From BD2-11 clade cluster bacterium bin43 (GTDB lineage: Bacteria > Gemmatimonadota > Gemmatimonadetes > Longimicrobiales > Gaopeijiaceae): DNA of 64,000 nucleotides. The notes under the pieces are model-generated. The model had not been told where the DNA came from. It saw only the letters and a list, made by a program, of their open reading frames with translations, and searched no databases. Below, one piece after another: positions 1 to 64,000 of the stretch. The stretch spans positions 62,001 to 126,000 of the forward strand of contig MPMR01000004.1 of assembly GCA_002238605.1 (NCBI GenBank). The letters are read 5' to 3'. The position numbers and the translations under genes are program-made. Within the stretch, counting starts at the first letter, position 1. Every line of letters begins with the position of its first letter.

Positions 1-889
1 CCCAGACGTGGCTGGGGTCGGCCATGCTCTCGTCCATGGTGCCCTTGTGGATGGCGAGCCCGCTGCGGTAGTTCACGCCATACCCCACCACCGGCCAGCC
101 GTAGTTCTCGCCGGCGGCAACCAGGTTGAGCTCGTCGCCGCCCTGGGGCCCGTGTTCGGTCTGCCACACCGCCCCCGTCTCCATGTCGATCGCGAGCCCC
201 TGCGCGTTGCGATGCCCCCAGGCCCAGATCTCGGGCCGGATGCCGGAGCTGTTCACGAACGGGTTGTCCGCGGGAACGCTCCCGTCCTCGTTGATGCGAT
301 TGGTGGTGCCGTGGTGATTGGACGGGTCCTGGGCGGGGTGCGCCTCCAGATCCCCGGATGGGGGCGCCTGGCGGTCGCCGACGGTGACGAAGAGGGTCCC
401 GTCCGGATGGAAGGCCAGCCGGGCCCCGTAGTGGCCCCTCCCCTGGGACCTGGCAAGGAAGATCTCTTCCTCGGGGGTGAAGGTGTCGTTCGCGAAGGTG
501 CCGCGCAGCACCGACGTGGTGGAGCCTCCCTCGACCGGCTTGGCGTAGCTGATGAAGAGCACGTTGTTGCTGGCGAAGTCGGGATGCGGCAGCACGTCGA
601 ATAGCCCGCCCTGCCCCTGGGCGAAGACCTCGGGCACGCCGGGCACCGGGTCGGGCAGCAGGTTGCCGTCGCGGACGATGCGCAGCCGCCCCGGCCGCTC
701 CGTGATCAGCATGTCACCATTGGGAAGCCAGGCCATCGACCATGGGCGGATCAGGCCGTCCGCCACGGTCGCGACGCGGTAGTCGTGTTCGAGCGAGCGG
801 ATGACGCCCGACTGCGCCGAGACGGGGGTCGGAGCGAGAGCCGACAGCAGAAGGCCGGCGGCGGCGAGTGCGAAGAAGGAGCGGGCCAT
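1..889 (-). CDS. PQQ-dependent aldose sugar dehydrogenase-like protein, 3' part outside the window
   Basis: Reading the minus strand from an ATG at 889 gives an open frame of 296 codons that runs off the left edge. It starts with a signal peptide ending near A-Q, followed by D-Y-R-V-A-T-V-A-D-G-L-x-x-P-W-S-M-A-W-L-P. It then shows the landmarks of the YliI/Asd soluble aldose dehydrogenase family: ITERPGRLRIV, the segment around GRGHYGARLAFHPDGTLFV, NRINEDGSVPADNPF, EIWAWGHRNAQGLA and HGPQGGDELN. The family oxidises sugars in the periplasm with pyrroloquinoline quinone bound in a six-bladed propeller. The start is supported by AGGAGAACTCAG just upstream. The PQQ and calcium ligands in the second half cannot be checked. 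The gene stands alone, divergent from nothing visible to its right. Confidence 0.85.
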   Translation of the reverse strand, partial: MARSFFALAAAGLLLSALAPTPVSAQSGVIRSLEHDYRVATVADGLIRPWSMAWLPNGDMLITERPGRLRIVRDGNLLPDPVPGVPEVFAQGQGGLFDVLPHPDFASNNVLFISYAKPVEGGSTTSVLRGTFANDTFTPEEEIFLARSQGRGHYGARLAFHPDGTLFVTVGDRQAPPSGDLEAHPAQDPSNHHGTTNRINEDGSVPADNPFVNSSGIRPEIWAWGHRNAQGLAIDMETGAVWQTEHGPQGGDELNLVAAGENYGWPVVGYGVNYRSGLAIHKGTMDESMADPSHVW

Positions 890-1025
890 CTGAGTTCTCC
901 TGTGAGGGTCCGAGTCTCTTGAATGTTATCGCCGGGAACGAGGGCGGGCGAGTGGGCGGGCGATCATCGGGTACCCGGCTGGTTTCCCGGTCCCGGACCC
1001 CGCCGCGACGGCGCCCGGCAGCCCA

Positions 1026-2381
1026 TCAGTTGAAGCCCTGGATCCCCCGGAAACGGTTGTTCACGACATTGTTGAAGATCGAGCCGAACTGAAACGAGAA
1101 TCCCAGGCGCAGGTTGTAGTCGTACGACGTCGCCCGCAGCCGCAGCGCGAGCAGGGCTTCCTCGTCGGTCACGCCCTCCCCCGACAGGTAGATCTGGTCC
1201 TCGACCCGCCGGATGCTGCCGCGCGCGTTGATGCTGAAGCCCCGCAGCACGCGGTAGTCGATGTCGCCGCGTAGCGAGATGTTGTAGAGGCCGGTGTCGT
1301 GGAGGAACTGGGAGCCCTGCAGGGTCAGGCCCGCGTCTCCCCAGTCCTGCCGCTGCGAGAAGTCGACCTCGAAGGAGTGTTCCGCGCGCGTCTCCTGGTC
1401 CTCGCCGTAGGTGGTCGTCTCGAAGTACTCCCGGTACGCCGCGCCGATGCGGTAGGACGCGGTCAGGGAGCGCCGGGTGGCTTCCTCGTAGGGAAAGAAG
1501 CTGTACTCGATGACCGGGCTCACCTCGACCCGGACGCGCTGGTTGAAGCGCGTCGTGCGCGCCGACTGCAGCTGCATCCCGGTCGACCAGTGGTTGGCGA
1601 GCGAGTAGACGGCGGTCTGGTTGAAGTTCCAGTCGATCCGGGTATCCGAGAAATCGCCGTCGTCGAGCTCCACGAGCAGCCGGTTGTAGCTGGTCCGGAT
1701 GTTGGTGCGCACCTTCCAGGTCGGGGTCACCCGGGACACCGAGAAGCTGCCGGAGCTCTGAGTCCTCTTGCGGGTGGACTCGCCGTCGAACTCGCCGCTG
1801 CCGTTGATGCGGAACACCCACAGGTCCCACCGGTCCTCCACCTCGGAGCGCGCGACCACGCGCTCGCCCGTCACGTCCCGCGGAGTGACGCTTACGAGGC
1901 TCACGATGTCGCGAAATCCGGCGCTGGCGGCGAAGCTCGCCAGACCAACGCCCAGTGCGTGGGCGAACCCGTCGAGCTGTTCGCGCTCGGTGTCGGTGGG
2001 GAGCGACTGGTACCGTACCGCGGACTGGTATCCTTCGCTGGCCCCGTAACCGATGTAATCGAAGCGGAACTCCCTGCCTCCGCTGCCGGTGCCCAGGCTG
2101 GTGATGATCACGTGGACATCGGCGGCCTCGGGCAGGCGCACCCAGTTCACCCAGTCGATCTCGGTGCGGTAGTAGTCGAGGTTGCACCTCGGGCCGGAGC
2201 AGTCGAAGAAGACGTTGGGCCGGTCCACGGGCGCGGCCTCGTCCTGGGCGAGCGCGCGCGCCGGTGCCGGGAGTGCCGCCAGCAGGAGAAGCGGAGCCAG
2301 AGCCGGAAGCACGGCCCGCAGTCGGTGGGTCGAGCCTCGCGTGGGGACGCGACGCGGAACTCGGGGAAGCGGAGTGGGCAA
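1026..2381 (-). CDS. Predicted outer-membrane beta-barrel protein, unknown function
   Basis: The protein has a hydrophobic export signal (AVLPALAPLLLLAALPAPA followed by A-L-A-Q) and then about 400 residues made of alternating polar and aromatic strands. It ends F-R-G-I-Q-G-F-N, so the last residue is not the classical C-terminal Phe. There is a short cysteine pair in FFDCSGPRCNLDYYRTEIDW just after the signal. This opening is typical of Gemmatimonadota surface proteins with an N-terminal extracellular-matrix-like segment and a barrel of unknown substrate. The start is uncertain. The open frame continues to 2708, but upstream residues look non-coding. I chose a TTG at 2381 that leaves a signal peptide of normal size. 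No Shine-Dalgarno sequence is clear. It is divergent from the gene at 2630. Confidence 0.6.
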   Translation of the reverse strand: MPTPLPRVPRRVPTRGSTHRLRAVLPALAPLLLLAALPAPARALAQDEAAPVDRPNVFFDCSGPRCNLDYYRTEIDWVNWVRLPEAADVHVIITSLGTGSGGREFRFDYIGYGASEGYQSAVRYQSLPTDTEREQLDGFAHALGVGLASFAASAGFRDIVSLVSVTPRDVTGERVVARSEVEDRWDLWVFRINGSGEFDGESTRKRTQSSGSFSVSRVTPTWKVRTNIRTSYNRLLVELDDGDFSDTRIDWNFNQTAVYSLANHWSTGMQLQSARTTRFNQRVRVEVSPVIEYSFFPYEEATRRSLTASYRIGAAYREYFETTTYGEDQETRAEHSFEVDFSQRQDWGDAGLTLQGSQFLHDTGLYNISLRGDIDYRVLRGFSINARGSIRRVEDQIYLSGEGVTDEEALLALRLRATSYDYNLRLGFSFQFGSIFNNVVNNRFRGIQGFN

Positions 2382-2629
2382 CGCTATGAGGATGGCTGCT
2401 GAAAGACGCTTTGGTCGGGGCCGTTGGTTCCCGGAGCCTGACCGGCTCCAAGGGCAGGGACCTCGGAAGATGCAATAGTGTTGACCCCGGCGACAGGTGC
2501 CCGGCGGGGAACGGGACCCCACTGGCATTTCAAGCGTCCCCGCGTGCATGATGCGGTTATCCGTGTTCCCGGGATGCGTTGCCGGTACCCGTGACGCGTC
2601 GCCCGTTCCCGTTTTCGGAGGATCTCGCC

Positions 2630-4312
2630 ATGCGCCTGAAGCGACCCAGGTACGGTCTCCGCGGCCTGTGCGCCGCGGCCCCTGTTCTCGCCGCGGCGGC
2701 GGTCGCATCGTGCGCGCCCGCCGGGGATGCTCCCGGCGCCGGGGAGGCCGCCTCCGCGACCGGCGCCAACCGGATGGTCGAGCTCCTGTCGAGCGGCCAG
2801 CCGGTCTTCGGCATCTTCTCCGGCGAACACACGCCGGGGCAGGGGGCGCGCATGGCGCGCAACCGGGAGGCCGACTTCATCTTCTACTCGCTTGAGTCCG
2901 GGCCCTTCGACATCCCCGCCATGGAGGCGTACATGGTGGGGATGCGCGAGGGGGCGGGCGACTACGCGCCCCAGCCGGTGGCGTTGCGCATCCCGCCGAT
3001 CCGCGAGGGAGCCGACTCGGCGCGGGCCCGGGCGCGGGCCGGGCTGGACGCCGGCGCCCACTCCATCGTGTATCCCCACGTCGAGAGCGCCGAGGAGGCG
3101 GAGCTGGCGGTGGGGGCGCTCGGCGACGCGGCCTGGCCGGGCAACCCGGACGGGAACCTGGTGAACATCCTGCTCATCGAGGACCATGTCGGGATCGAGC
3201 GCGCGGCCGGGATCGTGCGCACACCCGGGGTGAGCGTCGTGATCCCCGGGCCGGGCGACCTGCGGCGCGCCTACGAGGGAGACATGGAGGCGGTGGAAGC
3301 CGCCATCCAGACCGTCCTGGCCGAGTGCCTGGCGGCGGACGTGCCGTGCGGCATAACGGCCGGGTCCGACGATATCGGTGAGCGCCTCGACCAGGGCTTC
3401 AGGGTCATCATCGTGACCTCGCCGGAGGCGCTCACGGTCGGGCGCGCCCACGCCGGACGGGCGGAGGCCGAGGTCGCGCGTGCGACCAGCACGATCGGGC
3501 TCTGGGAGCGCAACCTGGCCGCCTTCGGGGTGTTCGTTCCGCCGGAGTTCGCGGGCGGTGGGGGACCGGGGGGCGGCGGCGGGCCGGGAGCGCAGCCGGG
3601 TGCGAGTGCCGGCGCGGAGCCGGGCACGGGCGGGCGCGGACAGAGGGGGCCGCCGCGCTACACCGTCGAAGGTGGGCGGGAGCTGGCGCGCAATCCTCTC
3701 CTCGACTTCGTCTTCCTCAACCTGGAGCGGAACTACGATCCGGCCGCCGTGGAGGCGATCGCCACCGGGCTGCGCTCTGCCGACGCCGTCGGGCGCAAGA
3801 CCCTGCTGGTGCGCATCCCGTCCATCGAGCAGGACGGAGAGGAAGCAACGCGCGCCCGCGTGCAGGAGGCGCTTGCACTCGGCGCCGACGGGGTCGTGCT
3901 GCCGCATGTGCGCAGTGTGGCGGAGGCGCGCGCCGCGGTCGGCTTCTTCGAGGACGCGGGCGCGGACGTGTGGTCGCACGCCAACCCGGACGGCACGGTG
4001 ATCGCCATGCTCATGGTCGAGGACCCGGATGCGGTCGCGGAAGCGGCGGCCATCGCCGACGTACCCGGCTACAGCGTGCTGGCCTGCGGCATCGGCAGCC
4101 TCACCGGCGCTCTCGGCGGGGACCGCGAGGCGGCCGAGCAGGGCAACCAGGCCGTGCTCGCGGAGGCCACCCGCGCCGGGCTTGCCGACATGATCACCGC
4201 GAACGCCGGCGACATCGAGCAGCGGGTCGAGGAAGGATTCCTGGGGCTGCTCATGCAGGTGGGCGGCGCCGAGGAGGCCATCCGGCTGGGGAGGCAGGCG
4301 GCGGGACGGTAA
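2630..4312 (+). CDS. Lipoprotein with two tandem HpcH/HpaI aldolase-like domains
   Basis: 560 residues. The start is an ATG preceded by CGGAGGATCTCGCC. Residues 1-28 form a lipoprotein signal with Cys28 in V-A-S-C. Two copies of the HpcH/HpaI (2-keto-3-deoxy acid aldolase) fold follow, at about 45-270 and 345-555, joined by a Gly/Pro/Ala-rich linker at about 306-345. Family landmarks are present: ALRIPPI and LLVRIPSI (the Arg strand), IVYPHVESAEEAE and VVLPHVRSVAEAR, and LLIEDHVGIE and LMVEDPDAVAE (metal-ligand Glu). The usual EHxP motif reads ESGP in domain 1 and ERNYDP in domain 2, and the late GPxDL motif is kept only in domain 1 (GIGSL in domain 2). The normal family is a single-domain cytoplasmic enzyme of about 260 residues. 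A binding or structural role, or an altered lyase, is therefore likely. Confidence 0.85.
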   Translation: MRLKRPRYGLRGLCAAAPVLAAAAVASCAPAGDAPGAGEAASATGANRMVELLSSGQPVFGIFSGEHTPGQGARMARNREADFIFYSLESGPFDIPAMEAYMVGMREGAGDYAPQPVALRIPPIREGADSARARARAGLDAGAHSIVYPHVESAEEAELAVGALGDAAWPGNPDGNLVNILLIEDHVGIERAAGIVRTPGVSVVIPGPGDLRRAYEGDMEAVEAAIQTVLAECLAADVPCGITAGSDDIGERLDQGFRVIIVTSPEALTVGRAHAGRAEAEVARATSTIGLWERNLAAFGVFVPPEFAGGGGPGGGGGPGAQPGASAGAEPGTGGRGQRGPPRYTVEGGRELARNPLLDFVFLNLERNYDPAAVEAIATGLRSADAVGRKTLLVRIPSIEQDGEEATRARVQEALALGADGVVLPHVRSVAEARAAVGFFEDAGADVWSHANPDGTVIAMLMVEDPDAVAEAAAIADVPGYSVLACGIGSLTGALGGDREAAEQGNQAVLAEATRAGLADMITANAGDIEQRVEEGFLGLLMQVGGAEEAIRLGRQAAGR

Positions 4313-4326
4313 CCTGATCCTCGTAC

Positions 4327-5448
4327 TCAGACCGCCGAATCGCCCGGGGACGCCGACAGCAGGAAGCGCTCCACCGCGACGCTGGTCGCCTCCCAGGACA
4401 GCGATTCCGCGTATCGACGCGCTCCCGCGCCCAGCTGATCGCGCAGCTGCCGGTCCGTAACCAGTCGTCTGATCGCCCCCGCCAGCGCATCGACATCGCC
4501 GTGGGGCACGAGCAGCCCGGTCTTTCCGGCCAGCACGGCCTCACGCAGCCCGGGAGAATCGCTCGCTACCGATGGAGTGCCGCAGGCGCCGGCCTCGAGC
4601 ACCGTGATCCCCCAGCCTTCCTTGGGAGACGTGAGCCCGTGCACCCACGACGTGCGCATCAGGTCGATCTTCGTCCTGTCGTCCACGAATCCCAGAAAGA
4701 TGACCCGCTCCTCCACGCCCATCTCCTTCACCAGCTGCTCCAGCTCCGGGCGGCCATCGCCAGCGCCCGCCACCTTGAAGTCGATGTAGAGCCCCTCCCG
4801 CGCGAGCTTCGCCACCGCTCGCACGAGCAGGTCGACACCCTTGTAGCGCTTGAGGCGCCCCAGGTAGAGGAGGGAGGGCCTTGGCGTGCTGCGGCCGCCC
4901 GGATGCGGCGTGTAGTGGACGGTGTCCACCCCTACCGGAATGACCTCCATGGGGGCCCGCAGCCCGCGTCCGGTCAGGTCGTCGCGCGTGCTCCGCGAGA
5001 CCGCGATGGTGGGCCGGCGCCGATACACCAGCGGGAGCGGCCGTTCCATGAGCCAGGTCGCCGCCGCGAGCGGGAAGGAGGCCTCACGGAAGGCGGTCAG
5101 CCCGAAGAGGTGGTGCACGACCGGAACGACCGGCGCCGACGTCCACCACGGAGAGAAGAGGGGCACCTTGTTGAGGTTGTCCACCACCACGTCCCAGCGT
5201 TCGCCCCGCAGGTTGCGCAGGTAGTACCAGGGCGCGGCGATGGAGAACGTGTAGCGACCGCCGGTTCTGTGAACCTCGATGTCGTCGAGGCGCACGCGGG
5301 GCTCGCACCCCTCGAAACCCGAGGCCAGCAGCGTGACCTGGTAGCCGCGGCGCGCGAGCCGGCCGAAGACCTGGTGGACGTGTTCCTCGGCGCCACCGGC
5401 CTGCGGGTTTTCCCGGTCCTGCCAGTTCAGGACGAGGATTCGCCGCAC
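4327..5448 (-). CDS. GT4-family glycosyltransferase
   Basis: 373 residues with the GT-B plan of family 4. The N-terminal acceptor domain begins RRILVLNWQDRENPQAGGAE, with the G-G-A-E loop. The donor domain has LLYLGRLKRYKGVDLL, then VIFLGFVDDRTK, and the nucleotide-sugar signature SPKEGWGITVLEAGACGTPS containing the E-x7-E pair. No membrane segment is seen, so it should act at the cytoplasmic face on a lipid- or polysaccharide-linked acceptor. The start is a GTG four bases beyond the stop of the CDF-like gene and no good ribosome-binding site is visible, so translation may be coupled. It is the last gene of a minus-strand run of three. Substrate is not predictable. Confidence 0.9.
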   Translation of the reverse strand: MRRILVLNWQDRENPQAGGAEEHVHQVFGRLARRGYQVTLLASGFEGCEPRVRLDDIEVHRTGGRYTFSIAAPWYYLRNLRGERWDVVVDNLNKVPLFSPWWTSAPVVPVVHHLFGLTAFREASFPLAAATWLMERPLPLVYRRRPTIAVSRSTRDDLTGRGLRAPMEVIPVGVDTVHYTPHPGGRSTPRPSLLYLGRLKRYKGVDLLVRAVAKLAREGLYIDFKVAGAGDGRPELEQLVKEMGVEERVIFLGFVDDRTKIDLMRTSWVHGLTSPKEGWGITVLEAGACGTPSVASDSPGLREAVLAGKTGLLVPHGDVDALAGAIRRLVTDRQLRDQLGAGARRYAESLSWEATSVAVERFLLSASPGDSAV

Positions 5449-5452
5449 GGGC

Positions 5453-6343
5453 TCACGCCGGCCGCGCGTGGGCGACCAGGTGGTCGACGTGGTGGTCTTC
5501 CATGCAGTTGGCGGCCGTGGTCTCCAGCTGAACCGTCACGTGCCGGATGTCGAACTCCTCGTAGGCGATGGTGCGGATGCGTCCGAGCAGGTCCTGCATC
5601 TCCCCCCGCCGCTCCGGTTCCACCATCACGTGGGCGGTCAGGGCGTCGTACCCCGGGGTCAGCGTCCAGACGTGCACGTCGTGGATCAGGGTCACCCCCG
5701 GCAGTTCCTCGATCCGGCTGCAGAGCCGGTAGACGTCGATGTGCTCCGGCGTGCCCTCAAGCAGCACATGGACGACGTGGGCCAGGAGCCGCCAGGTGTT
5801 GACGAGCGCCAGGATGGCGATGGCAGCTGCGAAGGTCAGGTCAGCGGCCTGCCAGTCCAGTATCTGGATGGCCAGGGCCCCGAGGACAGTGGCTGCCGGA
5901 CCCATGACGCTCAGGAAGGTGTGCTCGTGCATGTGCGCGATGCCCGCATCCTCCTTCGCCGGTTGTTTCAGCACGAGCATGACGATGACATGCACTGCCA
6001 GCCCGATCACCGCGATGCCCAGCATGAGCCCCCCGTCGACGTCGGATCCCTCGCCGAAACGGCCCCAGGCCTCGAGCAGAATCCACGCCGCGATCGCCCA
6101 CAGCACCAGTGCATTGGCCAGAGAGGCCAGAATCTCGGCCCGCTGGTAGCCGAACGTGCGCTGCACGGTCCCGGCGGGTGCGTCCGATCCCGTGGTGAGC
6201 AGGGCCAGCCCCATGGCTACGCCCACGGTCAGGCCGTAGCCGGCGTCGGCCAGGAGCGCCAGGCTGCCGGACACGATCCCGCCGGCCACCTTGGCGATGG
6301 TCACGACGACGACGAGGGTGAGCGAGATGCGCAGGCTGGTCAT
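5453..6343 (-). CDS. CDF-family membrane protein lacking the transport metal site
   Basis: 296 residues with the six-segment layout and C-terminal cytoplasmic domain of cation diffusion facilitators. The C-terminal domain is standard (LLEGTPEHIDVY, DVHVWTLTPGYDALTAHV, ETTAANCMEDHHVDHL). The transmembrane zinc site is not. In helix 2 the usual HxxxD reads Y36-G-L-T-V40, and in helix 5 the paralogue's H169-V-I-A-D173 aligns with a stretch near 143-149 (L-S-V-M-G) with no His or Asp. The paralogue at 11392-12363 keeps all four ligands. The protein may have become a sensor, a partner subunit of a heteromer, or a carrier for something else. It follows the S9 peptidase gene by 55 bases and nearly touches the glycosyltransferase gene. 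Confidence 0.85.
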   Translation of the reverse strand: MTSLRISLTLVVVVTIAKVAGGIVSGSLALLADAGYGLTVGVAMGLALLTTGSDAPAGTVQRTFGYQRAEILASLANALVLWAIAAWILLEAWGRFGEGSDVDGGLMLGIAVIGLAVHVIVMLVLKQPAKEDAGIAHMHEHTFLSVMGPAATVLGALAIQILDWQAADLTFAAAIAILALVNTWRLLAHVVHVLLEGTPEHIDVYRLCSRIEELPGVTLIHDVHVWTLTPGYDALTAHVMVEPERRGEMQDLLGRIRTIAYEEFDIRHVTVQLETTAANCMEDHHVDHLVAHARPA

Positions 6344-6398
6344 GGCTTCGGTCCGGTTTGTGAAGGGAAACGGGTTGGCGGGGGGCGCCGGCGGGCCC

Positions 6399-8456
6399 TC
6401 AGCTGGCTCTCGGCGTCGCCCGGTACTTGTCGAACCAGGCCACGATGTTGGCGATCTTGGCCATCAGCTGGCTGGGTCGGCGGCTCATGTCGTGGGAGGC
6501 GCCGGGCAGTCGGATCACCGCCGTGTCGATCTCGCGCATCTTCAGGGCATGGAAGAGCTGGTACGACTCCGACAGCGGCGTGCGCAGGTCCTCTTCGCCG
6601 GTGATGATCAGCGTCGGGGTGTCGATTTCGCCGGCCAGCGAAAGCGGGGAGAATTCCCAGTAGGGGTCGGGGTTCTCCCAGGGCAGGCCGTCATAGCGGC
6701 TGAAGTAGTAGCCGTACCAGTTGTCCGCCGTGAGCGTCTTGCTGATCCAGTTGATGACCGGCTTCTGCGCCACCGCGGCGCGGAAACGATCCGTCTTGCC
6801 GACGATCCAGGCGGTCATGATCCCGCCCGCGCTGCCCCCCGTGACGAAGAGGTTGTTCTCGTCGATGTATCCCCGTTCGACGACCGCGTCGACGCCGGAG
6901 ATCAGGTCGTCGTAGTCCTGGCCCGGATAGTTGTGGTAGAGCAGGTCCCCGAACTCCTCTCCGTAGCTGGTGCTGCCCCTGGGGTTGGGATAGATGACGA
7001 CGTACCCCGCGGCGGCGAGCAGCTGCATCTCGGCGGAGAACCGGTCGCCGTAGTTGGAGACGGGCCCGCCGTGGATCTCCAGGATCAGCGGATAGCGCCG
7101 GCTCGGGTCGAAGTCCGGCGGCCTGACGATCCAGCCCTGGATCGGTCGGCCGTCGAAGGATGACTCCCACCAGATCTCCTCCACCTCCCCGAGCGTTCGG
7201 TTGGCGAGCAGATCGTCGTTGAGCGCGGTGATGCGCCGCGGCCCGTCGTCGTCCCGCAGTCGCACCGCCAGCTCGCCCGGCAGGTCCGGGCGGGTCTGGT
7301 TGAGCGCGATGCCGCCGTCGTTCGCGACCGAGAAGGAACCGCCCCCGTAGGGCCGGCCGTAGGATGTGCCGCCGAGGTCCTCCGCCAGCACCTCGACCTC
7401 GCCGTCCAGCGTGGCGAACGCGACCCGGGAGTTGCCCTCGTCGTCGTACTGGAAGAAGAGGCCGCTCCCGTCGGACGCCCACACCGGGTTGGCGGCGCTC
7501 CGGTCCAGGCGGGCGGTGACGATGCGCCGGCCGCTGCCATCGAGGTTCATGACCTGCAGCCGGCTCACCTGGTAGGTGCGCGTCCGGTCCTCGTAGCCGA
7601 CGAACGCGACCTGCCGCCCGTCCGGTGAGACCGCCGGACTCTGGTCGGGGCCGGGACGGTCGGTCAGCGCGCGGATCTCTCCGCCCGCCACGGGCGCGAT
7701 GTACAGTTCGGAGTTCCGGTAGTCGAGCACCCAGTCCGGGTTGCGGTTGGACGAGAACACCAGGCTCCTGCCGTCGGGCGTCCAGGCGGGCGCGCTGGAG
7801 TGCCGGAAGTCGCCCGTGGTCACCTGGACGGCCGTTCCACCCTCCGCCGGGATGACGAAGATGTGGTTGTATCCGAAGTCCAGGTAGCCGACGCCGTCCT
7901 GCCGGTTCTTGAAGCGGTCCTCCATGATGGGCGGGGCCGCCCAGTCGGCCCCCTCGGGGGGGCGCGGCGGCACCACCAGGCTCGGCGCCGGATACGGCAC
8001 CAGCATGTTGAAGGCGATCCGGCGGCCGTCGGGCGACCAGCGGATGCCCCTCGGGGACTCCGTCAACTGGGAAAGGGTGGCGGTCTCGCCCGTGTCCATC
8101 CAGCGCAGGTGGATCTGCCCCTCCGCCGTATAGGCGAGCCTGGTGCCGTCCGGGGACCAGCGCGGCGACCCACCCTCGCCGAGGCGTCTGTGTTCGGACC
8201 CGTCCACGTCGACGATCCACAGCTCGGAACGGCGCCGGTCGCGCATGACGTCCATCGAGTTGCGCACGTAGACGACCCGGCTGCCATCCGGGGAGATCTG
8301 CGGGTCGGCCGCGAACTCGAGCGCAAAGACGTCCATGGGCTCGAAGTGGTTCTGGGCGTGGGCCGGACGCGCACCGGCCAGGGTGGCCAGAAGGGCTGCG
8401 GCGAGGGTGGCTCCGATCGCCGGCGGGGCTGTCACGAAACGGCTCTTGGCATGCAT
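6399..8456 (-). CDS. Secreted S9-family (prolyl oligopeptidase-type) peptidase
   Basis: 685 residues. After a signal peptide ending A-H-A-Q there is a WD40/TolB-like beta-propeller (repeats of the type PQISPDGSRVVYV, PRWSPDGTRLAYT and PAWTPDGRSLVFS) over roughly residues 40-400. An alpha/beta-hydrolase domain follows. The triad is intact: Ser in GGSAGG (about residue 540), Asp in GEEDLRTP (about 621) and His in GASHDM (about 654). Such enzymes cleave short peptides or acylated amino acids; here the site of action is the periplasm or outside. I chose the ATG at 8456 because it places a normal signal peptide at the N-terminus. A TTG at 8576 with an upstream GGAGG is possible but adds 40 unlikely residues. 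Confidence 0.92.
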   Translation of the reverse strand: MHAKSRFVTAPPAIGATLAAALLATLAGARPAHAQNHFEPMDVFALEFAADPQISPDGSRVVYVRNSMDVMRDRRRSELWIVDVDGSEHRRLGEGGSPRWSPDGTRLAYTAEGQIHLRWMDTGETATLSQLTESPRGIRWSPDGRRIAFNMLVPYPAPSLVVPPRPPEGADWAAPPIMEDRFKNRQDGVGYLDFGYNHIFVIPAEGGTAVQVTTGDFRHSSAPAWTPDGRSLVFSSNRNPDWVLDYRNSELYIAPVAGGEIRALTDRPGPDQSPAVSPDGRQVAFVGYEDRTRTYQVSRLQVMNLDGSGRRIVTARLDRSAANPVWASDGSGLFFQYDDEGNSRVAFATLDGEVEVLAEDLGGTSYGRPYGGGSFSVANDGGIALNQTRPDLPGELAVRLRDDDGPRRITALNDDLLANRTLGEVEEIWWESSFDGRPIQGWIVRPPDFDPSRRYPLILEIHGGPVSNYGDRFSAEMQLLAAAGYVVIYPNPRGSTSYGEEFGDLLYHNYPGQDYDDLISGVDAVVERGYIDENNLFVTGGSAGGIMTAWIVGKTDRFRAAVAQKPVINWISKTLTADNWYGYYFSRYDGLPWENPDPYWEFSPLSLAGEIDTPTLIITGEEDLRTPLSESYQLFHALKMREIDTAVIRLPGASHDMSRRPSQLMAKIANIVAWFDKYRATPRAS

Positions 8457-8671
8457 CGGCTTGCTCGCGGAGTTCGGTGGCGTGAAGAAGTCCTGCGCAA
8501 AGTCCACCGGATCGGCGTTGACGGCAACCGGTGCCGTCGTCCCTCGAGGCCGTCCTGCCGTTCGTCTCCCGGACAACCTGCCTCCGTCGCCGCGCCACGC
8601 CGCCCGGTTCGTCCCGCGGGTACCGGCCGCTTAGTCTTCATCCACGATGCCACCCAAGGGGAGATCGACCC
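8457..8671. promoter_or_regulatory. Divergent intergenic region between peptidase and CehA-type gene
   Basis: This 215-base gap separates two genes transcribed away from each other and must hold both promoters. The plus-strand gene has a clear ribosome-binding site (AAGGGGAGATCGACCC). No convincing -35/-10 pair could be picked by eye on either strand. Confidence 0.4.
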
Positions 8672-11290
8672 ATGAACAGCTCCGCTTCGCCGCGCGGCCT
8701 CCTCCGCGTTCCGCTCCTCGCCCCCGCGCTTCTCCTGGTCCCTGGCCTCACGGCGGCCGCGCTGCTCTCCGGGCCGGTCCGGGCTGCGGCCGCCCAGCAG
8801 GGCTACGAGTACCCGGATCCGTTTCCCGGGGGCTACCCGTCGCTCGCCGGCGCCGGCGGCGCGGGGCGGATGTACATGGAGAGCTACTTTCCCCCGCCGG
8901 TGACGGCTTCCCCCAGCTATCCGGCGTGGTCGCCCGACGGCGAGGAACTGGCCTTTGCGTACCAGGGCAGGATCTGGATCGTCCCGGTCGAGGGCGGGAC
9001 CGCCCGCCAGTTGAGCACCGGCGCCGGCTACCATTCCCAGCCCAGCTGGTCGCCCGACGGGCGCCAGGTCGCCTACGCGGCCGACATCGACCGCAACTTC
9101 GACATCTTCGTGGTGGACGTCGCCACGGGCGCGTCGCGGCAGCTGACCGATCACCCGTTCCTGGACCTTCGGCCGCGCTGGTCGCCCGACGGCTCGCGCA
9201 TCCTCTTCACCACCGAGCGCGACGGCACCTTCGACCTGTGGGTGTACGACCTGGCACGCGCGGTCGCAGAGCCGGTCATCGCCGATCCCGACGTGAACGA
9301 CATGGCCGGCGACTGGGTCGGCTCGAGCGGCGACATCGTCTTCGTGTCCCGGCGGGGCGAAGCGGCGCTGGGTTCGGGCTCGCTGTGGCGCTGGCGCGCC
9401 GAGACCGGGCAGTCCGAGCTCCTCATCCGCATCGAGACCAACTACCAGGCGGCGCCGGTCGTCGCCTCCCACGGCGGCATCGTCGCCTATATCACCGACG
9501 CGTCGGGCAACAACGACCTCTACAGCGTCCCCGCCGAGAAGTCGCCGCGCGGCATCCAGCCGGTGCGCCTCACGCATACGCGCACGGACGAGTACTTTCC
9601 GTCATGGTCGCCGGATGGCGAGCGCATCGCGTTCGCGCGCAACGGCGGCACCGACGACCAGCCGCGCACCATCGACAACGGGATGGGCTTCGCGCTGTAC
9701 ACGGTCGGACGCGGCGGCGGCGCGCCGAAGCGGGTGCGCATTGACGACTACGCGTGGTCGCAACCGACCGGCCGGCTTCGGGTGCGCGTCACCGATTCCA
9801 GCGGCGAACTGCTGCCGTCGCGCATCTACCTGACGGGCGCCGACGGGCGCGCCTACTTCCCCCATGGCAGTTATCCGCGCGTCGTCAGCGTAACCGAGGA
9901 CTACTACTTCCACAGCGACGGCAGCTTCACCGCGACCCTTCCCGTCGGCGAGGCCCGCCTGGAGGCATGGCGCGGCTTCGAATACGAGCCCGTCTACCGC
10001 TCCGCGGACGTGCGGGCCGGCGAGCACGCCACCGTCGAGGTCCAGCTCGACCGCTGGATCGACATGGCGGCGGACGGCTGGTACTCGGGCGACAACCACA
10101 TCCATCCCAACTACGGCGGCCACTACTTCATCACCCCCGAGGACCTGCGCAACAAGGCCCATTCCGAAGACCTGAACGTGGCCAACGGCATGATCGCCAA
10201 CTACTGGGGCAACAGCCGGGTCGAGGATCTGGAGCACTTCCTCGGGCACCCTCATCCGCACACGGGCCCGCGGACCATCGTCTATTACAACGAGGAATAC
10301 AGGCCCAGCTACTTCGCCCACCTGTCGCTGCTGAACCTGACCGAACTCATCACGCCCTTCTACATCGGCTCGGTCGGCACCGCCCACCACGCCCTCTATC
10401 CCGACAACGCCCACGTGCTCCGGCGCGTCCACGAGCAGGGCGGCATCGGCGGCTACGTGCATCCTTTCGGGCTCCGGCACCGTGATCCCGACGCCGCTGG
10501 AGCCGGCTCCGCGCGCGAACTGCCCGTGGACGCCATTCTCGGTCTGGCGGACTTCGTGGACGTGGCCTGCATCTGGAGCGACGAGCTGGGAACGGCCGAG
10601 GTGTGGTACCGCCTCCTCAATACGGGGTCGCGGATCCCGGGAACGGCCGGCACGGACGTCATGTCGGACATCTGGCGACACCCCGCCGTCGGCACCACGC
10701 GCACCTATGTCCACACCGGCGAGGACCACCTCGACTACGACGCCTGGACCGACGCGATGGCGGCGGGACGCGCCTTCGTCACCAGCGGCCCCATCCTCAC
10801 GCTCGATGTCTCAGGCAAGGGAATGGGCGAGGAGCTGCAACTGTCCGGCGGAGAGGTGGTTACGGTTTCGGCAACAGCCCGATCGCTGTTCCCCATGCAC
10901 CGGATGGAGATCATCCGCAACGGCGAAATCGTGCACACAGTCGAAGCCACGGCGGATGGGAGGTCCCTCGGCGTGGAGCTCGAGATGCCGGTGGAAGGAT
11001 CAGGCTGGATCGCCGCGCGCGCCCTGGGTCCGCCGCAGCACGGCGCCATGGACAGCTACCTGTTCGCGCACACCAACCCGGTCTTCCTCATCGCCGACGG
11101 CGAGCCCATCCGCTCCCCGGAGGACGCCGCCTTCTTCGTGCGCTGGATCGACCAGGTGCTGGACGAGCTTCGGGCCATGGACCGCTGGGACGACCCCGCG
11201 CACAAGGACGAGGTTCTCGCCACTTTCGAGGAGGGACGTCGCCTCTATCAGGCCCAGATCGACGACCCCGACGGGGCCGCGCCCGGGTAG
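8672..11290 (+). CDS. Secreted beta-propeller protein fused to a CehA/McbA-type metallohydrolase
   Basis: 872 residues with a signal peptide ending A-A-A-Q-Q. Residues of about 65-360 carry TolB/WD40-like repeats, each with a W-S-P-D-G core (for example SYPAWSPDGEELAFAYQ). A short carbohydrate-binding-like segment with L-P-S-R-I-Y and V-Y-R-S-A-D-V follows. From about residue 474 comes a PHP-type metallohydrolase: SGDNHIHPNYGGHYF, then YVHPFGL, then PGTAGTDVMSDIW near the end. The His-x-His and later His/Asp residues fit the metal site of the CehA/McbA family, which hydrolyses carbaryl-like esters or phosphoesters. The ATG is preceded by AAGGGGAGATCGACCC. The natural substrate is unknown. Confidence 0.85.
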   Translation: MNSSASPRGLLRVPLLAPALLLVPGLTAAALLSGPVRAAAAQQGYEYPDPFPGGYPSLAGAGGAGRMYMESYFPPPVTASPSYPAWSPDGEELAFAYQGRIWIVPVEGGTARQLSTGAGYHSQPSWSPDGRQVAYAADIDRNFDIFVVDVATGASRQLTDHPFLDLRPRWSPDGSRILFTTERDGTFDLWVYDLARAVAEPVIADPDVNDMAGDWVGSSGDIVFVSRRGEAALGSGSLWRWRAETGQSELLIRIETNYQAAPVVASHGGIVAYITDASGNNDLYSVPAEKSPRGIQPVRLTHTRTDEYFPSWSPDGERIAFARNGGTDDQPRTIDNGMGFALYTVGRGGGAPKRVRIDDYAWSQPTGRLRVRVTDSSGELLPSRIYLTGADGRAYFPHGSYPRVVSVTEDYYFHSDGSFTATLPVGEARLEAWRGFEYEPVYRSADVRAGEHATVEVQLDRWIDMAADGWYSGDNHIHPNYGGHYFITPEDLRNKAHSEDLNVANGMIANYWGNSRVEDLEHFLGHPHPHTGPRTIVYYNEEYRPSYFAHLSLLNLTELITPFYIGSVGTAHHALYPDNAHVLRRVHEQGGIGGYVHPFGLRHRDPDAAGAGSARELPVDAILGLADFVDVACIWSDELGTAEVWYRLLNTGSRIPGTAGTDVMSDIWRHPAVGTTRTYVHTGEDHLDYDAWTDAMAAGRAFVTSGPILTLDVSGKGMGEELQLSGGEVVTVSATARSLFPMHRMEIIRNGEIVHTVEATADGRSLGVELEMPVEGSGWIAARALGPPQHGAMDSYLFAHTNPVFLIADGEPIRSPEDAAFFVRWIDQVLDELRAMDRWDDPAHKDEVLATFEEGRRLYQAQIDDPDGAAPG

Positions 11291-11391
11291 ACGCCTCGAC
11301 TCATCCGCCGTCGCATGGGGTCCTCGCGCCCTCCGGTTCGAGGTAGCTGAGTCCGGACTCGTCCTCCGCCGATCCCTGGCCCGGCCCGAAT

Positions 11392-12363
11392 CTAGGACGC
11401 GGCCGTCGCCATCAGGTGGTCCACGTGATGGTCTTCGCTGCAGTCCGCGGCCGAAGTCTCGAGCTGAATCGTGATATGCTCGATTCCGAAGTCCTCGTAT
11501 GCGATGTGCCGGATGCGGTCCAGCATCGCGTCGTGGTCCTCGTCGTGTTCGGGATCCACCAGCACGTGCGCGGTGAGTGCTTCGTATCCGGGCGTCAGCG
11601 TCCAAACGTGGATATCGTGGATGACGGTGACACCGGCCAGTTCCTCGATCCTGCTGCACAGGCTATAGACGTCGACGTGTTCGGGAACGCCTTCCAGCAG
11701 CACGTGGATCACCTTGGCGAGCAGGCGCCAGGTGCTGAGCAGAATCAGGATGGCCACCACGGCGCCGGAGATCGGGTCGGCGACATCCCAGTCGTAGGCC
11801 CACACCAGGATCGCGGACACGACGACCGCGACCGAGCCCAGCAGATCGGCGATCACGTGCCTGTAGGCCGCCTCGACGTTGACGCTGTGTCTGGCGGAGG
11901 CGTGCAGCATCCAGGCGACCAGCGCGTTGATGCCGAACCCGATGGCCCCGATGATCAGCATCAGCCCGCCCTCGACATCGTGATCGTGATCGCCGGCGAT
12001 GCCGCCCGTGATGCGGTCGTAGGCCTCGATCAGCACCAGCGTCGAGACCACCCACAGGGTGAGGGCGTTCACCAGCGCCGCCAGTATTTCCGCTCGATGG
12101 TAGCCGAAGGTGCGGTGCGCGGTGGCTGCGCGGGCGGCGAAGTGAACGGCGAACAGGGCGAGCCCGATCGACGCCGCGTCGGTGAACATGTGTCCGGCGT
12201 GCGCCAGCAGCGAAAGGCTTCCAGCGAGGACGCCGCCGACGATGTCGACGAGCATGTACCCCAGCTTCATGACCATGGCGACCGTGAGGGCGCGGATGCT
12301 CGCGCCGCGCAGTTCGTCCATGGGTTCGTGGCTGTGGGCGTGGTCGCGCGAGTTGGCGGTCAT
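11392..12363 (-). CDS. CDF-family zinc/cation efflux transporter (ZitB/CzcD type)
   Basis: 323 residues. A His-rich start (DHAHSHE) is followed by six predicted membrane segments and a cytoplasmic C-terminal domain. Both ligand pairs of the transport site are present: H58-M-F-T-D62 in helix 2 and H169-V-I-A-D173 in helix 5. The loop between helices 4 and 5 is short with a GDHDHD cluster. The family exports Zn2+ or related ions in exchange for protons. The ATG follows GGGAGGGCCCG. It lies 97 bases downstream of the ZIP-like gene on the same strand, an importer/exporter pair pointing to zinc homeostasis. The sister gene at 5453-6343 shares the C-terminal half closely but has lost the site. Confidence 0.92.
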   Translation of the reverse strand: MTANSRDHAHSHEPMDELRGASIRALTVAMVMKLGYMLVDIVGGVLAGSLSLLAHAGHMFTDAASIGLALFAVHFAARAATAHRTFGYHRAEILAALVNALTLWVVSTLVLIEAYDRITGGIAGDHDHDVEGGLMLIIGAIGFGINALVAWMLHASARHSVNVEAAYRHVIADLLGSVAVVVSAILVWAYDWDVADPISGAVVAILILLSTWRLLAKVIHVLLEGVPEHVDVYSLCSRIEELAGVTVIHDIHVWTLTPGYEALTAHVLVDPEHDEDHDAMLDRIRHIAYEDFGIEHITIQLETSAADCSEDHHVDHLMATAAS

Positions 12364-12460
12364 CGGGCCCTCCCGGGATGGCGGTGCGCTTTCCCTGCGG
12401 ATTGGCAGGCATACTGGGGACCGCGTCGGCGAAAGTCCACGACGCGCCCGGTTCGAGCCC

Positions 12461-13057
12461 TCAGTGCCGGTGATCCTCACGCCCCTGGTGAAGGACCACA
12501 TGCAGGAGGGTGCCCGCCACAAAGGCTTCCAGGAGCCTGCCGTCGACAACGGTCAGTTCCGTCATCAGGCCCGCGCCCACCAGGTACCCCGCCAGCGTCG
12601 CACAGATAATCGCGGCGATCCCCGCGAACGCCATCGCCGCGCCGTGACGCGGCGCCACCAGCCACCAGATCAGCAATCCCAGCGCCACCCGGTGCACCAC
12701 CACCGCCATAACGAAGGCCGGGGACGCGCCCGCGGTGAGCGCGCTCCCTTCCACCAGCGCGTGCACGGAGAGGCCCAGCACGGCGAACAGGATCGTGACG
12801 TCGTCCGTATGGCGCGCCAGGGTGTGCGACAGTCGCTCGACCACCGCGACCAGCCCGGCCCCGAGCGCGACCACCACGACGGGCACCAGGCTCCGGTCGG
12901 CCCAGGCGTGCGGCAATACCTGGATCGCCACGAGCAGCGGCAGCGCAACGATGACCGCCGCATCGAGCAGCCGGACGGTGCGCGCCCGGTGGTGCATCGT
13001 GACATAGATGAGCACCCCGGCCAGGGGGGCCAGCAGCGCTGAGACGATAGGGAGCAT
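12461..13057 (-). CDS. ZIP-like integral membrane metal transporter
   Basis: 198 residues, almost entirely hydrophobic, with about seven membrane segments. Two segments carry the spaced polar residues expected of ZIP helices 4 and 5: GLSVHALVEGSAL (compare H-N-x-x-D-G) and VVHRVALGLLIWW (compare H-E-x-P-H-E). LPHAW in an earlier helix is also typical. It ends in HQGREDHRH, a possible metal-binding tail. The family normally imports divalent metals into the cytoplasm, but the degenerate helix-5 motif makes the direction and ion uncertain. It precedes the intact CDF gene and is divergent from cassette 1. Confidence 0.7.
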   Translation of the reverse strand: MLPIVSALLAPLAGVLIYVTMHHRARTVRLLDAAVIVALPLLVAIQVLPHAWADRSLVPVVVVALGAGLVAVVERLSHTLARHTDDVTILFAVLGLSVHALVEGSALTAGASPAFVMAVVVHRVALGLLIWWLVAPRHGAAMAFAGIAAIICATLAGYLVGAGLMTELTVVDGRLLEAFVAGTLLHVVLHQGREDHRH

Positions 13058-13085
13058 GGGCTACAACATTAGCGGTTTCGTCTGC

Positions 13086-13114
13086 TTGCGCGGAGGACCC
13101 CCGAGGGCTATTCC
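13086..13114 (+). promoter_or_regulatory. Candidate promoter for cassette 1
   Basis: TTGCGC at 13086-13091 and TATTCC at 13109-13114 are separated by exactly 17 bases and lie 40 bases before the ATG at 13155. This is a visual match to a sigma-70-type promoter in the 97-base gap between divergent genes, not an established site. Confidence 0.35.
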
Positions 13115-13154
13115 TCTACGGTTAGGCGTCTTCAGGATCGTGGAGAGGAATGTC

Positions 13155-15620
13155 ATGCGCGCAATCGCGGCATCCGGGCTCATCTCGGGACTTCTGCTGG
13201 CGAGCGGAAGCAGTTTCGTCGGCCCGGGTGCGTCCGGGCCCGATCGGGAACCGGCGACAGGCTTGGTCCGGCCCCATTCCGCCATCGCCAGCCATGGCTC
13301 CGGCACCATTTCCAACGACGAACTCACCGGCGTGGTGGTGCGCTACTGCCAGGTGTGCCACAACGACTTTCTCCAGACCGGCAACCTTTCCCTGATCGGC
13401 TTCGATGTCGCCGCCGCCTCGAGCGCGCCGGAGACGGCCGAGAAGATGATCCAGAAGCTGCGGGCCGAAATGATGCCGCCCCCGGGGATCCCGCGTCCGG
13501 GGGGCGACACCCTCCGGATGCTGGTCGAGACCCTCGAGGCCAACATGGACCGGGCGGCCGCCGAAGCCCCCAACCCGGGCGGCCGGACCTTCCAGAGGCT
13601 GAACCGGGCCGAGTACCAGAGTTCCATCCGCGACCTTCTCGAGATGGATATCGACGCGGCCGACTTCCTGCCGCTAGACACCAAGAGCGCGAACTTCGAC
13701 AACATCGCCGACGTGCAGGCGCTCTCGCCGACGCTCCTGAGCGCCTATCTCAAGGCGGCCAGCGAAATCTCGCGCCTCGCGGTCGGCAACCCGCTCGCGG
13801 GGAACCAGGAGACCACCTACCGCATCCCCCGGCTGGCTTCCCAGCGGGAGCGGGTGCCGGGCGCGCCCTATGGATCGCGCGGCGGCACCTCGGTGGTACA
13901 CAACTTCCCTGCCGACGGGACCTACGAGTTCAGCGTATCGTTCCACTACTCGCCGGAAGGCTACCTGTTCGGCCGCAACGAACCCGGCGAACAGGTCGAC
14001 ATCTCGATCGACGGCGAGCAGGTCGCGCTGCTGCCGATCGACCGATTCATGGGCGAGGTCGATCCCGGCGGAAAGGGCCTGATCCTCGAGACCGGCCCCA
14101 TCCAGGTGCGCGCCGGTCCCCACCGTGTCTCCGCGGTCTTCATCCCCACGGAGCGCGGCCCGGTGGACGACCTCTTCTCCGCGCACGGCCACAGCATCGC
14201 CGACACCCAGATCGGCATCGGCTACGGGCTCTCCATGCCGCCCCACATCCGTGACCTGGTGATCAAGGGACCGGCCAGGGTGACCGGCGTTTCGGACACC
14301 CCCAGCCGCCGCAGGATCTTCTCCTGCCGTCCCACCGGGGCGGACGAGGTCCGGCCGTGTGCCCGCACCATCATCGAGCGGGTCGCGACCGACGCCTACC
14401 GCAGGCCGGTGGATGACGCGGACCTGGCCGGCCTCATGGCCTTCTACGACCAGGGCGCACAGGAGTCCGGCTTCGAAGGCGGGATCCGCTACGCGCTGGA
14501 GGCGATCCTGGCGAGCCCACACTTCATCTTCCGCTTCGAGGAGTGGCCGGAGGGGGTGGAGCCGGGCGAGACCTACCGCATCAGCGACGTCGACCTGGCC
14601 TCCCGCCTCTCCTTCTTCCTGTGGGCCTCGCCTCCGGACCAGGAGCTGGCGGCCCTGGCGCGCGCCAACCGGCTTTCCGGCCGCGTGCTGCGCGAACAGA
14701 CGCTGCGCATGCTGGCCGATCCCCGCTCGAGCGCGCTCAGCAGCCGCTTCGCCGCGCAGTGGCTGCGCCTCTCGGATCTGGAGAAGCTGAACCCGGACAT
14801 GGTGCTCTTCCCGGACTACGACCAGCAGCTCGCCGATGCGCTCATTCGCGAGACCGAGCTGTTCTTCGACCACCTCTTCCAGGAAGACCGGCCCGTCACC
14901 GAGTTCATCACCGCCGACTACACCTTCATCAACGAGCGCCTGGCCAACCACTACGGGATTCCCGGGGTGGTGGGCGAGGAGTTCCGCAAGGTGCAGTACC
15001 CGACGGAACGGCGCCGCGGCGTCTTCGGGCACGGCAGCGTCCTCGCGCAGAGTTCGCTCGCCAACCGCACCTCGCCGGTTCTGCGCGGGAAGTGGGTGAT
15101 GGAGGTCATCCTCGGCACGCCGCCGCCTCCTCCGCCCCCGGGCATACCCGACCTCGACGAGACCGAGGGTTCCGAGGGCACGCGCATGCTCACGACGCGC
15201 GAGCGCATGGAGATCCACCGCGCCAACGTCGTCTGCAACGCCTGCCATCAGTTCATGGATCCAATCGGGCTGGCGCTCGACAACTTCGACGTCACGGGCC
15301 GCTGGCGCATTCGCGAGAACGGCATCGCGCTCGACACCCGGGGCCAGCTCTACGACGGCACGCCGCTCACCAGCCCCACGGACCTGCATGAGACGATGCT
15401 GCGGCTGAGAACGCCGGTGTTGCGCAACTTCACGGCGAACCTGATGGCCTACGCCCTGGGACGCCGCGTGGAATACTACGACATGCCCGCCGTGCGCCGA
15501 ATCGTGCAGCGGGCCGAAGAAGACGACTATCGTCCTTCCGAGTTCGTCCTCGGCATCGTCGAGAGCGATGCCTTCCGCATGCGCAAGGCGGCGGAACCGG
15601 CTACCGAAGCACAACGCTGA
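13155..15620 (+). CDS. DUF1592-type multidomain c-type cytochrome, cassette copy 1
   Basis: 821 residues with an N-terminal export signal. In order: a haem-binding motif C65-Q-V-C-H69; DUF1587 around FQRLNRAEYQSSIRDLL; a carbohydrate-binding-like middle region (VVHNFPADGTYEFSVSF, QVDISIDGEQVALL); DUF1595 around ATDAYRRPVDDADLAGLMAF; DUF1592 around ALEAILASPHFIFRFEEWPE; DUF1588 around ADYTFINERLANHYGIPG with a run of seven prolines; a second CxxCH at C694-N-A-C-H698; and DUF1585 to the end. This domain set is common in Planctomycetota, Verrucomicrobiota and Acidobacteriota, where it is exported, but no reaction is established. The start is set by GGAGAGGAATGTC. The DUF1552 gene follows after 56 bases and the ankyrin gene after that. 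Confidence 0.93.
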   Translation: MRAIAASGLISGLLLASGSSFVGPGASGPDREPATGLVRPHSAIASHGSGTISNDELTGVVVRYCQVCHNDFLQTGNLSLIGFDVAAASSAPETAEKMIQKLRAEMMPPPGIPRPGGDTLRMLVETLEANMDRAAAEAPNPGGRTFQRLNRAEYQSSIRDLLEMDIDAADFLPLDTKSANFDNIADVQALSPTLLSAYLKAASEISRLAVGNPLAGNQETTYRIPRLASQRERVPGAPYGSRGGTSVVHNFPADGTYEFSVSFHYSPEGYLFGRNEPGEQVDISIDGEQVALLPIDRFMGEVDPGGKGLILETGPIQVRAGPHRVSAVFIPTERGPVDDLFSAHGHSIADTQIGIGYGLSMPPHIRDLVIKGPARVTGVSDTPSRRRIFSCRPTGADEVRPCARTIIERVATDAYRRPVDDADLAGLMAFYDQGAQESGFEGGIRYALEAILASPHFIFRFEEWPEGVEPGETYRISDVDLASRLSFFLWASPPDQELAALARANRLSGRVLREQTLRMLADPRSSALSSRFAAQWLRLSDLEKLNPDMVLFPDYDQQLADALIRETELFFDHLFQEDRPVTEFITADYTFINERLANHYGIPGVVGEEFRKVQYPTERRRGVFGHGSVLAQSSLANRTSPVLRGKWVMEVILGTPPPPPPPGIPDLDETEGSEGTRMLTTRERMEIHRANVVCNACHQFMDPIGLALDNFDVTGRWRIRENGIALDTRGQLYDGTPLTSPTDLHETMLRLRTPVLRNFTANLMAYALGRRVEYYDMPAVRRIVQRAEEDDYRPSEFVLGIVESDAFRMRKAAEPATEAQR

Positions 15621-15676
15621 AGGCAGACCAAGAGACAGTTAGGCAGGGTACATCCCGTCACCGACAGGAGCACGAC

Positions 15677-17098
15677 ATGAAGTTCATCACCGGAACCCAC
15701 ATTCCTCGACGGACATTCCTGCGAGGGTCGGGGATCGCGCTCGCGCTGCCCCTTCTCGACAGCATGATCCCGGCGGGCAGGCTCTGGGGCGACGCGGCCA
15801 GCGAAGTGCAGAAGCCGCGCCTGATCGCCATCGAGAACTCGCACGGAGCCGCGGGGAGCAACGAGTGGGGGGCAACCCAGAACCTTTGGGCTCCGGCGAA
15901 GCTGGGTCGCGACTTCGATCTGAGCCCGAGCGCGCTCAAGCCGCTCGAGGCCTTCCAGGATCGTCTGACGATCATCAGCAACACCGATGTTCGCCAAGCG
16001 GAGGCCTTCGCGCCGAAGGAGATCGGGGCCGACCACTTCCGGTCCAGCGCCACCTTCCTGACCCAGGCGCATCCCCGGCGCACCGAGGGCTCCGACGTCT
16101 ACGTCGGCACCTCGATGGATCAGCTCTTCGCCCAGCGCTTCGGCCAGGAGACCGCGATTCCCTCCATGCAGCTCTGCATTGAGAACGTGGACCAGTCGGG
16201 CGGCTGCTCGTACGGGTACGCCTGCGCGTACACGGACTCCATCAGTTGGGCCTCTCCGACCGATCCGCTGCCCATGACCCGGGATCCCCGCGTGGCCTTC
16301 GACCAGCTCTTCGGAGCCGGGGGAACGCCCGAGGAGCGGGCGCGGCGGCGGCAAACCCAGAAGAGCATCCTGGACTGGGTGACCGAAGAAGTCGCGCGCC
16401 TGCGCACCGCGCTCCCGCCCGAGGACCGAATCCGGATGGAGCACTATCTGGAGGACGTGCGCGAGCTGGAGCGGCGCATCGAGCGGACCGAGGCGCGCAA
16501 CACGAGCGGATTCGAGCGCGAGCTGCCCGAGGCCCCGGTCGGCGTCCCGGACTCCTACACCGAGCATGTGCAGATGATGTTCGACCTGCAGGCGCTCGCC
16601 TTCCAGACCGACATGACCCGCGTCTTCTCGCTCAAGATGAGCCGCGACGTATCGTCCCGCGTCTTCCCCGAGAGCGGCTGCGAAGGCGGCTTCCACCCGC
16701 AGTCGCACGCTTCCGGCAACGAGGGCGTGCTGGGCTTCTACCAGATCAACCAGTACCACGTGGGTCTGCTGCCGTACCTGCTCGAGAAGCTCAACAACAC
16801 GGCGGAAGTGGACGGCACGTTGCTCGACAACACGATGGTCGTCTACGGATCCCCCATGGGCGACGGCAACCTTCACAACCACCGGCGCGTGCCCTTCATC
16901 GTAGTGGGCGGACAGTCCATGGGGCTCGAGGGCGGGGTCCACGTCAAGGCCCCGGACGGTACGCCGCTGGCCAATGCCATGCTCACCCTGCTCCACAAGC
17001 TGGGGCGGGACGACCTCGACAGCTTCGGCGACAGCACCGGCGAGATGCTGATGTCGCTCCCGGCTTCCTACGCCGACGAAGTCAGTTCGAGTTCGTAG
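15677..17098 (+). CDS. DUF1552 Tat-exported protein, cassette copy 1
   Basis: 473 residues. The N-terminus is MKFITGTHIPRRTFLRGSG, a twin-arginine signal (R11-R12-T-F-L) with a short hydrophobic stretch. The body is typical DUF1552: GADHFRSSATFLTQAHP, YVGTSMDQLFAQRFGQ, PSMQLCIENVDQSGGCSYGY, ALAFQTDMTRVFSLKMSRD and VVYGSPMGDGNLHNH. DUF1552 is usually encoded beside DUF1592 proteins and is related to the alkaline-phosphatase/sulfatase-like DUF1501 family, but no substrate is known. The cysteines in LCIENVDQSGGCSYGYAC are conserved in all three copies here. The ribosome-binding site is CAGGAGCACGAC. It sits between the cytochrome and ankyrin genes with gaps of 56 and 85 bases, so all are probably one transcript. 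Confidence 0.93.
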   Translation: MKFITGTHIPRRTFLRGSGIALALPLLDSMIPAGRLWGDAASEVQKPRLIAIENSHGAAGSNEWGATQNLWAPAKLGRDFDLSPSALKPLEAFQDRLTIISNTDVRQAEAFAPKEIGADHFRSSATFLTQAHPRRTEGSDVYVGTSMDQLFAQRFGQETAIPSMQLCIENVDQSGGCSYGYACAYTDSISWASPTDPLPMTRDPRVAFDQLFGAGGTPEERARRRQTQKSILDWVTEEVARLRTALPPEDRIRMEHYLEDVRELERRIERTEARNTSGFERELPEAPVGVPDSYTEHVQMMFDLQALAFQTDMTRVFSLKMSRDVSSRVFPESGCEGGFHPQSHASGNEGVLGFYQINQYHVGLLPYLLEKLNNTAEVDGTLLDNTMVVYGSPMGDGNLHNHRRVPFIVVGGQSMGLEGGVHVKAPDGTPLANAMLTLLHKLGRDDLDSFGDSTGEMLMSLPASYADEVSSSS

Positions 17099-17183
17099 TC
17101 GAGAGAGGAGACGCTGGAACGAGCATCACTCACAGCCGGCTGACGGGCACGGAACCGAGAATGCGCACACGGAAGGAGAGCCG

Positions 17184-18971
17184 ATGAAGGCCGCATGGAA
17201 GATCAACCTGGTGTGTCTGACGCTGCTGATCTCGGCAGCCGTCCCGCCGGATTCGCCGGTAGCCGATGCCGCCATGCGCGGCGATGCCGACGAGGTGCGC
17301 GAGCTGCTGCGCACGGGGGCGGACGTAAACGCGGCCCAGGGCGACGGCATGACCGCGCTCCACTGGGCGGCGGATAACGGCCAGACCGAACTGGCCGACG
17401 TCCTCGTGTTTGCGGGGGCTAACCTGGAGGCCACCACCCGGCTGGGCGGCTTCACGCCCCTCATGGTGGCCAGCCGCGCGGGCCACGCCGGCATCGTGCG
17501 TCTGCTCGCGGATGCGGGCGCCAACCTCGAGGCGACCACCGAGACCGGCGAGACCGCGCTCCACTACGCCGCCTGGTCGGGGAACCCCGAGATCGTGCTC
17601 GCCCTGGCGGACAAGGGCGCCGCAGTGGACGCGCAGGAGTCCGCCAACGGGCAAACGCCGCTCATGTTCGCCGCCGCCTACGGCCGGACCAGCGTGGTGC
17701 GCACGCTGCTCGAGGCGGGAGCGGACCCGTCGATCCAGACCAACGTGATCGACTATCCGACCATGGCCCGCGAGGACCGCGAACTCATCAAGCAACGGGA
17801 CGCACGCCTCTCCGCGCTCTTTGGTGAAGACATCATTTCGGACACGCCCGTGGACGGAACCCGGGAGGACGACGACGAGGAGGAAGACGACGAAGCGGAG
17901 GAGGAGGCCGAAGAGGAAGAGGATCGGCCGGCCGGGAGCGCCGCGACCCGCGGGCAGACCCGGGCCCGGTTGTCCTACGACCAGCTGGTCGGCAGGCAGG
18001 GCGGCAACACCGCGCTGCACTACGCTGTCCGCGAAGGCCACCACGACGTCGTCAAGACCCTCCTGGAAGGCGGCGCCGACATCGACCAGATCACCGGCGG
18101 CGACCTGAGTTCCCCCCTGCTCATGGCGACCCTGAACGGGCACTTCGACCTCGCCATGTGGCTGCTGGAACAGGGCGCCGACCCCAACCTGCAGAGCGAT
18201 CCGGGAGCGACGCCCCTCTACGCCGCCGTCCACCTGCAGTGGGTTCCCAAGTCCTTCTACCCGCAGCCCACCGCGATCAAGCAGGAGAACACCACCTACC
18301 TGGAGCTCATGAAGGCGCTGCTCGACGCGGGCGCCGACCCCAACGTGCGGCTGCAGCGCCACCTCTGGTACACCTCCTTCAACCACAACGTCCTGGGCGT
18401 CGACACCTGGGGCGCCACGCCCTTCTGGCGCGCGGCCTACGGCACCGACGTGGACGCGATGAGGCTGCTGGTTGCGTACGGAGCCGACTACACCACCCCC
18501 ACCTTCCGCCCGCCGGGACGTCCCGCGACCGGAAACGGCCGCGACGACAGCGAGAAGAAGCCGGATCCATCGGGGCTGCCCGAGGTGGCGATCGGAGGCC
18601 CGGGCGTGCAGCCCATCCACGCGGCCTCCGGAGTCGGCTATGGCCTGGGCCTGGCCGGGAACGCCCATCGCCACGCCCCCAACGGCTGGCTCCCGTCGGT
18701 GCGCTACCTGATCGAGGAACTGGGCGCGGACGTGAACGCGCGCGACTACAACGGCTTCTCCCCCCTGCACAACGCGGCGGCCCGCGGAGACCGCGAGCTG
18801 ATCGAGTACCTGGTCGGCCGCGGCGCCGACGTCACCGTGCTTACCCGCAAGGGCGAGACCACCGCCGACATGGCCAACGGTCCAGTGCAGCGCGTCACCG
18901 TCTTCCCGGAGATCGTCGCGCTGCTTGAGAGGCTGGGCTCGGAGAACAACGACAACTGCGTGTCCTGCTGA
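17184..18971 (+). CDS. Secreted ankyrin-repeat protein ending in CVSC, cassette copy 1
   Basis: 595 residues. A signal peptide (about 1-20) is followed by ankyrin repeats in two blocks, residues of about 25-190 and 270-580, each with the TALHWAA/TPLxxA core. They are separated by a very acidic linker near residues 228-248 (Asp/Glu only over long stretches). The second block contains atypical repeats (TPFWRAA) and a conserved segment with an H495-R-H497 pair. The protein ends E-N-N-D-N-C-V-S-C. An exported ankyrin protein ending in CxxC is unusual; it may bind metal, form a disulfide, or dock to the cassette cytochrome. The ATG is preceded by GGAAGGAGAGCCG. The peptidase gene at 19000 follows after 28 bases. 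Confidence 0.92.
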   Translation: MKAAWKINLVCLTLLISAAVPPDSPVADAAMRGDADEVRELLRTGADVNAAQGDGMTALHWAADNGQTELADVLVFAGANLEATTRLGGFTPLMVASRAGHAGIVRLLADAGANLEATTETGETALHYAAWSGNPEIVLALADKGAAVDAQESANGQTPLMFAAAYGRTSVVRTLLEAGADPSIQTNVIDYPTMAREDRELIKQRDARLSALFGEDIISDTPVDGTREDDDEEEDDEAEEEAEEEEDRPAGSAATRGQTRARLSYDQLVGRQGGNTALHYAVREGHHDVVKTLLEGGADIDQITGGDLSSPLLMATLNGHFDLAMWLLEQGADPNLQSDPGATPLYAAVHLQWVPKSFYPQPTAIKQENTTYLELMKALLDAGADPNVRLQRHLWYTSFNHNVLGVDTWGATPFWRAAYGTDVDAMRLLVAYGADYTTPTFRPPGRPATGNGRDDSEKKPDPSGLPEVAIGGPGVQPIHAASGVGYGLGLAGNAHRHAPNGWLPSVRYLIEELGADVNARDYNGFSPLHNAAARGDRELIEYLVGRGADVTVLTRKGETTADMANGPVQRVTVFPEIVALLERLGSENNDNCVSC

Positions 18972-18999
18972 CGGACTGGAGGTTCTTCCAGGAGGACGA

Positions 19000-21039
19000 T
19001 TGTCCGGAAAAACAGTAATGATCTTCGCCGGCGCCGCGGCCGTTCTGGTCGCGGCGCTGGTGGTTTTCTACGGCCCCACGCGTGCAACCTCGCCCCAGTT
19101 GCGCCCCGGGCTTCCGATCGACGCGCTGGCCGAGACCGTGTGGATCGAAGAGTTCGACATCTCGCCCGATGGCGGTCTCCTCGTCTTCAAGTCCGCCGCG
19201 GGCGGGTCCTACGACCTCTGGACCGTGCCCACCGCGGGAGGCGCACCCACGCGCATCACCGGGATGGCGGGCCGCGAGATGGCACCGCGCTTCAGCCCCG
19301 ACGGGCGCTGGATCGCCTTCGAGGCCGACTTCGGTGGAACCGATGTGCGCGACATCTACGTGGTGCCCTCCGGCGGCGGGGAGCCCACGCGCCTGACCGA
19401 CCACCCGCTGAGCGACGCCGGCATCTCCTGGGCGCCCGACAGCCGCCGCGTCTACTTCAACACCAGCATGTTCTGGGACAACTCGGTCGCGGCGGTGGAC
19501 ATCGAGACCGGCGAGATCGAGCGGGTCGGGCCGGGGGGCAGCGGTCAGCTGTCCGCCGACGGCGCCATGTTCGCCTTCACCCGCAACACCCGCCCGCAGG
19601 ACGACGCCCAGAGCAACCAGGACATCTGGATCATGCCGGCGGCGGGCGGGGACGCGCGCGCCCTCACCCCGGGCACCTTCGACTGGCGCGACACCGAGCC
19701 GCGCTGGTCCCCCGACGGCACCCGCCTGGCCTTCGTCTCCGACCGCAACGGCTTCAACAACCTGGGCGTGCTGGACGCGGCCACCGGCGAAGCCACCATG
19801 TTGCTCACCGAGGACGTCGAGCACAGCGAGCCGCGCTGGTCCCCGGACGGCCGCTGGATCTCCTTCACCCGCAACCTGGACTACGAGTACCACATCTTCC
19901 GCATCCCCGCCGCAGGCGGAGAACCGGAGCAGCTCACCCGCGCCACCGGGGTCAACGGCGGGTCGCGGGCCACCGGCCAGACGCGCGGCGGCCACCTCTG
20001 GCACCCGGACGGCGAGCACATCGTCTACACCCATTCGGGGCCTTCGCGGACCGGAGACCTCTGGATCCTCCCGGTCGAGGGCGGCGAGCCGCGCCGGATC
20101 ACCGACCACCAGCACCCCGCCCTCGGCGACCCCGAGCTGTTCGTCGAGCCGGAGTTCATCGAGTACACCAGCTTCGACGGCCTTGAAGTTGCCGGGCTGG
20201 TCTACAAGCCGAAGGGCGCCAGCGCCGGCGATCGCCTCCCGGCCCTCTTCTTCTTCCGCGCCAACTCCAACGGGCAGCACCCGAAGCAGTGGCATCCGTA
20301 CATCCAGTATTTCGTAAGCCGCGGCTACCTGGTCTTCGCGCCAAACTTCCGCGGCAGCACCGGACGGGGAAAGGCGTACCGGCAGGCGGTGCACACCCAC
20401 GGGGGCGACCACGACCTGCGCGACGCCTTCGCCGGCATGGACCTGCTCGCAGGGCAGGGCTGGGTGGACCCGGAGCGGGTGGGCGCCTTCGGGGGCTCGA
20501 CCGGCGGCTTCTACACCACGACCGCGGTCACCAAGGATCCCGGCCGCTTCCGCGCGGGCATCGTCTGGTACGGCTCGACCGACCTGGTGACGCTGTCGAC
20601 CTACGGCAGCATGGAGGGATGGAACCGGTTCCTGATCGGCCGCACGCCGATGGAGAACCCGCGCAACTACTACGAGCGCTCCATCATCTATCACGCCGAC
20701 GAAATCGATGTCCCGCTCCTGTTCCTGTACGCCCAGGGGGACGGGGCAGCGCGCTTCCAGCAGATCGAGCAGTACGGCATCCAGGCCGAGATCCACGGCA
20801 ACTGGTACGACTGGGTCGTCTACGGCGGCGAGCCGCACGGCTGGTATCACTGGGGCCCCGCGAGCGTCGGGGAGTCGCTCGAGATCATGAGCGCGATGTT
20901 CGACACCTTCATCCTCGGCGACGAACACGACGTTCACGCGATGGCGCGGACCCAGCGCGAAGGCATCCGGATCCAGCGCAACCCGACCATCGAACTCTGG
21001 AACTCCCTGGTAAACGGCCAACCCCCGGGCGGAGGCTGA
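19000..21039 (+). CDS. Membrane-anchored S9-family peptidase
   Basis: 679 residues. The start is a TTG at 19000 because AGGAGG lies a few bases upstream, whereas the first ATG (19018) is too far from it. Residues of about 5-25 form one membrane segment with the rest outside the cytoplasm. A propeller with W-S-P-D-G repeats (PRFSPDGRWIAFE, PRWSPDGTRLAFVSD) covers about 45-370. The alpha/beta-hydrolase domain then keeps the triad: Ser in GGSTGGFYT, Asp in AQGDGAAR, His in GEPHGWYH. It belongs to the DPP/acylaminoacyl-peptidase branch. It lies only 28 bases after cassette 1 and is probably cotranscribed with it. Confidence 0.92.
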   Translation: MSGKTVMIFAGAAAVLVAALVVFYGPTRATSPQLRPGLPIDALAETVWIEEFDISPDGGLLVFKSAAGGSYDLWTVPTAGGAPTRITGMAGREMAPRFSPDGRWIAFEADFGGTDVRDIYVVPSGGGEPTRLTDHPLSDAGISWAPDSRRVYFNTSMFWDNSVAAVDIETGEIERVGPGGSGQLSADGAMFAFTRNTRPQDDAQSNQDIWIMPAAGGDARALTPGTFDWRDTEPRWSPDGTRLAFVSDRNGFNNLGVLDAATGEATMLLTEDVEHSEPRWSPDGRWISFTRNLDYEYHIFRIPAAGGEPEQLTRATGVNGGSRATGQTRGGHLWHPDGEHIVYTHSGPSRTGDLWILPVEGGEPRRITDHQHPALGDPELFVEPEFIEYTSFDGLEVAGLVYKPKGASAGDRLPALFFFRANSNGQHPKQWHPYIQYFVSRGYLVFAPNFRGSTGRGKAYRQAVHTHGGDHDLRDAFAGMDLLAGQGWVDPERVGAFGGSTGGFYTTTAVTKDPGRFRAGIVWYGSTDLVTLSTYGSMEGWNRFLIGRTPMENPRNYYERSIIYHADEIDVPLLFLYAQGDGAARFQQIEQYGIQAEIHGNWYDWVVYGGEPHGWYHWGPASVGESLEIMSAMFDTFILGDEHDVHAMARTQREGIRIQRNPTIELWNSLVNGQPPGGG

Positions 21040-21165
21040 GTCCGCGCACGCGGGTTCGCCCGACCGAGCAGCCGGCCATTCGGCTACGCCGAACTCCCCG
21101 GCCCGCGGTCCACGAGATTCCTGGCCGGCGATTCCCGTATCGCCAGCGGTCACACGCCCTTTCGC

Positions 21166-21194
21166 TTGATCCCGGCGAGTCCGGGGCCTATTGT
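21166..21194 (+). promoter_or_regulatory. Candidate promoter for SusC/SusD operon 1
   Basis: TTGATC (21166-21171) and TATTGT (21189-21194) are separated by 17 bases. The predicted start of transcription near 21201 would give a leader of about 80 bases before the SusC ATG at 21282. This is the best-matching sigma-70-like pair seen in the window. Confidence 0.45.
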
Positions 21195-21281
21195 GGGGTT
21201 TGCTTCCCCAAGGGGTGGGGGAGTTCTATACCTCCGGGCTGACATACGGCCCTGTTTCCTGTTCGCAGCAGAGGAGGCCAG

Positions 21282-24200
21282 ATGGTGCATCCAAGGTCGG
21301 ACTACACAAACCTGCACGCCGGCATCGCCCGGCTGAGGAGGGCGGCCCTTGTCGCCGTGGCGATGATTCCGCTGGCGGTGGCGTTCGGGTTCGCGACGCC
21401 CCGCACGGTCGACGCCCAGGAAAACGGTCAGGTGATCGGCCAGGTAACCGACCAGGCCACAGGTCGCCCGCTGGTTCAGGTGCAGGTCTACCTGGCGGGC
21501 ACCGGGCTGGGGACCCTGACCCGGGGCGACGGCCGCTTCCTGCTCCTGAACGTCCCCGCGGGCAACTACACCCTGACCGCGGAGCGCATCGGCATGCGCA
21601 CGGCAACGGCGCAGATCACGGTCGATGCCGGCCAGTCCACCACGGCCGACCTGCAGCTGGAGGAGGAGGCGCTCGGGCTGGACGAGATCGTGGTCACCGG
21701 CACCGCCGGGCAGGCGCGCCGCCGCGAGGTCGGCACCTCCGTCGCCCAGGTGGATGTCGCCACCCTGGCCGACCCGGTACCCACGGTCGACCAGCTGCTC
21801 TCCGCGCGGGCGCCCGGCGTGGTCGCCGTCCGGACTTCCGGAATGTCCGGCTCCGGCTCGCAGATCCGCCTGCGCGGCAATGTGAGCGTGGCGATGTCGA
21901 ACCAGCCGCTCGTCTACGTGGACGGCGTGCGCATCCGCAGTGACGGCCTGGCGCTGAACCACGCGGTCGGTCAGCACGTCGCCTTCGGCCCCAAGGACGT
22001 GATGGGGCCGCTGAACGACATCAACCCCAGCGACATCGAGCGCATCGAGATCGTCAAGGGTCCGGCCGCGACCGCACTCTACGGCACCGAAGCGGCGGGC
22101 GGCGTCATCCAGATCTTCACCAAGCGCGGCTCGGGCGGCGACGCGCAGTGGAGCGCGCAGATCGACCAGGGCGTCAACTGGGTCCAGGAGTTCGGCCCTC
22201 CCAACGCGCCCTACATGAGGCTCGATCCCTGGCTCCGCAACGGCCACCAGCAGCGGTATTCGCTCTCCGTGCGCGGCGGAACCGAGACCGTCTCCTACTA
22301 CGTGTCCGGCAGCATGGACAACAACGAGGGCATCCTGCCCAACGACGCCGACCAGAAGTACCTGGGACGCATCAACCTGGGATTTCAGCCCCGCAGCGAC
22401 CTCGACGTTCAGCTGACCACATCGATCACGCGCCAGCACGTCGAGAATTCGCCCAGCGGATCGAGCCCCTACAGCATTTCCCACAACGGCTACAAGAGGG
22501 CGCCCGCCCGTCAGGCCCACGCCACGTATGTGCGCACATGGGAGGAGGACGTCATCTGGCGGCTCCTCGACTACGAGATCGACACGGACGTGGATCGCGT
22601 GGTGGCCGGCATCACCACGACCTACACGCCGATGCCGCGCTTCACCAATCGGCTCACGCTGGGGCTCGACCGCCTTGCCAGCGACATGCGCAACGTCCGG
22701 CCCTTCGGCTACGTGAACGACCCCACGGGTTCCGTCTCCGACCGCACCTGGACCGCCGAACAGCTCACAGCCGACTACGTGGGCAGCTTTGATCTGCGCC
22801 TGACCGAAAGCTTCCGCACCAGCCTCTCCTGGGGCGGGCAGTCGATCGTTGCGCGCGACACCGATCTGGGGGCGAGCACGAACACGCTCCCCGGACCCGG
22901 CGAGCACACGGTCACCAGCGGCGCATCCTATCAGGCCCGGGAGGCTCGCTCGCGCGTCGTCAACGCGGGCATCTTCGGTCAGACCCTGCTCGACTTCAGC
23001 GACCGCTACTTCCTGACCCTGGCGCTGCGCATCGACGGCAACAGCGCCTTCGGCGAGGACTTCGGCCTCCAGCCCTACCCGCGCGCCACTTTCTCGTGGG
23101 TGGTTTCCGACGAGAGCTTCTGGTCTCCGGACTTCGGCGAGATGAAGTTCCGCGTTGCCTGGGGACACGCCGGGAGGGCTCCGGGCGCCTTCGACGCCGT
23201 GCGAACCTGGCAGCCGATTCCCTGGCTCGGCCAGACCTCCTTCAATCCGCTCAACGTGGGCAACCGCGACCTGGGGCCCGAGCGCACCGTCGAACTCGAA
23301 GCCGGCATCGACGGCGTAATGCTTGACGAGCGCCTCAGGATCGGCTTCACCTACTACGATCAGGAGACCCGCGACGCGCTCGTCCCGGTGCAGCTGGTCC
23401 CGAGCCTCGGCTTCACGGGCTCGCAGCTGCGCAACGTGGGCGTGTTGTCGAACAAGGGCATCGAGCTCGACGTGAACGGCACCGTGATTCAGAGCCGCGC
23501 GCTCAGTTGGGACCTGGGGGTCACGCTCTACACCAACAAGAGCGAGGCGGTGGATCTCGGCGGCAACGCCGGATTCGGTGTCAGCGGGGGTGGATGGCTC
23601 GAGGAGGGACAACCGGTACCCGCGGTCCGCTACGACCGGCTGACGAACCCCGACCAGATCGGGGAGCCCGTCGTCGAGCGGAATCACATCTGGGGCCCGA
23701 ACCAGCCCACGCTGACCATCACCCCCAACACCTCTCTCGCCCTGGGGGGCGGCATCACGATTTCGGCGCGCGGCGAGTACCTCGGTGGCCACTACATCTT
23801 CGACCGCCAGAGCACCACCTCGGCCCAGCGCGGTCAGGTCAGTCCGCTTTGCGACGATGCCGTGCCGAGCCTTCAGGCTGGCCAGCGCGCCCAGTTGACG
23901 GCCTTCGACATCTACGCGTGCAGCGGCGAATTCAGCGCGCACCTCGTCTATCCCAACGACTTCTTCCGAATTCGCGACCTGACCGTGTCGGCACCTGTGC
24001 CGTTCACCGTCCCGGGAACCACCAACGCCACCATGACCCTCTCCGTGCAGAACTTCTGGACGTGGAAGAACGAGGATTTCCTCGCCATGGATCCGGAGAT
24101 GGCCGGCAACAATGGGATGGAATCGGGAATCACGCGCGCGATCTGGGAACATCCACCGCCGCCGGCGAGCTTCATCGCCTCCCTCAGGATGGCCTTCTGA
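21282..24200 (+). CDS. SusC/RagA-type TonB-dependent outer-membrane receptor, copy 1
   Basis: 972 residues. A signal peptide ends near V-D-A-Q. A CarboxypepD-regulatory-like domain follows (GQVIGQVTDQATGRPL through ERIGMRTATA, about 48-115), then LDEIVVTGTAGQARRREVG, the plug with RLRGNVSVAMSNQPLVYVDG, and the barrel to the C-terminal Phe (ASLRMAF). SusC proteins import oligomers bound by the partner SusD lipoprotein, powered by TonB. The ribosome-binding site is GAGGAGGCCAG. SusD starts 56 bases later. The substrate cannot be inferred; neither pair has a recognisable glycoside hydrolase nearby, so peptides or other compounds are as likely as glycans. Confidence 0.95.
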   Translation: MVHPRSDYTNLHAGIARLRRAALVAVAMIPLAVAFGFATPRTVDAQENGQVIGQVTDQATGRPLVQVQVYLAGTGLGTLTRGDGRFLLLNVPAGNYTLTAERIGMRTATAQITVDAGQSTTADLQLEEEALGLDEIVVTGTAGQARRREVGTSVAQVDVATLADPVPTVDQLLSARAPGVVAVRTSGMSGSGSQIRLRGNVSVAMSNQPLVYVDGVRIRSDGLALNHAVGQHVAFGPKDVMGPLNDINPSDIERIEIVKGPAATALYGTEAAGGVIQIFTKRGSGGDAQWSAQIDQGVNWVQEFGPPNAPYMRLDPWLRNGHQQRYSLSVRGGTETVSYYVSGSMDNNEGILPNDADQKYLGRINLGFQPRSDLDVQLTTSITRQHVENSPSGSSPYSISHNGYKRAPARQAHATYVRTWEEDVIWRLLDYEIDTDVDRVVAGITTTYTPMPRFTNRLTLGLDRLASDMRNVRPFGYVNDPTGSVSDRTWTAEQLTADYVGSFDLRLTESFRTSLSWGGQSIVARDTDLGASTNTLPGPGEHTVTSGASYQAREARSRVVNAGIFGQTLLDFSDRYFLTLALRIDGNSAFGEDFGLQPYPRATFSWVVSDESFWSPDFGEMKFRVAWGHAGRAPGAFDAVRTWQPIPWLGQTSFNPLNVGNRDLGPERTVELEAGIDGVMLDERLRIGFTYYDQETRDALVPVQLVPSLGFTGSQLRNVGVLSNKGIELDVNGTVIQSRALSWDLGVTLYTNKSEAVDLGGNAGFGVSGGGWLEEGQPVPAVRYDRLTNPDQIGEPVVERNHIWGPNQPTLTITPNTSLALGGGITISARGEYLGGHYIFDRQSTTSAQRGQVSPLCDDAVPSLQAGQRAQLTAFDIYACSGEFSAHLVYPNDFFRIRDLTVSAPVPFTVPGTTNATMTLSVQNFWTWKNEDFLAMDPEMAGNNGMESGITRAIWEHPPPPASFIASLRMAF

Positions 24201-24256
24201 TGCGGCGGGCGAACGAGGAGAGAGCGAACAGCGATAACAAGAAGGAGTCGTTGAAG

Positions 24257-25525
24257 ATGCGCATACAGCAAACCACCACAGGCGGGCGCCGGATCGCGCG
24301 GCTGGTGGCCCTGGCCGCCCTCGCCGCCACCGGCTGCGATCTGGAAGTGACCAATCCCGGCCCCGTCCAGGACGAATTCCTTAACGACACCCAGGCGTTC
24401 CCGTCGGTGCTGCAGGGCGTTCGACGCGCAAACGCGCTCGCGTACACGCGTCTGGCCTACGACTCGGGGCTGACGAGCTTCGAGGGAACGCCGGGAGGGC
24501 TGGTCGACTCGGAGTTCTACAACGGGAAGCTCACCTCGGAAAACGTGGACGATCACTGGGAGCGGGCCCAGCAGGCGCGCTGGATGGCGGAGGACGGCGT
24601 GCGCCGACTGCGCGACGCTCTGGGCGGCGAGTTCAGCTCAAACGAGATCGCCGGCAGGCTTCTGGTGCTGTCCGGCTTCGCCAACCGCACGCTGGGCCAC
24701 AACATGTGCATCGCCGTGTTCGATGGAGGTCCCGAACAGCCCTCCACCGACTTTCTGACACGCGCAGAGGAACACTTCACCGAGGCCATCAGCGTCGGCA
24801 ACGCCGCCGGAGCCTCCGACATCGCGCTCGCCGCCCAGGCCGGGCGCGCGGACGTGCGCATGTGGCTCGGAGACTGGGGCGGCGCCCGGAGCGATGCCAC
24901 CGGAATCCCCGAGGACTTCGTCTACCAGCTGCACCATTACGATCTGGACGATTTCCCGGATCCCAACGAGGTCTACTTCCGCGGGGCGTCGGACCCGTGG
25001 CGGGAGTACACCATCTGGGGCACCTTCGCCGAAAGCTACTACACCGAGACCGGCGATCCGCGCATGGGGTGGTTCGAGATCGCGGACGCCGTCACCATGG
25101 TGTACAACCTGCCCTTCTATGTACAGAAGAAGTTCACCAGCAAGACATCGCCGCACACCCTCGCATCAGGACGGGAAATGATCCTGATTCAGGCGGAGGA
25201 GATCCTGGCCAACAACCCGGGGAACTTCCAGGCGGCGATGGATCTCATCAATCAGGTCCGCACGAGCGTGGTGAGCGACCACACCGGCGAGGCCCTGTCG
25301 CCCGCAACCGCCGCCAACGCGACCGAGGCATGGACCGCGCTCAAGCAGGAGCGGCGCGTGGAGCTGTGGTTCGACAACCGTCGGTTCGCCGACCTGCGCC
25401 GCTGGGGCCTACAGTCAAGGCCGGGCGCCACCCCCATGGAGGACATGTCGGGGCGCAGCAACTGCTTCCCCGTCGGGGTCAGCGAGATCGACACCAACTC
25501 GAACCCTCTCAATCGCGTCAGCTGA
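24257..25525 (+). CDS. SusD/RagB-family outer-membrane lipoprotein, copy 1
   Basis: 422 residues. The lipobox is A-A-T-G-C, and the mature part begins CDLEVTNPGPVQDEFLNDT, a start shared with copy 2. The body is helical with TPR-like repeats, and the C-terminus carries the family pattern AWTALKQERRVELWFDNRRF followed by DLRRWG. SusD proteins cap the SusC barrel and bind substrate at the cell surface. The ATG at 24257 is set by AAGGAG nine bases upstream; the open frame extends further upstream only inside the susC gene. At 422 residues it is short for the family. The LeuA-like gene follows after 39 bases. Confidence 0.93.
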   Translation: MRIQQTTTGGRRIARLVALAALAATGCDLEVTNPGPVQDEFLNDTQAFPSVLQGVRRANALAYTRLAYDSGLTSFEGTPGGLVDSEFYNGKLTSENVDDHWERAQQARWMAEDGVRRLRDALGGEFSSNEIAGRLLVLSGFANRTLGHNMCIAVFDGGPEQPSTDFLTRAEEHFTEAISVGNAAGASDIALAAQAGRADVRMWLGDWGGARSDATGIPEDFVYQLHHYDLDDFPDPNEVYFRGASDPWREYTIWGTFAESYYTETGDPRMGWFEIADAVTMVYNLPFYVQKKFTSKTSPHTLASGREMILIQAEEILANNPGNFQAAMDLINQVRTSVVSDHTGEALSPATAANATEAWTALKQERRVELWFDNRRFADLRRWGLQSRPGATPMEDMSGRSNCFPVGVSEIDTNSNPLNRVS

Positions 25526-25564
25526 ACTGAAGCCGGTGCGAGGGGAGCCCTCCAGGAGGTTTTC

Positions 25565-26842
25565 GTGCAAAAAGGTACCGTCGATGCCGGCGAGAACGTC
25601 ATCTTCGACTGGAACCAGTTGCACAAGCGGGCTCCTCTCGCACCCGGTCGCTTCGACCTGGTGGACGAGACTCTGAGGGACGGCCTTCAGTCACCCTCGG
25701 TCACCGATCCCAGCATTGAGCAGAAGATCGAGCTCATCCACCTCATGGAGGACCTCGGCATCCGGATGGCGGATGTCGGGCTTCCCGGGGCAGGTACGCG
25801 GGCGCAGGACGATGTCCGGGCTCTGGTCGAGGAGATTCGCGACAGCCGCATGAAGCTGACGCCCATGTGCGCCGCCCGTACCATGGTGCGCGACGTGGAG
25901 CCGATCGCCGACATCGCCCAGAAGACGGGCATGCCGATCGAAGTCTACGCCTTCATCGGCTCGAGCCCCATCCGTCTTTTCGTCGAATCCTGGAGCGTCG
26001 ATACGCTCCTGCGCCGCATCGACGAGACGGTGACCTTCGCCATGCGCGAAGGACTCGAGGTCTGCATCGTGACCGAGGACACCACCCGGTCGCGGCCGGA
26101 TGTGCTGGATCCTCTCTTCCGCGCCGCGATCCGCCTGGGGGTGCGCCGCCTCTGCCTGTGCGACACCGTGGGACACGCCACCCCGGACGGCATCAAGAAC
26201 CTGTTCGAGTGGACCCACTCGCTGATTCGCGGCATGGGTGAGCCCGTCGAGCTGGACTGGCACGGCCACAACGACCGCGGCCTGGGCGTCACCAACGCCA
26301 TCCTGGCCATCGAGTACGGCGCCACCCGAGCCCACGGCACCGGACTGGGCGTGGGCGAGCGGGTCGGGAACGCCTCCATCGACCAGATGCTGCTGAACCT
26401 CAAACTGCTGGGCGAGTGGGACCACGACCTGTCGAAGCTCGGCCGCTACTGCCAGGCGGTGTCACGCTATTGCCGGGTGGACATCCACCCCAGCTACCCC
26501 ATGGCCGGGCGCGATGCCTTCCGCACGGGCACCGGGGTGCACGCGGCGGCGATCATAAAGGCCCTCAAGCGGGGGGACCGGCGGCTGGCCGACCGTGTGT
26601 ATTCGGGCGTGCCCGCCAACTGGTTCGGCCGGGAACAGGAGATCGAGATCGGCCACATGAGCGGGCTGTCCAACGTCAGCTACTGGCTGGCCTCGCGCCG
26701 CATTCCCGTCGACGACGAACTGTGCTCCGCCATTCTTGCCCGCGCCAAGTCCTCCAACCGCATCCTCACCGATGATGAGGTGATGGACATCGTGCGGGCG
26801 CACCGCGGCGACCCGGTGGAGGAGGCGATCGCCGAAGGCTGA
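25565..26842 (+). CDS. LeuA/homocitrate synthase-like DRE-TIM metallolyase
   Basis: 425 residues. A GTG start at 25565 is preceded by CCAGGAGGTTTTC. The TIM-barrel begins with the signature D34-E-T-L-R-D-G40 (metal and proton-transfer residues) and has the second metal motif DWHGHNDRGLG near residues 231-241, plus GTGLGVGERVGNASID. These place it in the family of 2-isopropylmalate, homocitrate and citramalate synthases, which condense acetyl-CoA with a 2-oxo acid in the cytoplasm. It lacks the roughly 130-residue LeuA regulatory domain seen in classical leucine-feedback-inhibited enzymes, so it may not be the leucine enzyme. It is the only clearly cytoplasmic enzyme in this SusCD operon. Confidence 0.85.
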   Translation: MQKGTVDAGENVIFDWNQLHKRAPLAPGRFDLVDETLRDGLQSPSVTDPSIEQKIELIHLMEDLGIRMADVGLPGAGTRAQDDVRALVEEIRDSRMKLTPMCAARTMVRDVEPIADIAQKTGMPIEVYAFIGSSPIRLFVESWSVDTLLRRIDETVTFAMREGLEVCIVTEDTTRSRPDVLDPLFRAAIRLGVRRLCLCDTVGHATPDGIKNLFEWTHSLIRGMGEPVELDWHGHNDRGLGVTNAILAIEYGATRAHGTGLGVGERVGNASIDQMLLNLKLLGEWDHDLSKLGRYCQAVSRYCRVDIHPSYPMAGRDAFRTGTGVHAAAIIKALKRGDRRLADRVYSGVPANWFGREQEIEIGHMSGLSNVSYWLASRRIPVDDELCSAILARAKSSNRILTDDEVMDIVRAHRGDPVEEAIAEG

Positions 26843-26895
26843 GGACCGCGAACGGCAGCGGCTGCGCCCGGGCCGTTGCGCCCGGGCCGACGAGT

Positions 26896-27405
26896 CTACC
26901 TGCTCAGGTGCAGCGTCAACCCCAGCATGAATTCGGTGATGGGCCCCCCTCCCGCTGACGCAGGGTCTCCCTCGATCGACAGGAGCAGCCCGAGGCCGAG
27001 CGCGGCCCCCACGCCCGCCGCCAGCCAGGTGCGGGTCTGGTTCAACTCTCGGCGGGAGATGGCCTCGATGTCGGATACCGCGAAGGAAACCGGATCCGTC
27101 GTCACCGACCCCAACTCCGGGAGCAAATCGAGGCGCCCGGCGTCCCGGTCGACCACGGTGCCTTCGACCTGCGTCCTCCTCTCCAGTTGCGCGGGGAGTC
27201 GGTCGACGGCCTGATCGAACACGCGCAAGCGCACCGCTTCGCCCGGCGCCACGGTCTCCACCCCCACCTGGGTATAGCTGTAGCAGCCGGTCGCGAGTGG
27301 AAGTGCGAGCGGGAGAAGCAGCGTGGCGACTCGCGGCAGCCTGCCGGGGAAGGCGCAGCGGCGTCGCGATGTTCGGACCGGGTTCCGACGATTCAGGGGC
27401 AACAT
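26896..27405 (-). CDS. Small lipoprotein of unknown function, paralogue A
   Basis: 169 residues. A long basic N-region precedes a hydrophobic core and the lipobox L-A-T-G-C41. The mature part starts C-Y-S-Y-T-Q-V-G-V-E-T-V-A-P-G-E-A-V-R-L, matching the start of the lipoprotein at 37588 (C-F-S-Y-S-T-V-P-L-E-T-V-A-P). A predicted all-beta middle section with T-V-V-D-R-D-A-G-R-L follows, then a glycine-rich hydrophobic segment (WLAAGVGAALGLGLLLS) that could be a membrane hairpin. It is convergent with the LeuA-like gene and divergent from 27737. I do not recognise the family. Confidence 0.75.
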   Translation of the reverse strand: MLPLNRRNPVRTSRRRCAFPGRLPRVATLLLPLALPLATGCYSYTQVGVETVAPGEAVRLRVFDQAVDRLPAQLERRTQVEGTVVDRDAGRLDLLPELGSVTTDPVSFAVSDIEAISRRELNQTRTWLAAGVGAALGLGLLLSIEGDPASAGGGPITEFMLGLTLHLSR

Positions 27406-27736
27406 CCGTACGAAGGCCCTCGGGTTTTGAGTCGGTCAAGCGGGTTTGGAGCGCAATATCAGCGAGCACCTGCGCACAGGGCTGCGGGGGAAAACGGGAC
27501 ACGGACCGGCCGTTCCACCCGTCCAAATGTAATGTCGCGTCCGAGGAATGTCGCGATTGGGCGAGGCACCCCGTCCGCAGGGCGTGCGCAACACTTCAAC
27601 TTCCCTCGTTGTCCCCAAGGATAACCTGCCGCGTGCTGCGGAGCCCGTTCCACGGCGCTCATTTCCCGCCGAGCAGTCCTCGCCGCCGCAGCCAAGCCAA
27701 AGGCCAAACCCTACGCCTCAAAGGAGTTCAACCGAC
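27406..27736. other. Intergenic region between divergent small genes
   Basis: 331 bases with no supported gene. It holds the leaders of two divergent genes and a short direct repeat: AATGTCGCG at 27531-27539 and again at 27547-27555, 16 bases apart start to start. The function of the repeat is unknown. A clear ribosome-binding site (AAGGAG) lies at the right end for the gene at 27737. Confidence 0.4.
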
Positions 27737-28129
27737 ATGTCGCGATCCATCGCCACCGCCCTCGCCGTGCTGCTGATCCCAGCCTCCGCCACCGCGCTCT
27801 CGGCCCAGAATCCAACTGATTTCGCGGCCGTGCTCGGAGCCTGGGAGATGACCCTGGAAACGCCGCGCGGCAGCATTACCCAGACGCTGACCTTCGCCGC
27901 CGAGGGCGACCAGCTGGAAGGCACGCTCACCGCGCCCAACGGAAGTGTCGAGCTTCAGGAGGTCGCCTTCCAGGACGGCACGCTGACCTTTCGGGTAACG
28001 CGCAACATGCGCAATCGCCAGATTGCCCAGAGCTTCACCGCCACCATCGACGGCGACCAGATGACAGGCACCATCTCCGGCGGCCGGGGTGGAGGGCGGG
28101 AATTCACCGCCATGCGCTCCACCACCTGA
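27737..28129 (+). CDS. Small secreted lipocalin-like beta protein, unknown function
   Basis: 130 residues. A signal peptide ends A-L-S-A-Q. The remainder consists of alternating strands: G-A-W-E-M-T-L, I-T-Q-T-L-T-F, D-Q-L-E-G-T-L-T and F-T-A-T-I-D-G-D-Q-M-T-G-T-I-S-G. The G-x-W opening and repeated G-D-x-[LM]-x-G-T turns resemble the small lipocalin-like domains often found beside secreted hydrolases in Gemmatimonadota and Acidobacteriota. No catalytic residues are evident. The start is set by AAGGAG ten bases before the ATG at 27737. The next gene starts 126 bases later. Confidence 0.8.
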   Translation: MSRSIATALAVLLIPASATALSAQNPTDFAAVLGAWEMTLETPRGSITQTLTFAAEGDQLEGTLTAPNGSVELQEVAFQDGTLTFRVTRNMRNRQIAQSFTATIDGDQMTGTISGGRGGGREFTAMRSTT

Positions 28130-28255
28130 CCGCCGCCGGGCGCGCGCGACCGCCCGTTTCGCGTTAGCATCCCTTCCACGACATCGCTCCGTCGCCGCGC
28201 CCTTGCGGCGGTGGGCAGCGACCGGAACCGGGATGCACAACGCGGGAGGAAAACC

Positions 28256-29548
28256 ATGGCCGGGCTGTCACGACGCGCGTTCGTGGGGGCAGGCGCGACC
28301 GGGGCCGCCGGCGTCTGGCTGACGGGTTGCGGCCAGAGCACGCCGCAGGCCGATGACGGCGCACCCCCGGCCCGACCGGACGACGCTCCCCTCGCCCGAC
28401 CGGACGGGGTCGACGACCCGGCATGGGCCCATGTACGGGCGGCCTTCAACCTCGAGGCCGGCATCGCCTACATGAACAACGCCGGCCTGGGCATGCCTCC
28501 CGGGAGCGTCGCGCGCGCCGTCGCCGACGGGTACCAGGCGGTCTCGCGCGAACCCCGGCGGGCCACCGGCGCACTCCGCGAACTCGTCGCCGGGCGGGTC
28601 CGTCCCGGCGTCGCGGCCTTTCTGGGAGCCGACGTGGACGAGCTCTCCCTGACCCGCAACGCCACCGAGGCGCTGCACCTCAGTGCCGCCGGCTTCGACC
28701 TGCGCCCCGGCGACGAGGTCGTCTTCACCACCCAGGAGCATCCGGCCGGCCGCCGTCCCTGGCAGCTGCGGGCCGCCCGCGACGGCATCGCGACCCGGGA
28801 AGTGTTCATTCCCAGCCCCCTGCCCGGCCCCGACCAGGTCGTCGAGGCCTTCGAGGCCGCGCTCACCCCCCGCACCCGGGTGGTCGCCTTCTGCCATGTC
28901 ACCCGGGGCGGGCACCTATATCCGGTCCGCAGGCTCGCGGCCCTCGCGCGCGACCGCGGCATCCTCACCCACGTGGACGGCGCGCAGGCCGTGGGCATGT
29001 TCCCGATCGACCTGCACGCCCTGGGGTGCGACACCTATTCGGCCAGCCTGCACAAGTGGTTCCTGGGCCCCATGGGCACCGGTTTCCTATACGTGCGCGC
29101 GGGCGCGAGAGAGAGCATCCGGTCCGCCTTCGCCTACGACGCCACCCCCGACAACCCGGCGTTCGAGCCCCCCGGCACCAACGATCTGCCGGTCCGTGCC
29201 GCGCTGGCCGCTTCCCTGGCGTTCATGGAACAGGTGGGCATCGACCGCATCGAAGCCCGCACGCGCTTCCTCTCCGACTACCTGAAGGAACGGCTCGCGG
29301 GGATGCCGGGAGCCCGCCTCGTCAGCGGTGCGACCCGCGAGACCAGCGGTCCCGCATCGACCATCTTCGAGATGGACGGCGTCGACGCCGTCGCCTCGGT
29401 GCCGGTCATTGCCGAACGAGCCTCCATCCACATCGACGAACATCGCCGCGACGGTCACGAGGCCATCCGTGTTTCCACGCACGTGTACAACACCGCGGCG
29501 GAGATCGACCGCCTCGTCGAAGCGCTCGCGGGCCTGCGGCCGGCGTAG
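28256..29548 (+). CDS. Tat-exported class V aminotransferase-fold protein
   Basis: 430 residues. The N-terminus has S-R-R-A-F-V-G-A-G followed by a hydrophobic stretch and L-T-G-C, i.e. a Tat signal with a lipobox. The body is a class V PLP enzyme of the isopenicillin-N epimerase/cysteine desulfurase group: Y-M-N-N-A-G-L-G-M at the start, TTQEHPAGRRPW, AFCHVTRGGHLYPVRRLA, HVDGAQAVGMFPIDL, and the Schiff-base lysine K267 in SASLHKWFLGPMGTGF. Exported, lipid-anchored PLP enzymes are rare because PLP is made in the cytoplasm; Tat export would carry the folded holoenzyme. The ATG is preceded by GGGAGGAAAACC. Substrate unknown. Confidence 0.9.
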   Translation: MAGLSRRAFVGAGATGAAGVWLTGCGQSTPQADDGAPPARPDDAPLARPDGVDDPAWAHVRAAFNLEAGIAYMNNAGLGMPPGSVARAVADGYQAVSREPRRATGALRELVAGRVRPGVAAFLGADVDELSLTRNATEALHLSAAGFDLRPGDEVVFTTQEHPAGRRPWQLRAARDGIATREVFIPSPLPGPDQVVEAFEAALTPRTRVVAFCHVTRGGHLYPVRRLAALARDRGILTHVDGAQAVGMFPIDLHALGCDTYSASLHKWFLGPMGTGFLYVRAGARESIRSAFAYDATPDNPAFEPPGTNDLPVRAALAASLAFMEQVGIDRIEARTRFLSDYLKERLAGMPGARLVSGATRETSGPASTIFEMDGVDAVASVPVIAERASIHIDEHRRDGHEAIRVSTHVYNTAAEIDRLVEALAGLRPA

Positions 29549-29590
29549 GCCGGGACCGGCCATCGTGCGCGGGCCGCCTCCGTCCCTGCC

Positions 29591-31525
<1,935 letters not shown>

Positions 31526-31684
31526 TGGCGATGCCCGGGGTTTCGCTGTAGAATCAAGGCTGCGGGGTTGTCTCCGTCTGGGTTGGGGTATGCCCCCGGG
31601 GAAGGTACCCGCCGGCGGAGAATCTTCGAGCACACCGCACTCGCCGCGAGCGGGCGGGTCAGGCAGAGAAGCGGGGACGACGGC

Positions 31685-34225
31685 ATGAGAGTATTCGCAT
31701 CGATCGCGGTTGTGGCGGGCATCGGGATGGCGGCTGCCGGCACGGGCGATTCCGGGCCCGTAACCTCGACGTTCCATCCCGGCAACGCGGATGGGATCGC
31801 GCGAATCCTGGCGGACAACGCGTCAGGACCTGCCGGCGAGGCCCTCTCTCCAGCTCGGGCGGGGAACGCGTCCGGCGCCGCTCACCTGCCCGCAGCCACG
31901 CTCACCGAAGTCGTTCAGCGCTACTGCCAGGTCTGCCACAACGACGCGCTCCTCACCGGCAACATGTCCCTCGCCGGCTTCGACATCGACAACCTGGCCG
32001 CGCGCGCCGAGACCGTGGAGAGGATGATCCTCAAGCTGCGCGCGGGGATGATGCCCCCACCGGGGATGCCCCGCCCGGCCGGCGACACGCTCGAGCTGCT
32101 GGTCACCACGCTCGAGGATCGCATGGACGCCGCTTTCGCGGCGAACCCCAATCCCGGCGCCCGCTCCTTCCAGCGCCTGAACCGCGCCGAGTACGAACGC
32201 TCGGTCAGGGACCTGCTCGATCTCGACATCGACGCCGGCGAATACCTCCCGCTCGACACCAAGAGCGCGAACTTCGACAACATCGCCGACGCCCAGATGC
32301 TCTCGCCCACCCTGCTCGAAGCCTACCTGAACGGGGCCAGCGACATCGCGCGGCTGGCGCTGGGCGACGCAGCCGCCACCGCGAGCGAGACCCAGTACCA
32401 GGTCTCCCGCTGGGCTTCGCAGACCGAGCGGGTCGAGGGCGCGCCCTACGGAACGCGCGGCGGCCTCAGCGTCGAACACAACTTCCCGGCCGACGGTGAA
32501 TACGTCTTCCGCGTCTCCTTCCACCACGAAACCACCGGCACCCTGGTCGGCAACGGGCGCAACGCGCTCCACACCGACGAATCCCCGGAACAGCTCGAGA
32601 TCTCCATCGACGGCGAGCGGGTGGCGGTCCTCGAATTGGACCGCTGGATGCACGTCTCCGACCCGGACGGCGTCAACATGCGCACCGAACCGGTGTTCGT
32701 GCGCTCCGGCAACCACCGGGTGACCGCCGCCTTCCTCAAGCACGCGGAAGGCCCGGTTCAGGACCTCATCTCCCCGCACGACTGGTCGCTCGCGAGCACC
32801 GCCATCGCCGGCACCTACGGCCTGCTGGCGCTGCCGCACCTGCGCGATCTGGTCATCGGCGGCCCCTTCAACCCCACCGGGGTGTCGGAGACCGCCAGCC
32901 GGCGGGCCATCTTCACCTGCCGGCCCACCGACCCCTCCGAAGAGACCGCCTGCGCGACCGAGATCATCTCCCGGCTGGGGCAGAAGGCGTTCCGGCGGCC
33001 GCTGGTCGACGAGGACATGACGGCGCTGATGGCGTTCTTCCGCACCGGCGCCGACGAGGGCGGTTTCGAGGCGGGTATCGGCACCGCACTCGAAGCCATC
33101 CTCGCGAGCCCGCACTTCGTCTTCCGGTTCGAGGAGCCGCCTGAGAGCACGCGTGCCGACGGAGGCTACCGGATCCGCGACATCGACCTCGCCGCGCGCC
33201 TGTCCTTCTTCCTCTGGGGCACCTCCCCGGACGAGGAACTGATGGAGCTGGCGGTGGCAGATCGGCTGTCGGATCCGGCGGTGCTCGACGCCCAGGTGAC
33301 GCGCATGCTGGCCGATCCGCGCGCGGAGGCGCTGGGCACGCGCTTCGCGGCTCAGTGGCTGCGTCTCCAGGATCTCGAAAAGATCAATCCGGACGTCCGC
33401 CTGCAGCCCGATTTCTACCAGCAGCTGCGCGAGTCGATGCACCGCGAGACCGAGCTCTTCTTCTATAATCTGGTTCGGGAGGACCGCAGCGTCTTCGACC
33501 TGTACCGCGCGGACTACACCTTCGTTGACGAGCGACTGGCGCGGCACTACGGCATCCCGGATGTCGCCGGCGACCACTTCCGCCAGGTTGAGTACCCGGA
33601 CGAGAACCGGCGTGGGCTTTTCGGCCACGGCAGCATTCTGACCCTCACCTCGCACGCCGGGCGCACCTCGCCGGTGCTGCGGGGCAAGTGGGTCATGGAG
33701 GTGCTGCTCGGCACTCCGCCCCCCCCTCCGCCGCCGGGCGTACCCGATCTCGAGGAGACCGAGGAATCGGAGGGTGGCCGCATGCTCACCACCCGCGAGC
33801 GCATGGCAATGCACGCCGCCAACCCGGTGTGCAACGCCTGTCACCAGTTCATGGACCCGATCGGCCTCGCTCTCGACAACTTCGGGGTCTCCGGCAAGTG
33901 GCGCATTCGCGAAAACGGCATGCCGCTCGACACCCGGGGGACGTTCTACGACACGACGCCGGTCTCGAGTCCGACCGAGCTGCAGCAGGCACTGCTCAAG
34001 CGTCCGGAACCCCTGATCCGCACGTTCACCGCCAACCTGATGGCCTACGCTCTGGGACGGCGGGTCGAGTACTACGATCAGCCCCGCATCCGGGCCATCG
34101 TGCGCGAGGCCGAGCAACAGGACTACCGCATCTCGGCGTTCATCCGGGGCGTCATCGAAAGCGATGCCTTCCAGATGAGCGGACCGGAGCCCGCGGTCGC
34201 GGAAAGTCAGGGAGAGTCCCGATGA
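31685..34225 (+). CDS. DUF1592-type multidomain c-type cytochrome, cassette copy 2
   Basis: 846 residues, the longest of the complete copies because of a longer stretch between the signal peptide and the first haem motif (C81-Q-V-C-H85). The domain order is as in copy 1: DUF1587 (FQRLNRAEYERSVRDLL), the binding-like beta region (VEHNFPADGEYVFRVSF), DUF1595 (GQKAFRRPLVDEDMTALMAF), DUF1592 (ALEAILASPHFVFRFEEPPE), DUF1588 with a seven-proline run, a second motif C716-N-A-C-H720, and DUF1585. The start at 31685 has only a weak GGGGA upstream and was chosen for the signal peptide (VFASIAVVAGIGMAAAG). DUF1552 begins 104 bases after the stop. Confidence 0.92.
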   Translation: MRVFASIAVVAGIGMAAAGTGDSGPVTSTFHPGNADGIARILADNASGPAGEALSPARAGNASGAAHLPAATLTEVVQRYCQVCHNDALLTGNMSLAGFDIDNLAARAETVERMILKLRAGMMPPPGMPRPAGDTLELLVTTLEDRMDAAFAANPNPGARSFQRLNRAEYERSVRDLLDLDIDAGEYLPLDTKSANFDNIADAQMLSPTLLEAYLNGASDIARLALGDAAATASETQYQVSRWASQTERVEGAPYGTRGGLSVEHNFPADGEYVFRVSFHHETTGTLVGNGRNALHTDESPEQLEISIDGERVAVLELDRWMHVSDPDGVNMRTEPVFVRSGNHRVTAAFLKHAEGPVQDLISPHDWSLASTAIAGTYGLLALPHLRDLVIGGPFNPTGVSETASRRAIFTCRPTDPSEETACATEIISRLGQKAFRRPLVDEDMTALMAFFRTGADEGGFEAGIGTALEAILASPHFVFRFEEPPESTRADGGYRIRDIDLAARLSFFLWGTSPDEELMELAVADRLSDPAVLDAQVTRMLADPRAEALGTRFAAQWLRLQDLEKINPDVRLQPDFYQQLRESMHRETELFFYNLVREDRSVFDLYRADYTFVDERLARHYGIPDVAGDHFRQVEYPDENRRGLFGHGSILTLTSHAGRTSPVLRGKWVMEVLLGTPPPPPPPGVPDLEETEESEGGRMLTTRERMAMHAANPVCNACHQFMDPIGLALDNFGVSGKWRIRENGMPLDTRGTFYDTTPVSSPTELQQALLKRPEPLIRTFTANLMAYALGRRVEYYDQPRIRAIVREAEQQDYRISAFIRGVIESDAFQMSGPEPAVAESQGESR

Positions 34226-34329
34226 CGACAACCATATGCTGCTCGCGCGATCACGAGCCACGCAGTCGGCCCCGGAGGGCCGTGCGATAAGACAGCTGAC
34301 CGACAGTCATACCACGAGTGGAGACCTCG

Positions 34330-35751
34330 ATGCACTTCATTACCGGAAAGCACATCCCCCGGCGCACCTTCCTGCGGGGCGTGGGCGCCACCGTCGCGCT
34401 GCCCATGCTCGACGCCATGATCCCCGCGGGCCGCACCTGGTCGAGGGCGGCCCGCAACGACGATCCCACCCGGCTCATCGCCATCGAGATCGTCCACGGG
34501 TCGGCCGGCGCCAACGAGTGGGGAGCCACCCAGAACCTCTGGTCTCCCGCCACCACGGGGAGCGACTTCGAGCTGGGCCCCAGTTCGCTCGCCCCCCTGG
34601 AGCGCTACCGCGACTACCTCACCATCTTCAGCAACACCGATGTCGCGAACGCCGAAGCCTACCAGCCCAAGGAGATCGGTGGTGACCACTTCCGGTCGAG
34701 CGCCGTCTTCCTCACGCAGGCCCACCCCAAGCAGACCGAAGCCTCGGATGTCTATGTCGGCACCTCGCTCGACCAGCTGCACGCGCAGCGCTTCGGGCAG
34801 GACACGCCGATCCCGTCCATGCAGCTCTGCATCGAAAACGTGGATCAGGCCGGCGGATGCGCCTACGGCTACGCATGCGTTTACACCGACACCATCAGCT
34901 GGGCCTCCCCGACCGAGCCGCTGCCGATGATCCGCGATCCGCGCATCGCCTTCGACCAGCTCTTCGGCGCGGGCGGGACCGCGGAGGAGCGAGCCGCCCG
35001 GCGCCGCACCAGCCGCAGCATCCTCGACTGGATCGCCCGCGACGTGGCCCGTCTGAAGCAGGAGCTCCGGCCCTCGGATCGGCAGCGCATCGACCAGTAC
35101 CTGGAGAACGTGCGCGAGATCGAGCGCCGGATCGAGCGCATCGAGGCGCACAACAGCAGCGGCGAGGAGAGGGAGCTCCCCGAAGCCCCTGCCGGGGTCC
35201 CGGACTCCTTCACCGAGCACGTCGAAACGATGTTCGACCTGCAGGCGCTCGCCTTCGCCTCCGACATGACGCGCGTCTTCTCCTTCAAGCTGGGGCGGGA
35301 CGCGTCTTCGCGGGTGTATCCCGAGAGCGGCACCGACAAGCCCTTCCACCCGGCGTCGCATCACGGCGGGAGCCCGGAGGGCGTTGTCGACTTCGCCACC
35401 ATCAACAAGTACCACGTGAGCATGCTGCCCTACCTCATGGACCGCCTGCGCGAGAACATGGAAGGCGACACGCACCTGCTCGACAAGACCATGATCGTCT
35501 ACGGCTCGCCCATGGCCGACGGGAACCTGCACAACCACCGCAGGTGCCCGCTGATCACGCTGGGCGGGGCCAACGGCAGGCTCCAGGGCAACCTGCATCT
35601 GAAGGCTCCCGACGCCACGCCCATGGCCAACGTCATGCTGAGCCTTCTGCACGCGCTGGGACACGACGACATGACCAGTTTCGGCGACAGCACGAGCGCA
35701 TTCCCCCTGGGGATGTCCGGCACAGCCGCCGCCCAAAGCAGCTCCCGATAG
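34330..35751 (+). CDS. DUF1552 Tat-exported protein, cassette copy 2
   Basis: 473 residues, the same length as copy 1. The N-terminus is MHFITGKHIPRRTFLRG (twin arginine). Conserved blocks match copy 1 almost word for word: GGDHFRSSAVFLTQAHP, YVGTSLDQLHAQRFGQ, PSMQLCIENVDQAGGCAYGY, ALAFASDMTRVFSFKLGRD and IVYGSPMADGNLHNH. One difference is FHPASHHGGSPEGVVDFATI, where copies 2 and 3 have a His pair that copy 1 lacks. The ATG at 34330 follows GTGGAGACCTCG. A GTG at 34318 would add four residues and is less likely. The ankyrin gene starts 28 bases after the stop. Confidence 0.92.
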   Translation: MHFITGKHIPRRTFLRGVGATVALPMLDAMIPAGRTWSRAARNDDPTRLIAIEIVHGSAGANEWGATQNLWSPATTGSDFELGPSSLAPLERYRDYLTIFSNTDVANAEAYQPKEIGGDHFRSSAVFLTQAHPKQTEASDVYVGTSLDQLHAQRFGQDTPIPSMQLCIENVDQAGGCAYGYACVYTDTISWASPTEPLPMIRDPRIAFDQLFGAGGTAEERAARRRTSRSILDWIARDVARLKQELRPSDRQRIDQYLENVREIERRIERIEAHNSSGEERELPEAPAGVPDSFTEHVETMFDLQALAFASDMTRVFSFKLGRDASSRVYPESGTDKPFHPASHHGGSPEGVVDFATINKYHVSMLPYLMDRLRENMEGDTHLLDKTMIVYGSPMADGNLHNHRRCPLITLGGANGRLQGNLHLKAPDATPMANVMLSLLHALGHDDMTSFGDSTSAFPLGMSGTAAAQSSSR

Positions 35752-35779
35752 CGAGCGCATCCCGATGGAGAGGAAGGCG

Positions 35780-37534
35780 ATGACACAGCTCCCGCGCACG
35801 ATGGCCACGCTGACTCTGACCCTCCTGGTCCTGGCTGCCGCGCCGCCGCCGGACTCCCCCGTCGCCGACGCCGCCATGCGGGGCGACCTCGCGGGGGTTC
35901 GCGCGCTGATCAACCAGGGTGCCGACGTCAACGGTGCCCAGGGCGATGGCATGACCGCGCTGCACTGGGCGGCCGAGAACGGCAGCGGGGCCACCGCCGA
36001 ACTGCTCCTGAATGCCGGAGCGAACCTGTCCGCCGTCACCCGGCTGGGCGGCTACACCCCGTTGCACCTGGCCGCCAAGGCGGGAAGCGCGGAAGTCGTG
36101 CATGCGTTCCTGAACGCCGGAGCGAATCCGCGCGCCACCACCACCACCGGGGGCGTCACCGCGCTGCACTTCGCCGCCGCCGCCGGCAGTGGGGAAGCGG
36201 TCAAGGCGCTGATCGACCATGGCGCCGACCCGAACGCGGTGGAATCCGCCTGGGGGCAGACGCCCCTCATGTTCGCGGCGGCGGCCGACCGCGCCGGAGC
36301 CATCCACGCCCTCATGGACGGCGGGGCGGATCCGTCAATCACCGCCCGCGTGATCGACATCGCGGCTCGCGACGATGAGGACCGGGAGGCGCAGCGCCGC
36401 CGCGACGAGCGGGTTGCGGCCCTCCAGCAGCTGCAGGGCGGGAGCGGTGGCGGGCGCCCGGCCCAGCCCGATCCCACGGTCAGCACCCTCCTGAACCCGG
36501 ACGAGCCGCCGCCGTCGCTGGCGCGTGACCGCAACCGGACCGTGCCCCAGCCGCTCTCCCACGCGGACCTGGTCGGACACTACGGCGGGCTGACCGCGCT
36601 GCTGATGGCCGTGCGCGACGGCCGGCGCGCCGCCGCCGAGGCACTCCTGGACCGGGGCGCCGACATCGACCGGGTGAGCGCCGGAGACCAGACCAGCCCG
36701 CTACTCATGGCAACCCTGAACGGGCACTTCGACCTGGCCAGAGTCCTTTTCGACCGCGGCGCCGACATCACCCTGGCGAGCGACGCGGGAGCGACCCCGC
36801 TGTACGCAGTACTCAACACCCAGTGGATCCCCAAGTCACGGCATCCGCAGCCGACCGACTACTCGCAGCAGGAGACCAACTACCTGGAGTTGATGGAGAC
36901 TCTCCTCGAGGCTGGCGCGGACCCCAACGTGCGCCTCCACAAGACCCTGTGGTACACGGAGTTCGGCCGCAGCTTCCTGAGCGTCGACCGGATGGGCGCG
37001 ACGCCCTTCTGGCGTGCGGCGTTCGCGCTGGACGTCACGGCCATGAAGCTGCTGGTCGCGCACGGGGCCGATCCCCACATCCCCACGGTAAACGCCCCGC
37101 GGCGCTTCCGCCGCGGCGGCCGTACCGACATGTCCGGGCTGCCCCCTGTCCCGATCGGCGGACCGGGTTCCTGGCCCATCCACGCGGCGTCGGGCATCAC
37201 CTACGGCGAAGGCTTCGCCGCCAATGTGCACCGCCACGTGCCCGAGGCGTGGGTTCCCGCCGTACACTATCTGGTCGAGGAACTGGGCGCCGACGTAAAC
37301 GCCCGCGACCGCAACGGCTACAACGCCGTGCACCACGCCGCCGCCCGGGGCGACAACGAGTTGATCCTGTACCTGGTCAGCCAGGGCGCCGACGTCACCG
37401 CCGTGAGCCGGAGCGGCCAGACCACCGCCGACATGGCCAACGGTCCGGTACAACGCATCCTGCCCTTCCCGGAGACCGTCGAACTGCTCGAGTCGCTCGG
37501 ATCCCACAACAACAACAACTGTGTAGCCTGCTGA
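35780..37534 (+). CDS. Secreted ankyrin-repeat protein ending in CVAC, cassette copy 2
   Basis: 584 residues with a short signal peptide and the shared mature start P-P-D-S-P-V-A-D-A-A-M-R-G-D. Two ankyrin blocks are again present, but the linker is Gly/Pro/Gln-rich instead of acidic. The segment around PIHAASGITYGEGFAANV leads to H484-R-H486, matching the His pairs of the other two copies. The closing section T-A-D-M-A-N-G-P-V-Q-R-I-L-P-F-P-E is also shared. The protein ends H-N-N-N-N-C-V-A-C. The start at 35780 follows GAGAGGAAGGCG; an upstream in-frame ATG at 35765 contains that site and was not used. A lipoprotein gene follows after 53 bases. Confidence 0.92.
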   Translation: MTQLPRTMATLTLTLLVLAAAPPPDSPVADAAMRGDLAGVRALINQGADVNGAQGDGMTALHWAAENGSGATAELLLNAGANLSAVTRLGGYTPLHLAAKAGSAEVVHAFLNAGANPRATTTTGGVTALHFAAAAGSGEAVKALIDHGADPNAVESAWGQTPLMFAAAADRAGAIHALMDGGADPSITARVIDIAARDDEDREAQRRRDERVAALQQLQGGSGGGRPAQPDPTVSTLLNPDEPPPSLARDRNRTVPQPLSHADLVGHYGGLTALLMAVRDGRRAAAEALLDRGADIDRVSAGDQTSPLLMATLNGHFDLARVLFDRGADITLASDAGATPLYAVLNTQWIPKSRHPQPTDYSQQETNYLELMETLLEAGADPNVRLHKTLWYTEFGRSFLSVDRMGATPFWRAAFALDVTAMKLLVAHGADPHIPTVNAPRRFRRGGRTDMSGLPPVPIGGPGSWPIHAASGITYGEGFAANVHRHVPEAWVPAVHYLVEELGADVNARDRNGYNAVHHAAARGDNELILYLVSQGADVTAVSRSGQTTADMANGPVQRILPFPETVELLESLGSHNNNNCVAC

Positions 37535-37587
37535 CCCCGGGGGAGTCCGACTGAAGGGTCTTCAGACACCGCAGAAGGAGCAATCTC

Positions 37588-38097
37588 ATGAGTGAAGCCA
37601 CGTATGTCCTGCGCCCGTGCCTCAAGCTCACGGCCATGTCGGTGCTTCTCCTCGCCGTCGGAGGGTGCTTCTCCTACTCGACGGTGCCGCTGGAGACGGT
37701 CGCGCCCGACCAGCAGGCACGCCTTGTCCTCGACCAGGAGGCCTTCGGTCGCGTGATGAACCAGGCGGCCATGGAAGGGTTCCCGGTCCAGATGATGAAC
37801 CTTTCAGGCAACCGCATCAGCGGCCGCGTGGCGGGCGTTTCGTCCGACGCGCTCACCATCCAGTTGCGTGGCGCCGGCGCGTCGGTGTTGAGCACCCAGG
37901 TGGCAACCGGCGCGATTCAGGAAGTCGCAGTCCGGCAGTTCGACCGCACCAACACCATCATCACCGTTGGCGGGAGCGTGGCCGCTTTTTCACTCATGAT
38001 CCAGGGCGGCGTGTTTCCGGGCGGCACGCAGGGCACCGGTGACGTGGATCCGGAAAACATGATCGGCTTGCGTCTCTTTTCCATCTCCGTGCCTTGA
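37588..38097 (+). CDS. Small lipoprotein of unknown function, paralogue B
   Basis: 169 residues, the same length as paralogue A at 26896. The lipobox is V-G-G-C27 and the mature start is C-F-S-Y-S-T-V-P-L-E-T-V-A-P. A beta-rich region (ISGRVAGVSSDALTIQLRG) resembles an LSM/Hfq-like or LamG-like small barrel by eye but is not assignable. A glycine-containing hydrophobic segment follows (TVGGSVAAFSLMIQGG). The ribosome-binding site is AAGGAG. It sits between cassette 2 and SusC copy 2 on the same strand. Confidence 0.78.
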   Translation: MSEATYVLRPCLKLTAMSVLLLAVGGCFSYSTVPLETVAPDQQARLVLDQEAFGRVMNQAAMEGFPVQMMNLSGNRISGRVAGVSSDALTIQLRGAGASVLSTQVATGAIQEVAVRQFDRTNTIITVGGSVAAFSLMIQGGVFPGGTQGTGDVDPENMIGLRLFSISVP

Positions 38098-38299
38098 CGA
38101 CGACCCGCGGTCTGGCCATGCGGCGTTGTTTCTGACCGGCCGCGCAGCACGACGAAAAGGTCACCCCTTGCGCGTCACGCGAAGGGACTTCATTCTGATC
38201 GGGTTGCGCCCGGACGCTGGGCAGGATTGTCTGTGCCTCACGAGCGTGGACTCGTTTCCTGGCCGGTTCCGGAGGGGGGGGTTGAGGGGATTTTAAACC

Positions 38300-38317
38300 G
38301 GTGGCGGGAACGCCACC
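38300..38317 (+). promoter_or_regulatory. Stable hairpin immediately before the SusC copy 2 ribosome-binding site
   Basis: GGTGGCG at 38300-38306 pairs perfectly with CGCCACC at 38311-38317 around a GGAA tetraloop. GAGGAGG starts four bases later and the ATG is at 38336. The hairpin could protect the mRNA 5' end or tune initiation. The A/T-rich patch just before it (ATTTTAAAC at 38290-38298) may be part of a promoter, but no matching -35 is seen. Confidence 0.45.
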
Positions 38318-38335
38318 ACAGAGGAGGAGCGTGTT

Positions 38336-41300
38336 ATGCGAGTCATCCGGCTACTAACCCTTACTCTGCTGCTGGGGGCTTCGTCGTGGTCGTTCGCGGA
38401 GGCTCAGGTGCCCGCGAACAGCGATGTCGGCGCCCAAGCGGTGGACCAGGCCGCCAGATCCCTTGGCGACGCCTTGGGAATCCGCGTGACGGAGGCGACT
38501 CCGTTCGTGGGTTCGCTGACCGGACTGGTGACCGACGCCGGCTCCGGCCGTCCGTTGTCCGCGGCTCAGGTGTTCATCGACGGCACCGGCCTCGGCGGTC
38601 TCACCAACGCCTCCGGACGGTACCTCATCATCAACGTCCCGGCGGGCACCCACACGCTGCGCGTTGAGCTGATCGGGTACACCGCGGCGGCGCAGGAAGT
38701 GACCGTGGCCGACGATCAGGCTACGACGGCCGACTTCGGGCTGAACGAAGAGGTCATCGACTTCGACGAGATCGTCGTCACCGGGACCGCGGGGCAGGCC
38801 CGCCGCCGCGAAGTCGGCAACGCGATCGAGCAGATCAACCTCTCCGAGGTCGCAGAGCCCGTGAACGATGTTGGAGCCTTGCTCCAGGCGCGCGTTCCGG
38901 GTGCCCGCATTCAGTTCGGTTCGGGCAACTCCGGGTCCGGGGTCGACATCCGCCTGCGCGGGAACGTGAGCACCGCGCTCAGCAACCAGCCGATCATCTA
39001 CATCGACGGCATGCGAGCCAAGAGCGAGCCCACCTCCAGTGAGAATGGAGCGGAGGACCCCTACAGCCCCCTCGCCGATATCAACCCCGACGACATCGAT
39101 CGCATCGAGGTCATCAAGGGTCCCGCGGCGACCACGCTGTACGGAACCGAGGCGGCCGCCGGCGTAATCCAGATCTTCACCAAGCAGGGCGGCCAGGGCG
39201 CTCCGCAGTGGACCGCGGAAGTGCAGCAGGGATTCTCCTACTTCCGTCCTTTCGGCACCGCCGAGGTGCCCCACATGTTCCTCCATCCTGTCTTCCGGAA
39301 CGGCCACCGCCAGCGCTATTCCATGCAGGTTCGGGGCGGCACCGGCGATGTCGGATACTTCGTGTCGGCCGCCTGGAACGACAATATCGGAGCGGTGGAG
39401 ACGGACAGCGAACAGAAGCTGAACCTCCGCGCGAACACGACGTTCCGTCCCCATGAGGACGTACTGATTCAGTTCAACAACACGTTGACGCGCACGGACT
39501 TGACGCAGGCGCAGATGGGGAACTCGGTTACCTCCATCATGATGACCGCCATCCGGGGGCCGCGGAGCTACATGCCCGGCTTCTCAAACACCGGGCGCGA
39601 CTATGAGACGCTCAGCCTCCTGTTGAGCGAGGATTACAGGAACCAGATCACACGCGCGGTCAGCGGTCTTACGGTCAACTACACGCCGGGCGCGGATTTC
39701 ACCCACCGTCTCACGCTCGGCTATGACTACTCCCAGGACGATCATTTCAACGATCAGCAGCACTGCTGGCTCTGCCCCATCGGTCGTTACGGCGATTTCT
39801 CCGACTACATAGCGGGCGGAGAGCAGCGCCGCGGCATGTCCCAGAACACGGTGGTCAGCTTCGACTACATCGGCACCTGGGGGTTCGACCTGAGCAGCAA
39901 CATCCGCAGCACGCTGTCCTTCGGCGCACAGGGAGTTGAGAACGAGATCGAGAACTCCGAGTATGTGGTTCGCCACTACCCGGGCCCCGGCGATTTCACC
40001 CTGCAGACGGGTGCAACGAGGCAGGATGTCGACCACAACCGCCTCCGCATCATCACGGGCGGCTTCTTCATGCAGGACCAGATCGGCATCTCCGACAAGT
40101 ACTTCCTGACGGTCGGCGCTCGCGTTGATGGAAACAGCGCCTTCGGTGAGCAAGTCGGTTTTGCGCTCTTCGGCGATGATTTCCGCTTTGATATCTATCC
40201 GAAGATCAGCGGCTCCTACGTGGTCTCCGATGAGGAGTTCTGGCCTGAAGCGTTCGGCCAGGTGAAGTTCCGCGGCGCCTACGGCCTCGCGGGCCGGGCA
40301 CCCGGCGCCTTCGACAAGGTGCGAACGTGGAATCCCGTCGGGATGGGACCGGGCGGTCAGGCCTACTACCCTCAAAACCGCGGCAACGACGCACTTGGCC
40401 CGGAGAGGACCATCGAATACGAGTTCGGGATGGACGGCGCGTGGTTGGGCGGACGCTTCAACGCCGAAGTGACGTACTATCAGCAAAAGACCACTGACGC
40501 TCTCTTCCGCGTGGCGAGCCCTCAGAGCGAAGGCGGCTGGGGTTCCCAGCTCCAGAACGTCGGTGAGTTCGAGAACAAAGGCATCGAAATCCAGACCAAC
40601 ACGACCGTCCTCGACACCCGTTCCCTTCGTTGGGATATCGGATTGGGACTCGCCACCAACCACAGCAAAGTGCTGGACCTCGGCAACGCGGCACAGTTCT
40701 CCGTCGGTGAGTATGGCTGGGTCATCGAGGATCAGCCCGTACCGGTGATCTACGGCCAGCGCGTCATGAACCACAACGAGCTGGCGGATCCAATTTATTC
40801 GGACGGCCGCACTCTTTACGGTCCGGCGAATCCCCCCTACATGTTCACGGGGAGCATGTCCTTTGACCTTCCGGGCGGACTGAATCTCTCCGCCCGTGGC
40901 GAGTACCTGCGAGGAGGATGGATCTCCAACTACTTCGAGACCGGCGCGACCTGGCGCACCATCTCTCATCCGAAATGCTACGATGCATACCGCAAGGTGG
41001 AGCCCGGTTGGACCAACGGCGGCGAGTTCGGAGAGGCTCCGCCTCCCTCATATCCCGCGAGCCGTCCCGCCGACATGTACGCCTGGGAGGTGGCACAGTG
41101 CTTCGGTCTGGCCACCAACGAGCACGGCGTTTCGGAATCGGACTTCGCCGAGTTGCGTGACGTCACGCTCTCGATTCCGGTCTCGAACCTGCTTCCGTCG
41201 CTCACGACCTGGGCCAGCCGCGCCGACCTGGTCATTTCAGGACGCAACGTCGCGTTCTGGACCCACAAGAACCTGGTGACGGGGCATCCCGAGCAGAACG

Positions 41301-41416
41301 AGAACGGGATTGGCACAACCGATTCGGGCGAGTTCCGGCACGATCTGGTCAAGGGCATTGACGAGACACTTCCACCGGTCTCCTACTTCACGGTTTCCCT
41401 GCGCGCCATCTTCTAG
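38336..41416 (+). CDS. SusC/RagA-type TonB-dependent outer-membrane receptor, copy 2
   Basis: 1026 residues. A signal peptide ends A-E-A-Q, followed by an extra 35-residue segment (VDQAARSLGDALGIRV) before the CarboxypepD-like domain (GSLTGLVTDAGSGRPLSAAQ). The stretch T-G-T-A-G-Q-A-R-R-R-E-V-G is identical to SusC copy 1. The plug contains DIRLRGNVSTALSNQPIIYI and IKGPAATTLYGTEAAAGVIQ, and the barrel ends V-S-L-R-A-I-F with C-terminal Phe. It forms a pair with the SusD gene 122 bases downstream. The GAGGAGGAGCGTGTT leader site precedes the ATG. Substrate unknown. Confidence 0.95.
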   Translation: MRVIRLLTLTLLLGASSWSFAEAQVPANSDVGAQAVDQAARSLGDALGIRVTEATPFVGSLTGLVTDAGSGRPLSAAQVFIDGTGLGGLTNASGRYLIINVPAGTHTLRVELIGYTAAAQEVTVADDQATTADFGLNEEVIDFDEIVVTGTAGQARRREVGNAIEQINLSEVAEPVNDVGALLQARVPGARIQFGSGNSGSGVDIRLRGNVSTALSNQPIIYIDGMRAKSEPTSSENGAEDPYSPLADINPDDIDRIEVIKGPAATTLYGTEAAAGVIQIFTKQGGQGAPQWTAEVQQGFSYFRPFGTAEVPHMFLHPVFRNGHRQRYSMQVRGGTGDVGYFVSAAWNDNIGAVETDSEQKLNLRANTTFRPHEDVLIQFNNTLTRTDLTQAQMGNSVTSIMMTAIRGPRSYMPGFSNTGRDYETLSLLLSEDYRNQITRAVSGLTVNYTPGADFTHRLTLGYDYSQDDHFNDQQHCWLCPIGRYGDFSDYIAGGEQRRGMSQNTVVSFDYIGTWGFDLSSNIRSTLSFGAQGVENEIENSEYVVRHYPGPGDFTLQTGATRQDVDHNRLRIITGGFFMQDQIGISDKYFLTVGARVDGNSAFGEQVGFALFGDDFRFDIYPKISGSYVVSDEEFWPEAFGQVKFRGAYGLAGRAPGAFDKVRTWNPVGMGPGGQAYYPQNRGNDALGPERTIEYEFGMDGAWLGGRFNAEVTYYQQKTTDALFRVASPQSEGGWGSQLQNVGEFENKGIEIQTNTTVLDTRSLRWDIGLGLATNHSKVLDLGNAAQFSVGEYGWVIEDQPVPVIYGQRVMNHNELADPIYSDGRTLYGPANPPYMFTGSMSFDLPGGLNLSARGEYLRGGWISNYFETGATWRTISHPKCYDAYRKVEPGWTNGGEFGEAPPPSYPASRPADMYAWEVAQCFGLATNEHGVSESDFAELRDVTLSIPVSNLLPSLTTWASRADLVISGRNVAFWTHKNLVTGHPEQNENGIGTTDSGEFRHDLVKGIDETLPPVSYFTVSLRAIF

Positions 41417-41425
41417 AACGTTCCC

Positions 41426-41474
41426 GCGGCGTCCGGGCTCCACCGCCTCGACGGTTGTGTGAGCCCGGCGCCGC
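41426..41474 (+). promoter_or_regulatory. Long hairpin between susC and susD copy 2
   Basis: The 15 bases at 41426-41440 (GCGGCGTCCGGGCTC) pair with GAGCCCGGCGCCGC at 41461-41474, leaving one bulged T and a 20-base loop. No T-run follows, so it is not a standard terminator. It lies ten bases after the susC stop and 64 bases before the susD ATG. It may limit decay from the 3' end or set the SusC:SusD ratio. Confidence 0.6.
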
Positions 41475-41538
41475 AAGAACGAGGATGTGCAAGTAAGGAA
41501 GAGTCGAGGACTCCGGAATCAAGGAGAAGTTTACGACG

Positions 41539-43185
41539 ATGAATGCGAAACTATTCATGAAGAGAATCATGGCGACCGGCACACTCGCTGGTGTCGTTTC
41601 TCTCGCCGCGTGTGATCTGGCGGTTTCCAACCCCGGGCCGGTGCAGGACGCGACGCTCAACCTCGAAGGCGCGTACCAGGGCATCGTGAACGGTGCCGTG
41701 CGGAGTGTCCAGGAGGGGTTCGACCAGTACGCGCTCCTGGGTGGGTCCATCGTGCACGATCTCATGCCGAGCGGGCACACCGGGGCAGCGGGCGTGCAGG
41801 TAGTCGAGGAAATCGCCGTCCTTACCGCTGAGAACAATGGAGCCGGTGGTGACTGGGGATCCCTCCACCGAGGTCGATGGATCGCCGAAGAGGCGATTCG
41901 CCGCTTCACGGATCCCGAGGCCGAGACCCCTGGGCCGAGTAGCTTGGTCGCCCAGGCGCACTTCTGGGCCGGCGCTGCGACAAGATACCTGGGCGAGAAT
42001 GCCTGCTCGGCCGTCTTTGATGGTGGTGCGCCAGAGCCCAAGCTGTCGCATTTCGATTACGCGATCAACCACTTCGATCAAGCGGTCTCGGTCGGCAGCT
42101 CTGCTGGCGAGAGTACCCTCGTCACTGCCGCCATCGGCATGCGGGCAGCAGCGAAGCTGTTCAAGGGCGATTATAGTGGTGCCGCCGCCGATGCGAACCA
42201 GGTTCCGTTGGATTTTGTATTCCAGACGAGCTATACGGGGTTCGGCGGCGAGTATTACGTGCTATACGGCCACGTCCTTTCGGAGGGCTTCCAATCCCTC
42301 TCGTACTGGGGCACTCCGGCGGGCGAACACTTCCTGCTGACGGGTGACTCGCGCGTGGCCTGGGGTTACGACAACGGGTCCCGGGAGGTCCGGGAGGGTT
42401 TGAGCCACGCCGACCGTGCTCAGAATCACCCGGCTCGCCCCACATGGACGGCTCTCGTCCCCATGTTCTATCCTCTCAAGGGAATCGCGCCCCGTGACCC
42501 GAGTCGGGAGTTTCTATTCTTCGAGCCCGACCGCGCCCAGCAGCGCGAGACACTGCAGGTCGATCTGGTCGATGGCCGCGAAATGGAACTGATCAAAGCC
42601 GAGGTCGAGCTGCGCAACGGGAACTGGCAGGCCGCCATGGCGCACATCAACAACGTGCGCACCACCACGCCGGTCTATCCCATCGACATGACGGATCCGA
42701 ACAAGTTCGACCTGAAGCTGCATCCTCAGGAGCAGACGGACTGGGACGACAACCCGGAACTGGCCGCGTACTTCAATCAATTCGAATACGAATTGAAGGA
42801 CTTCACCGAAGGCGCGATGATGGAGCCGATGGCCAACATGATGCTCGGTGACCGGATGATGGAGCCGGTTCATGCCATGAGCGCCGAAGAGGCGTGGGCT
42901 GCACTCAAGTTCGAACGGCTCATCGAGTTGACGCTGGAGGGCCGCCGTCTTGGCGACCGTTGGCGCTGGCGGAGAAACTCCGAGCCAGTGGCACCCTCAT
43001 CCGGGCCTGGAGGCGAAGACACGCCGGGTGGATATCACCGGTTGGAGTTCATTCCACCGTCGCATGCGGCGCGGTACAACGTGCCGACCGACCCGCTAAA
43101 CCTGTGCTTCCCGCTGCCTGTGGCGGAGAACGACACCAACGACAACGTTCCCGAGGACTACCGGGACTGGGTACCCAGGCCGTAG
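41539..43185 (+). CDS. SusD/RagB-family outer-membrane lipoprotein, copy 2
   Basis: 548 residues. The lipobox is S-L-A-A-C and the mature start CDLAVSNPGPVQDATLN matches copy 1. Helical repeats follow, with the segment LRNGNWQAAMAHINNVRTTT and the C-terminal family pattern EEAWAALKFERLIELTLEGR followed by RLGDRWRW. It should bind the substrate delivered to SusC copy 2. It is about 125 residues longer than copy 1, mostly from extra central and C-terminal loops (a Met-rich stretch GAMMEPMANMMLGDRMMEP). The ribosome-binding site AAGGAGAAG lies a little far from the ATG. Confidence 0.93.
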   Translation: MNAKLFMKRIMATGTLAGVVSLAACDLAVSNPGPVQDATLNLEGAYQGIVNGAVRSVQEGFDQYALLGGSIVHDLMPSGHTGAAGVQVVEEIAVLTAENNGAGGDWGSLHRGRWIAEEAIRRFTDPEAETPGPSSLVAQAHFWAGAATRYLGENACSAVFDGGAPEPKLSHFDYAINHFDQAVSVGSSAGESTLVTAAIGMRAAAKLFKGDYSGAAADANQVPLDFVFQTSYTGFGGEYYVLYGHVLSEGFQSLSYWGTPAGEHFLLTGDSRVAWGYDNGSREVREGLSHADRAQNHPARPTWTALVPMFYPLKGIAPRDPSREFLFFEPDRAQQRETLQVDLVDGREMELIKAEVELRNGNWQAAMAHINNVRTTTPVYPIDMTDPNKFDLKLHPQEQTDWDDNPELAAYFNQFEYELKDFTEGAMMEPMANMMLGDRMMEPVHAMSAEEAWAALKFERLIELTLEGRRLGDRWRWRRNSEPVAPSSGPGGEDTPGGYHRLEFIPPSHAARYNVPTDPLNLCFPLPVAENDTNDNVPEDYRDWVPRP

Positions 43186-43211
43186 ACCGAAACGAACAGC
43201 AGGAGTCGTAG

Positions 43212-43249
43212 CGGCTCCGCGGGGGGAGGGGTGCGCCGGGGCGGAGCCG
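43212..43249 (+). repeat. Perfect 9-bp inverted repeat
   Basis: CGGCTCCGC at 43212-43220 and GCGGAGCCG at 43241-43249 form a perfect stem around a 20-base G-rich loop. It lies 27 bases after the SusD stop and may be the first part of a double terminator. Confidence 0.55.
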
Positions 43250-43280
43250 GAAGAGAACGGGGGGGGCGGGCGGGGCCCCG

Positions 43281-43320
43281 GGGGGGGGGTGCTTCGGCAC
43301 CCTCCCCCGATTGGTTTAAT
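43281..43320 (+). terminator. Probable terminator hairpin with TTCG loop
   Basis: Bases 43281-43292 pair with 43297-43308 over 12 base pairs (one G-T pair) around a TTCG tetraloop. The tail GATTGGTTTAATG has some T but no strong T-run. Its position after SusD and the very stable stem suggest transcription of the SusCD operon ends here. Confidence 0.55.
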
Positions 43321-43569
43321 GAGATCCGGCGCCGCCGCGAAATGGCCCGTTTCTCCGCCGCATCACGCGGGCGCGCCGCGGCGCCGGTCTCGGCCCCGGG
43401 TCAGCCTCCATCTCCATGTCCTGGAAACGAACCGCCGGTTCTCAGGGTATCCCATGAACCTCGGGGTTGTCCCTGTTACTGCCCCCGGGTCGATGGATCA
43501 GCCGCAGTTGATGTCAGCCTCGCCGGGGCGAGCCCCGCATCCGGCGATGCTTCGTGAAGGAGAATCTCG

Positions 43570-44295
43570 ATGAACCGACGGTCGATTCCGCTTTCTTCGG
43601 CAGCGGTCGCCCTGCTGGCGGCTGCGCCGGTGCTGGGCCAGGCCGGCGGCTCCATCGTGGGCGAGGTGGTGGACAACGTCACCCTGGAGCCCATCGAGGG
43701 CGCCACCATAACGGTGGTGAGCCACGAACTCTCCGGCGGCACCAACGAGGACGGTCATTTCTCCCTGCGCGACGTGCCGCCCGGCAACATCTCCGTGAGA
43801 GTCGAGCAACTGGGATACATCGCCATCGTGGGCGAGGTGGAGGTTCGAGCGAACGACGTGACCTTCGTGCAATTTCCGCTTTCTCCCATGGCCTTCCTGC
43901 TGGACGAGCTGCGCGTCGTCGCGGACAGGCACGAAGAGCCGGTGGAGGACGGCGGAATCTACACCGAGATCATACCCGACGACTCAGACTCGGCCCGCAA
44001 TGCCCTGGAACTTCTGACCGCGCGGGTGCCTTCGCTGACGGTACGCACGGATGCCATGGGCGGCGCCACGCGGAGCGAGATACGCATTCGAGGAAACGCC
44101 TCGGTCTCCCAGAGCAACATGCCTTCGATCTACATCGACGGGGCGAGAGCGGATATCGTCTACCTGGAGGACCTTTCCGCGACCGAAGTGCGCAGGATCC
44201 GCGTGCTGCGCGGCCCCTCTGCCGCCTCGCTCTACCCGGACGCGGCCAACGGTGTCATCGTGGTCGAGACCTGGCGGTCTCGCGGTGGAACCTGA
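43570..44295 (+). CDS. Barrel-less TonB plug-domain protein
   Basis: 241 residues with a signal peptide (ends V-L-G-Q-A). A CarboxypepD-regulatory-like domain (GGSIVGEVVDNVTLEPIEGA to VEQLGYIAIVGEVEV, about 26-105) is followed by a complete plug domain: NALELLTARVPSLTVRT, RSEIRIRGNASVSQSNMPSI, IYIDGARADIV and RIRVLRGPSAASLYPDAANG. It stops where the barrel of a TonB receptor would begin. There is no frame-shifted barrel downstream, so this is a complete short protein and not a broken gene. It may act as a periplasmic binding or regulatory version of the plug. The ATG is preceded by GAAGGAGAATCTCG. Confidence 0.85.
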   Translation: MNRRSIPLSSAAVALLAAAPVLGQAGGSIVGEVVDNVTLEPIEGATITVVSHELSGGTNEDGHFSLRDVPPGNISVRVEQLGYIAIVGEVEVRANDVTFVQFPLSPMAFLLDELRVVADRHEEPVEDGGIYTEIIPDDSDSARNALELLTARVPSLTVRTDAMGGATRSEIRIRGNASVSQSNMPSIYIDGARADIVYLEDLSATEVRRIRVLRGPSAASLYPDAANGVIVVETWRSRGGT

Positions 44296-44419
44296 GGCCG
44301 GATTCCCCCTCTTCCATCCCCAGCCATGCATCGCCGAGTGTCGCTACCGTACCCACGGCCAGAGGGCTTGGGTACCTCTCCCTCGAAGCCGGTTGGCTTG
44401 GCAACCAAAGGAGCAAACC

Positions 44420-44662
44420 GTGACGGAGAACCGGAGCCCGTCCGCGGAGGAAATCCGCCAGATCGTCCGCGAGGAAGTTGGCAAACAAGTCATTCCCGAG
44501 GCCGAAATCCGCTGCATCATTCGTGAAGAAACCGGGCCCCGGTTCGATTCCCTGGAGGGGAGGGTGGATGCGGTTCACCGCGATTTGTTGAGTCTGCGCT
44601 ACGAGCTGCGCGGAGTGATCGACCCGGACTTCCCCCCGGTGAGGGCCAAGGTTCATGGGTAG
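44420..44662 (+). CDS. Small helical cytoplasmic protein, unknown function
   Basis: 80 residues from a GTG at 44420 preceded by AAAGGAGCAAACC, a strong ribosome-binding site. The sequence is highly charged and helical: SAEEIRQIVREEVGKQ, EAEIRCIIREETGPRF and LEGRVDAVHRDLLSLRYELR. The two I-[RI]-x-[IV]-[VI]-R-E-E repeats suggest a short coiled coil. There is no signal peptide or membrane segment. It lies 124 bases after the plug-domain gene on the same strand and converges on the pseudogene. No family is recognised. Confidence 0.65.
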   Translation: MTENRSPSAEEIRQIVREEVGKQVIPEAEIRCIIREETGPRFDSLEGRVDAVHRDLLSLRYELRGVIDPDFPPVRAKVHG

Positions 44663-44744
44663 CAAGAGCAGCACGACCGCCATCGCCGGGAACGGCAAAT
44701 GATCACGGGTGTGCATGAGCGAATGGCGCCTGTGTCGCTCCTTG

Positions 44745-47040
44745 TCACCCGTCGGAAATCAGCGGTGACAGGTTGCTCGCCAGCAGGCGCCGGTTGAACT
44801 CGGCGACTTCCCCTTCGAACAATTCATCGACCTGTGCCCGATACTCCGCGACCTCTCCGTTCAGCAGCCGCTGGACCTCGCCCGCCTGGTCCGTCGGAGG
44901 AAAGTCCCCGTTCATGATGGCGCCGGCCAGGTAGCGCAGCTCCTCGGCCAGCTTCGGCGCCCAGCGCACGCCGTCCCTGGCCCGTGCCCGTGGTGACGCG
45001 CAATTCCTGCGACTGGCTCTGCTGGCCATCCACCTCGAGCGTGACGGTGTAGGTGCCCGGCGATACGAGCATCGACAGCCCCTGCCCACCGGAGCGCGTG
45101 CGGTCGTCGCCGAGGTCCACCCAGTCGGCGTAGAGCGGCTTGGTGCGGAACCACGATCCCGGGTGACGGTTCGTCACAGAGGTCCCACCACACACGGTTG
45201 ATCCCGGCCTGTCCCGAGCCCTCGAGCGAACGCACCGGGTTGCCGGCCGCATCCGCGATGTGGATCGTGGCTCCACCCGCGCTGCCATCCCCCAGCCAGT
45301 AGTTGATCGACGCGCCGTAGGGCGGGTTGCCCCGTCGGACTGGTCGTTCGGCGTCGAGCGCGCGGAGGTGATGGCCCGGAAGCGGTAGGCGTCGCGCGGC
45401 GCGAACAGATGCGCCTCCGACACCGCGACCTCAGCGCTCAACTGCTGCAGCGGCGTGATGTCGTCCAGGATCCAGAAGCCGCGCCCGTAGGTCCCCACCA
45501 CCAGGTCGTTGAAGTGCTTCTGCACCTCGATCCCGTACATCGGCGACACCGGCATGTTGTTCATCAGCGGCTGCCAGTTGTCCCCGTTGTCGAACGACAC
45601 GTAGAGGATGTTCTCGGTGCCGAGATACAGGAGCCCGGGCCGCACCGGGTCCTCGTGGATGTCGCGCGTGTAACTGAGCGGACTGTCGGCGATTCCCTCG
45701 ACGATCTTCGTGAAGCTCTCGCCGTAGTCGTCGGTGCGGTACACGTGGGGCTCGAAGTTGCCCTGCTGGTGATGCTCGATCGCGAAGTAGGCCTTGCCGG
45801 CCTCGTGCGCCGAAGCGTGGATGCCGCGCACCACGCCGTCGGGCGGCAGGTCGGGAATGTTGTTGGTCACGTTGTTCCATGTCCCGCCCCCGTCCCGCGT
45901 GACGTGAACGAGCCCGTCGTTCGACCCGGCCCACATCAGGTTCGCGTCGAGGGGGGACTCGGCGAAGGCGTAGATCACGCAGCAGAACTCGACCCCGATG
46001 TTGTCCGGGGTGAGCCCGCCTGAGATCCCCATGCGGGACTCGTCGTTGGTAGTCAGGTCGGGGCTGATGATCTCCCAGCTCTGGCCGCCGTTCATGGTCC
46101 GGTGCACGTGCTGGCTGGTGACGAAGACGGTGTTGCGGTCGTGCGAGGAGACGTGCAGGGGGAAGGTCCACTGGAAGCGGAAGCGCACCCCGCCGGCCGG
46201 GTGGCCGCTGGCCAGCTCCGGCCCCGTCCAGCGACCGAGACAGCCCCGAGGTCTGGAAATACACTTCATCGGGGTCGTCGGGGCTGACGAAGCAGTTGTT
46301 GTAATAGGCCGTGCGGCCACCCAGGTCGCGGGAGTGGTTCATCAGCTCCCACGTCGACCCTGCGTCGAGCGAACGCCAGAACTCCCCGCTCTCGGTCTCG
46401 CGCCCGTGCCAGGGCACCCCGTCTCCGGTTTCGATCAGCGCGTAGACCCGGTTGGGATCGGCCGGGGTCAGACACATGTCGGTCTTCCCCACCGGCAGCA
46501 GCGGCAGCCCGTTGCCCTCGAGCTTCCTCCAGGTGTCGCCGCCGTCCTCCGAGAGGTAGACGCCGCTGCCCTCTCCCCCGCTTTCCCGTCCCCAGGTGTG
46601 CACCTCCACGGTACACCCCCGCGAAGAGCCGGCGCGGGTTGGAGGGCTCCATCTCGATGCTCGACGTGCCCGTGTTCTCGTCCGCGAAGAGCACGTGCTC
46701 CCAGCTCTCGCCGCCGTCCATCGTGCGGAAGACGCCGCGCACCTGCTGCGGGCCGTGTGCGTGGCCCAGCGCCCGCACATATACGATGTCCGGATCGTGG
46801 GGATGGACCACGATGCGCGACGTGCGCGTCGGCCCTCCCTCGCCGAGCCCCATGTGGCGCCACGTCCTGCCCGCGTCGGTGGACTTGTAGACGCCGGTGC
46901 CGAGCGAGACGTTGGAGCGAATGTGGGGCTCACCCGTCCCGGCCCACACGATCGACGGGTCCGACGGCGCCACCGCGAGCGCTCCCACCGAGTGACCCTC
47001 GCCAAGGACCTGGGCGGGGGTATCGATGGCACCATAGGTC
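44745..47040 (-). pseudogene. Decayed BNR/sortilin-type (VPS10-like) glycosyl hydrolase-related gene
   Basis: Pieces of one large BNR/Asp-box propeller protein lie in order on the minus strand but change frame at least five times, near 46610, 46240, 45330, 45160 and 44985. Recognisable pieces are [75 protein letters not shown] and [19 protein letters not shown]. The tail ends NRRLLASNLSPLISDG. The N-terminus is missing too: the frame closes at a TGA just upstream of G-A-I-D-T-P and no start or signal peptide exists before it. Intact relatives are secreted proteins of about 900-1,000 residues. All other genes here are intact, so sequencing error is unlikely to explain five shifts. Confidence 0.9.
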
Positions 47041-47323
47041 CGTCGTCAATCGCCTCGCAAGCGAGCCTGAGCAGGGGCCGGCACGCCTCTCGAATCTGCT
47101 TGCCGGAAACCCTGCTTCGCATTATTCTCACCGACTAGTTGAAATGCCTCCGGGATCCTCGAAAAAGCGAGCCCAAGGTCAACGTTTTCGGGGGGTCGGG
47201 GGTCATGAAGGGCGCGGGAGGGGGCTGTTGCGTATGGACGCCACAGCCGAGGTTTCTCCGCGAAGGCGGCGGTTTTCAGGCGATCACAGATTGGTTCGCA
47301 AGACAAGGACGGGAGCACCGCAT
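47041..47323. other. Intergenic region before cassette 3
   Basis: 283 bases between the 5' remnant of the pseudogene and the cassette 3 cytochrome gene. No gene or clear promoter was found. The ribosome-binding site for 47324 is GGACGGGAGCACCGCAT. Confidence 0.35.
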
Positions 47324-49765
47324 ATGAAGATCCTCAACCCTGGCGCGGTACTGGTTGGTGGCCTCCTGCTGACGGGAGCCGGAATCGGCACGAGTTCAGG
47401 TCCCACGGCACCCGACGGGGAAGCCGTTCGGCCGTCGGACGCGACGCACGCCGCCTCCATGCCCACGGAGGAGCTGACCACCGTCGTGCGCACCTACTGT
47501 CAGGTGTGCCACAACGACGCGCTGCTGACCGGCAACGTCTCGTTCGCCGAGTTCACCGTCGAGGGCGCTGCCGACAATGCCGCGCTCGCGGAACGCATGA
47601 TCCGCAAGCTGCGCGCGGGCATGATGCCGCCGCCGGGCATGCCCCGTCCGGAAGCCGAAGTGCTGCTCTCACTGGTCGAGACGCTCGAGAAGAACGTCGA
47701 CGACGCCTACCGGCGCCATCCCAACCCCGGGGTGCGGACTTTCCAGAGACTCAACCGGGCCGAGTACTCGGCGGCCATCCGCGAACTGCTGGGCATCGAG
47801 GTCGACGCCGGCGTCTGGCTTCCTCTCGACCAGATGAGCGAGAACTTCGACAACATCGCCGATGTCCAGGCGCTCACCCCGACCCACCTCGACGCCTACC
47901 TGAACGCCGCCAGCGAAGTGAGCCGCCTGGCGGTCGGAAGCCCGAACGTCGACCCGACCGACGCCACCTACAACACCTCGCCCTACGGCTCGCAGCACGC
48001 CTGGGAGTACGTGGAAGGCGCGCCCTACGGCACCCGCGGCGGAATCGTGGTGACCCACGACTTCCCGGCCGACGGCGAGTACATCCTCACCCCCGTGATC
48101 GAGGGTGGCCGGAGCGCCCGCTTCGAGGACGTGGACATTTCCATCGACGGAGAGCCCATCGCGCTGCTGGCGGCCGGGCCCTTCCCCCGCGGCGGCGCGG
48201 ACTTCCGCGGCGGTTCGCCCATCAAGACCAACCCGACCTTCATCCGCGCCGGACAGCGTCCGGTGTCCGCCGCCTTCGTCCGCCGCATCGACGGTCCCTA
48301 CGACGACCTCATCAAGCCGCCCGAGTGGTCGCTAGCCGGCGGAGCCGGGGGGAGCCCCGGGCAGACGACGCTGCCGCACCTGAAGAGCCTGATCATCAGC
48401 GGCCCCTACAACGTCACCAGCGTTTCCGAGACCGAGGCCCGCCGCCGCATCTTCTCCTGCCGGCCCACCAGCCCCGAGGAAGAGCGCCCCTGCGCCGAGC
48501 AGATCATCGACCAGGTCGGAAGCGCCGCCTACCGGCGTCCCCTGGACGAGCGCGACATGGCCGGGTTGATGGCGTTCTACGACGATGGCGCCGGCGACTC
48601 GGGCTTCGAGACCGGGGTGCGGCGGGCGCTCCAGGCCATCCTGGCGAGCCCCCACTTCATCTTCCGCATCGAGAAGCAGCCGGAGGACATCAAGGCGGGC
48701 GAGCGCTACGAAATCAGCGACCTGGCTCTGGCCACGCGCATGGCCGCGTTCCTCTGGGGCACCCAGCCGGACGCCGAACTGATCGACCTGGCCGAGCGCG
48801 GAAGGCTCTCCAGAGACAGCGAACTGGAGAAGCAGACCCGACGCATGCTCGCCGACCCCAAGGCCGAGGCGCTTGGACCGCGCTTTGCGGCCCAGTGGTT
48901 CCGCCTGCAGGACCTCGACAAGGTGCACCCGGACTCCTACTGGTTCCCGAACTACAGCCAGCAGCTGGCCGACGCCATGCGCACCGAGACCGAGATGTTC
49001 TTCAACAGCCTCGTGCGCGACGACCGCAGCATTCTGGACCTGTTCACCGCCGACTACACCTACATGAACGAGCGGTTGGCCAGACACTACGGCATGCCGG
49101 GCGTGCTGGGCGACGAATTCCGTCGGGTGCAGTACCCCGACAGCCGCCGCGGCGGCGTCCTGGGACAGGGATCGATCCTGGTGCTGACCTCGATGGGTAC
49201 CCGCACCTCTCCCGTTCTGCGCGGGAAGTGGGTGATGGAAGTGTTGCTGGGCACACCCCCGCCTCCCCCTCCGCCGGACGTTCCGGCGCTCGAGGAGACC
49301 GAGGGAGCCACGGACGGACGCTTCCTGACCACGCGGCAGCGCATGGAGATCCATCGGGCCAACCCGACCTGCCATGCCTGCCACCAGTTCATGGACCCGA
49401 TGGGGCTCGCGCTCGACAACTTCGACGTCACCGGCAAGTGGCGTATCCGCGAGAACAACATGGCGCTCGACACCCGCGGCAACCTCTATGACGGCACGCC
49501 GCTGGCCACTCCGGAAGATCTGCGGAACGCGCTCATGCAGCGGCCGATCCCGCTGGTTCGCACCTTCACCACGAACCTACTGGCGTATGCGCTGGGACGG
49601 CGCGTAGAATACCACGATCAGCCCACTGTGCGCGCGATCGCGCGCGAGGGCGAAGAGGATGACTACCGCATCTCGTCCTTCATCATCGGCGTCGTCAAGA
49701 GCGACCCGTTCCGGATGAGGATGGCGGACGTGGTGGCCGAAGAAGAGATGGAGACCGGAGGATAA
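47324..49765 (+). CDS. DUF1592-type multidomain c-type cytochrome, cassette copy 3
   Basis: 813 residues with an export signal (AVLVGGLLLTGAGIG). The first haem motif is C59-Q-V-C-H63. DUF1587 (FQRLNRAEYSAAIRELLGIE), the beta-rich middle (VVTHDFPADGEYILTPVIEG), DUF1595 (GSAAYRRPLDERDMAGLMAF), DUF1592 (ALQAILASPHFIFRIEKQPE) and DUF1588 follow, with GTPPPPPPPDVP again giving seven prolines. The second motif is C683-H-A-C-H687; the extra His within CxxCH is unique to this copy. DUF1585 closes the protein. The start at 47324 uses GGGAG eight bases upstream. DUF1552 follows after 74 bases. Confidence 0.93.
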   Translation: MKILNPGAVLVGGLLLTGAGIGTSSGPTAPDGEAVRPSDATHAASMPTEELTTVVRTYCQVCHNDALLTGNVSFAEFTVEGAADNAALAERMIRKLRAGMMPPPGMPRPEAEVLLSLVETLEKNVDDAYRRHPNPGVRTFQRLNRAEYSAAIRELLGIEVDAGVWLPLDQMSENFDNIADVQALTPTHLDAYLNAASEVSRLAVGSPNVDPTDATYNTSPYGSQHAWEYVEGAPYGTRGGIVVTHDFPADGEYILTPVIEGGRSARFEDVDISIDGEPIALLAAGPFPRGGADFRGGSPIKTNPTFIRAGQRPVSAAFVRRIDGPYDDLIKPPEWSLAGGAGGSPGQTTLPHLKSLIISGPYNVTSVSETEARRRIFSCRPTSPEEERPCAEQIIDQVGSAAYRRPLDERDMAGLMAFYDDGAGDSGFETGVRRALQAILASPHFIFRIEKQPEDIKAGERYEISDLALATRMAAFLWGTQPDAELIDLAERGRLSRDSELEKQTRRMLADPKAEALGPRFAAQWFRLQDLDKVHPDSYWFPNYSQQLADAMRTETEMFFNSLVRDDRSILDLFTADYTYMNERLARHYGMPGVLGDEFRRVQYPDSRRGGVLGQGSILVLTSMGTRTSPVLRGKWVMEVLLGTPPPPPPPDVPALEETEGATDGRFLTTRQRMEIHRANPTCHACHQFMDPMGLALDNFDVTGKWRIRENNMALDTRGNLYDGTPLATPEDLRNALMQRPIPLVRTFTTNLLAYALGRRVEYHDQPTVRAIAREGEEDDYRISSFIIGVVKSDPFRMRMADVVAEEEMETGG

Positions 49766-49839
49766 CGGAACGCGCTTCCACCGAACGGGACAGCGCATGA
49801 CCGACATCGGGTTGTACACCCTGCTTCAGGAGATTTGAA

Positions 49840-51270
49840 ATGCAATTCATCACCGGCAAGCACATCGCCCGTCGCACGTTCCTGCGGGGGATGGGCGCAA
49901 CAGTAGCACTCCCGCTGCTCGATTCGATGCTGCCCGCGGCGAGCCCGTGGGTTAGCCGGAAGCTGGCGGAAGGCAAGACGCGCCTCCTCGCGATCGAGGT
50001 GGTGCACGGAGCTGCCGGAAGCGTCGACTGGGGCGCCCAGCAGTACCTGTGGTCGCCGGAGAAGATCGGACGCGACTTCGAGTTCGTGGCCCAGAGCGCG
50101 CTGACGCCGCTGGAGGACTGGCGCAGGTATCTCACGATCGTGAGCAACACCGACGTGCGCATGGCCGAAGCCTTTACCGGGCCCGAGATCGGCGGTGACC
50201 ACTTCCGCTCCAGCGCCACCTTCCTGACCCAGCAGCATCCGAAGCAGACCCAGAGTTCCGACCTCTACGTCGGCACCTCGCTCGACCAGACGTTTGCGCG
50301 CCGTTTCGGGCAGGATACTCCCCTGCCGTCCATGCAGCTGTGCATCGAGGATCTCGATCAGGCCGGAGGCTGCACGTACAACTATTCGTGCGCCTACACC
50401 GACTCGATCAGCTGGGCCGCGCCCAACGAGCCGCTGCCGATGATCCGGGACCCGCGCACCGCCTTCGACCTCCTCTTCGGCGCCGGCGGCACCCCGGAGG
50501 AACGCCAGGCGCGCCGCCGCGAGAACGCGAGCATCCTCGACTGGATCGTCGGCGAAGTCGCGCACCTGAGGGGCGAGCTGGGTGCCACTGACCGCCGTCG
50601 CATGGACCAGTATCTGGACAACGTGCGCGAGATCGAGCGCCGGATTCAGATGGTCGAGGCGCAGAATACGAGCGGAGAGCAGCGCGAGTTGCCGGAGGCG
50701 CCGGCGGGCGTGCCGGATTCCTTCACCGAGCACATGCAGATGATGTTCGACCTGCAGGTGCTGGCGCTGCAGTCCGACATGACGCGCGTCTTCTCCTTCA
50801 AGACCGGTCGCGACGCGTCCAACCGGATCTATCCGGAGAGCGGCACCGACAAGCCGTTCCACCCGACCTCGCACCACGGCAACAACGAGGAGACCATCCT
50901 CGACTTCAACACCATCAACCGGTTCTACGTGGGCCTGCTGCCGTACCTGCTGGAGAAGCTGCACAACAGCCAGGACGGCGAATCGAGCCTGCTCGACCAG
51001 ACCATGATCATCTACGGGTCGCCCATGGGAGATCCGAACATCCACAATCACCGCCGGTGCCCGCTGCTGCTGCTGGGTGGGGCCAATGGCCAGCTCGCAG
51101 GCAACATGCACCTGAAGGCGCCGGACGGAACCCCGATGGCCAACGTCTTCCTGAACGTCATGCACAAGCTCGGTTTCGAAGATATGTCGAGCTTCGGCGA
51201 CAGCACGGGCGAGTTCAACGTGCCCAGTTCAGTGTTGACCGCGGTTGAGGAAGCAAGTCAGTCACGCTAA
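49840..51270 (+). CDS. DUF1552 Tat-exported protein, cassette copy 3
   Basis: 476 residues. N-terminus MQFITGKHIARRTFLRG (twin arginine). Conserved blocks are GGDHFRSSATFLTQQHP, YVGTSLDQTFARRFGQ, PSMQLCIEDLDQAGGCTYNY and IIYGSPMGDPNIHNH. FHPTSHHGNNEETILDFNTI retains the His pair of copy 2. The ATG at 49840 is preceded by CAGGAGATTTGAA. Gaps are 74 bases to the cytochrome gene and 16 bases to the ankyrin gene, the tightest spacing of the three cassettes. Function unknown, as for the other copies. Confidence 0.93.
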   Translation: MQFITGKHIARRTFLRGMGATVALPLLDSMLPAASPWVSRKLAEGKTRLLAIEVVHGAAGSVDWGAQQYLWSPEKIGRDFEFVAQSALTPLEDWRRYLTIVSNTDVRMAEAFTGPEIGGDHFRSSATFLTQQHPKQTQSSDLYVGTSLDQTFARRFGQDTPLPSMQLCIEDLDQAGGCTYNYSCAYTDSISWAAPNEPLPMIRDPRTAFDLLFGAGGTPEERQARRRENASILDWIVGEVAHLRGELGATDRRRMDQYLDNVREIERRIQMVEAQNTSGEQRELPEAPAGVPDSFTEHMQMMFDLQVLALQSDMTRVFSFKTGRDASNRIYPESGTDKPFHPTSHHGNNEETILDFNTINRFYVGLLPYLLEKLHNSQDGESSLLDQTMIIYGSPMGDPNIHNHRRCPLLLLGGANGQLAGNMHLKAPDGTPMANVFLNVMHKLGFEDMSSFGDSTGEFNVPSSVLTAVEEASQSR

Positions 51271-51286
51271 ACCGGGGACGGTCAGC

Positions 51287-53080
51287 ATGAAGAAGAGAGT
51301 GCATGTAAACGCGCTGGCGGCGCTGGTCGTCAGCATGCTGTTCACGTCGGCGGCCGCGCCCGATTCGCCCTTGGCGGACGCCGCCATGAGCGGTGATGCG
51401 ACCGCGGTGCGGACACTGCTGGCGAGCGGCGCGGACGTGAACGCGGCGCGCGGGGACGGCATGACCGCCCTGCACTGGGCAGCCGAGACCGGCAACGCCG
51501 AGATCGCCGAGATCCTGGTGAATGCGGGAGCGATCCTCGAGGTCACCACCCGCCTGGGTGCCTACACGCCGCTGCATGTAGCCGGCAGGAAGGGAGCCGC
51601 CGGGGTCATCCGCGTGCTGTTGGACGCCGGTGCGAACCCGAAGGGGGCGGCAGCCACGGGCTCCACGCCCCTGCACCTGGTTGCGGGGGCGGGTAGCGCC
51701 GCGGGGGCGAAGCATCTGCTGGACGCCGGCGCCGAGATCGACGCGCGGGCCGGCGACGCCCAACAGACGCCCCTGATGTTCGCGGCGGCCGCAGACCGCG
51801 CGGATGTCGTGACGCTTCTCCTGGAGAACGGAGCGGAGCCGGACATCACGACCACGCTGATGGAAGCGGCTACCCGGTCGGCGGTGGACAACTATGCGGG
51901 CGAGCGCATGCAGGAAGTTCTCGACGCCTTCAAGGGAGACGGCAACGAGTTGCCGACGCCCGCCCAGATCCAGGCCGCTCTGGAGGTCGCCCGGGCCGTG
52001 CAGCGCGCGGGCGTGGTGCCCGAGGAGGAAGAAGAGGAGGATGAGGACGACCCCAGGGCCTTCTTCCGCCAGCCTCCCGACGATAAGTGGGGGAGCCTGA
52101 CCGCGCTTCACCACGCAGCCCGCGAGGGTGCCATCGACGCGGCGATGGCGTTGCTGGACGGTGGCGCCGACATCAACTACGTCACCGAGTCCGACAACAC
52201 CAGCCCGCTCACGATGGCGGTCATCAACGGCCGCTTCGACCTGGCGATGAGGCTGCTGGAACGCGGCGCCGATCCCAACCTGGCAACGGTCGACGGCGTG
52301 GCGCCGCTCTACGCCACCTTCAACGTCCAGTGGTCGCCGCGGTCACGGTATCCGCAGCCGCGCGCCCACGAGCAGCAGGCAACGGAATATCTCGACCTGG
52401 CAATGGCGCTGCTCGACGCCGGTGCGGAAGTGAACTACCAGGTCACCGAGAACTTCTGGTACTTCACCTACAGCGGGTGCGGCAACGGCAACTGCGGCCT
52501 GGAGAACCAGGCGGGCGTGACGCCCTTCTGGCGGGCCTCGCGCGCACTCGACCTCGACGGCATGAAGCTGCTGCGCTCCTGGGGTGCGGACTGGAACATG
52601 GCCACCTTCAAGCAGCCCGAGCGCCGCAGGGGACGGAACCCGCGCACCGGCGACACCGAGGATGAGGACCAGGTCGATCCGTCAGGGCTGCCGCCGGTTG
52701 AGGTGGGGGGTCCCGCGGTGTTCCCGATCCACGCCGCCTCGGGCGTCGGCTACGGCGAAGGCTTCGCCGGCAACGCACACACCCACATTCCGGGCAACTG
52801 GATCGCGGCGGTCGAATACCTGCTCGAGCTCGGCGCCGACGTCAACCAGCGTGACGCCAACGGCTACACCCCGCTTCATCACGCGGCCGCGCGCGGCGAC
52901 GCCGAGATGATCCAATGGCTGGTGGACCACGGCGCCGACGTAATGGTGGTGAGCCGCAAGGGACAGACCACGGTCGACATGGCCAACGGTCCGGTCTCGC
53001 GCGTGACGCCGTATCCGGAGGCGATCGCCCTGCTGGAGAGCATGGGCGCGATCAACAACCACAACTGCGTCTCCTGCTAG
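51287..53080 (+). CDS. Secreted ankyrin-repeat protein ending in CVSC, cassette copy 3
   Basis: 597 residues. A signal peptide (VNALAALVVSMLFTSAAA) is followed by A-P-D-S-P-L-A-D-A-A-M-S-G-D, the shared mature start. Ankyrin repeats lie in two blocks with an acidic linker at about 246-256 (Glu/Asp run), as in copy 1 but shorter. A Cys-containing insert (YSGCGNGNCGLENQ) near residue 400 is unique to this copy. The conserved His pair is H498-T-H500 after YGEGFAGNA. The protein ends I-N-N-H-N-C-V-S-C. The ribosome-binding site is weak (GGGGACGG). The gene ends just before a strong terminator, so cassette 3 is its own operon. Confidence 0.92.
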   Translation: MKKRVHVNALAALVVSMLFTSAAAPDSPLADAAMSGDATAVRTLLASGADVNAARGDGMTALHWAAETGNAEIAEILVNAGAILEVTTRLGAYTPLHVAGRKGAAGVIRVLLDAGANPKGAAATGSTPLHLVAGAGSAAGAKHLLDAGAEIDARAGDAQQTPLMFAAAADRADVVTLLLENGAEPDITTTLMEAATRSAVDNYAGERMQEVLDAFKGDGNELPTPAQIQAALEVARAVQRAGVVPEEEEEEDEDDPRAFFRQPPDDKWGSLTALHHAAREGAIDAAMALLDGGADINYVTESDNTSPLTMAVINGRFDLAMRLLERGADPNLATVDGVAPLYATFNVQWSPRSRYPQPRAHEQQATEYLDLAMALLDAGAEVNYQVTENFWYFTYSGCGNGNCGLENQAGVTPFWRASRALDLDGMKLLRSWGADWNMATFKQPERRRGRNPRTGDTEDEDQVDPSGLPPVEVGGPAVFPIHAASGVGYGEGFAGNAHTHIPGNWIAAVEYLLELGADVNQRDANGYTPLHHAAARGDAEMIQWLVDHGADVMVVSRKGQTTVDMANGPVSRVTPYPEAIALLESMGAINNHNCVSC

Positions 53081-53134
53081 GAGAAGCGTAGAAGCCATTT
53101 TCGCACCTCCCTGAAAGGGGGGCGCTGGAACGGC

Positions 53135-53171
53135 AAAACGCCCGCCACGGTTCTCGTGGCGGGCGTTTTTT
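53135..53171. terminator. Intrinsic terminator, probably bidirectional
   Basis: ACGCCCGCCACG at 53138-53149 pairs perfectly with CGTGGCGGGCGT at 53155-53166 around GTTCT. The stem is extended by AAA/TTT, with T-runs on the plus strand (53166-53171) and four A (53135-53138) serving the minus strand. It separates the convergent ends of the ankyrin gene (53080) and the plug-like lipoprotein gene (53201). Confidence 0.92.
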
Positions 53172-53200
53172 GGGGGCGTGCCTGGTGTGCCCCGTCAGCG

Positions 53201-53752
53201 TCAGCCGCCCCCGCCCCTCATGGTAGTGACCTCGATCAGCCCGTTGGGGAAGCCGGTTCCCCAGCGCATGGTGGCGTCCGCCGCGCTGTGAAAGCGAACC
53301 GACTGGACCTGGTCGGGGCGCAGAGAGTCCAGGATCCCCCAGTCCTGCGGAGCGCCGCCATCCAAGACGACGGGTACCCGGCGGTCACCCCCGAACTCGA
53401 TGCTTGGCGCGCCGCGCACGTTCATCCACCGGGGCCGCAGCTGACGGATCGCGTCGGCGAGCATCATGGTGGAGTAGTTCGCGAGTTCCTGGGCCATGAT
53501 CACGCTCGGATCGCGCCGGACATTGCGGTCGCACAAGTGGTCGAGTTCCTCCGCCGAGAGAACGCTGGCTTCGGATGCGCCCGGCGCGTCGGCCACTGGA
53601 CTGTCGGCGGCGCACACCTGCGCCAGCTGGTCGCCCGTAAGGGTCTCGCGCAGCTCACGCACGGCCGGGGTGTCGCCGGGGGTGCTGACGCACGCCTGGG
53701 CAAGCATGATGAGCGACACCGCAATCAAGGGGTTCAGTGCTGTTCGTCGCAT
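53201..53752 (-). CDS. Plug-like lipoprotein without a barrel
   Basis: 183 residues. The lipobox is A-Q-A-C21. A poorly conserved region with several cysteines (LAQVCAAD, LDHLCDRN) precedes a plug-like domain: LADAIRQLRPRWMNVRG, PVVLDGGAPQDWGILDSL and VRFHSAADATMRWGTGFPNG, ending L-I-E-V-T-T. The strand and loop order matches the end of TonB plug domains (D-G-x-x before R-x-x-P, then G-x-G-x-I-x-V-x-T). It is a second barrel-less plug protein in the window, anchored to a membrane by lipid. The ATG follows GGAGGCAAGCACC. It converges on cassette 3 across the terminator. Confidence 0.8.
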   Translation of the reverse strand: MRRTALNPLIAVSLIMLAQACVSTPGDTPAVRELRETLTGDQLAQVCAADSPVADAPGASEASVLSAEELDHLCDRNVRRDPSVIMAQELANYSTMMLADAIRQLRPRWMNVRGAPSIEFGGDRRVPVVLDGGAPQDWGILDSLRPDQVQSVRFHSAADATMRWGTGFPNGLIEVTTMRGGGG

Positions 53753-53920
53753 GGTGCTTGCCTCCATCACGGGGTTCCGGTACCTGGGTCCATCCTTCGC
53801 GAGATGCGCTTGTCCAGACAACCCCTGTGGCACACCGGGGCACACGCGCCTTCTCGTACTACCGGTGCGCCCGGTCAGGGGTCCAACCGCACGCGAGCCT
53901 GGAGCCGATTGCCAGACCGG

Positions 53921-54391
53921 CTACCCTGTCGCGCGAGCCCGGAATGGGCGATGGCAGCCGCCGCACGTACGGCCCAGACCCGCGGCCGCGTCACCGACGC
54001 CCGTCATGTCGCCTGCTCGGGCCGCTTCGGCCAGCGCGTCGGCAGCGCTCTGGAAAGCAGAGAGAGCCTCTCCAAAGCCGGCGGCATCCTCCCAGATGTC
54101 CGGAAGTGCACGGGAACCCTCGCCGAGAGACCCCGCGGGGAAGATGTCGGACGCCATCGCCGACAGTTGCTGCAGCGAGAGCGCGTGTCCCAGGACATGG
54201 CCCTGATGCGGCACATCCTCGTTCAGGATGGCGGTGAGGGCCCCCCGGTGCGCCCCGAGGCTGTTCATGATGGTCTGACGGTACTCCATGTCCGGAGTCG
54301 GGTCCTGCGCCGCCACGCGGGCGGGGGCCAACCCGGCGACGATGCAAGCGGCGAGAGCGGTGCGGGTTACGACTGCATACGAGCGGGCCAC
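53921..54391 (-). CDS. Cytochrome c'-type class II cytochrome
   Basis: 156 residues. A signal peptide ends R-V-A-A-Q. Four amphipathic helices follow (ILNEDVPHQGHVLGHALSLQ, ASDIFPAGSLGEGSR, DAAGFGEALSAFQSAADALA, GDAAAGLGRTCGGCH). The haem motif C143-G-G-C-H147 near the C-terminus is the class II layout. Such periplasmic cytochromes bind NO or transfer electrons. The start is a GTG at 54391 preceded by GGGGAGGAGGAAACGCC, preferred over an upstream open stretch without a signal. It lies between the TlpA-like gene and the plug-like lipoprotein on the same strand, but gaps of 194 and 168 bases argue against one operon. Confidence 0.9.
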   Translation of the reverse strand: MARSYAVVTRTALAACIVAGLAPARVAAQDPTPDMEYRQTIMNSLGAHRGALTAILNEDVPHQGHVLGHALSLQQLSAMASDIFPAGSLGEGSRALPDIWEDAAGFGEALSAFQSAADALAEAARAGDMTGVGDAAAGLGRTCGGCHRPFRARATG

Positions 54392-54585
54392 GGCGTTTCC
54401 TCCTCCCCGAAGAATGAGACCCGGAGGCACCCGTGAAGCGACCACCCGGGCGGGTTCGAGCGCGTTGTCACGAAACCCTAGATAGATCGCCGGGGGCGTC
54501 GGCGCAAGGGAGGACGGCGAGCCGACCTGGGCCTGGAAGGGTACGTGGCCGCTTGACGCACCCGTAAGGCCGTGGCCCGTCCGAG

Positions 54586-55290
54586 CTACCGGTCCATGCC
54601 CGACGCCTCATCGGTCGCCGCCATGCTTCCGTCCAGATACCCGCCAAAGGTTTCGTCGAACGCTCCCGGGAAGAATTCTCCGGTCACGATCGACGCCTGG
54701 GTGGGGTCTCCGTCCACCACCACGATGTTCAGCGGCGTGCCCCACTTGCGCGGATCCAGGAGAGCCTTGCGCATGCGGAAGTGCGAAGTGGTGACCCGCA
54801 CCAGGTCCTCGTCGTCAGGATCGGGATTGGGACTGCCCAGGATGACCGGGTATTCGATGCCGAACTCGTCGACGTACTCGGCCACCACATCGGGGTGGGA
54901 GTATTCGCTGCGCCCGATGATCATCAGACCGTCGTCCCGGTGCACGCCGTACTTCGAGACCAGGTCGGGGGCCTCGTAGCGGCAGTTGGCGCACCACTCG
55001 GCGAAGTAGGTCAGGAGGGTGACGCGATTCCCGCGCACCACGTCCTCGAGGTCGATCTCCTTTCCGTCCCTCGAAGTGCCGGAGAAATCACGGCGCAGGA
55101 CTTCCCAGGGCACCAGGTGGTCGCCGCCAGCTCCGGCCACCTCCGCGGTCAGGTCGATCGCGACCACCGGCGAGTATTCGTGCGGGTGAGGCGCCGCCGC
55201 CTCTTCCACGGGAGCCGCGGGATTCATCACCAGCCAGCCGCCGCCGGCCAGGACCAGCAACGCTACCGCTGAAACGATCCATCTCGTCAT
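54586..55290 (-). CDS. TlpA/ResA-like membrane-anchored thioredoxin-fold protein
   Basis: 234 residues. One N-terminal membrane segment (IVSAVALLVLAGGGWLVM) is followed by a periplasmic thioredoxin domain with the active site W99-C100-A-N-C103 in LLTYFAEWCANCRYEAP. A cis-Pro segment is expected near KWGTPLNIVVVDGD. Such proteins reduce disulfides in the periplasm, for example to prepare CxxCH for haem attachment. The ATG is preceded by AAGGAGGAAGGTTCCG. Its leader holds a minus-strand terminator-like structure (55345-55378). The nearby cytochrome genes make a role in cytochrome maturation plausible but unproven. Confidence 0.88.
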   Translation of the reverse strand: MTRWIVSAVALLVLAGGGWLVMNPAAPVEEAAAPHPHEYSPVVAIDLTAEVAGAGGDHLVPWEVLRRDFSGTSRDGKEIDLEDVVRGNRVTLLTYFAEWCANCRYEAPDLVSKYGVHRDDGLMIIGRSEYSHPDVVAEYVDEFGIEYPVILGSPNPDPDDEDLVRVTTSHFRMRKALLDPRKWGTPLNIVVVDGDPTQASIVTGEFFPGAFDETFGGYLDGSMAATDEASGMDR

Positions 55291-55339
55291 CGGAACCTTC
55301 CTCCTTCGGGGATTGCCTGAATCCGGTTCTCGGCAAGGG

Positions 55340-55378
55340 AAAACAAAAAACGCCCGCCAGCCGGGTCGCTGGTCGGGC
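55340..55378 (-). terminator. Intrinsic terminator on the minus strand inside the TlpA-like leader
   Basis: Read on the minus strand, GCCCG and CCAGC parts at 55378-55368 pair with 55361-55352 around a six-base loop with one bulge, followed by six T (55350-55345), one G, and then four more T. It lies about 50 bases before the start at 55290, so it would stop transcription before that gene unless disrupted. Confidence 0.7.
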
Positions 55379-55415
55379 CTCCGAGCATCCTCTGCCGATC
55401 GTGAGGGAGCTACAT

Positions 55416-55444
55416 GGGTCGGCCCGCCCGACCCCGCATCGGGG
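55416..55444 (-). promoter_or_regulatory. Two overlapping, mutually exclusive hairpins
   Basis: GGGTCGG/CCGACCC (55416-55422 with 55428-55434) forms one perfect 7-bp hairpin. CCCCG/CGGGG (55432-55436 with 55440-55444) forms another. They share bases 55432-55434, so only one can form. On the minus strand they come just before the terminator hairpin, an arrangement like an attenuator or a riboregulator. Confidence 0.4.
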
Positions 55445-55544
55445 TGTAGCATGGACACGAGCAGACCTCGACGACGGACTGCTGCCCGCCGTGGCGTCGC
55501 GTATCTTCGTTGTGGCTCCGGATTGCGTACATTGCGAACCGGGG

Positions 55545-55598
55545 TTTGTGAGCGGGATTGCTCGGCCAACGTTTTGTGAGCGGGACTGCTCGGCCAAC
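55545..55598 (+). repeat. Two tandem 26-bp repeats with palindromic core
   Basis: The 26-base unit at 55545-55570 recurs at 55573-55598 with a single mismatch (T/C). Each copy contains GAGC and GCTC arms six bases apart. The pair resembles a double operator site. It lies 185 bases before the assigned start of the TonB receptor gene. Confidence 0.65.
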
Positions 55599-55782
55599 CT
55601 CGCAAGACCCAAAATGAACCTGAACCGGGGATCGCGCAACGGCGGCCCCGGGAGTGCCGGTCGCCCGAACACGGGATACCTTCTTGAAGCGACAGATTCC
55701 GACCGGCACCAGGGGCTCGGCAGCGAATGCCCGCTTCAGAGCTGCGGTGGCACTTGCAGCCCATGGACCGGCTTCCCCCGGC

Positions 55783-58122
55783 ATGGGAGCGCGCGGATTC
55801 GTCCGGGGACTGCTGGCGGTATTCGGCCTCCTGCCCGGCGTACTCGCGGCACAGACCGGCGGCGTGGAAGGAAGGATCCTCGATGCGGACGGGCCGCCCG
55901 TCTTCGCCGCCAACCTCATGCTCGCCGTCCAGGCGACGCCGGACCAGGTCGAGCGCATCGCTGAATCGGATCGTTTCGGCTACTTCCGGATCGAGAGTCT
56001 GCTTCCGGGGCAGTATCTGCTGCGTGTCGAGCGAATCGGATACGGAGAGGTCGTCCAGCCGGTCGAAATCGTCGTCGGCCGGCGCATCGAGATCGACATC
56101 ACGCTGACCGCCTCCCCGGTCGAGCTGGAGGGCATCTCCGTCAGCACGGCGGAAACCCGCGAGCGCAGCCGCTTCCTGGAAACCGCGGGCGTCACGGTGC
56201 GCGAGATCTCGCAGGCGGAGCTGCGTCTCGTGCCCGGTCTCGCCGAAGCGGATCCGATCAGGGCGGTCGAGGTTCTGCCCGGGGTGGTGTCCACCTCCGA
56301 CTTCACGGCGTCCTTCAACGTGCGCGGCGGCTCCGCGGATCAGAACCTGATCCTGCTGGACGGCGTGCCCATCTTCAACCCGTTCCACCTGGGCGGCATC
56401 TTCTCGGTCTTCAACGCCGACATGGTGGGGCGGGTCGAGCTGAGTTCGGGCGGCTTCCCCGCCGAGCATGGCGGACGGGTGTCGTCGCTGCTGCTCGTCG
56501 AGAGCGACCCCGGGCCCGACGACTTCAGCGTCCGGGGCGGCGTGTCGCTGCTCGCGGCGCGGGCCGCTCTTGGAGGCAGGGCACCCGCGGTGATGGAGCA
56601 GACGCTCGGGCTCCAGCGTCTCAAGTGGCGGGCTTCCGGCCGGCGCTCCTGGTTCGACCAGCTGCCGAGGTCGGTCCCCTATCACCTCACGGACTTCCAG
56701 GGCGTGGTGGAGGGGTGGACGCCCGGCGGAAGCCGCATCCTGATCACGGCCTACACGGGCGACGACGTCTTCAACCTCACCGAAGTGGACGAGGACGACG
56801 AGGATGGTTTTCCCCTGCGCGCGGCCTGGGAATGGGGCAACGACCTCATCGGGGTGCGCTGGACCATGCCTCGCCGCGACGGCGGAGCCCTCGACGTGCG
56901 CGCGGGCTACACGCGCTTCAACTCCGCCCTGGCCTTCCCCGATTTCTCGGATACCGAGTTCACCAGCGGCATCTCGCAGCTGTCGATGGGAGCTGAACTC
57001 GAACACGCCGTGGGTCGCCAGTGGACGTTCAAGAGCGGGATTTCGGCGGACCGCATGACGCACCTCAACCTGGTCCGGGCGGGGGGCACCCAATTCACCG
57101 ACAACTCGGGCAGGGGATGGCTGGGAGGCGTCTTCGCGCATGCCGAGTGGAGGGGCGGGCTGGCCTGGCTGGTCGAAGCCGGAGTGCGCGCGGACCGCTG
57201 GGGACCCACCGTGAGCGATCCCATCAACCAGCTGGCCCCGAGGTTCGCGGTGAAGCGGTTCCTCCGCGGCGGCGACATCGCAGTGAAGGCCGCGGCAGGG
57301 CGCTTCACCCAGTTTCTGCATTCGGCACGGGACGACGAGGTGCCCATCGGCATCGATGTGTGGGTGCTCTCCGGCCACCTGGCGCCCCACATCGCTTCCG
57401 ACCAGGCCCAGGTGGGGGTCGACGCATACTTCCCGGGAGGGTGGTTTGCGTCGCTGGAAGTCTACGAGCGGTTCTTCGACGGCGTGACCACCTTCAACCC
57501 GGTCGACGACCCGAACCGGGGCGACGACGACCTCTTGCCCGGCAGCGGCCGGTCGCGCGGGCTCGATTTGTTCCTGCGCAAGACCGGGGAGGGCCTGACC
57601 GGCTGGGTGTCCGCTTCGTGGCTGCGCGCCACCCGCACCTTCCCGAACTACCTGAGCGGCCGGCAGCCCCCACCCGACCACACCTACCCCCCGATCTTCG
57701 ACCGCCGGCTGGACCTGGACGTCGTCCTGCGGATTCCCATGCCCGCAGGCTTGCGTGGCGGAGTGCGCTGGAACCTGGGGACAGGGTTGCCCTACACCCG
57801 CCCCCTGGCCTCGTTCACGTACTTCTCTCCGCAGAACGTGTCCGGCGGGCGGCTTACGATGCAGGACGACGAAACCAATGCCATGTTGCTCGGCCCCCGC
57901 AACGGGACCCGCTACCCGGCGTATCACCGCCTCGACCTGAGCATGCGCCGAACCTTCACCTTCGGCTGGGGCACGCTCACGCCCCACCTCGACGTGCTCA
58001 ACGTCTACAACCGCAAAAACGTCCTCTTCTACTTCTTCGACTATTCCGCGGACACGGCGACCCGCTCCGGCCTGTCAATGTTCCCGATTCTGCCCACGGT
58101 AGGGGTGGAGGTGACGTTCTGA
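55783..58122 (+). CDS. TonB-dependent outer-membrane receptor with carboxypeptidase-like N-domain
   Basis: 779 residues. The signal peptide (GFVRGLLAVFGLLPGVLAAQ) is followed by a CarboxypepD-regulatory-like domain (GGVEGRILDADGPPVFAANL). The plug has IRAVEVLPGVVSTSDFTASF and NVRGGSADQNLILLDGVPIF, and the barrel ends G-V-E-V-T-F. The protein is of the ordinary TonB-receptor size (no SusC-style extension) and resembles the DUF4249-linked receptors of Bacteroidota. The start is not certain: 55783 has no ribosome-binding site, and a GTG at 55654 gives a 43-residue longer, less signal-like start. The DUF4249-like gene overlaps its stop (TGATG). Confidence 0.9.
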   Translation: MGARGFVRGLLAVFGLLPGVLAAQTGGVEGRILDADGPPVFAANLMLAVQATPDQVERIAESDRFGYFRIESLLPGQYLLRVERIGYGEVVQPVEIVVGRRIEIDITLTASPVELEGISVSTAETRERSRFLETAGVTVREISQAELRLVPGLAEADPIRAVEVLPGVVSTSDFTASFNVRGGSADQNLILLDGVPIFNPFHLGGIFSVFNADMVGRVELSSGGFPAEHGGRVSSLLLVESDPGPDDFSVRGGVSLLAARAALGGRAPAVMEQTLGLQRLKWRASGRRSWFDQLPRSVPYHLTDFQGVVEGWTPGGSRILITAYTGDDVFNLTEVDEDDEDGFPLRAAWEWGNDLIGVRWTMPRRDGGALDVRAGYTRFNSALAFPDFSDTEFTSGISQLSMGAELEHAVGRQWTFKSGISADRMTHLNLVRAGGTQFTDNSGRGWLGGVFAHAEWRGGLAWLVEAGVRADRWGPTVSDPINQLAPRFAVKRFLRGGDIAVKAAAGRFTQFLHSARDDEVPIGIDVWVLSGHLAPHIASDQAQVGVDAYFPGGWFASLEVYERFFDGVTTFNPVDDPNRGDDDLLPGSGRSRGLDLFLRKTGEGLTGWVSASWLRATRTFPNYLSGRQPPPDHTYPPIFDRRLDLDVVLRIPMPAGLRGGVRWNLGTGLPYTRPLASFTYFSPQNVSGGRLTMQDDETNAMLLGPRNGTRYPAYHRLDLSMRRTFTFGWGTLTPHLDVLNVYNRKNVLFYFFDYSADTATRSGLSMFPILPTVGVEVTF

Positions 58123-59075
58123 TGAATCCCCGCGGCTTCGGCATCCCCTGCGCGCTGGCGGCCCTTCTGGTGTCGGTCGCGGCGTGCGAAATCCAGGAGA
58201 TCACCGTGGCGCAGTCGGAGGACGTGGTCGTCGCCGAGATCTACCTCTCCTCCGATATCGACGGTGTCTCCGGCAGTGCGTGGATTCACCGGACGCTGGG
58301 GAGTGCCGGCTCGACGCGGGAGCTGTCCTCCGCGGATGTGTTCCTGCGCGCGGAGTCGCGCGTCTCCACCGTTCGCCTCCGTCCTGCCGACCCTTCCTCC
58401 TGTGCCGGCGACGAGCTTCCGGCGGACTTCCCGGGATCGTGTTATTTCGTGGGACCGCTCGATCCCCGCCACTTCGGGCCGGGTTCGCTCGTGGAAGCGA
58501 TCATTCGTCTGCCCGACGGAGGCCGCATCACGGGACAGACGCGCGTTCCGGGATCCTACGAACTCCGGAGCCCGCGCATCAATCGCCGCCGGATGTGCTC
58601 GCTGAAACCGGCCCGGCGCCTCACTGTGGAATGGACCCGCGCCGAAGGGGCGTGGGCCTACATTTCCGAGACGCAGATCATCAACCTCACTGCAGCGCTC
58701 GAGGACACCAACATCGAAGTGGAGGAAGATCCGCTGCTCCTGGTGGGGCTGTCCGTATCGGAAGCGGATACCACGATCGTATTCCCCTCCGAATTCGGCC
58801 TGTTCGACCGCCCCAACCTGGGGCGCGATCTGGCATTGGTCTTACAGGAGGGACTACCTTTCGGGACGCAGGCGGAAGTAGTGATCGCGGCCGCCGACCG
58901 CAACTACGTCAACTGGGTACGGCGCGGGGCCTTCAACCCGTCGGGCATCGTTCGGGTTCCCAGCCTGCACGGGGACGGTACGGGTGTATTCGGGTCGGTC
59001 GTGCGCCAGCGCTTTACGGTCGATGCAGGTCTGGACCTCCCGACGCCGGGACCCTGCGAGCCTGCGGAGCCGTAG
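58122..59075 (+). CDS. DUF4249-like lipoprotein
   Basis: 317 residues. The start overlaps the receptor stop codon in TGATG. The lipobox is S-V-A-A-C22. The mature part is beta-rich: EDVVVAEIYLSSDIDG, ELSSADVFLRAESRVSTVRL, SCYFVGPLDPRHFGPGSLVE and LRSPRINRR. Cysteines lie in PSSCAGDELPADFPGSC and near the C-terminus (PGPCEPAEP). DUF4249 lipoproteins typically partner with a TonB receptor in substrate capture. The overlap shows tight cotranslation. Assignment to DUF4249 is based on context and the overall plan, so it is moderate. Confidence 0.75.
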   Translation: MNPRGFGIPCALAALLVSVAACEIQEITVAQSEDVVVAEIYLSSDIDGVSGSAWIHRTLGSAGSTRELSSADVFLRAESRVSTVRLRPADPSSCAGDELPADFPGSCYFVGPLDPRHFGPGSLVEAIIRLPDGGRITGQTRVPGSYELRSPRINRRRMCSLKPARRLTVEWTRAEGAWAYISETQIINLTAALEDTNIEVEEDPLLLVGLSVSEADTTIVFPSEFGLFDRPNLGRDLALVLQEGLPFGTQAEVVIAAADRNYVNWVRRGAFNPSGIVRVPSLHGDGTGVFGSVVRQRFTVDAGLDLPTPGPCEPAEP

Positions 59076-59150
59076 AATGGTGGCGAGGCCGGGACATCCT
59101 TTCGCATCCCCCTCCCCCGTCCGCAACGCGAGGTACGAGAAGAGAAGACC

Positions 59151-60257
59151 ATGGCGAACATCATCATCCCTCCCCGGTGGCGTATTTCGGACGCGCTTGC
59201 GACCCCCCGGGAGGTGTATCTGCGACGTCGCGAATTCGTGCGCGCACTGGGTCTCGGCGTGGCCGCGCTGGGATCGGCCGCGTGCGGCTCCAAGTTCATC
59301 GCGAACGAGGAAGATCCCGTCGAGCCGGATCCGCCGCCGGATCCCACGGATCCCACGGATCCCACCCAGCCCGTCACCCCGCCGGATGCCGACCCGCCCA
59401 CGTGCGACGACAATCCGCCGCGAAACCCGTTGCACACCATCTGCGCCTCTCCCAACGCCGACCTTTATCCGGCGGAGCGGAACACCACCTATACCCTGGG
59501 ATCGCGCGCGATCACCGACCGCAACATCACGTCGACCTACAACAACTACTACGAGTTCATGCAGAGGGCCGGGAGCATGTGGAGGCTGACGGGCCCGTTG
59601 CAGGTACGTCCGTGGACGGTGACCTTGTCCGGGCTGTGCAACGCGCCCGCCACCTGGGACATCGACGAACTCGAGCGCCTGTTCGGCATCGAAGAGCGCC
59701 TCTACCGCCTGCGCTGCGTCGAGACCTGGTCGATCGCCGTGCCCTGGAGCGGTTACCCGCTGAGCAAGCTGATCGAACTCGCCGAGCCCCTGTCGTCGGC
59801 CAAGTATGTCGCCTTCCGCAGCTTCCACCGGCCCGACGAGGCGATCGGGCAGGAAAGCGGTTCGCATTGGCCGTGGCCCTACTACGAAGCGCTGCGGCTC
59901 GACGAGGCCATGAACGACCTCGCCTTCGTGGTGACGGGCGCCTACGGCGAGCCGTTGCCCAAGCAGAACGGGGCGCCGCTGCGACTCGCGCTTCCCTGGA
60001 AGTACGGCTACAAGAGCGCGAAAGCCTTCCTGGAGGTGGAGTTCACGGAGACGCAGCCCGCGACGTTCTGGTCGGACTACGCGCCCAACCAATACGGCTT
60101 CTACTCCAACGTCAATCCGGACGTCGGCACCCCCTGGGCACAGAACAATGAAAGACATCTGCCCAGCAACACCGACCAGCCGACGCAGCTCTTCAACGGC
60201 TACGGGGAGTTCGTGGCGGACCTGTACGATCCGGAGCTGCTGACCCGCGTGAGCTAG
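59151..60257 (+). CDS. MsrP/YedY-type periplasmic molybdoenzyme (methionine sulfoxide reductase)
   Basis: 368 residues. The N-terminus ATPREVYLRRREFVRALGLG matches the Tat signal of MsrP, followed by A-A-C. A linker rich in Asp, Pro and Thr (DPPPDPTDPTDPTQP) separates it from the enzyme. The family core is clear: WTVTLSGLC, IEERLYRLRCVETWSIAVPW with the molybdenum-ligand C189, PYYEALRLDEAMND, RLALPWKYGYKSAK and NPDVGTPWAQNNERHLP. MsrP repairs oxidised methionine in periplasmic proteins. A membrane haem partner (MsrQ) was not seen nearby. Being 75 bases after the DUF4249-like gene, it is probably in the same operon. Confidence 0.93.
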   Translation: MANIIIPPRWRISDALATPREVYLRRREFVRALGLGVAALGSAACGSKFIANEEDPVEPDPPPDPTDPTDPTQPVTPPDADPPTCDDNPPRNPLHTICASPNADLYPAERNTTYTLGSRAITDRNITSTYNNYYEFMQRAGSMWRLTGPLQVRPWTVTLSGLCNAPATWDIDELERLFGIEERLYRLRCVETWSIAVPWSGYPLSKLIELAEPLSSAKYVAFRSFHRPDEAIGQESGSHWPWPYYEALRLDEAMNDLAFVVTGAYGEPLPKQNGAPLRLALPWKYGYKSAKAFLEVEFTETQPATFWSDYAPNQYGFYSNVNPDVGTPWAQNNERHLPSNTDQPTQLFNGYGEFVADLYDPELLTRVS

Positions 60258-60339
60258 CCGGGACGCGCCGGCCCCGCAGCGGCAGGAGACAGCTCGTCAG
60301 GAAGGGTGCGAACGGCCTCTCCGCGAAGAAACGGGTGCC

Positions 60340-61197
60340 CTACAGGGAGAGGCGGGTGAAGTAGCCCACCACGATCTCGGGGCCGGTGGCGAGGTTCTGG
60401 CCCGACAGGGGCAGCCGGGATCCCAGTTCCACCTGCCCGGGACCCGCGGTCACCAGCAGCGAGGGATAGAGCCGCACCATCTCGCGCTCCTGTCCCTCCC
60501 CCGTGAGTCCTCCGAAGCTGGGAACGCCGCCGTACCACCCCTCGAACTGGACCTTGAAGCCGAGCGGTTCGCCGCCTCCGCCCAGGCTCACGTTGAAGAA
60601 GCGCTCGTCGCCGAAGTCGCCGCCGGTTTCCTGGGCCTCGCGCCATCGGTAGCCGGCCCAGGCCTGCAGGTAGAAGGGACGCGGCCAGAAGGAGTGTCCC
60701 ACCTCCGCCAGCACTTCCCAGTCGCGCTGCCCATCGCCCAGCGGAATAAGGTCGGTGCCCGACTCGAAGTCGGTGGGAAGCTTGGTGCCCGCGCGGATGG
60801 CGAAGGGGAAGTCGCTGCCCACAAGCCGCAGCGGAGCCGTGCGCACGTACACGCGGGTATCGCCGAATCCCCACGAAATGCGGGTGCCTTCAAGGTCGGC
60901 GAACTCGAGGCGGTGATAGGACGGCTGAACCCAGATGTCCACGCCGGGCGCGATGCCCATCGCAACCGTCAGGAAGGAGGACGCGGTCTGCGCGTGACCG
61001 TCCAGAACGAAGTTGCGGACTTCGCCCGTGGGGCTGAACTGCTCCCGTGTATCCAGATAGTACATGGCGAACGAGGCCCACCCCTGGCGCTCGGGTTCGA
61101 TCCACTGTCCATATCCCGGCGAGGCAATAAGCGAGAGCGAGAAGGCGGCCAGCGCAAGTCCGCGGCAGATCGCCGGGGCGCGTTTCTGTTGAGTCAT
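60340..61197 (-). CDS. Outer-membrane beta-barrel protein, paralogue B
   Basis: 285 residues. The signal peptide ends G-Y-G-Q-W. The mature part is alternating strands: QGWASFAMYYLDTREQFSPT, LTVAMGIAPGVDIWVQPSYH, FAIRAGTKLPTDF, IPLGDGQRDWEVLAEVGHSF and YLQAWAGYRWREAQE. It ends G-Y-F-T-R-L-S-L. It aligns end to end with the gene at 61323-62222. The family resembles transporter-type barrels of unknown substrate (compare Meta-pathway phenol-degradation-like and alginate-type porins). The start has only a weak ribosome-binding site. It is the last gene of the minus-strand group. Confidence 0.8.
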   Translation of the reverse strand: MTQQKRAPAICRGLALAAFSLSLIASPGYGQWIEPERQGWASFAMYYLDTREQFSPTGEVRNFVLDGHAQTASSFLTVAMGIAPGVDIWVQPSYHRLEFADLEGTRISWGFGDTRVYVRTAPLRLVGSDFPFAIRAGTKLPTDFESGTDLIPLGDGQRDWEVLAEVGHSFWPRPFYLQAWAGYRWREAQETGGDFGDERFFNVSLGGGGEPLGFKVQFEGWYGGVPSFGGLTGEGQEREMVRLYPSLLVTAGPGQVELGSRLPLSGQNLATGPEIVVGYFTRLSL

Positions 61198-61322
61198 GGC
61201 GTATCGTCGGAAGCTGTTTCAGGAGCGGAACGCTCGACCAGGTCGCGCTCGACCGAGTGAGGAGGCCGCTTGTCGGCTTTGGCCGATGGACGGGCACAAT
61301 CCGTGCCGCCATCCATGCCGGA

Positions 61323-62222
61323 TCACGTCGGCGGTCGTAACCTTACAAAATAGCCGATCACCAGCGTGTTGCCAGCCGGCAGGTTGGTGCCCCGCACCGG
61401 AATCTGTACGCCGGCCTTCGCCGAGCCCGCTCCCAGCCTGTAGTTCAGGGATGGCGTCAGGCGGAGCATCGAGCGGGACGCGGTGGCGATCGAGAGCCCC
61501 TCGATGACCGGGACTCCGCCGTCCCAGCCCTCCGCGATGAGGCTCGCCCCCAGGCGCCCGAACTCGATTCCCCCCGAGAGCAGGAAGAACACTTCGTCGC
61601 CGAAATCCCTCCGCGACTCCACGTTCGCCTCCCGCCAGCGGTGGCCGAGCCAGGCGCTCACATACGCAGGCAAAGGGTAGAAGGAGTGGCCCAGCTCAAG
61701 GACGAGCTCCCAGTCCCTTTGTCCGTCTCCGAGCGGAATGATCTCGGCGTCCACGGCGAAATCGCCGACCGGGACCTTCGCTCCTCCGCGGACCGCCAGC
61801 GGAAACCCGCTCCCGAAGTAGCGCCCGGGCTGAACGCGCAGGTAGAAGCGCGCGTCGCCGATGCCCGTGCGCAGCCGGTCGCCGGCCAAGTCGTCGAAGC
61901 GGAGGCGCTGGTAGGGCACCTGCACCCAGGCGTCGACGCCGGGAAACAGTCCCATCGCGACGGTAGCGAAGGCAGACGTGCTGACGGCGTGCGCTTGCGT
62001 GAATGGGTCGAAGGCCGCGATGTCGCCGTCGGAATGAAAGGCCTCTCGCGTGTCCAGATGGAAGACCGACAGGTCCAGCCAGCCTCGGCCGGGCGGCTCG
62101 ACCCACTGGGCGCCGGCCTCCGGGGCGCGGCCGGGCAGGGTCATGATCACGAAGGCCGCGATGAGCAGATCCCGACGGGCGCGGGAGCGAGAGCTGCGGG
62201 ATGTGGATGGCCGGCTGCGCAT
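61323..62222 (-). CDS. Outer-membrane beta-barrel protein, paralogue A
   Basis: 299 residues. The signal peptide ends G-A-Q-W. The strands RGWLDLSVFHLDTREAFHSD, FATVAMGLFPGVDAWVQVPY, AVRGGAKVPVGDF, IPLGDGQRDWELVLELGHSF and YVSAWLGHRWREANVE match paralogue B block for block; the identical I-P-L-G-D-G-Q-R-D-W-E segment shows recent tandem duplication. It ends V-R-L-R-P-P-T. The ATG at 62222 overlaps the stop of the PKD-like gene (TAATG on the minus strand), so translation is coupled. The substrate is unknown. Confidence 0.85.
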   Translation of the reverse strand: MRSRPSTSRSSRSRARRDLLIAAFVIMTLPGRAPEAGAQWVEPPGRGWLDLSVFHLDTREAFHSDGDIAAFDPFTQAHAVSTSAFATVAMGLFPGVDAWVQVPYQRLRFDDLAGDRLRTGIGDARFYLRVQPGRYFGSGFPLAVRGGAKVPVGDFAVDAEIIPLGDGQRDWELVLELGHSFYPLPAYVSAWLGHRWREANVESRRDFGDEVFFLLSGGIEFGRLGASLIAEGWDGGVPVIEGLSIATASRSMLRLTPSLNYRLGAGSAKAGVQIPVRGTNLPAGNTLVIGYFVRLRPPT

Positions 62223-62743
62223 TACGGTCCGCTGATCTGCACCGTCACGGTGGCGGACCGCGAATCTCCCGCCACCGTGGAAACCGTTGCGCGCGCGACG
62301 TAGGTGCCCGGTTCGTCGTAGGCGTAGTCGAAGTGGCCGGCCTGCGAGTTGATGTTCACGGGCGCGCCGCCGCCGTAAATGAACGGGATTGTCTCCATGT
62401 CGCCCGTGCCGTATTCCACCACGGTCTGGGACAGGTTGGTGCCCCGCGACTCGTAGCGAAACCGGATCTCCTGGCCCACGGACGCACTCTCCCGGCTGGC
62501 GGTCAGGTCTACCGTCAGGGGCTGGGGCTCCAGAGGCGGGTTCAGGCACGAGACCAGGAGGAGCGCGCAAGCCCCCGGGACGAGCCCCAAGTGCCGCGGA
62601 AACCGCCGGCCGGCGGATCCCCGGAATACCCGCAGGAACCTCGATCCGGGATGGGTCCGGCCGGTGGGTCTTCCGGCCCCGCGTAGCGTGCTTCCCGCCG
62701 GAGCGGCGTCCGTCGTGGAACTGCGTATGGATTGGCTGAACAT
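62222..62743 (-). CDS. PKD-domain-like lipoprotein
   Basis: 173 residues from the first ATG. The lipobox is L-L-V-S-C66, so with the start at 62743 the signal would be unusually long; the true start may lie downstream, but no ATG or GTG is suitable. The mature part is a single immunoglobulin/PKD-like domain: ASVGQEIRFRYESRGTNLSQ, VVEYGTGDMETI, HFDYAYDEPGTYVARATVST and TVTVQISG. It lacks the classical W-D-F-G-D-G; the corresponding loop reads Y-G-T-G. It is the first gene of a three-gene operon and overlaps the next gene by one base. A role in binding or presenting the barrel pair is possible. Confidence 0.7.
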   Translation of the reverse strand: MFSQSIRSSTTDAAPAGSTLRGAGRPTGRTHPGSRFLRVFRGSAGRRFPRHLGLVPGACALLLVSCLNPPLEPQPLTVDLTASRESASVGQEIRFRYESRGTNLSQTVVEYGTGDMETIPFIYGGGAPVNINSQAGHFDYAYDEPGTYVARATVSTVAGDSRSATVTVQISGP

Positions 62744-62928
62744 CGTGGATCCGCCTCGCTGTTTTCCGCCCCCGTCTCTGGTGGCGAAGAGATCTTTGGA
62801 AACCTATGTTAGCTGTAGGATATTGTCTGCATCTCGGACCTGCGAGATCAGGCCGGTCCGACCGGGTGGCTTGCGTCGTCCGGGCGGGCCGGGCCGGTTG
62901 CGCATGTCCGCGAACCGGAGGTCACGGA
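62744..62928. promoter_or_regulatory. Divergent intergenic region between PKD lipoprotein and cassette 4
   Basis: 185 bases between two genes transcribed away from each other. GGAGG at 62916-62920 is the ribosome-binding site of the cytochrome gene at 62929. No clear promoter pair was identified. Confidence 0.35.
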
Positions 62929-64000
62929 ATGAATGCAATCTCTGGCGCCACGGCCGTCCTGGGCGTCGTCCTGCTGGTCGGGGCGAGCGGAAGCGGCTTC
63001 TTTCCGGACGCCCCTCCCGTCCCGGCCCCTCCCGCGGACCACGCGCGCGCCGCCCCCGACCTCCCCCCCGCCACGCTCACCGATGTCGTGGTCCAGTACT
63101 GCCAGGTGTGCCACAACGACGCCCTCCTGACCGGCAACATGACCTTGTCGGGCTTCCAGGTGGAGGCGGCCGCGGAGAACGCCGAGACCGCCGAGCGCAT
63201 GATCCGCAAGCTGCGTGCCGGCATGATGCCCCCACCCGGCATGCCCCGCCCCGCCGGCGACACCCTGCTGGCCCTGGTCCAGACCCTCGAGAGCACCATT
63301 GACGATGCCGCGCGCCGCAACCCCAACCCCGGAGGGCGCACCTTCCAGCGCCTCAACCGGGCGGAGTACGAGCAGTCGGTGAAGGATTTGCTCGGCCTCG
63401 ACATCGACGCCGGCGAATACCTGCCCCTGGACACCAAGAGCGCCAACTTCGACAACATCGCCGACGTCCAGATGCTCTCTCCGACGCTGCTCGAGGCGTA
63501 CCTCAACGCAGCCAGCGAGATCAGCCGGCTGGCGATCGGCGACCGCGAAGCCAGCCCCCGCGAGGTTGCCTACAAGGTCGAGAAGCGCGCTTCCCAGCTC
63601 GTTCATGTGGAGGGTACCCCCTACGGCTCGCGTGGTGGCATCGCCATCGACCACACCTTCCCGGCCGACGGGGAGTACGTCTTCTGGATGCAGTTCCACG
63701 GCGTGGGCGGCAGGGCAACCGGAGAGAAGATCGAGGTCTCCTTCGACGGTGAGCGGGTGGCCCTCCTGGACGTGAACCTGCGCGGCGGGACGGAGAACGA
63801 GCAGCAGGGCCGCGAGATGGTCACCGACCCCATATTCGTGCGCGCCGGTCCCCGCAGCGTGTCCGCCGCGTTCGTCAGAACATTCGAGGGGCCGGTGGAG
63901 GAAGTACGGGCGCCGCTCGGACGCGCCGTCAACAGCGGCTGGCCCGACCTGGCTCTCACGACGGTGCCCCACCTGCGCGAGTTCGCGGTACGCGGACCCT
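62929..64000 (+). CDS. DUF1592-type multidomain c-type cytochrome, cassette copy 4, 3' part outside the window
   Basis: An ATG at 62929 after GGAGGTCACGGA opens a frame of 357 codons that runs off the right edge. A signal peptide (AVLGVVLLVGASGSGFF) is followed by the haem motif C58-Q-V-C-H62, the segment RMIRKLRAGMMPPPGMPRPA and DUF1587 around FQRLNRAEYEQSVKDLL. The beta-rich middle (AIDHTFPADGEYVFWMQFHG, KIEVSFDGERVALLDVNL) is the last part visible. It is most like copy 2 in this part (for example DLLxLDIDAGEYLPLDTKSA). The DUF1592-DUF1585 part and any DUF1552 and ankyrin genes lie beyond the window. Confidence 0.9.
   Translation, partial: MNAISGATAVLGVVLLVGASGSGFFPDAPPVPAPPADHARAAPDLPPATLTDVVVQYCQVCHNDALLTGNMTLSGFQVEAAAENAETAERMIRKLRAGMMPPPGMPRPAGDTLLALVQTLESTIDDAARRNPNPGGRTFQRLNRAEYEQSVKDLLGLDIDAGEYLPLDTKSANFDNIADVQMLSPTLLEAYLNAASEISRLAIGDREASPREVAYKVEKRASQLVHVEGTPYGSRGGIAIDHTFPADGEYVFWMQFHGVGGRATGEKIEVSFDGERVALLDVNLRGGTENEQQGREMVTDPIFVRAGPRSVSAAFVRTFEGPVEEVRAPLGRAVNSGWPDLALTTVPHLREFAVRGP

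What the first reader, a model, noticed from the sequence alone, without database searches (positions are those of the whole stretch)
13155..64000. A three-gene cassette (DUF1592 cytochrome, DUF1552, ankyrin protein) repeated 3.3 times
Seen: 13155-18971, 31685-37534 and 47324-53080 have the same three gene families in the same order and strand with gaps of 16-104 bases, and 62929-64000 starts a fourth. Family lengths are nearly constant (DUF1552 473, 473 and 476; ankyrin 595, 584 and 597). Known: DUF1592 and DUF1552 genes are often adjacent in several phyla. Inferred: the ankyrin gene is a constant third member, so the three proteins probably form one exported functional unit whose specificity was diversified by duplication. 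No function for this trio is known to me.
Basis: partly seen in the sequence, partly recalled or inferred. Interest (0 to 1): 0.88.

Follow-up and report, generated by a model that had tools for sequence, protein, structure and literature searches.

The report
Repeated exported cytochrome–hydrolase–ankyrin gene trio
A trio of genes for exported proteins (a two-heme cytochrome, a sulfatase-fold protein and a long ankyrin-repeat protein) occurs 12 times in this bacterium's genome, is inherited as a unit across its phylum, and seems to have been copied and retuned for different targets, although nobody knows yet what it does.

Summary
Sets lie at 13155-18971, 31685-37534 and 47324-53080; the fourth, starting at 62929, is completed just past the window and followed by a fifth. 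The genome holds 12 DUF1552 genes, and all 12 are followed on the same strand by a long exported ankyrin protein. Elsewhere, 171 of 177 close DUF1552 genes have the ankyrin gene directly downstream. In the more distant Acidobacteriota-type class it is usually adjacent but in varied order; it is absent from the 9 most distant copies. The three protein trees agree (0 of 2000 within-genome shuffles reach the observed correlation). The ankyrin proteins share an extreme C-terminal N[N/S]xxCxxC motif: 37 of 46 phylum genomes with DUF1552 carry its DNA pattern, against 4 of 75 without. DUF1552 has a diverged sulfatase/alkaline-phosphatase fold without the sulfatase signature. The cytochrome's jelly-roll domain is more conserved than its core within 19 of 21 orthologue clusters but more diverged in 96 of 96 same-genome pairs, as expected of a specificity module. 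Biochemical function and complex formation remain untested. The cytochrome/DUF1552 pairing was known; no report of the constant ankyrin partner was found.

The parts
13155..15620 (+). Set 1 cytochrome (DUF1587/1595/1592/1588/1585), CXXCH heme motifs at 13347-13361 and 15234-15248
   Evidence: Pfam; translation; alignment
13806..14288 (+). Set 1 jelly-roll domain of the cytochrome (residues ~218-378), presumed specificity module
   Evidence: AlphaFold2 model; Foldseek nearest CBM35/CBM6; domain rate test
15677..17098 (+). Set 1 DUF1552 (HXXSHH), Tat signal RRTFLRG, sulfatase-superfamily-like fold
   Evidence: Pfam
17184..18971 (+). Set 1 exported ankyrin protein (595 aa)
   Evidence: Pfam; alignment
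18945..18971 (+). C-terminal motif NNDNCVSC-stop of set 1 ankyrin protein
   Evidence: pattern hit C38:80945-80971
31685..34225 (+). Set 2 cytochrome
   Evidence: Pfam
34330..35751 (+). Set 2 DUF1552
   Evidence: Pfam; gene
35780..37534 (+). Set 2 ankyrin protein (584 aa); NNNNCVAC-stop at 37508-37534
   Evidence: Pfam
47324..49765 (+). Set 3 cytochrome
   Evidence: Pfam
49840..51270 (+). Set 3 DUF1552
   Evidence: Pfam
51287..53080 (+). Set 3 ankyrin protein (597 aa); NNHNCVSC-stop at 53054-53080
   Evidence: Pfam
62929..64000 (+). Set 4 cytochrome, N-terminal part; set completed in L001, fifth set follows
   Evidence: Pfam; L001 annotation
21282..25525 (+). SusC (21282-24200) and SusD (24200-25525) downstream of set 1, with an S9 peptidase (19018-21039) between
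38408..43185 (+). SusC (38408-41416) and SusD (41539-43185) downstream of set 2

Best explanation
The trio encodes one exported three-protein system that is duplicated and retuned for different ligands. Shown here: the three genes are co-oriented, nearly abutting, present as a set 12 times in this genome and inherited together; DUF1552 carries a Tat signal; the cytochrome has two c-heme motifs and a jelly-roll domain that behaves evolutionarily like a specificity module; DUF1552 has a diverged sulfatase/alkaline-phosphatase-superfamily fold. Inferred: in the periplasm the jelly-roll domain binds an imported ligand, probably a carbohydrate or glycoconjugate and sometimes delivered by a linked SusC/SusD transporter; DUF1552, using its invariant histidines to hold a metal, acts on it; electrons leave through the two hemes; and the ankyrin protein is the dedicated clamp that holds cytochrome and DUF1552 together, its lone C-terminal CxxC pair serving as a disulfide, redox or metal site. 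Confidence that it is one co-inherited exported unit is about 0.9; the catalytic and ligand details are much weaker.
For: Unit: 12/12 DUF1552 followed by ankyrin in the own genome; 171/177 close relatives; tree congruence; 32 pairs of consecutive sets within 8 kb. Dependence of ankyrin on DUF1552: C-terminal pattern in 37/46 DUF1552-bearing and 4/75 DUF1552-less phylum genomes, Fisher p 4e-18; 10/10 pattern hits in the own genome are ends of these ankyrin genes. Export and cofactors: Tat motif in 96% of DUF1552, two CXXCH in 97 of 99 cytochromes, exactly two cysteines past residue 30 in 82 of 99 ankyrin proteins. Fold: DUF1552 model pLDDT 84.5, top hits all sulfatases/alkaline-phosphatase superfamily, best E 3.5e-5; hhalign to real sulfatases E 4.9e-4. 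Specificity: jelly-roll slower than core in 19/21 orthologue clusters, faster in 96/96 same-genome pairs; nearest named folds include CBM35/CBM6. Transport: SusC/SusD within 6 kb of 32 of 85 assessable sets, 27 on the same strand; in one set the cytochrome and SusC genes overlap by 4 bp.
Against: SusC/SusD are absent near most sets, and flanking genes are otherwise varied. The sulfatase signature is absent from DUF1552 and its metal-binding SDNG is replaced by GSPM, so it may not be a hydrolase at all. TM-scores to the sulfatase fold are only 0.31-0.42. The CBM match of the jelly roll is weak (E about 5e-3, TM to target about 0.5, rmsd about 9 A), and Pfam gives the region no family. Some sets lack one member: cytochrome-ankyrin without DUF1552 in L059, and tandem cytochrome-DUF1552 sharing one ankyrin gene in L054, L148 and L190. 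Pairs in Planctomyces and Sphingobium lack the ankyrin gene nearby.
Confidence: 0.42

Rival explanations
1. The ankyrin protein is not a structural subunit but a dedicated maturation or protection factor for the exported cytochrome (heme delivery, folding or redox repair of heme-site thiols by its CxxC), like the ankyrin proteins that serve catalases.
For: Ankyrin proteins encoded beside heme enzymes are known: Cj1386 binds heme and traffics it to KatA, and periplasmic AnkB is needed for optimal KatB activity (PMC11442138 and PMC7567364). The ankyrin proteins here end in a conserved CxxC. One cytochrome-ankyrin pair lacks DUF1552 (L059).
Against: The ankyrin gene is tied to DUF1552 as tightly as to the cytochrome, and DUF1552/ankyrin distances agree best (r 0.943). 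A maturation factor should not need one private copy per set. In L009 DUF1552-ankyrin stay together while the cytochrome is separated. Relatives of the cytochrome manage without it.
Confidence: 0.28
2. The trio is a respiratory or detoxification module (a peroxidase-like or electron-sink function) rather than a nutrient-processing one; the jelly-roll domain recognises a partner protein or surface structure.
For: Two c-hemes per cytochrome; in Sphingobium the pair is followed by cytochrome c or c' and a cytochrome b-type gene; DUF1552 lacks the sulfatase signature; the own genome has only two weak sulfatase-family hits.
Against: Twelve diverged copies with a diversified ligand-type domain are unusual for a housekeeping electron sink; a share of sets is linked to SusC/SusD.
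Confidence: 0.2
3. The ankyrin gene is a hitchhiker kept beside the pair by duplication of the whole block, without functional connection.
For: The sets are duplicates and often tandem, which by itself copies neighbours.
Against: DUF1552 copies of this genome are 52-70% identical to the first, so the duplications are old. Adjacency persists across the phylum and in Acidobacteriota, where the ankyrin gene has moved to other sides of the pair yet stays beside it. The family motif is nearly absent from genomes without DUF1552.
Confidence: 0.04

Closest known systems
PSCyt3/DUF1592 cytochrome with DUF1552 neighbour ('planctomycete-specific' cytochromes; Verrucomicrobia, He et al. 2017, PMC5615132)
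   Same: Same cytochrome domain set; He et al. [quoted passage not shown] function unknown there too.
   Different: The passages of that paper retrieved here mention no ankyrin third gene and no test of co-inheritance. Here the ankyrin protein is constant in one large clade.
Ankyrin partners of catalases (AnkB-KatB of Pseudomonas, Cj1386-KatA of Campylobacter, ank-katE of Leptospira)
   Same: Ankyrin protein functionally or genetically tied to a heme enzyme; AnkB is periplasmic.
   Different: The partner here is a two-heme c-type cytochrome plus a sulfatase-fold protein. The proteins here are ~600 aa with a C-terminal CxxC; homology beyond ankyrin repeats was not tested.
S1 sulfatases / alkaline-phosphatase superfamily
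   Same: DUF1552 has this fold by prediction and a weak profile match.
   Different: No CxPxR signature; SDNG replaced by GSPM; its own invariant histidines (H120, H340, H344, H401 in the set 2 protein) instead.
SusC/SusD-linked polysaccharide-utilisation loci
   Same: SusC/SusD genes next to or inside some sets.
   Different: Only a minority of sets have them, and no glycoside hydrolases were found beside the sets in the window.

Membership tests
DUF1592-type (PSCyt3/PSD) cytochrome | PSD3-PSD5-PSD4-PSCyt3-PSD2 domains in order with c-heme motifs | tested here: met
   All five Pfam domains over cut-off in each complete set; two CXXCH in 97/99
DUF1552 (HXXSHH) | Full-length Pfam PF07586 match and HxxSHH motif | tested here: met
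   E 1e-82 to 1e-87; H340 and H344 invariant in 77 sequences. The last H is nearly invariant; set 1 reads HPQSHA
Sulfatase / alkaline-phosphatase superfamily | Overall fold | tested here: met
   Foldseek: 22 hits with E<=0.001, all this superfamily, but TM only 0.31-0.42
Sulfatase / alkaline-phosphatase superfamily | S1 sulfatase signature C/S-x-P-x-R and the D-N metal ligands | tested here: not met
   No such motif in the A6 consensus; SDNG aligns to GSPM in hhalign
Ankyrin-repeat partner of heme enzymes (AnkB/Cj1386 type) | Ankyrin gene adjacent to a heme-protein gene | tested here: met
Ankyrin-repeat partner of heme enzymes (AnkB/Cj1386 type) | Binds heme or is required for the partner's activity | not testable with these tools
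   needs purified protein or gene removal
Polysaccharide-utilisation locus | SusC/SusD pair with glycan-active enzymes | tested here: inconclusive
   SusC/SusD near 32/85 sets, no glycoside hydrolase found beside the sets in the window

The most novel reading that the evidence does not exclude
A three-component exported redox system, not found reported as a unit: a two-heme cytochrome with an exchangeable ligand-recognition domain, a sulfatase-fold protein with a new active site, and an obligate ankyrin clamp with a terminal CxxC, deployed in parallel copies that each target a different substrate, as a cytochrome-based counterpart to hydrolase-based glycan utilisation.
Probability: 0.33. Interest if true: 0.82.

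Novelty: new variant of a known kind. Interest (0 to 1): 0.66.

Why it matters
DUF1592/DUF1552 pairs are abundant in several phyla and have no known function. Showing that a defined ankyrin protein is inherited with them, that one domain carries the set-to-set diversity, and that DUF1552 is a diverged sulfatase-fold protein turns an open annotation gap into specific experiments: which ligand each jelly roll binds, whether the three proteins associate, and what the histidine site of DUF1552 does. A long-conserved exported ankyrin protein with a terminal CxxC would also be an unusual use of ankyrin repeats in bacteria.

Tried and rejected
Sequence searches of solved structures with single proteins and with profiles of the cytochrome and DUF1552 found no relative. 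NCBIfam had no family for the cytochromes or the DUF1552 protein submitted; the ankyrin hits were generic repeat matches far under the curated cut-offs. Foldseek of the cytochrome model against the viral library gave no match with E <= 0.001, mostly tail-fibre and other small beta-domain proteins. Conserved upstream genes of the double-set loci (L070, L055) were only read by their first residues, not scanned with Pfam, and gave no functional hint. Papers: none in the library holds DUF1592 with DUF1552, DUF1552 with ankyrin, or Gemmatimonad- with ankyrin and SusD together; the library lacks most subscription journals. Sulfated polysaccharide as substrate in this organism is disfavoured, because its genome has only two weak sulfatase-family hits. 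Genomes of further phyla (Planctomycetota, Verrucomicrobiota, Myxococcota) could not be sampled: the one scan of named genomes returned mostly Gemmatimonadota and a plasmid locus cannot serve as a centre. Early codon-based gene calls failed on low-GC relatives and were replaced by six-frame HMM searches.
Full report
Observation. Pfam gives the five PSD/PSCyt domains of the DUF1592 cytochrome, DUF1552 (HXXSHH) and many ankyrin repeats in each set, and a PSD3 domain in the partial fourth cytochrome. A codon-based gene caller reproduces the lengths (DUF1552 473, 473, 476; ankyrin 595, 584, 597 aa) and the gaps of 16-104 bp. The window is C38:62001-126000 of a 4.47-Mb genome. The fourth set is completed just outside and a fifth follows directly (L001).

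Whole genome. There are 12 PSD2 (cytochrome) genes and 12 DUF1552 genes. All 12 DUF1552 genes are followed on the same strand by an ankyrin gene of one family. Ten sets are strictly cytochrome-DUF1552-ankyrin. In L008 a SusC/SusD pair lies between cytochrome and DUF1552, the cytochrome and SusC genes overlapping by 4 bp; in L009 SusC-SusD-DUF1552-ankyrin is separated from its cytochrome. The other ankyrin genes of the genome are unrelated by score (30-97 against 563-1137).

What organism. The closest record titles are mixed (several MAGs titled Gammaproteobacteria), but genomes placed in the window's own family and class include Longimicrobiales OX638356 and bacterium HR33, recognised by identical match coordinates. 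The window's genome is therefore taken to be Gemmatimonadota; this is an inference.

Distribution. I fetched 74 named loci by DUF1552 similarity, 60 loci from 40 genomes drawn evenly from the window's phylum, 40 loci mostly from genomes grouped with an Acidobacteria-titled genome, and four plasmid loci. Scoring DUF1552 against a profile from the own genome, 171 of 177 genes above 700 bits have the ankyrin gene directly downstream on the same strand. Of 39 in the 300-699 class, 16 are directly adjacent, 12 have it on the cytochrome side (8 opposite strand, 4 same strand), 4 farther and 7 not within the locus. All 9 below 300 bits lack it. A Novosphingobium plasmid has the trio; Planctomyces SH-PL62 and two Sphingobium plasmids have the pair only.

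Exceptions. L059 holds a cytochrome-ankyrin pair without DUF1552. L054, L148 and L190 hold a cytochrome-DUF1552 pair directly followed by, or next to, a complete set, so that two pairs may share one ankyrin gene.

Co-inheritance. For 112 non-redundant complete sets from 66 genomes, pairwise distances correlate at 0.925 (cytochrome/DUF1552), 0.943 (DUF1552/ankyrin) and 0.914 (cytochrome/ankyrin). When set labels are shuffled only within genomes, none of 2000 shuffles reaches these values; the same holds in the close clade of 99 sets. FastTree trees share 40-46 splits of support >=0.95, with 2-8 conflicts per pair of trees, and at support >=0.9 they share 46-53 splits against at most 20-25 in within-genome shuffles. 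With only the 9 complete own-genome sets the correlations are weaker (0.29-0.71), so the support comes from the wider sample.

The ankyrin family. In the close clade the proteins are 570-772 aa: a first ankyrin block, a variable often acidic linker, a second block with invariant non-consensus residues (W353, W395, H495, W502), and an extreme C-terminus N[N/S]xxCxxC. In 82 of 99 these two cysteines are the only ones past residue 30. The back-translated end pattern occurs 10 times in the own genome, always at these gene ends, and in 37 of 46 phylum genomes with DUF1552 against 4 of 75 without (Fisher p 4e-18). The Acidobacteriota-type and two own-genome members (L005, L008) do not have this exact ending.

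Export and cofactors. DUF1552 begins with an RRTFLRG-type Tat signal in 96% of cases, the cytochromes have two CXXCH motifs in 97 of 99, and about 80% of cytochrome and ankyrin proteins show a strong hydrophobic N-terminal stretch (a crude measure, not a trained signal-peptide predictor, and affected by start-codon choice).

Structures. The DUF1552 model (set 2 protein, pLDDT 84.5) matches sulfatases and other alkaline-phosphatase-superfamily structures (best E 3.5e-5, TM 0.31-0.42). A profile comparison with nine genuine sulfatases from relatives gives E 4.9e-4 over the C-terminal core, where the sulfatase SDNG aligns with GSPM of DUF1552. The CxPxR signature is absent, while H120, H340, H344 and H401 are invariant in 77 sequences. 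So the fold is met and the catalytic signature is not. The cytochrome model (pLDDT 88) has no match below E 0.001; the best hits cover about 170 residues and include CBM35/CBM6 jelly rolls. I assign them to residues ~218-378, the only long beta-rich region. That assignment is an inference from the secondary structure, and Pfam does not recognise the region.

Specificity test. In 21 clusters of orthologous cytochromes, the jelly-roll region is less diverged than the heme/PSD core in 19. In all 96 same-genome pairs it is more diverged than the core. Own paralogues differ by 0.52 in the jelly roll and 0.33-0.40 elsewhere, while close between-genome pairs differ by 0.14 and 0.18-0.23. This is the pattern expected when each copy keeps its own ligand. 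Poorer alignment at large distance may contribute to the second half of the pattern but not to the first.

Context. SusC/SusD genes lie within 6 kb of 32 of 85 assessable sets, 27 on the same strand. Neighbours in the own genome include S9 and S15 peptidases, an amidase and an amidohydrolase. No glycoside hydrolase was found beside the sets in the window. Own-genome sulfatases are limited to two weak hits.

Prior knowledge. He et al. 2017 (PMC5615132) describe these cytochromes in Verrucomicrobia as usually next to unknown gene families and suggest a carbohydrate role. The library holds no paper with DUF1552 and ankyrin together. Ankyrin proteins that serve heme enzymes are known for catalases (PMC11442138, PMC7567364), which supplies the main rival.

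Judgement. One co-inherited exported unit: about 0.9. Its mechanism (jelly-roll recognition, DUF1552 chemistry, heme electron exit, ankyrin clamp): about 0.4, with the heme-maturation rival at about 0.3. It is filed as a new variant of a known kind: a known, functionally unexplained pair with a newly documented constant third member.

Noticed in passing
window 43630-44295: Fragment of a SusC-like receptor: carboxypeptidase-regulatory-like domain and plug but no barrel, after a complete SusC/SusD pair. A similar fragment sits at the same place in L060 and L064.
   Followed up: partly
window 28256-29548: Class V aminotransferase whose N-terminus (SRRAFVGAGATGAAGVWLTGCGQS) looks like a Tat signal plus lipobox, i.e. 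an exported PLP-type enzyme; the same gene order appears in L060.
   Followed up: no
L059:9326-13746: Cytochrome and ankyrin genes adjacent with no DUF1552 between them.
   Followed up: partly
L054, L148, L190: A cytochrome-DUF1552 pair next to a complete trio, as if two pairs share one ankyrin gene.
   Followed up: partly
L005:11366-13333 and L008:14085-16019: Two ankyrin proteins of this genome have a longer, proline-rich C-terminus in which the cysteine pair is widely spaced instead of CxxC.
   Followed up: no
L091, L092 (Sphingobium plasmids): The DUF1592/DUF1552 pair is followed by cytochrome c or c' and a cytochrome b-type gene, with oxygenase or acyl-CoA dehydrogenase genes near, suggesting a redox role.
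   Followed up: no
L015, L016, L022-L026, L084: MAG records titled Gammaproteobacteria or Euryarchaeota carry these sets and, for L016, match a genome of the window's own genus; the titles are probably wrong.
   Followed up: partly
G128 (Acidobacteria UBA2994): 26 DUF1552 genes in one 4.1-Mb genome, the largest number seen here, mostly with an ankyrin gene on one side of the pair or the other.
   Followed up: partly
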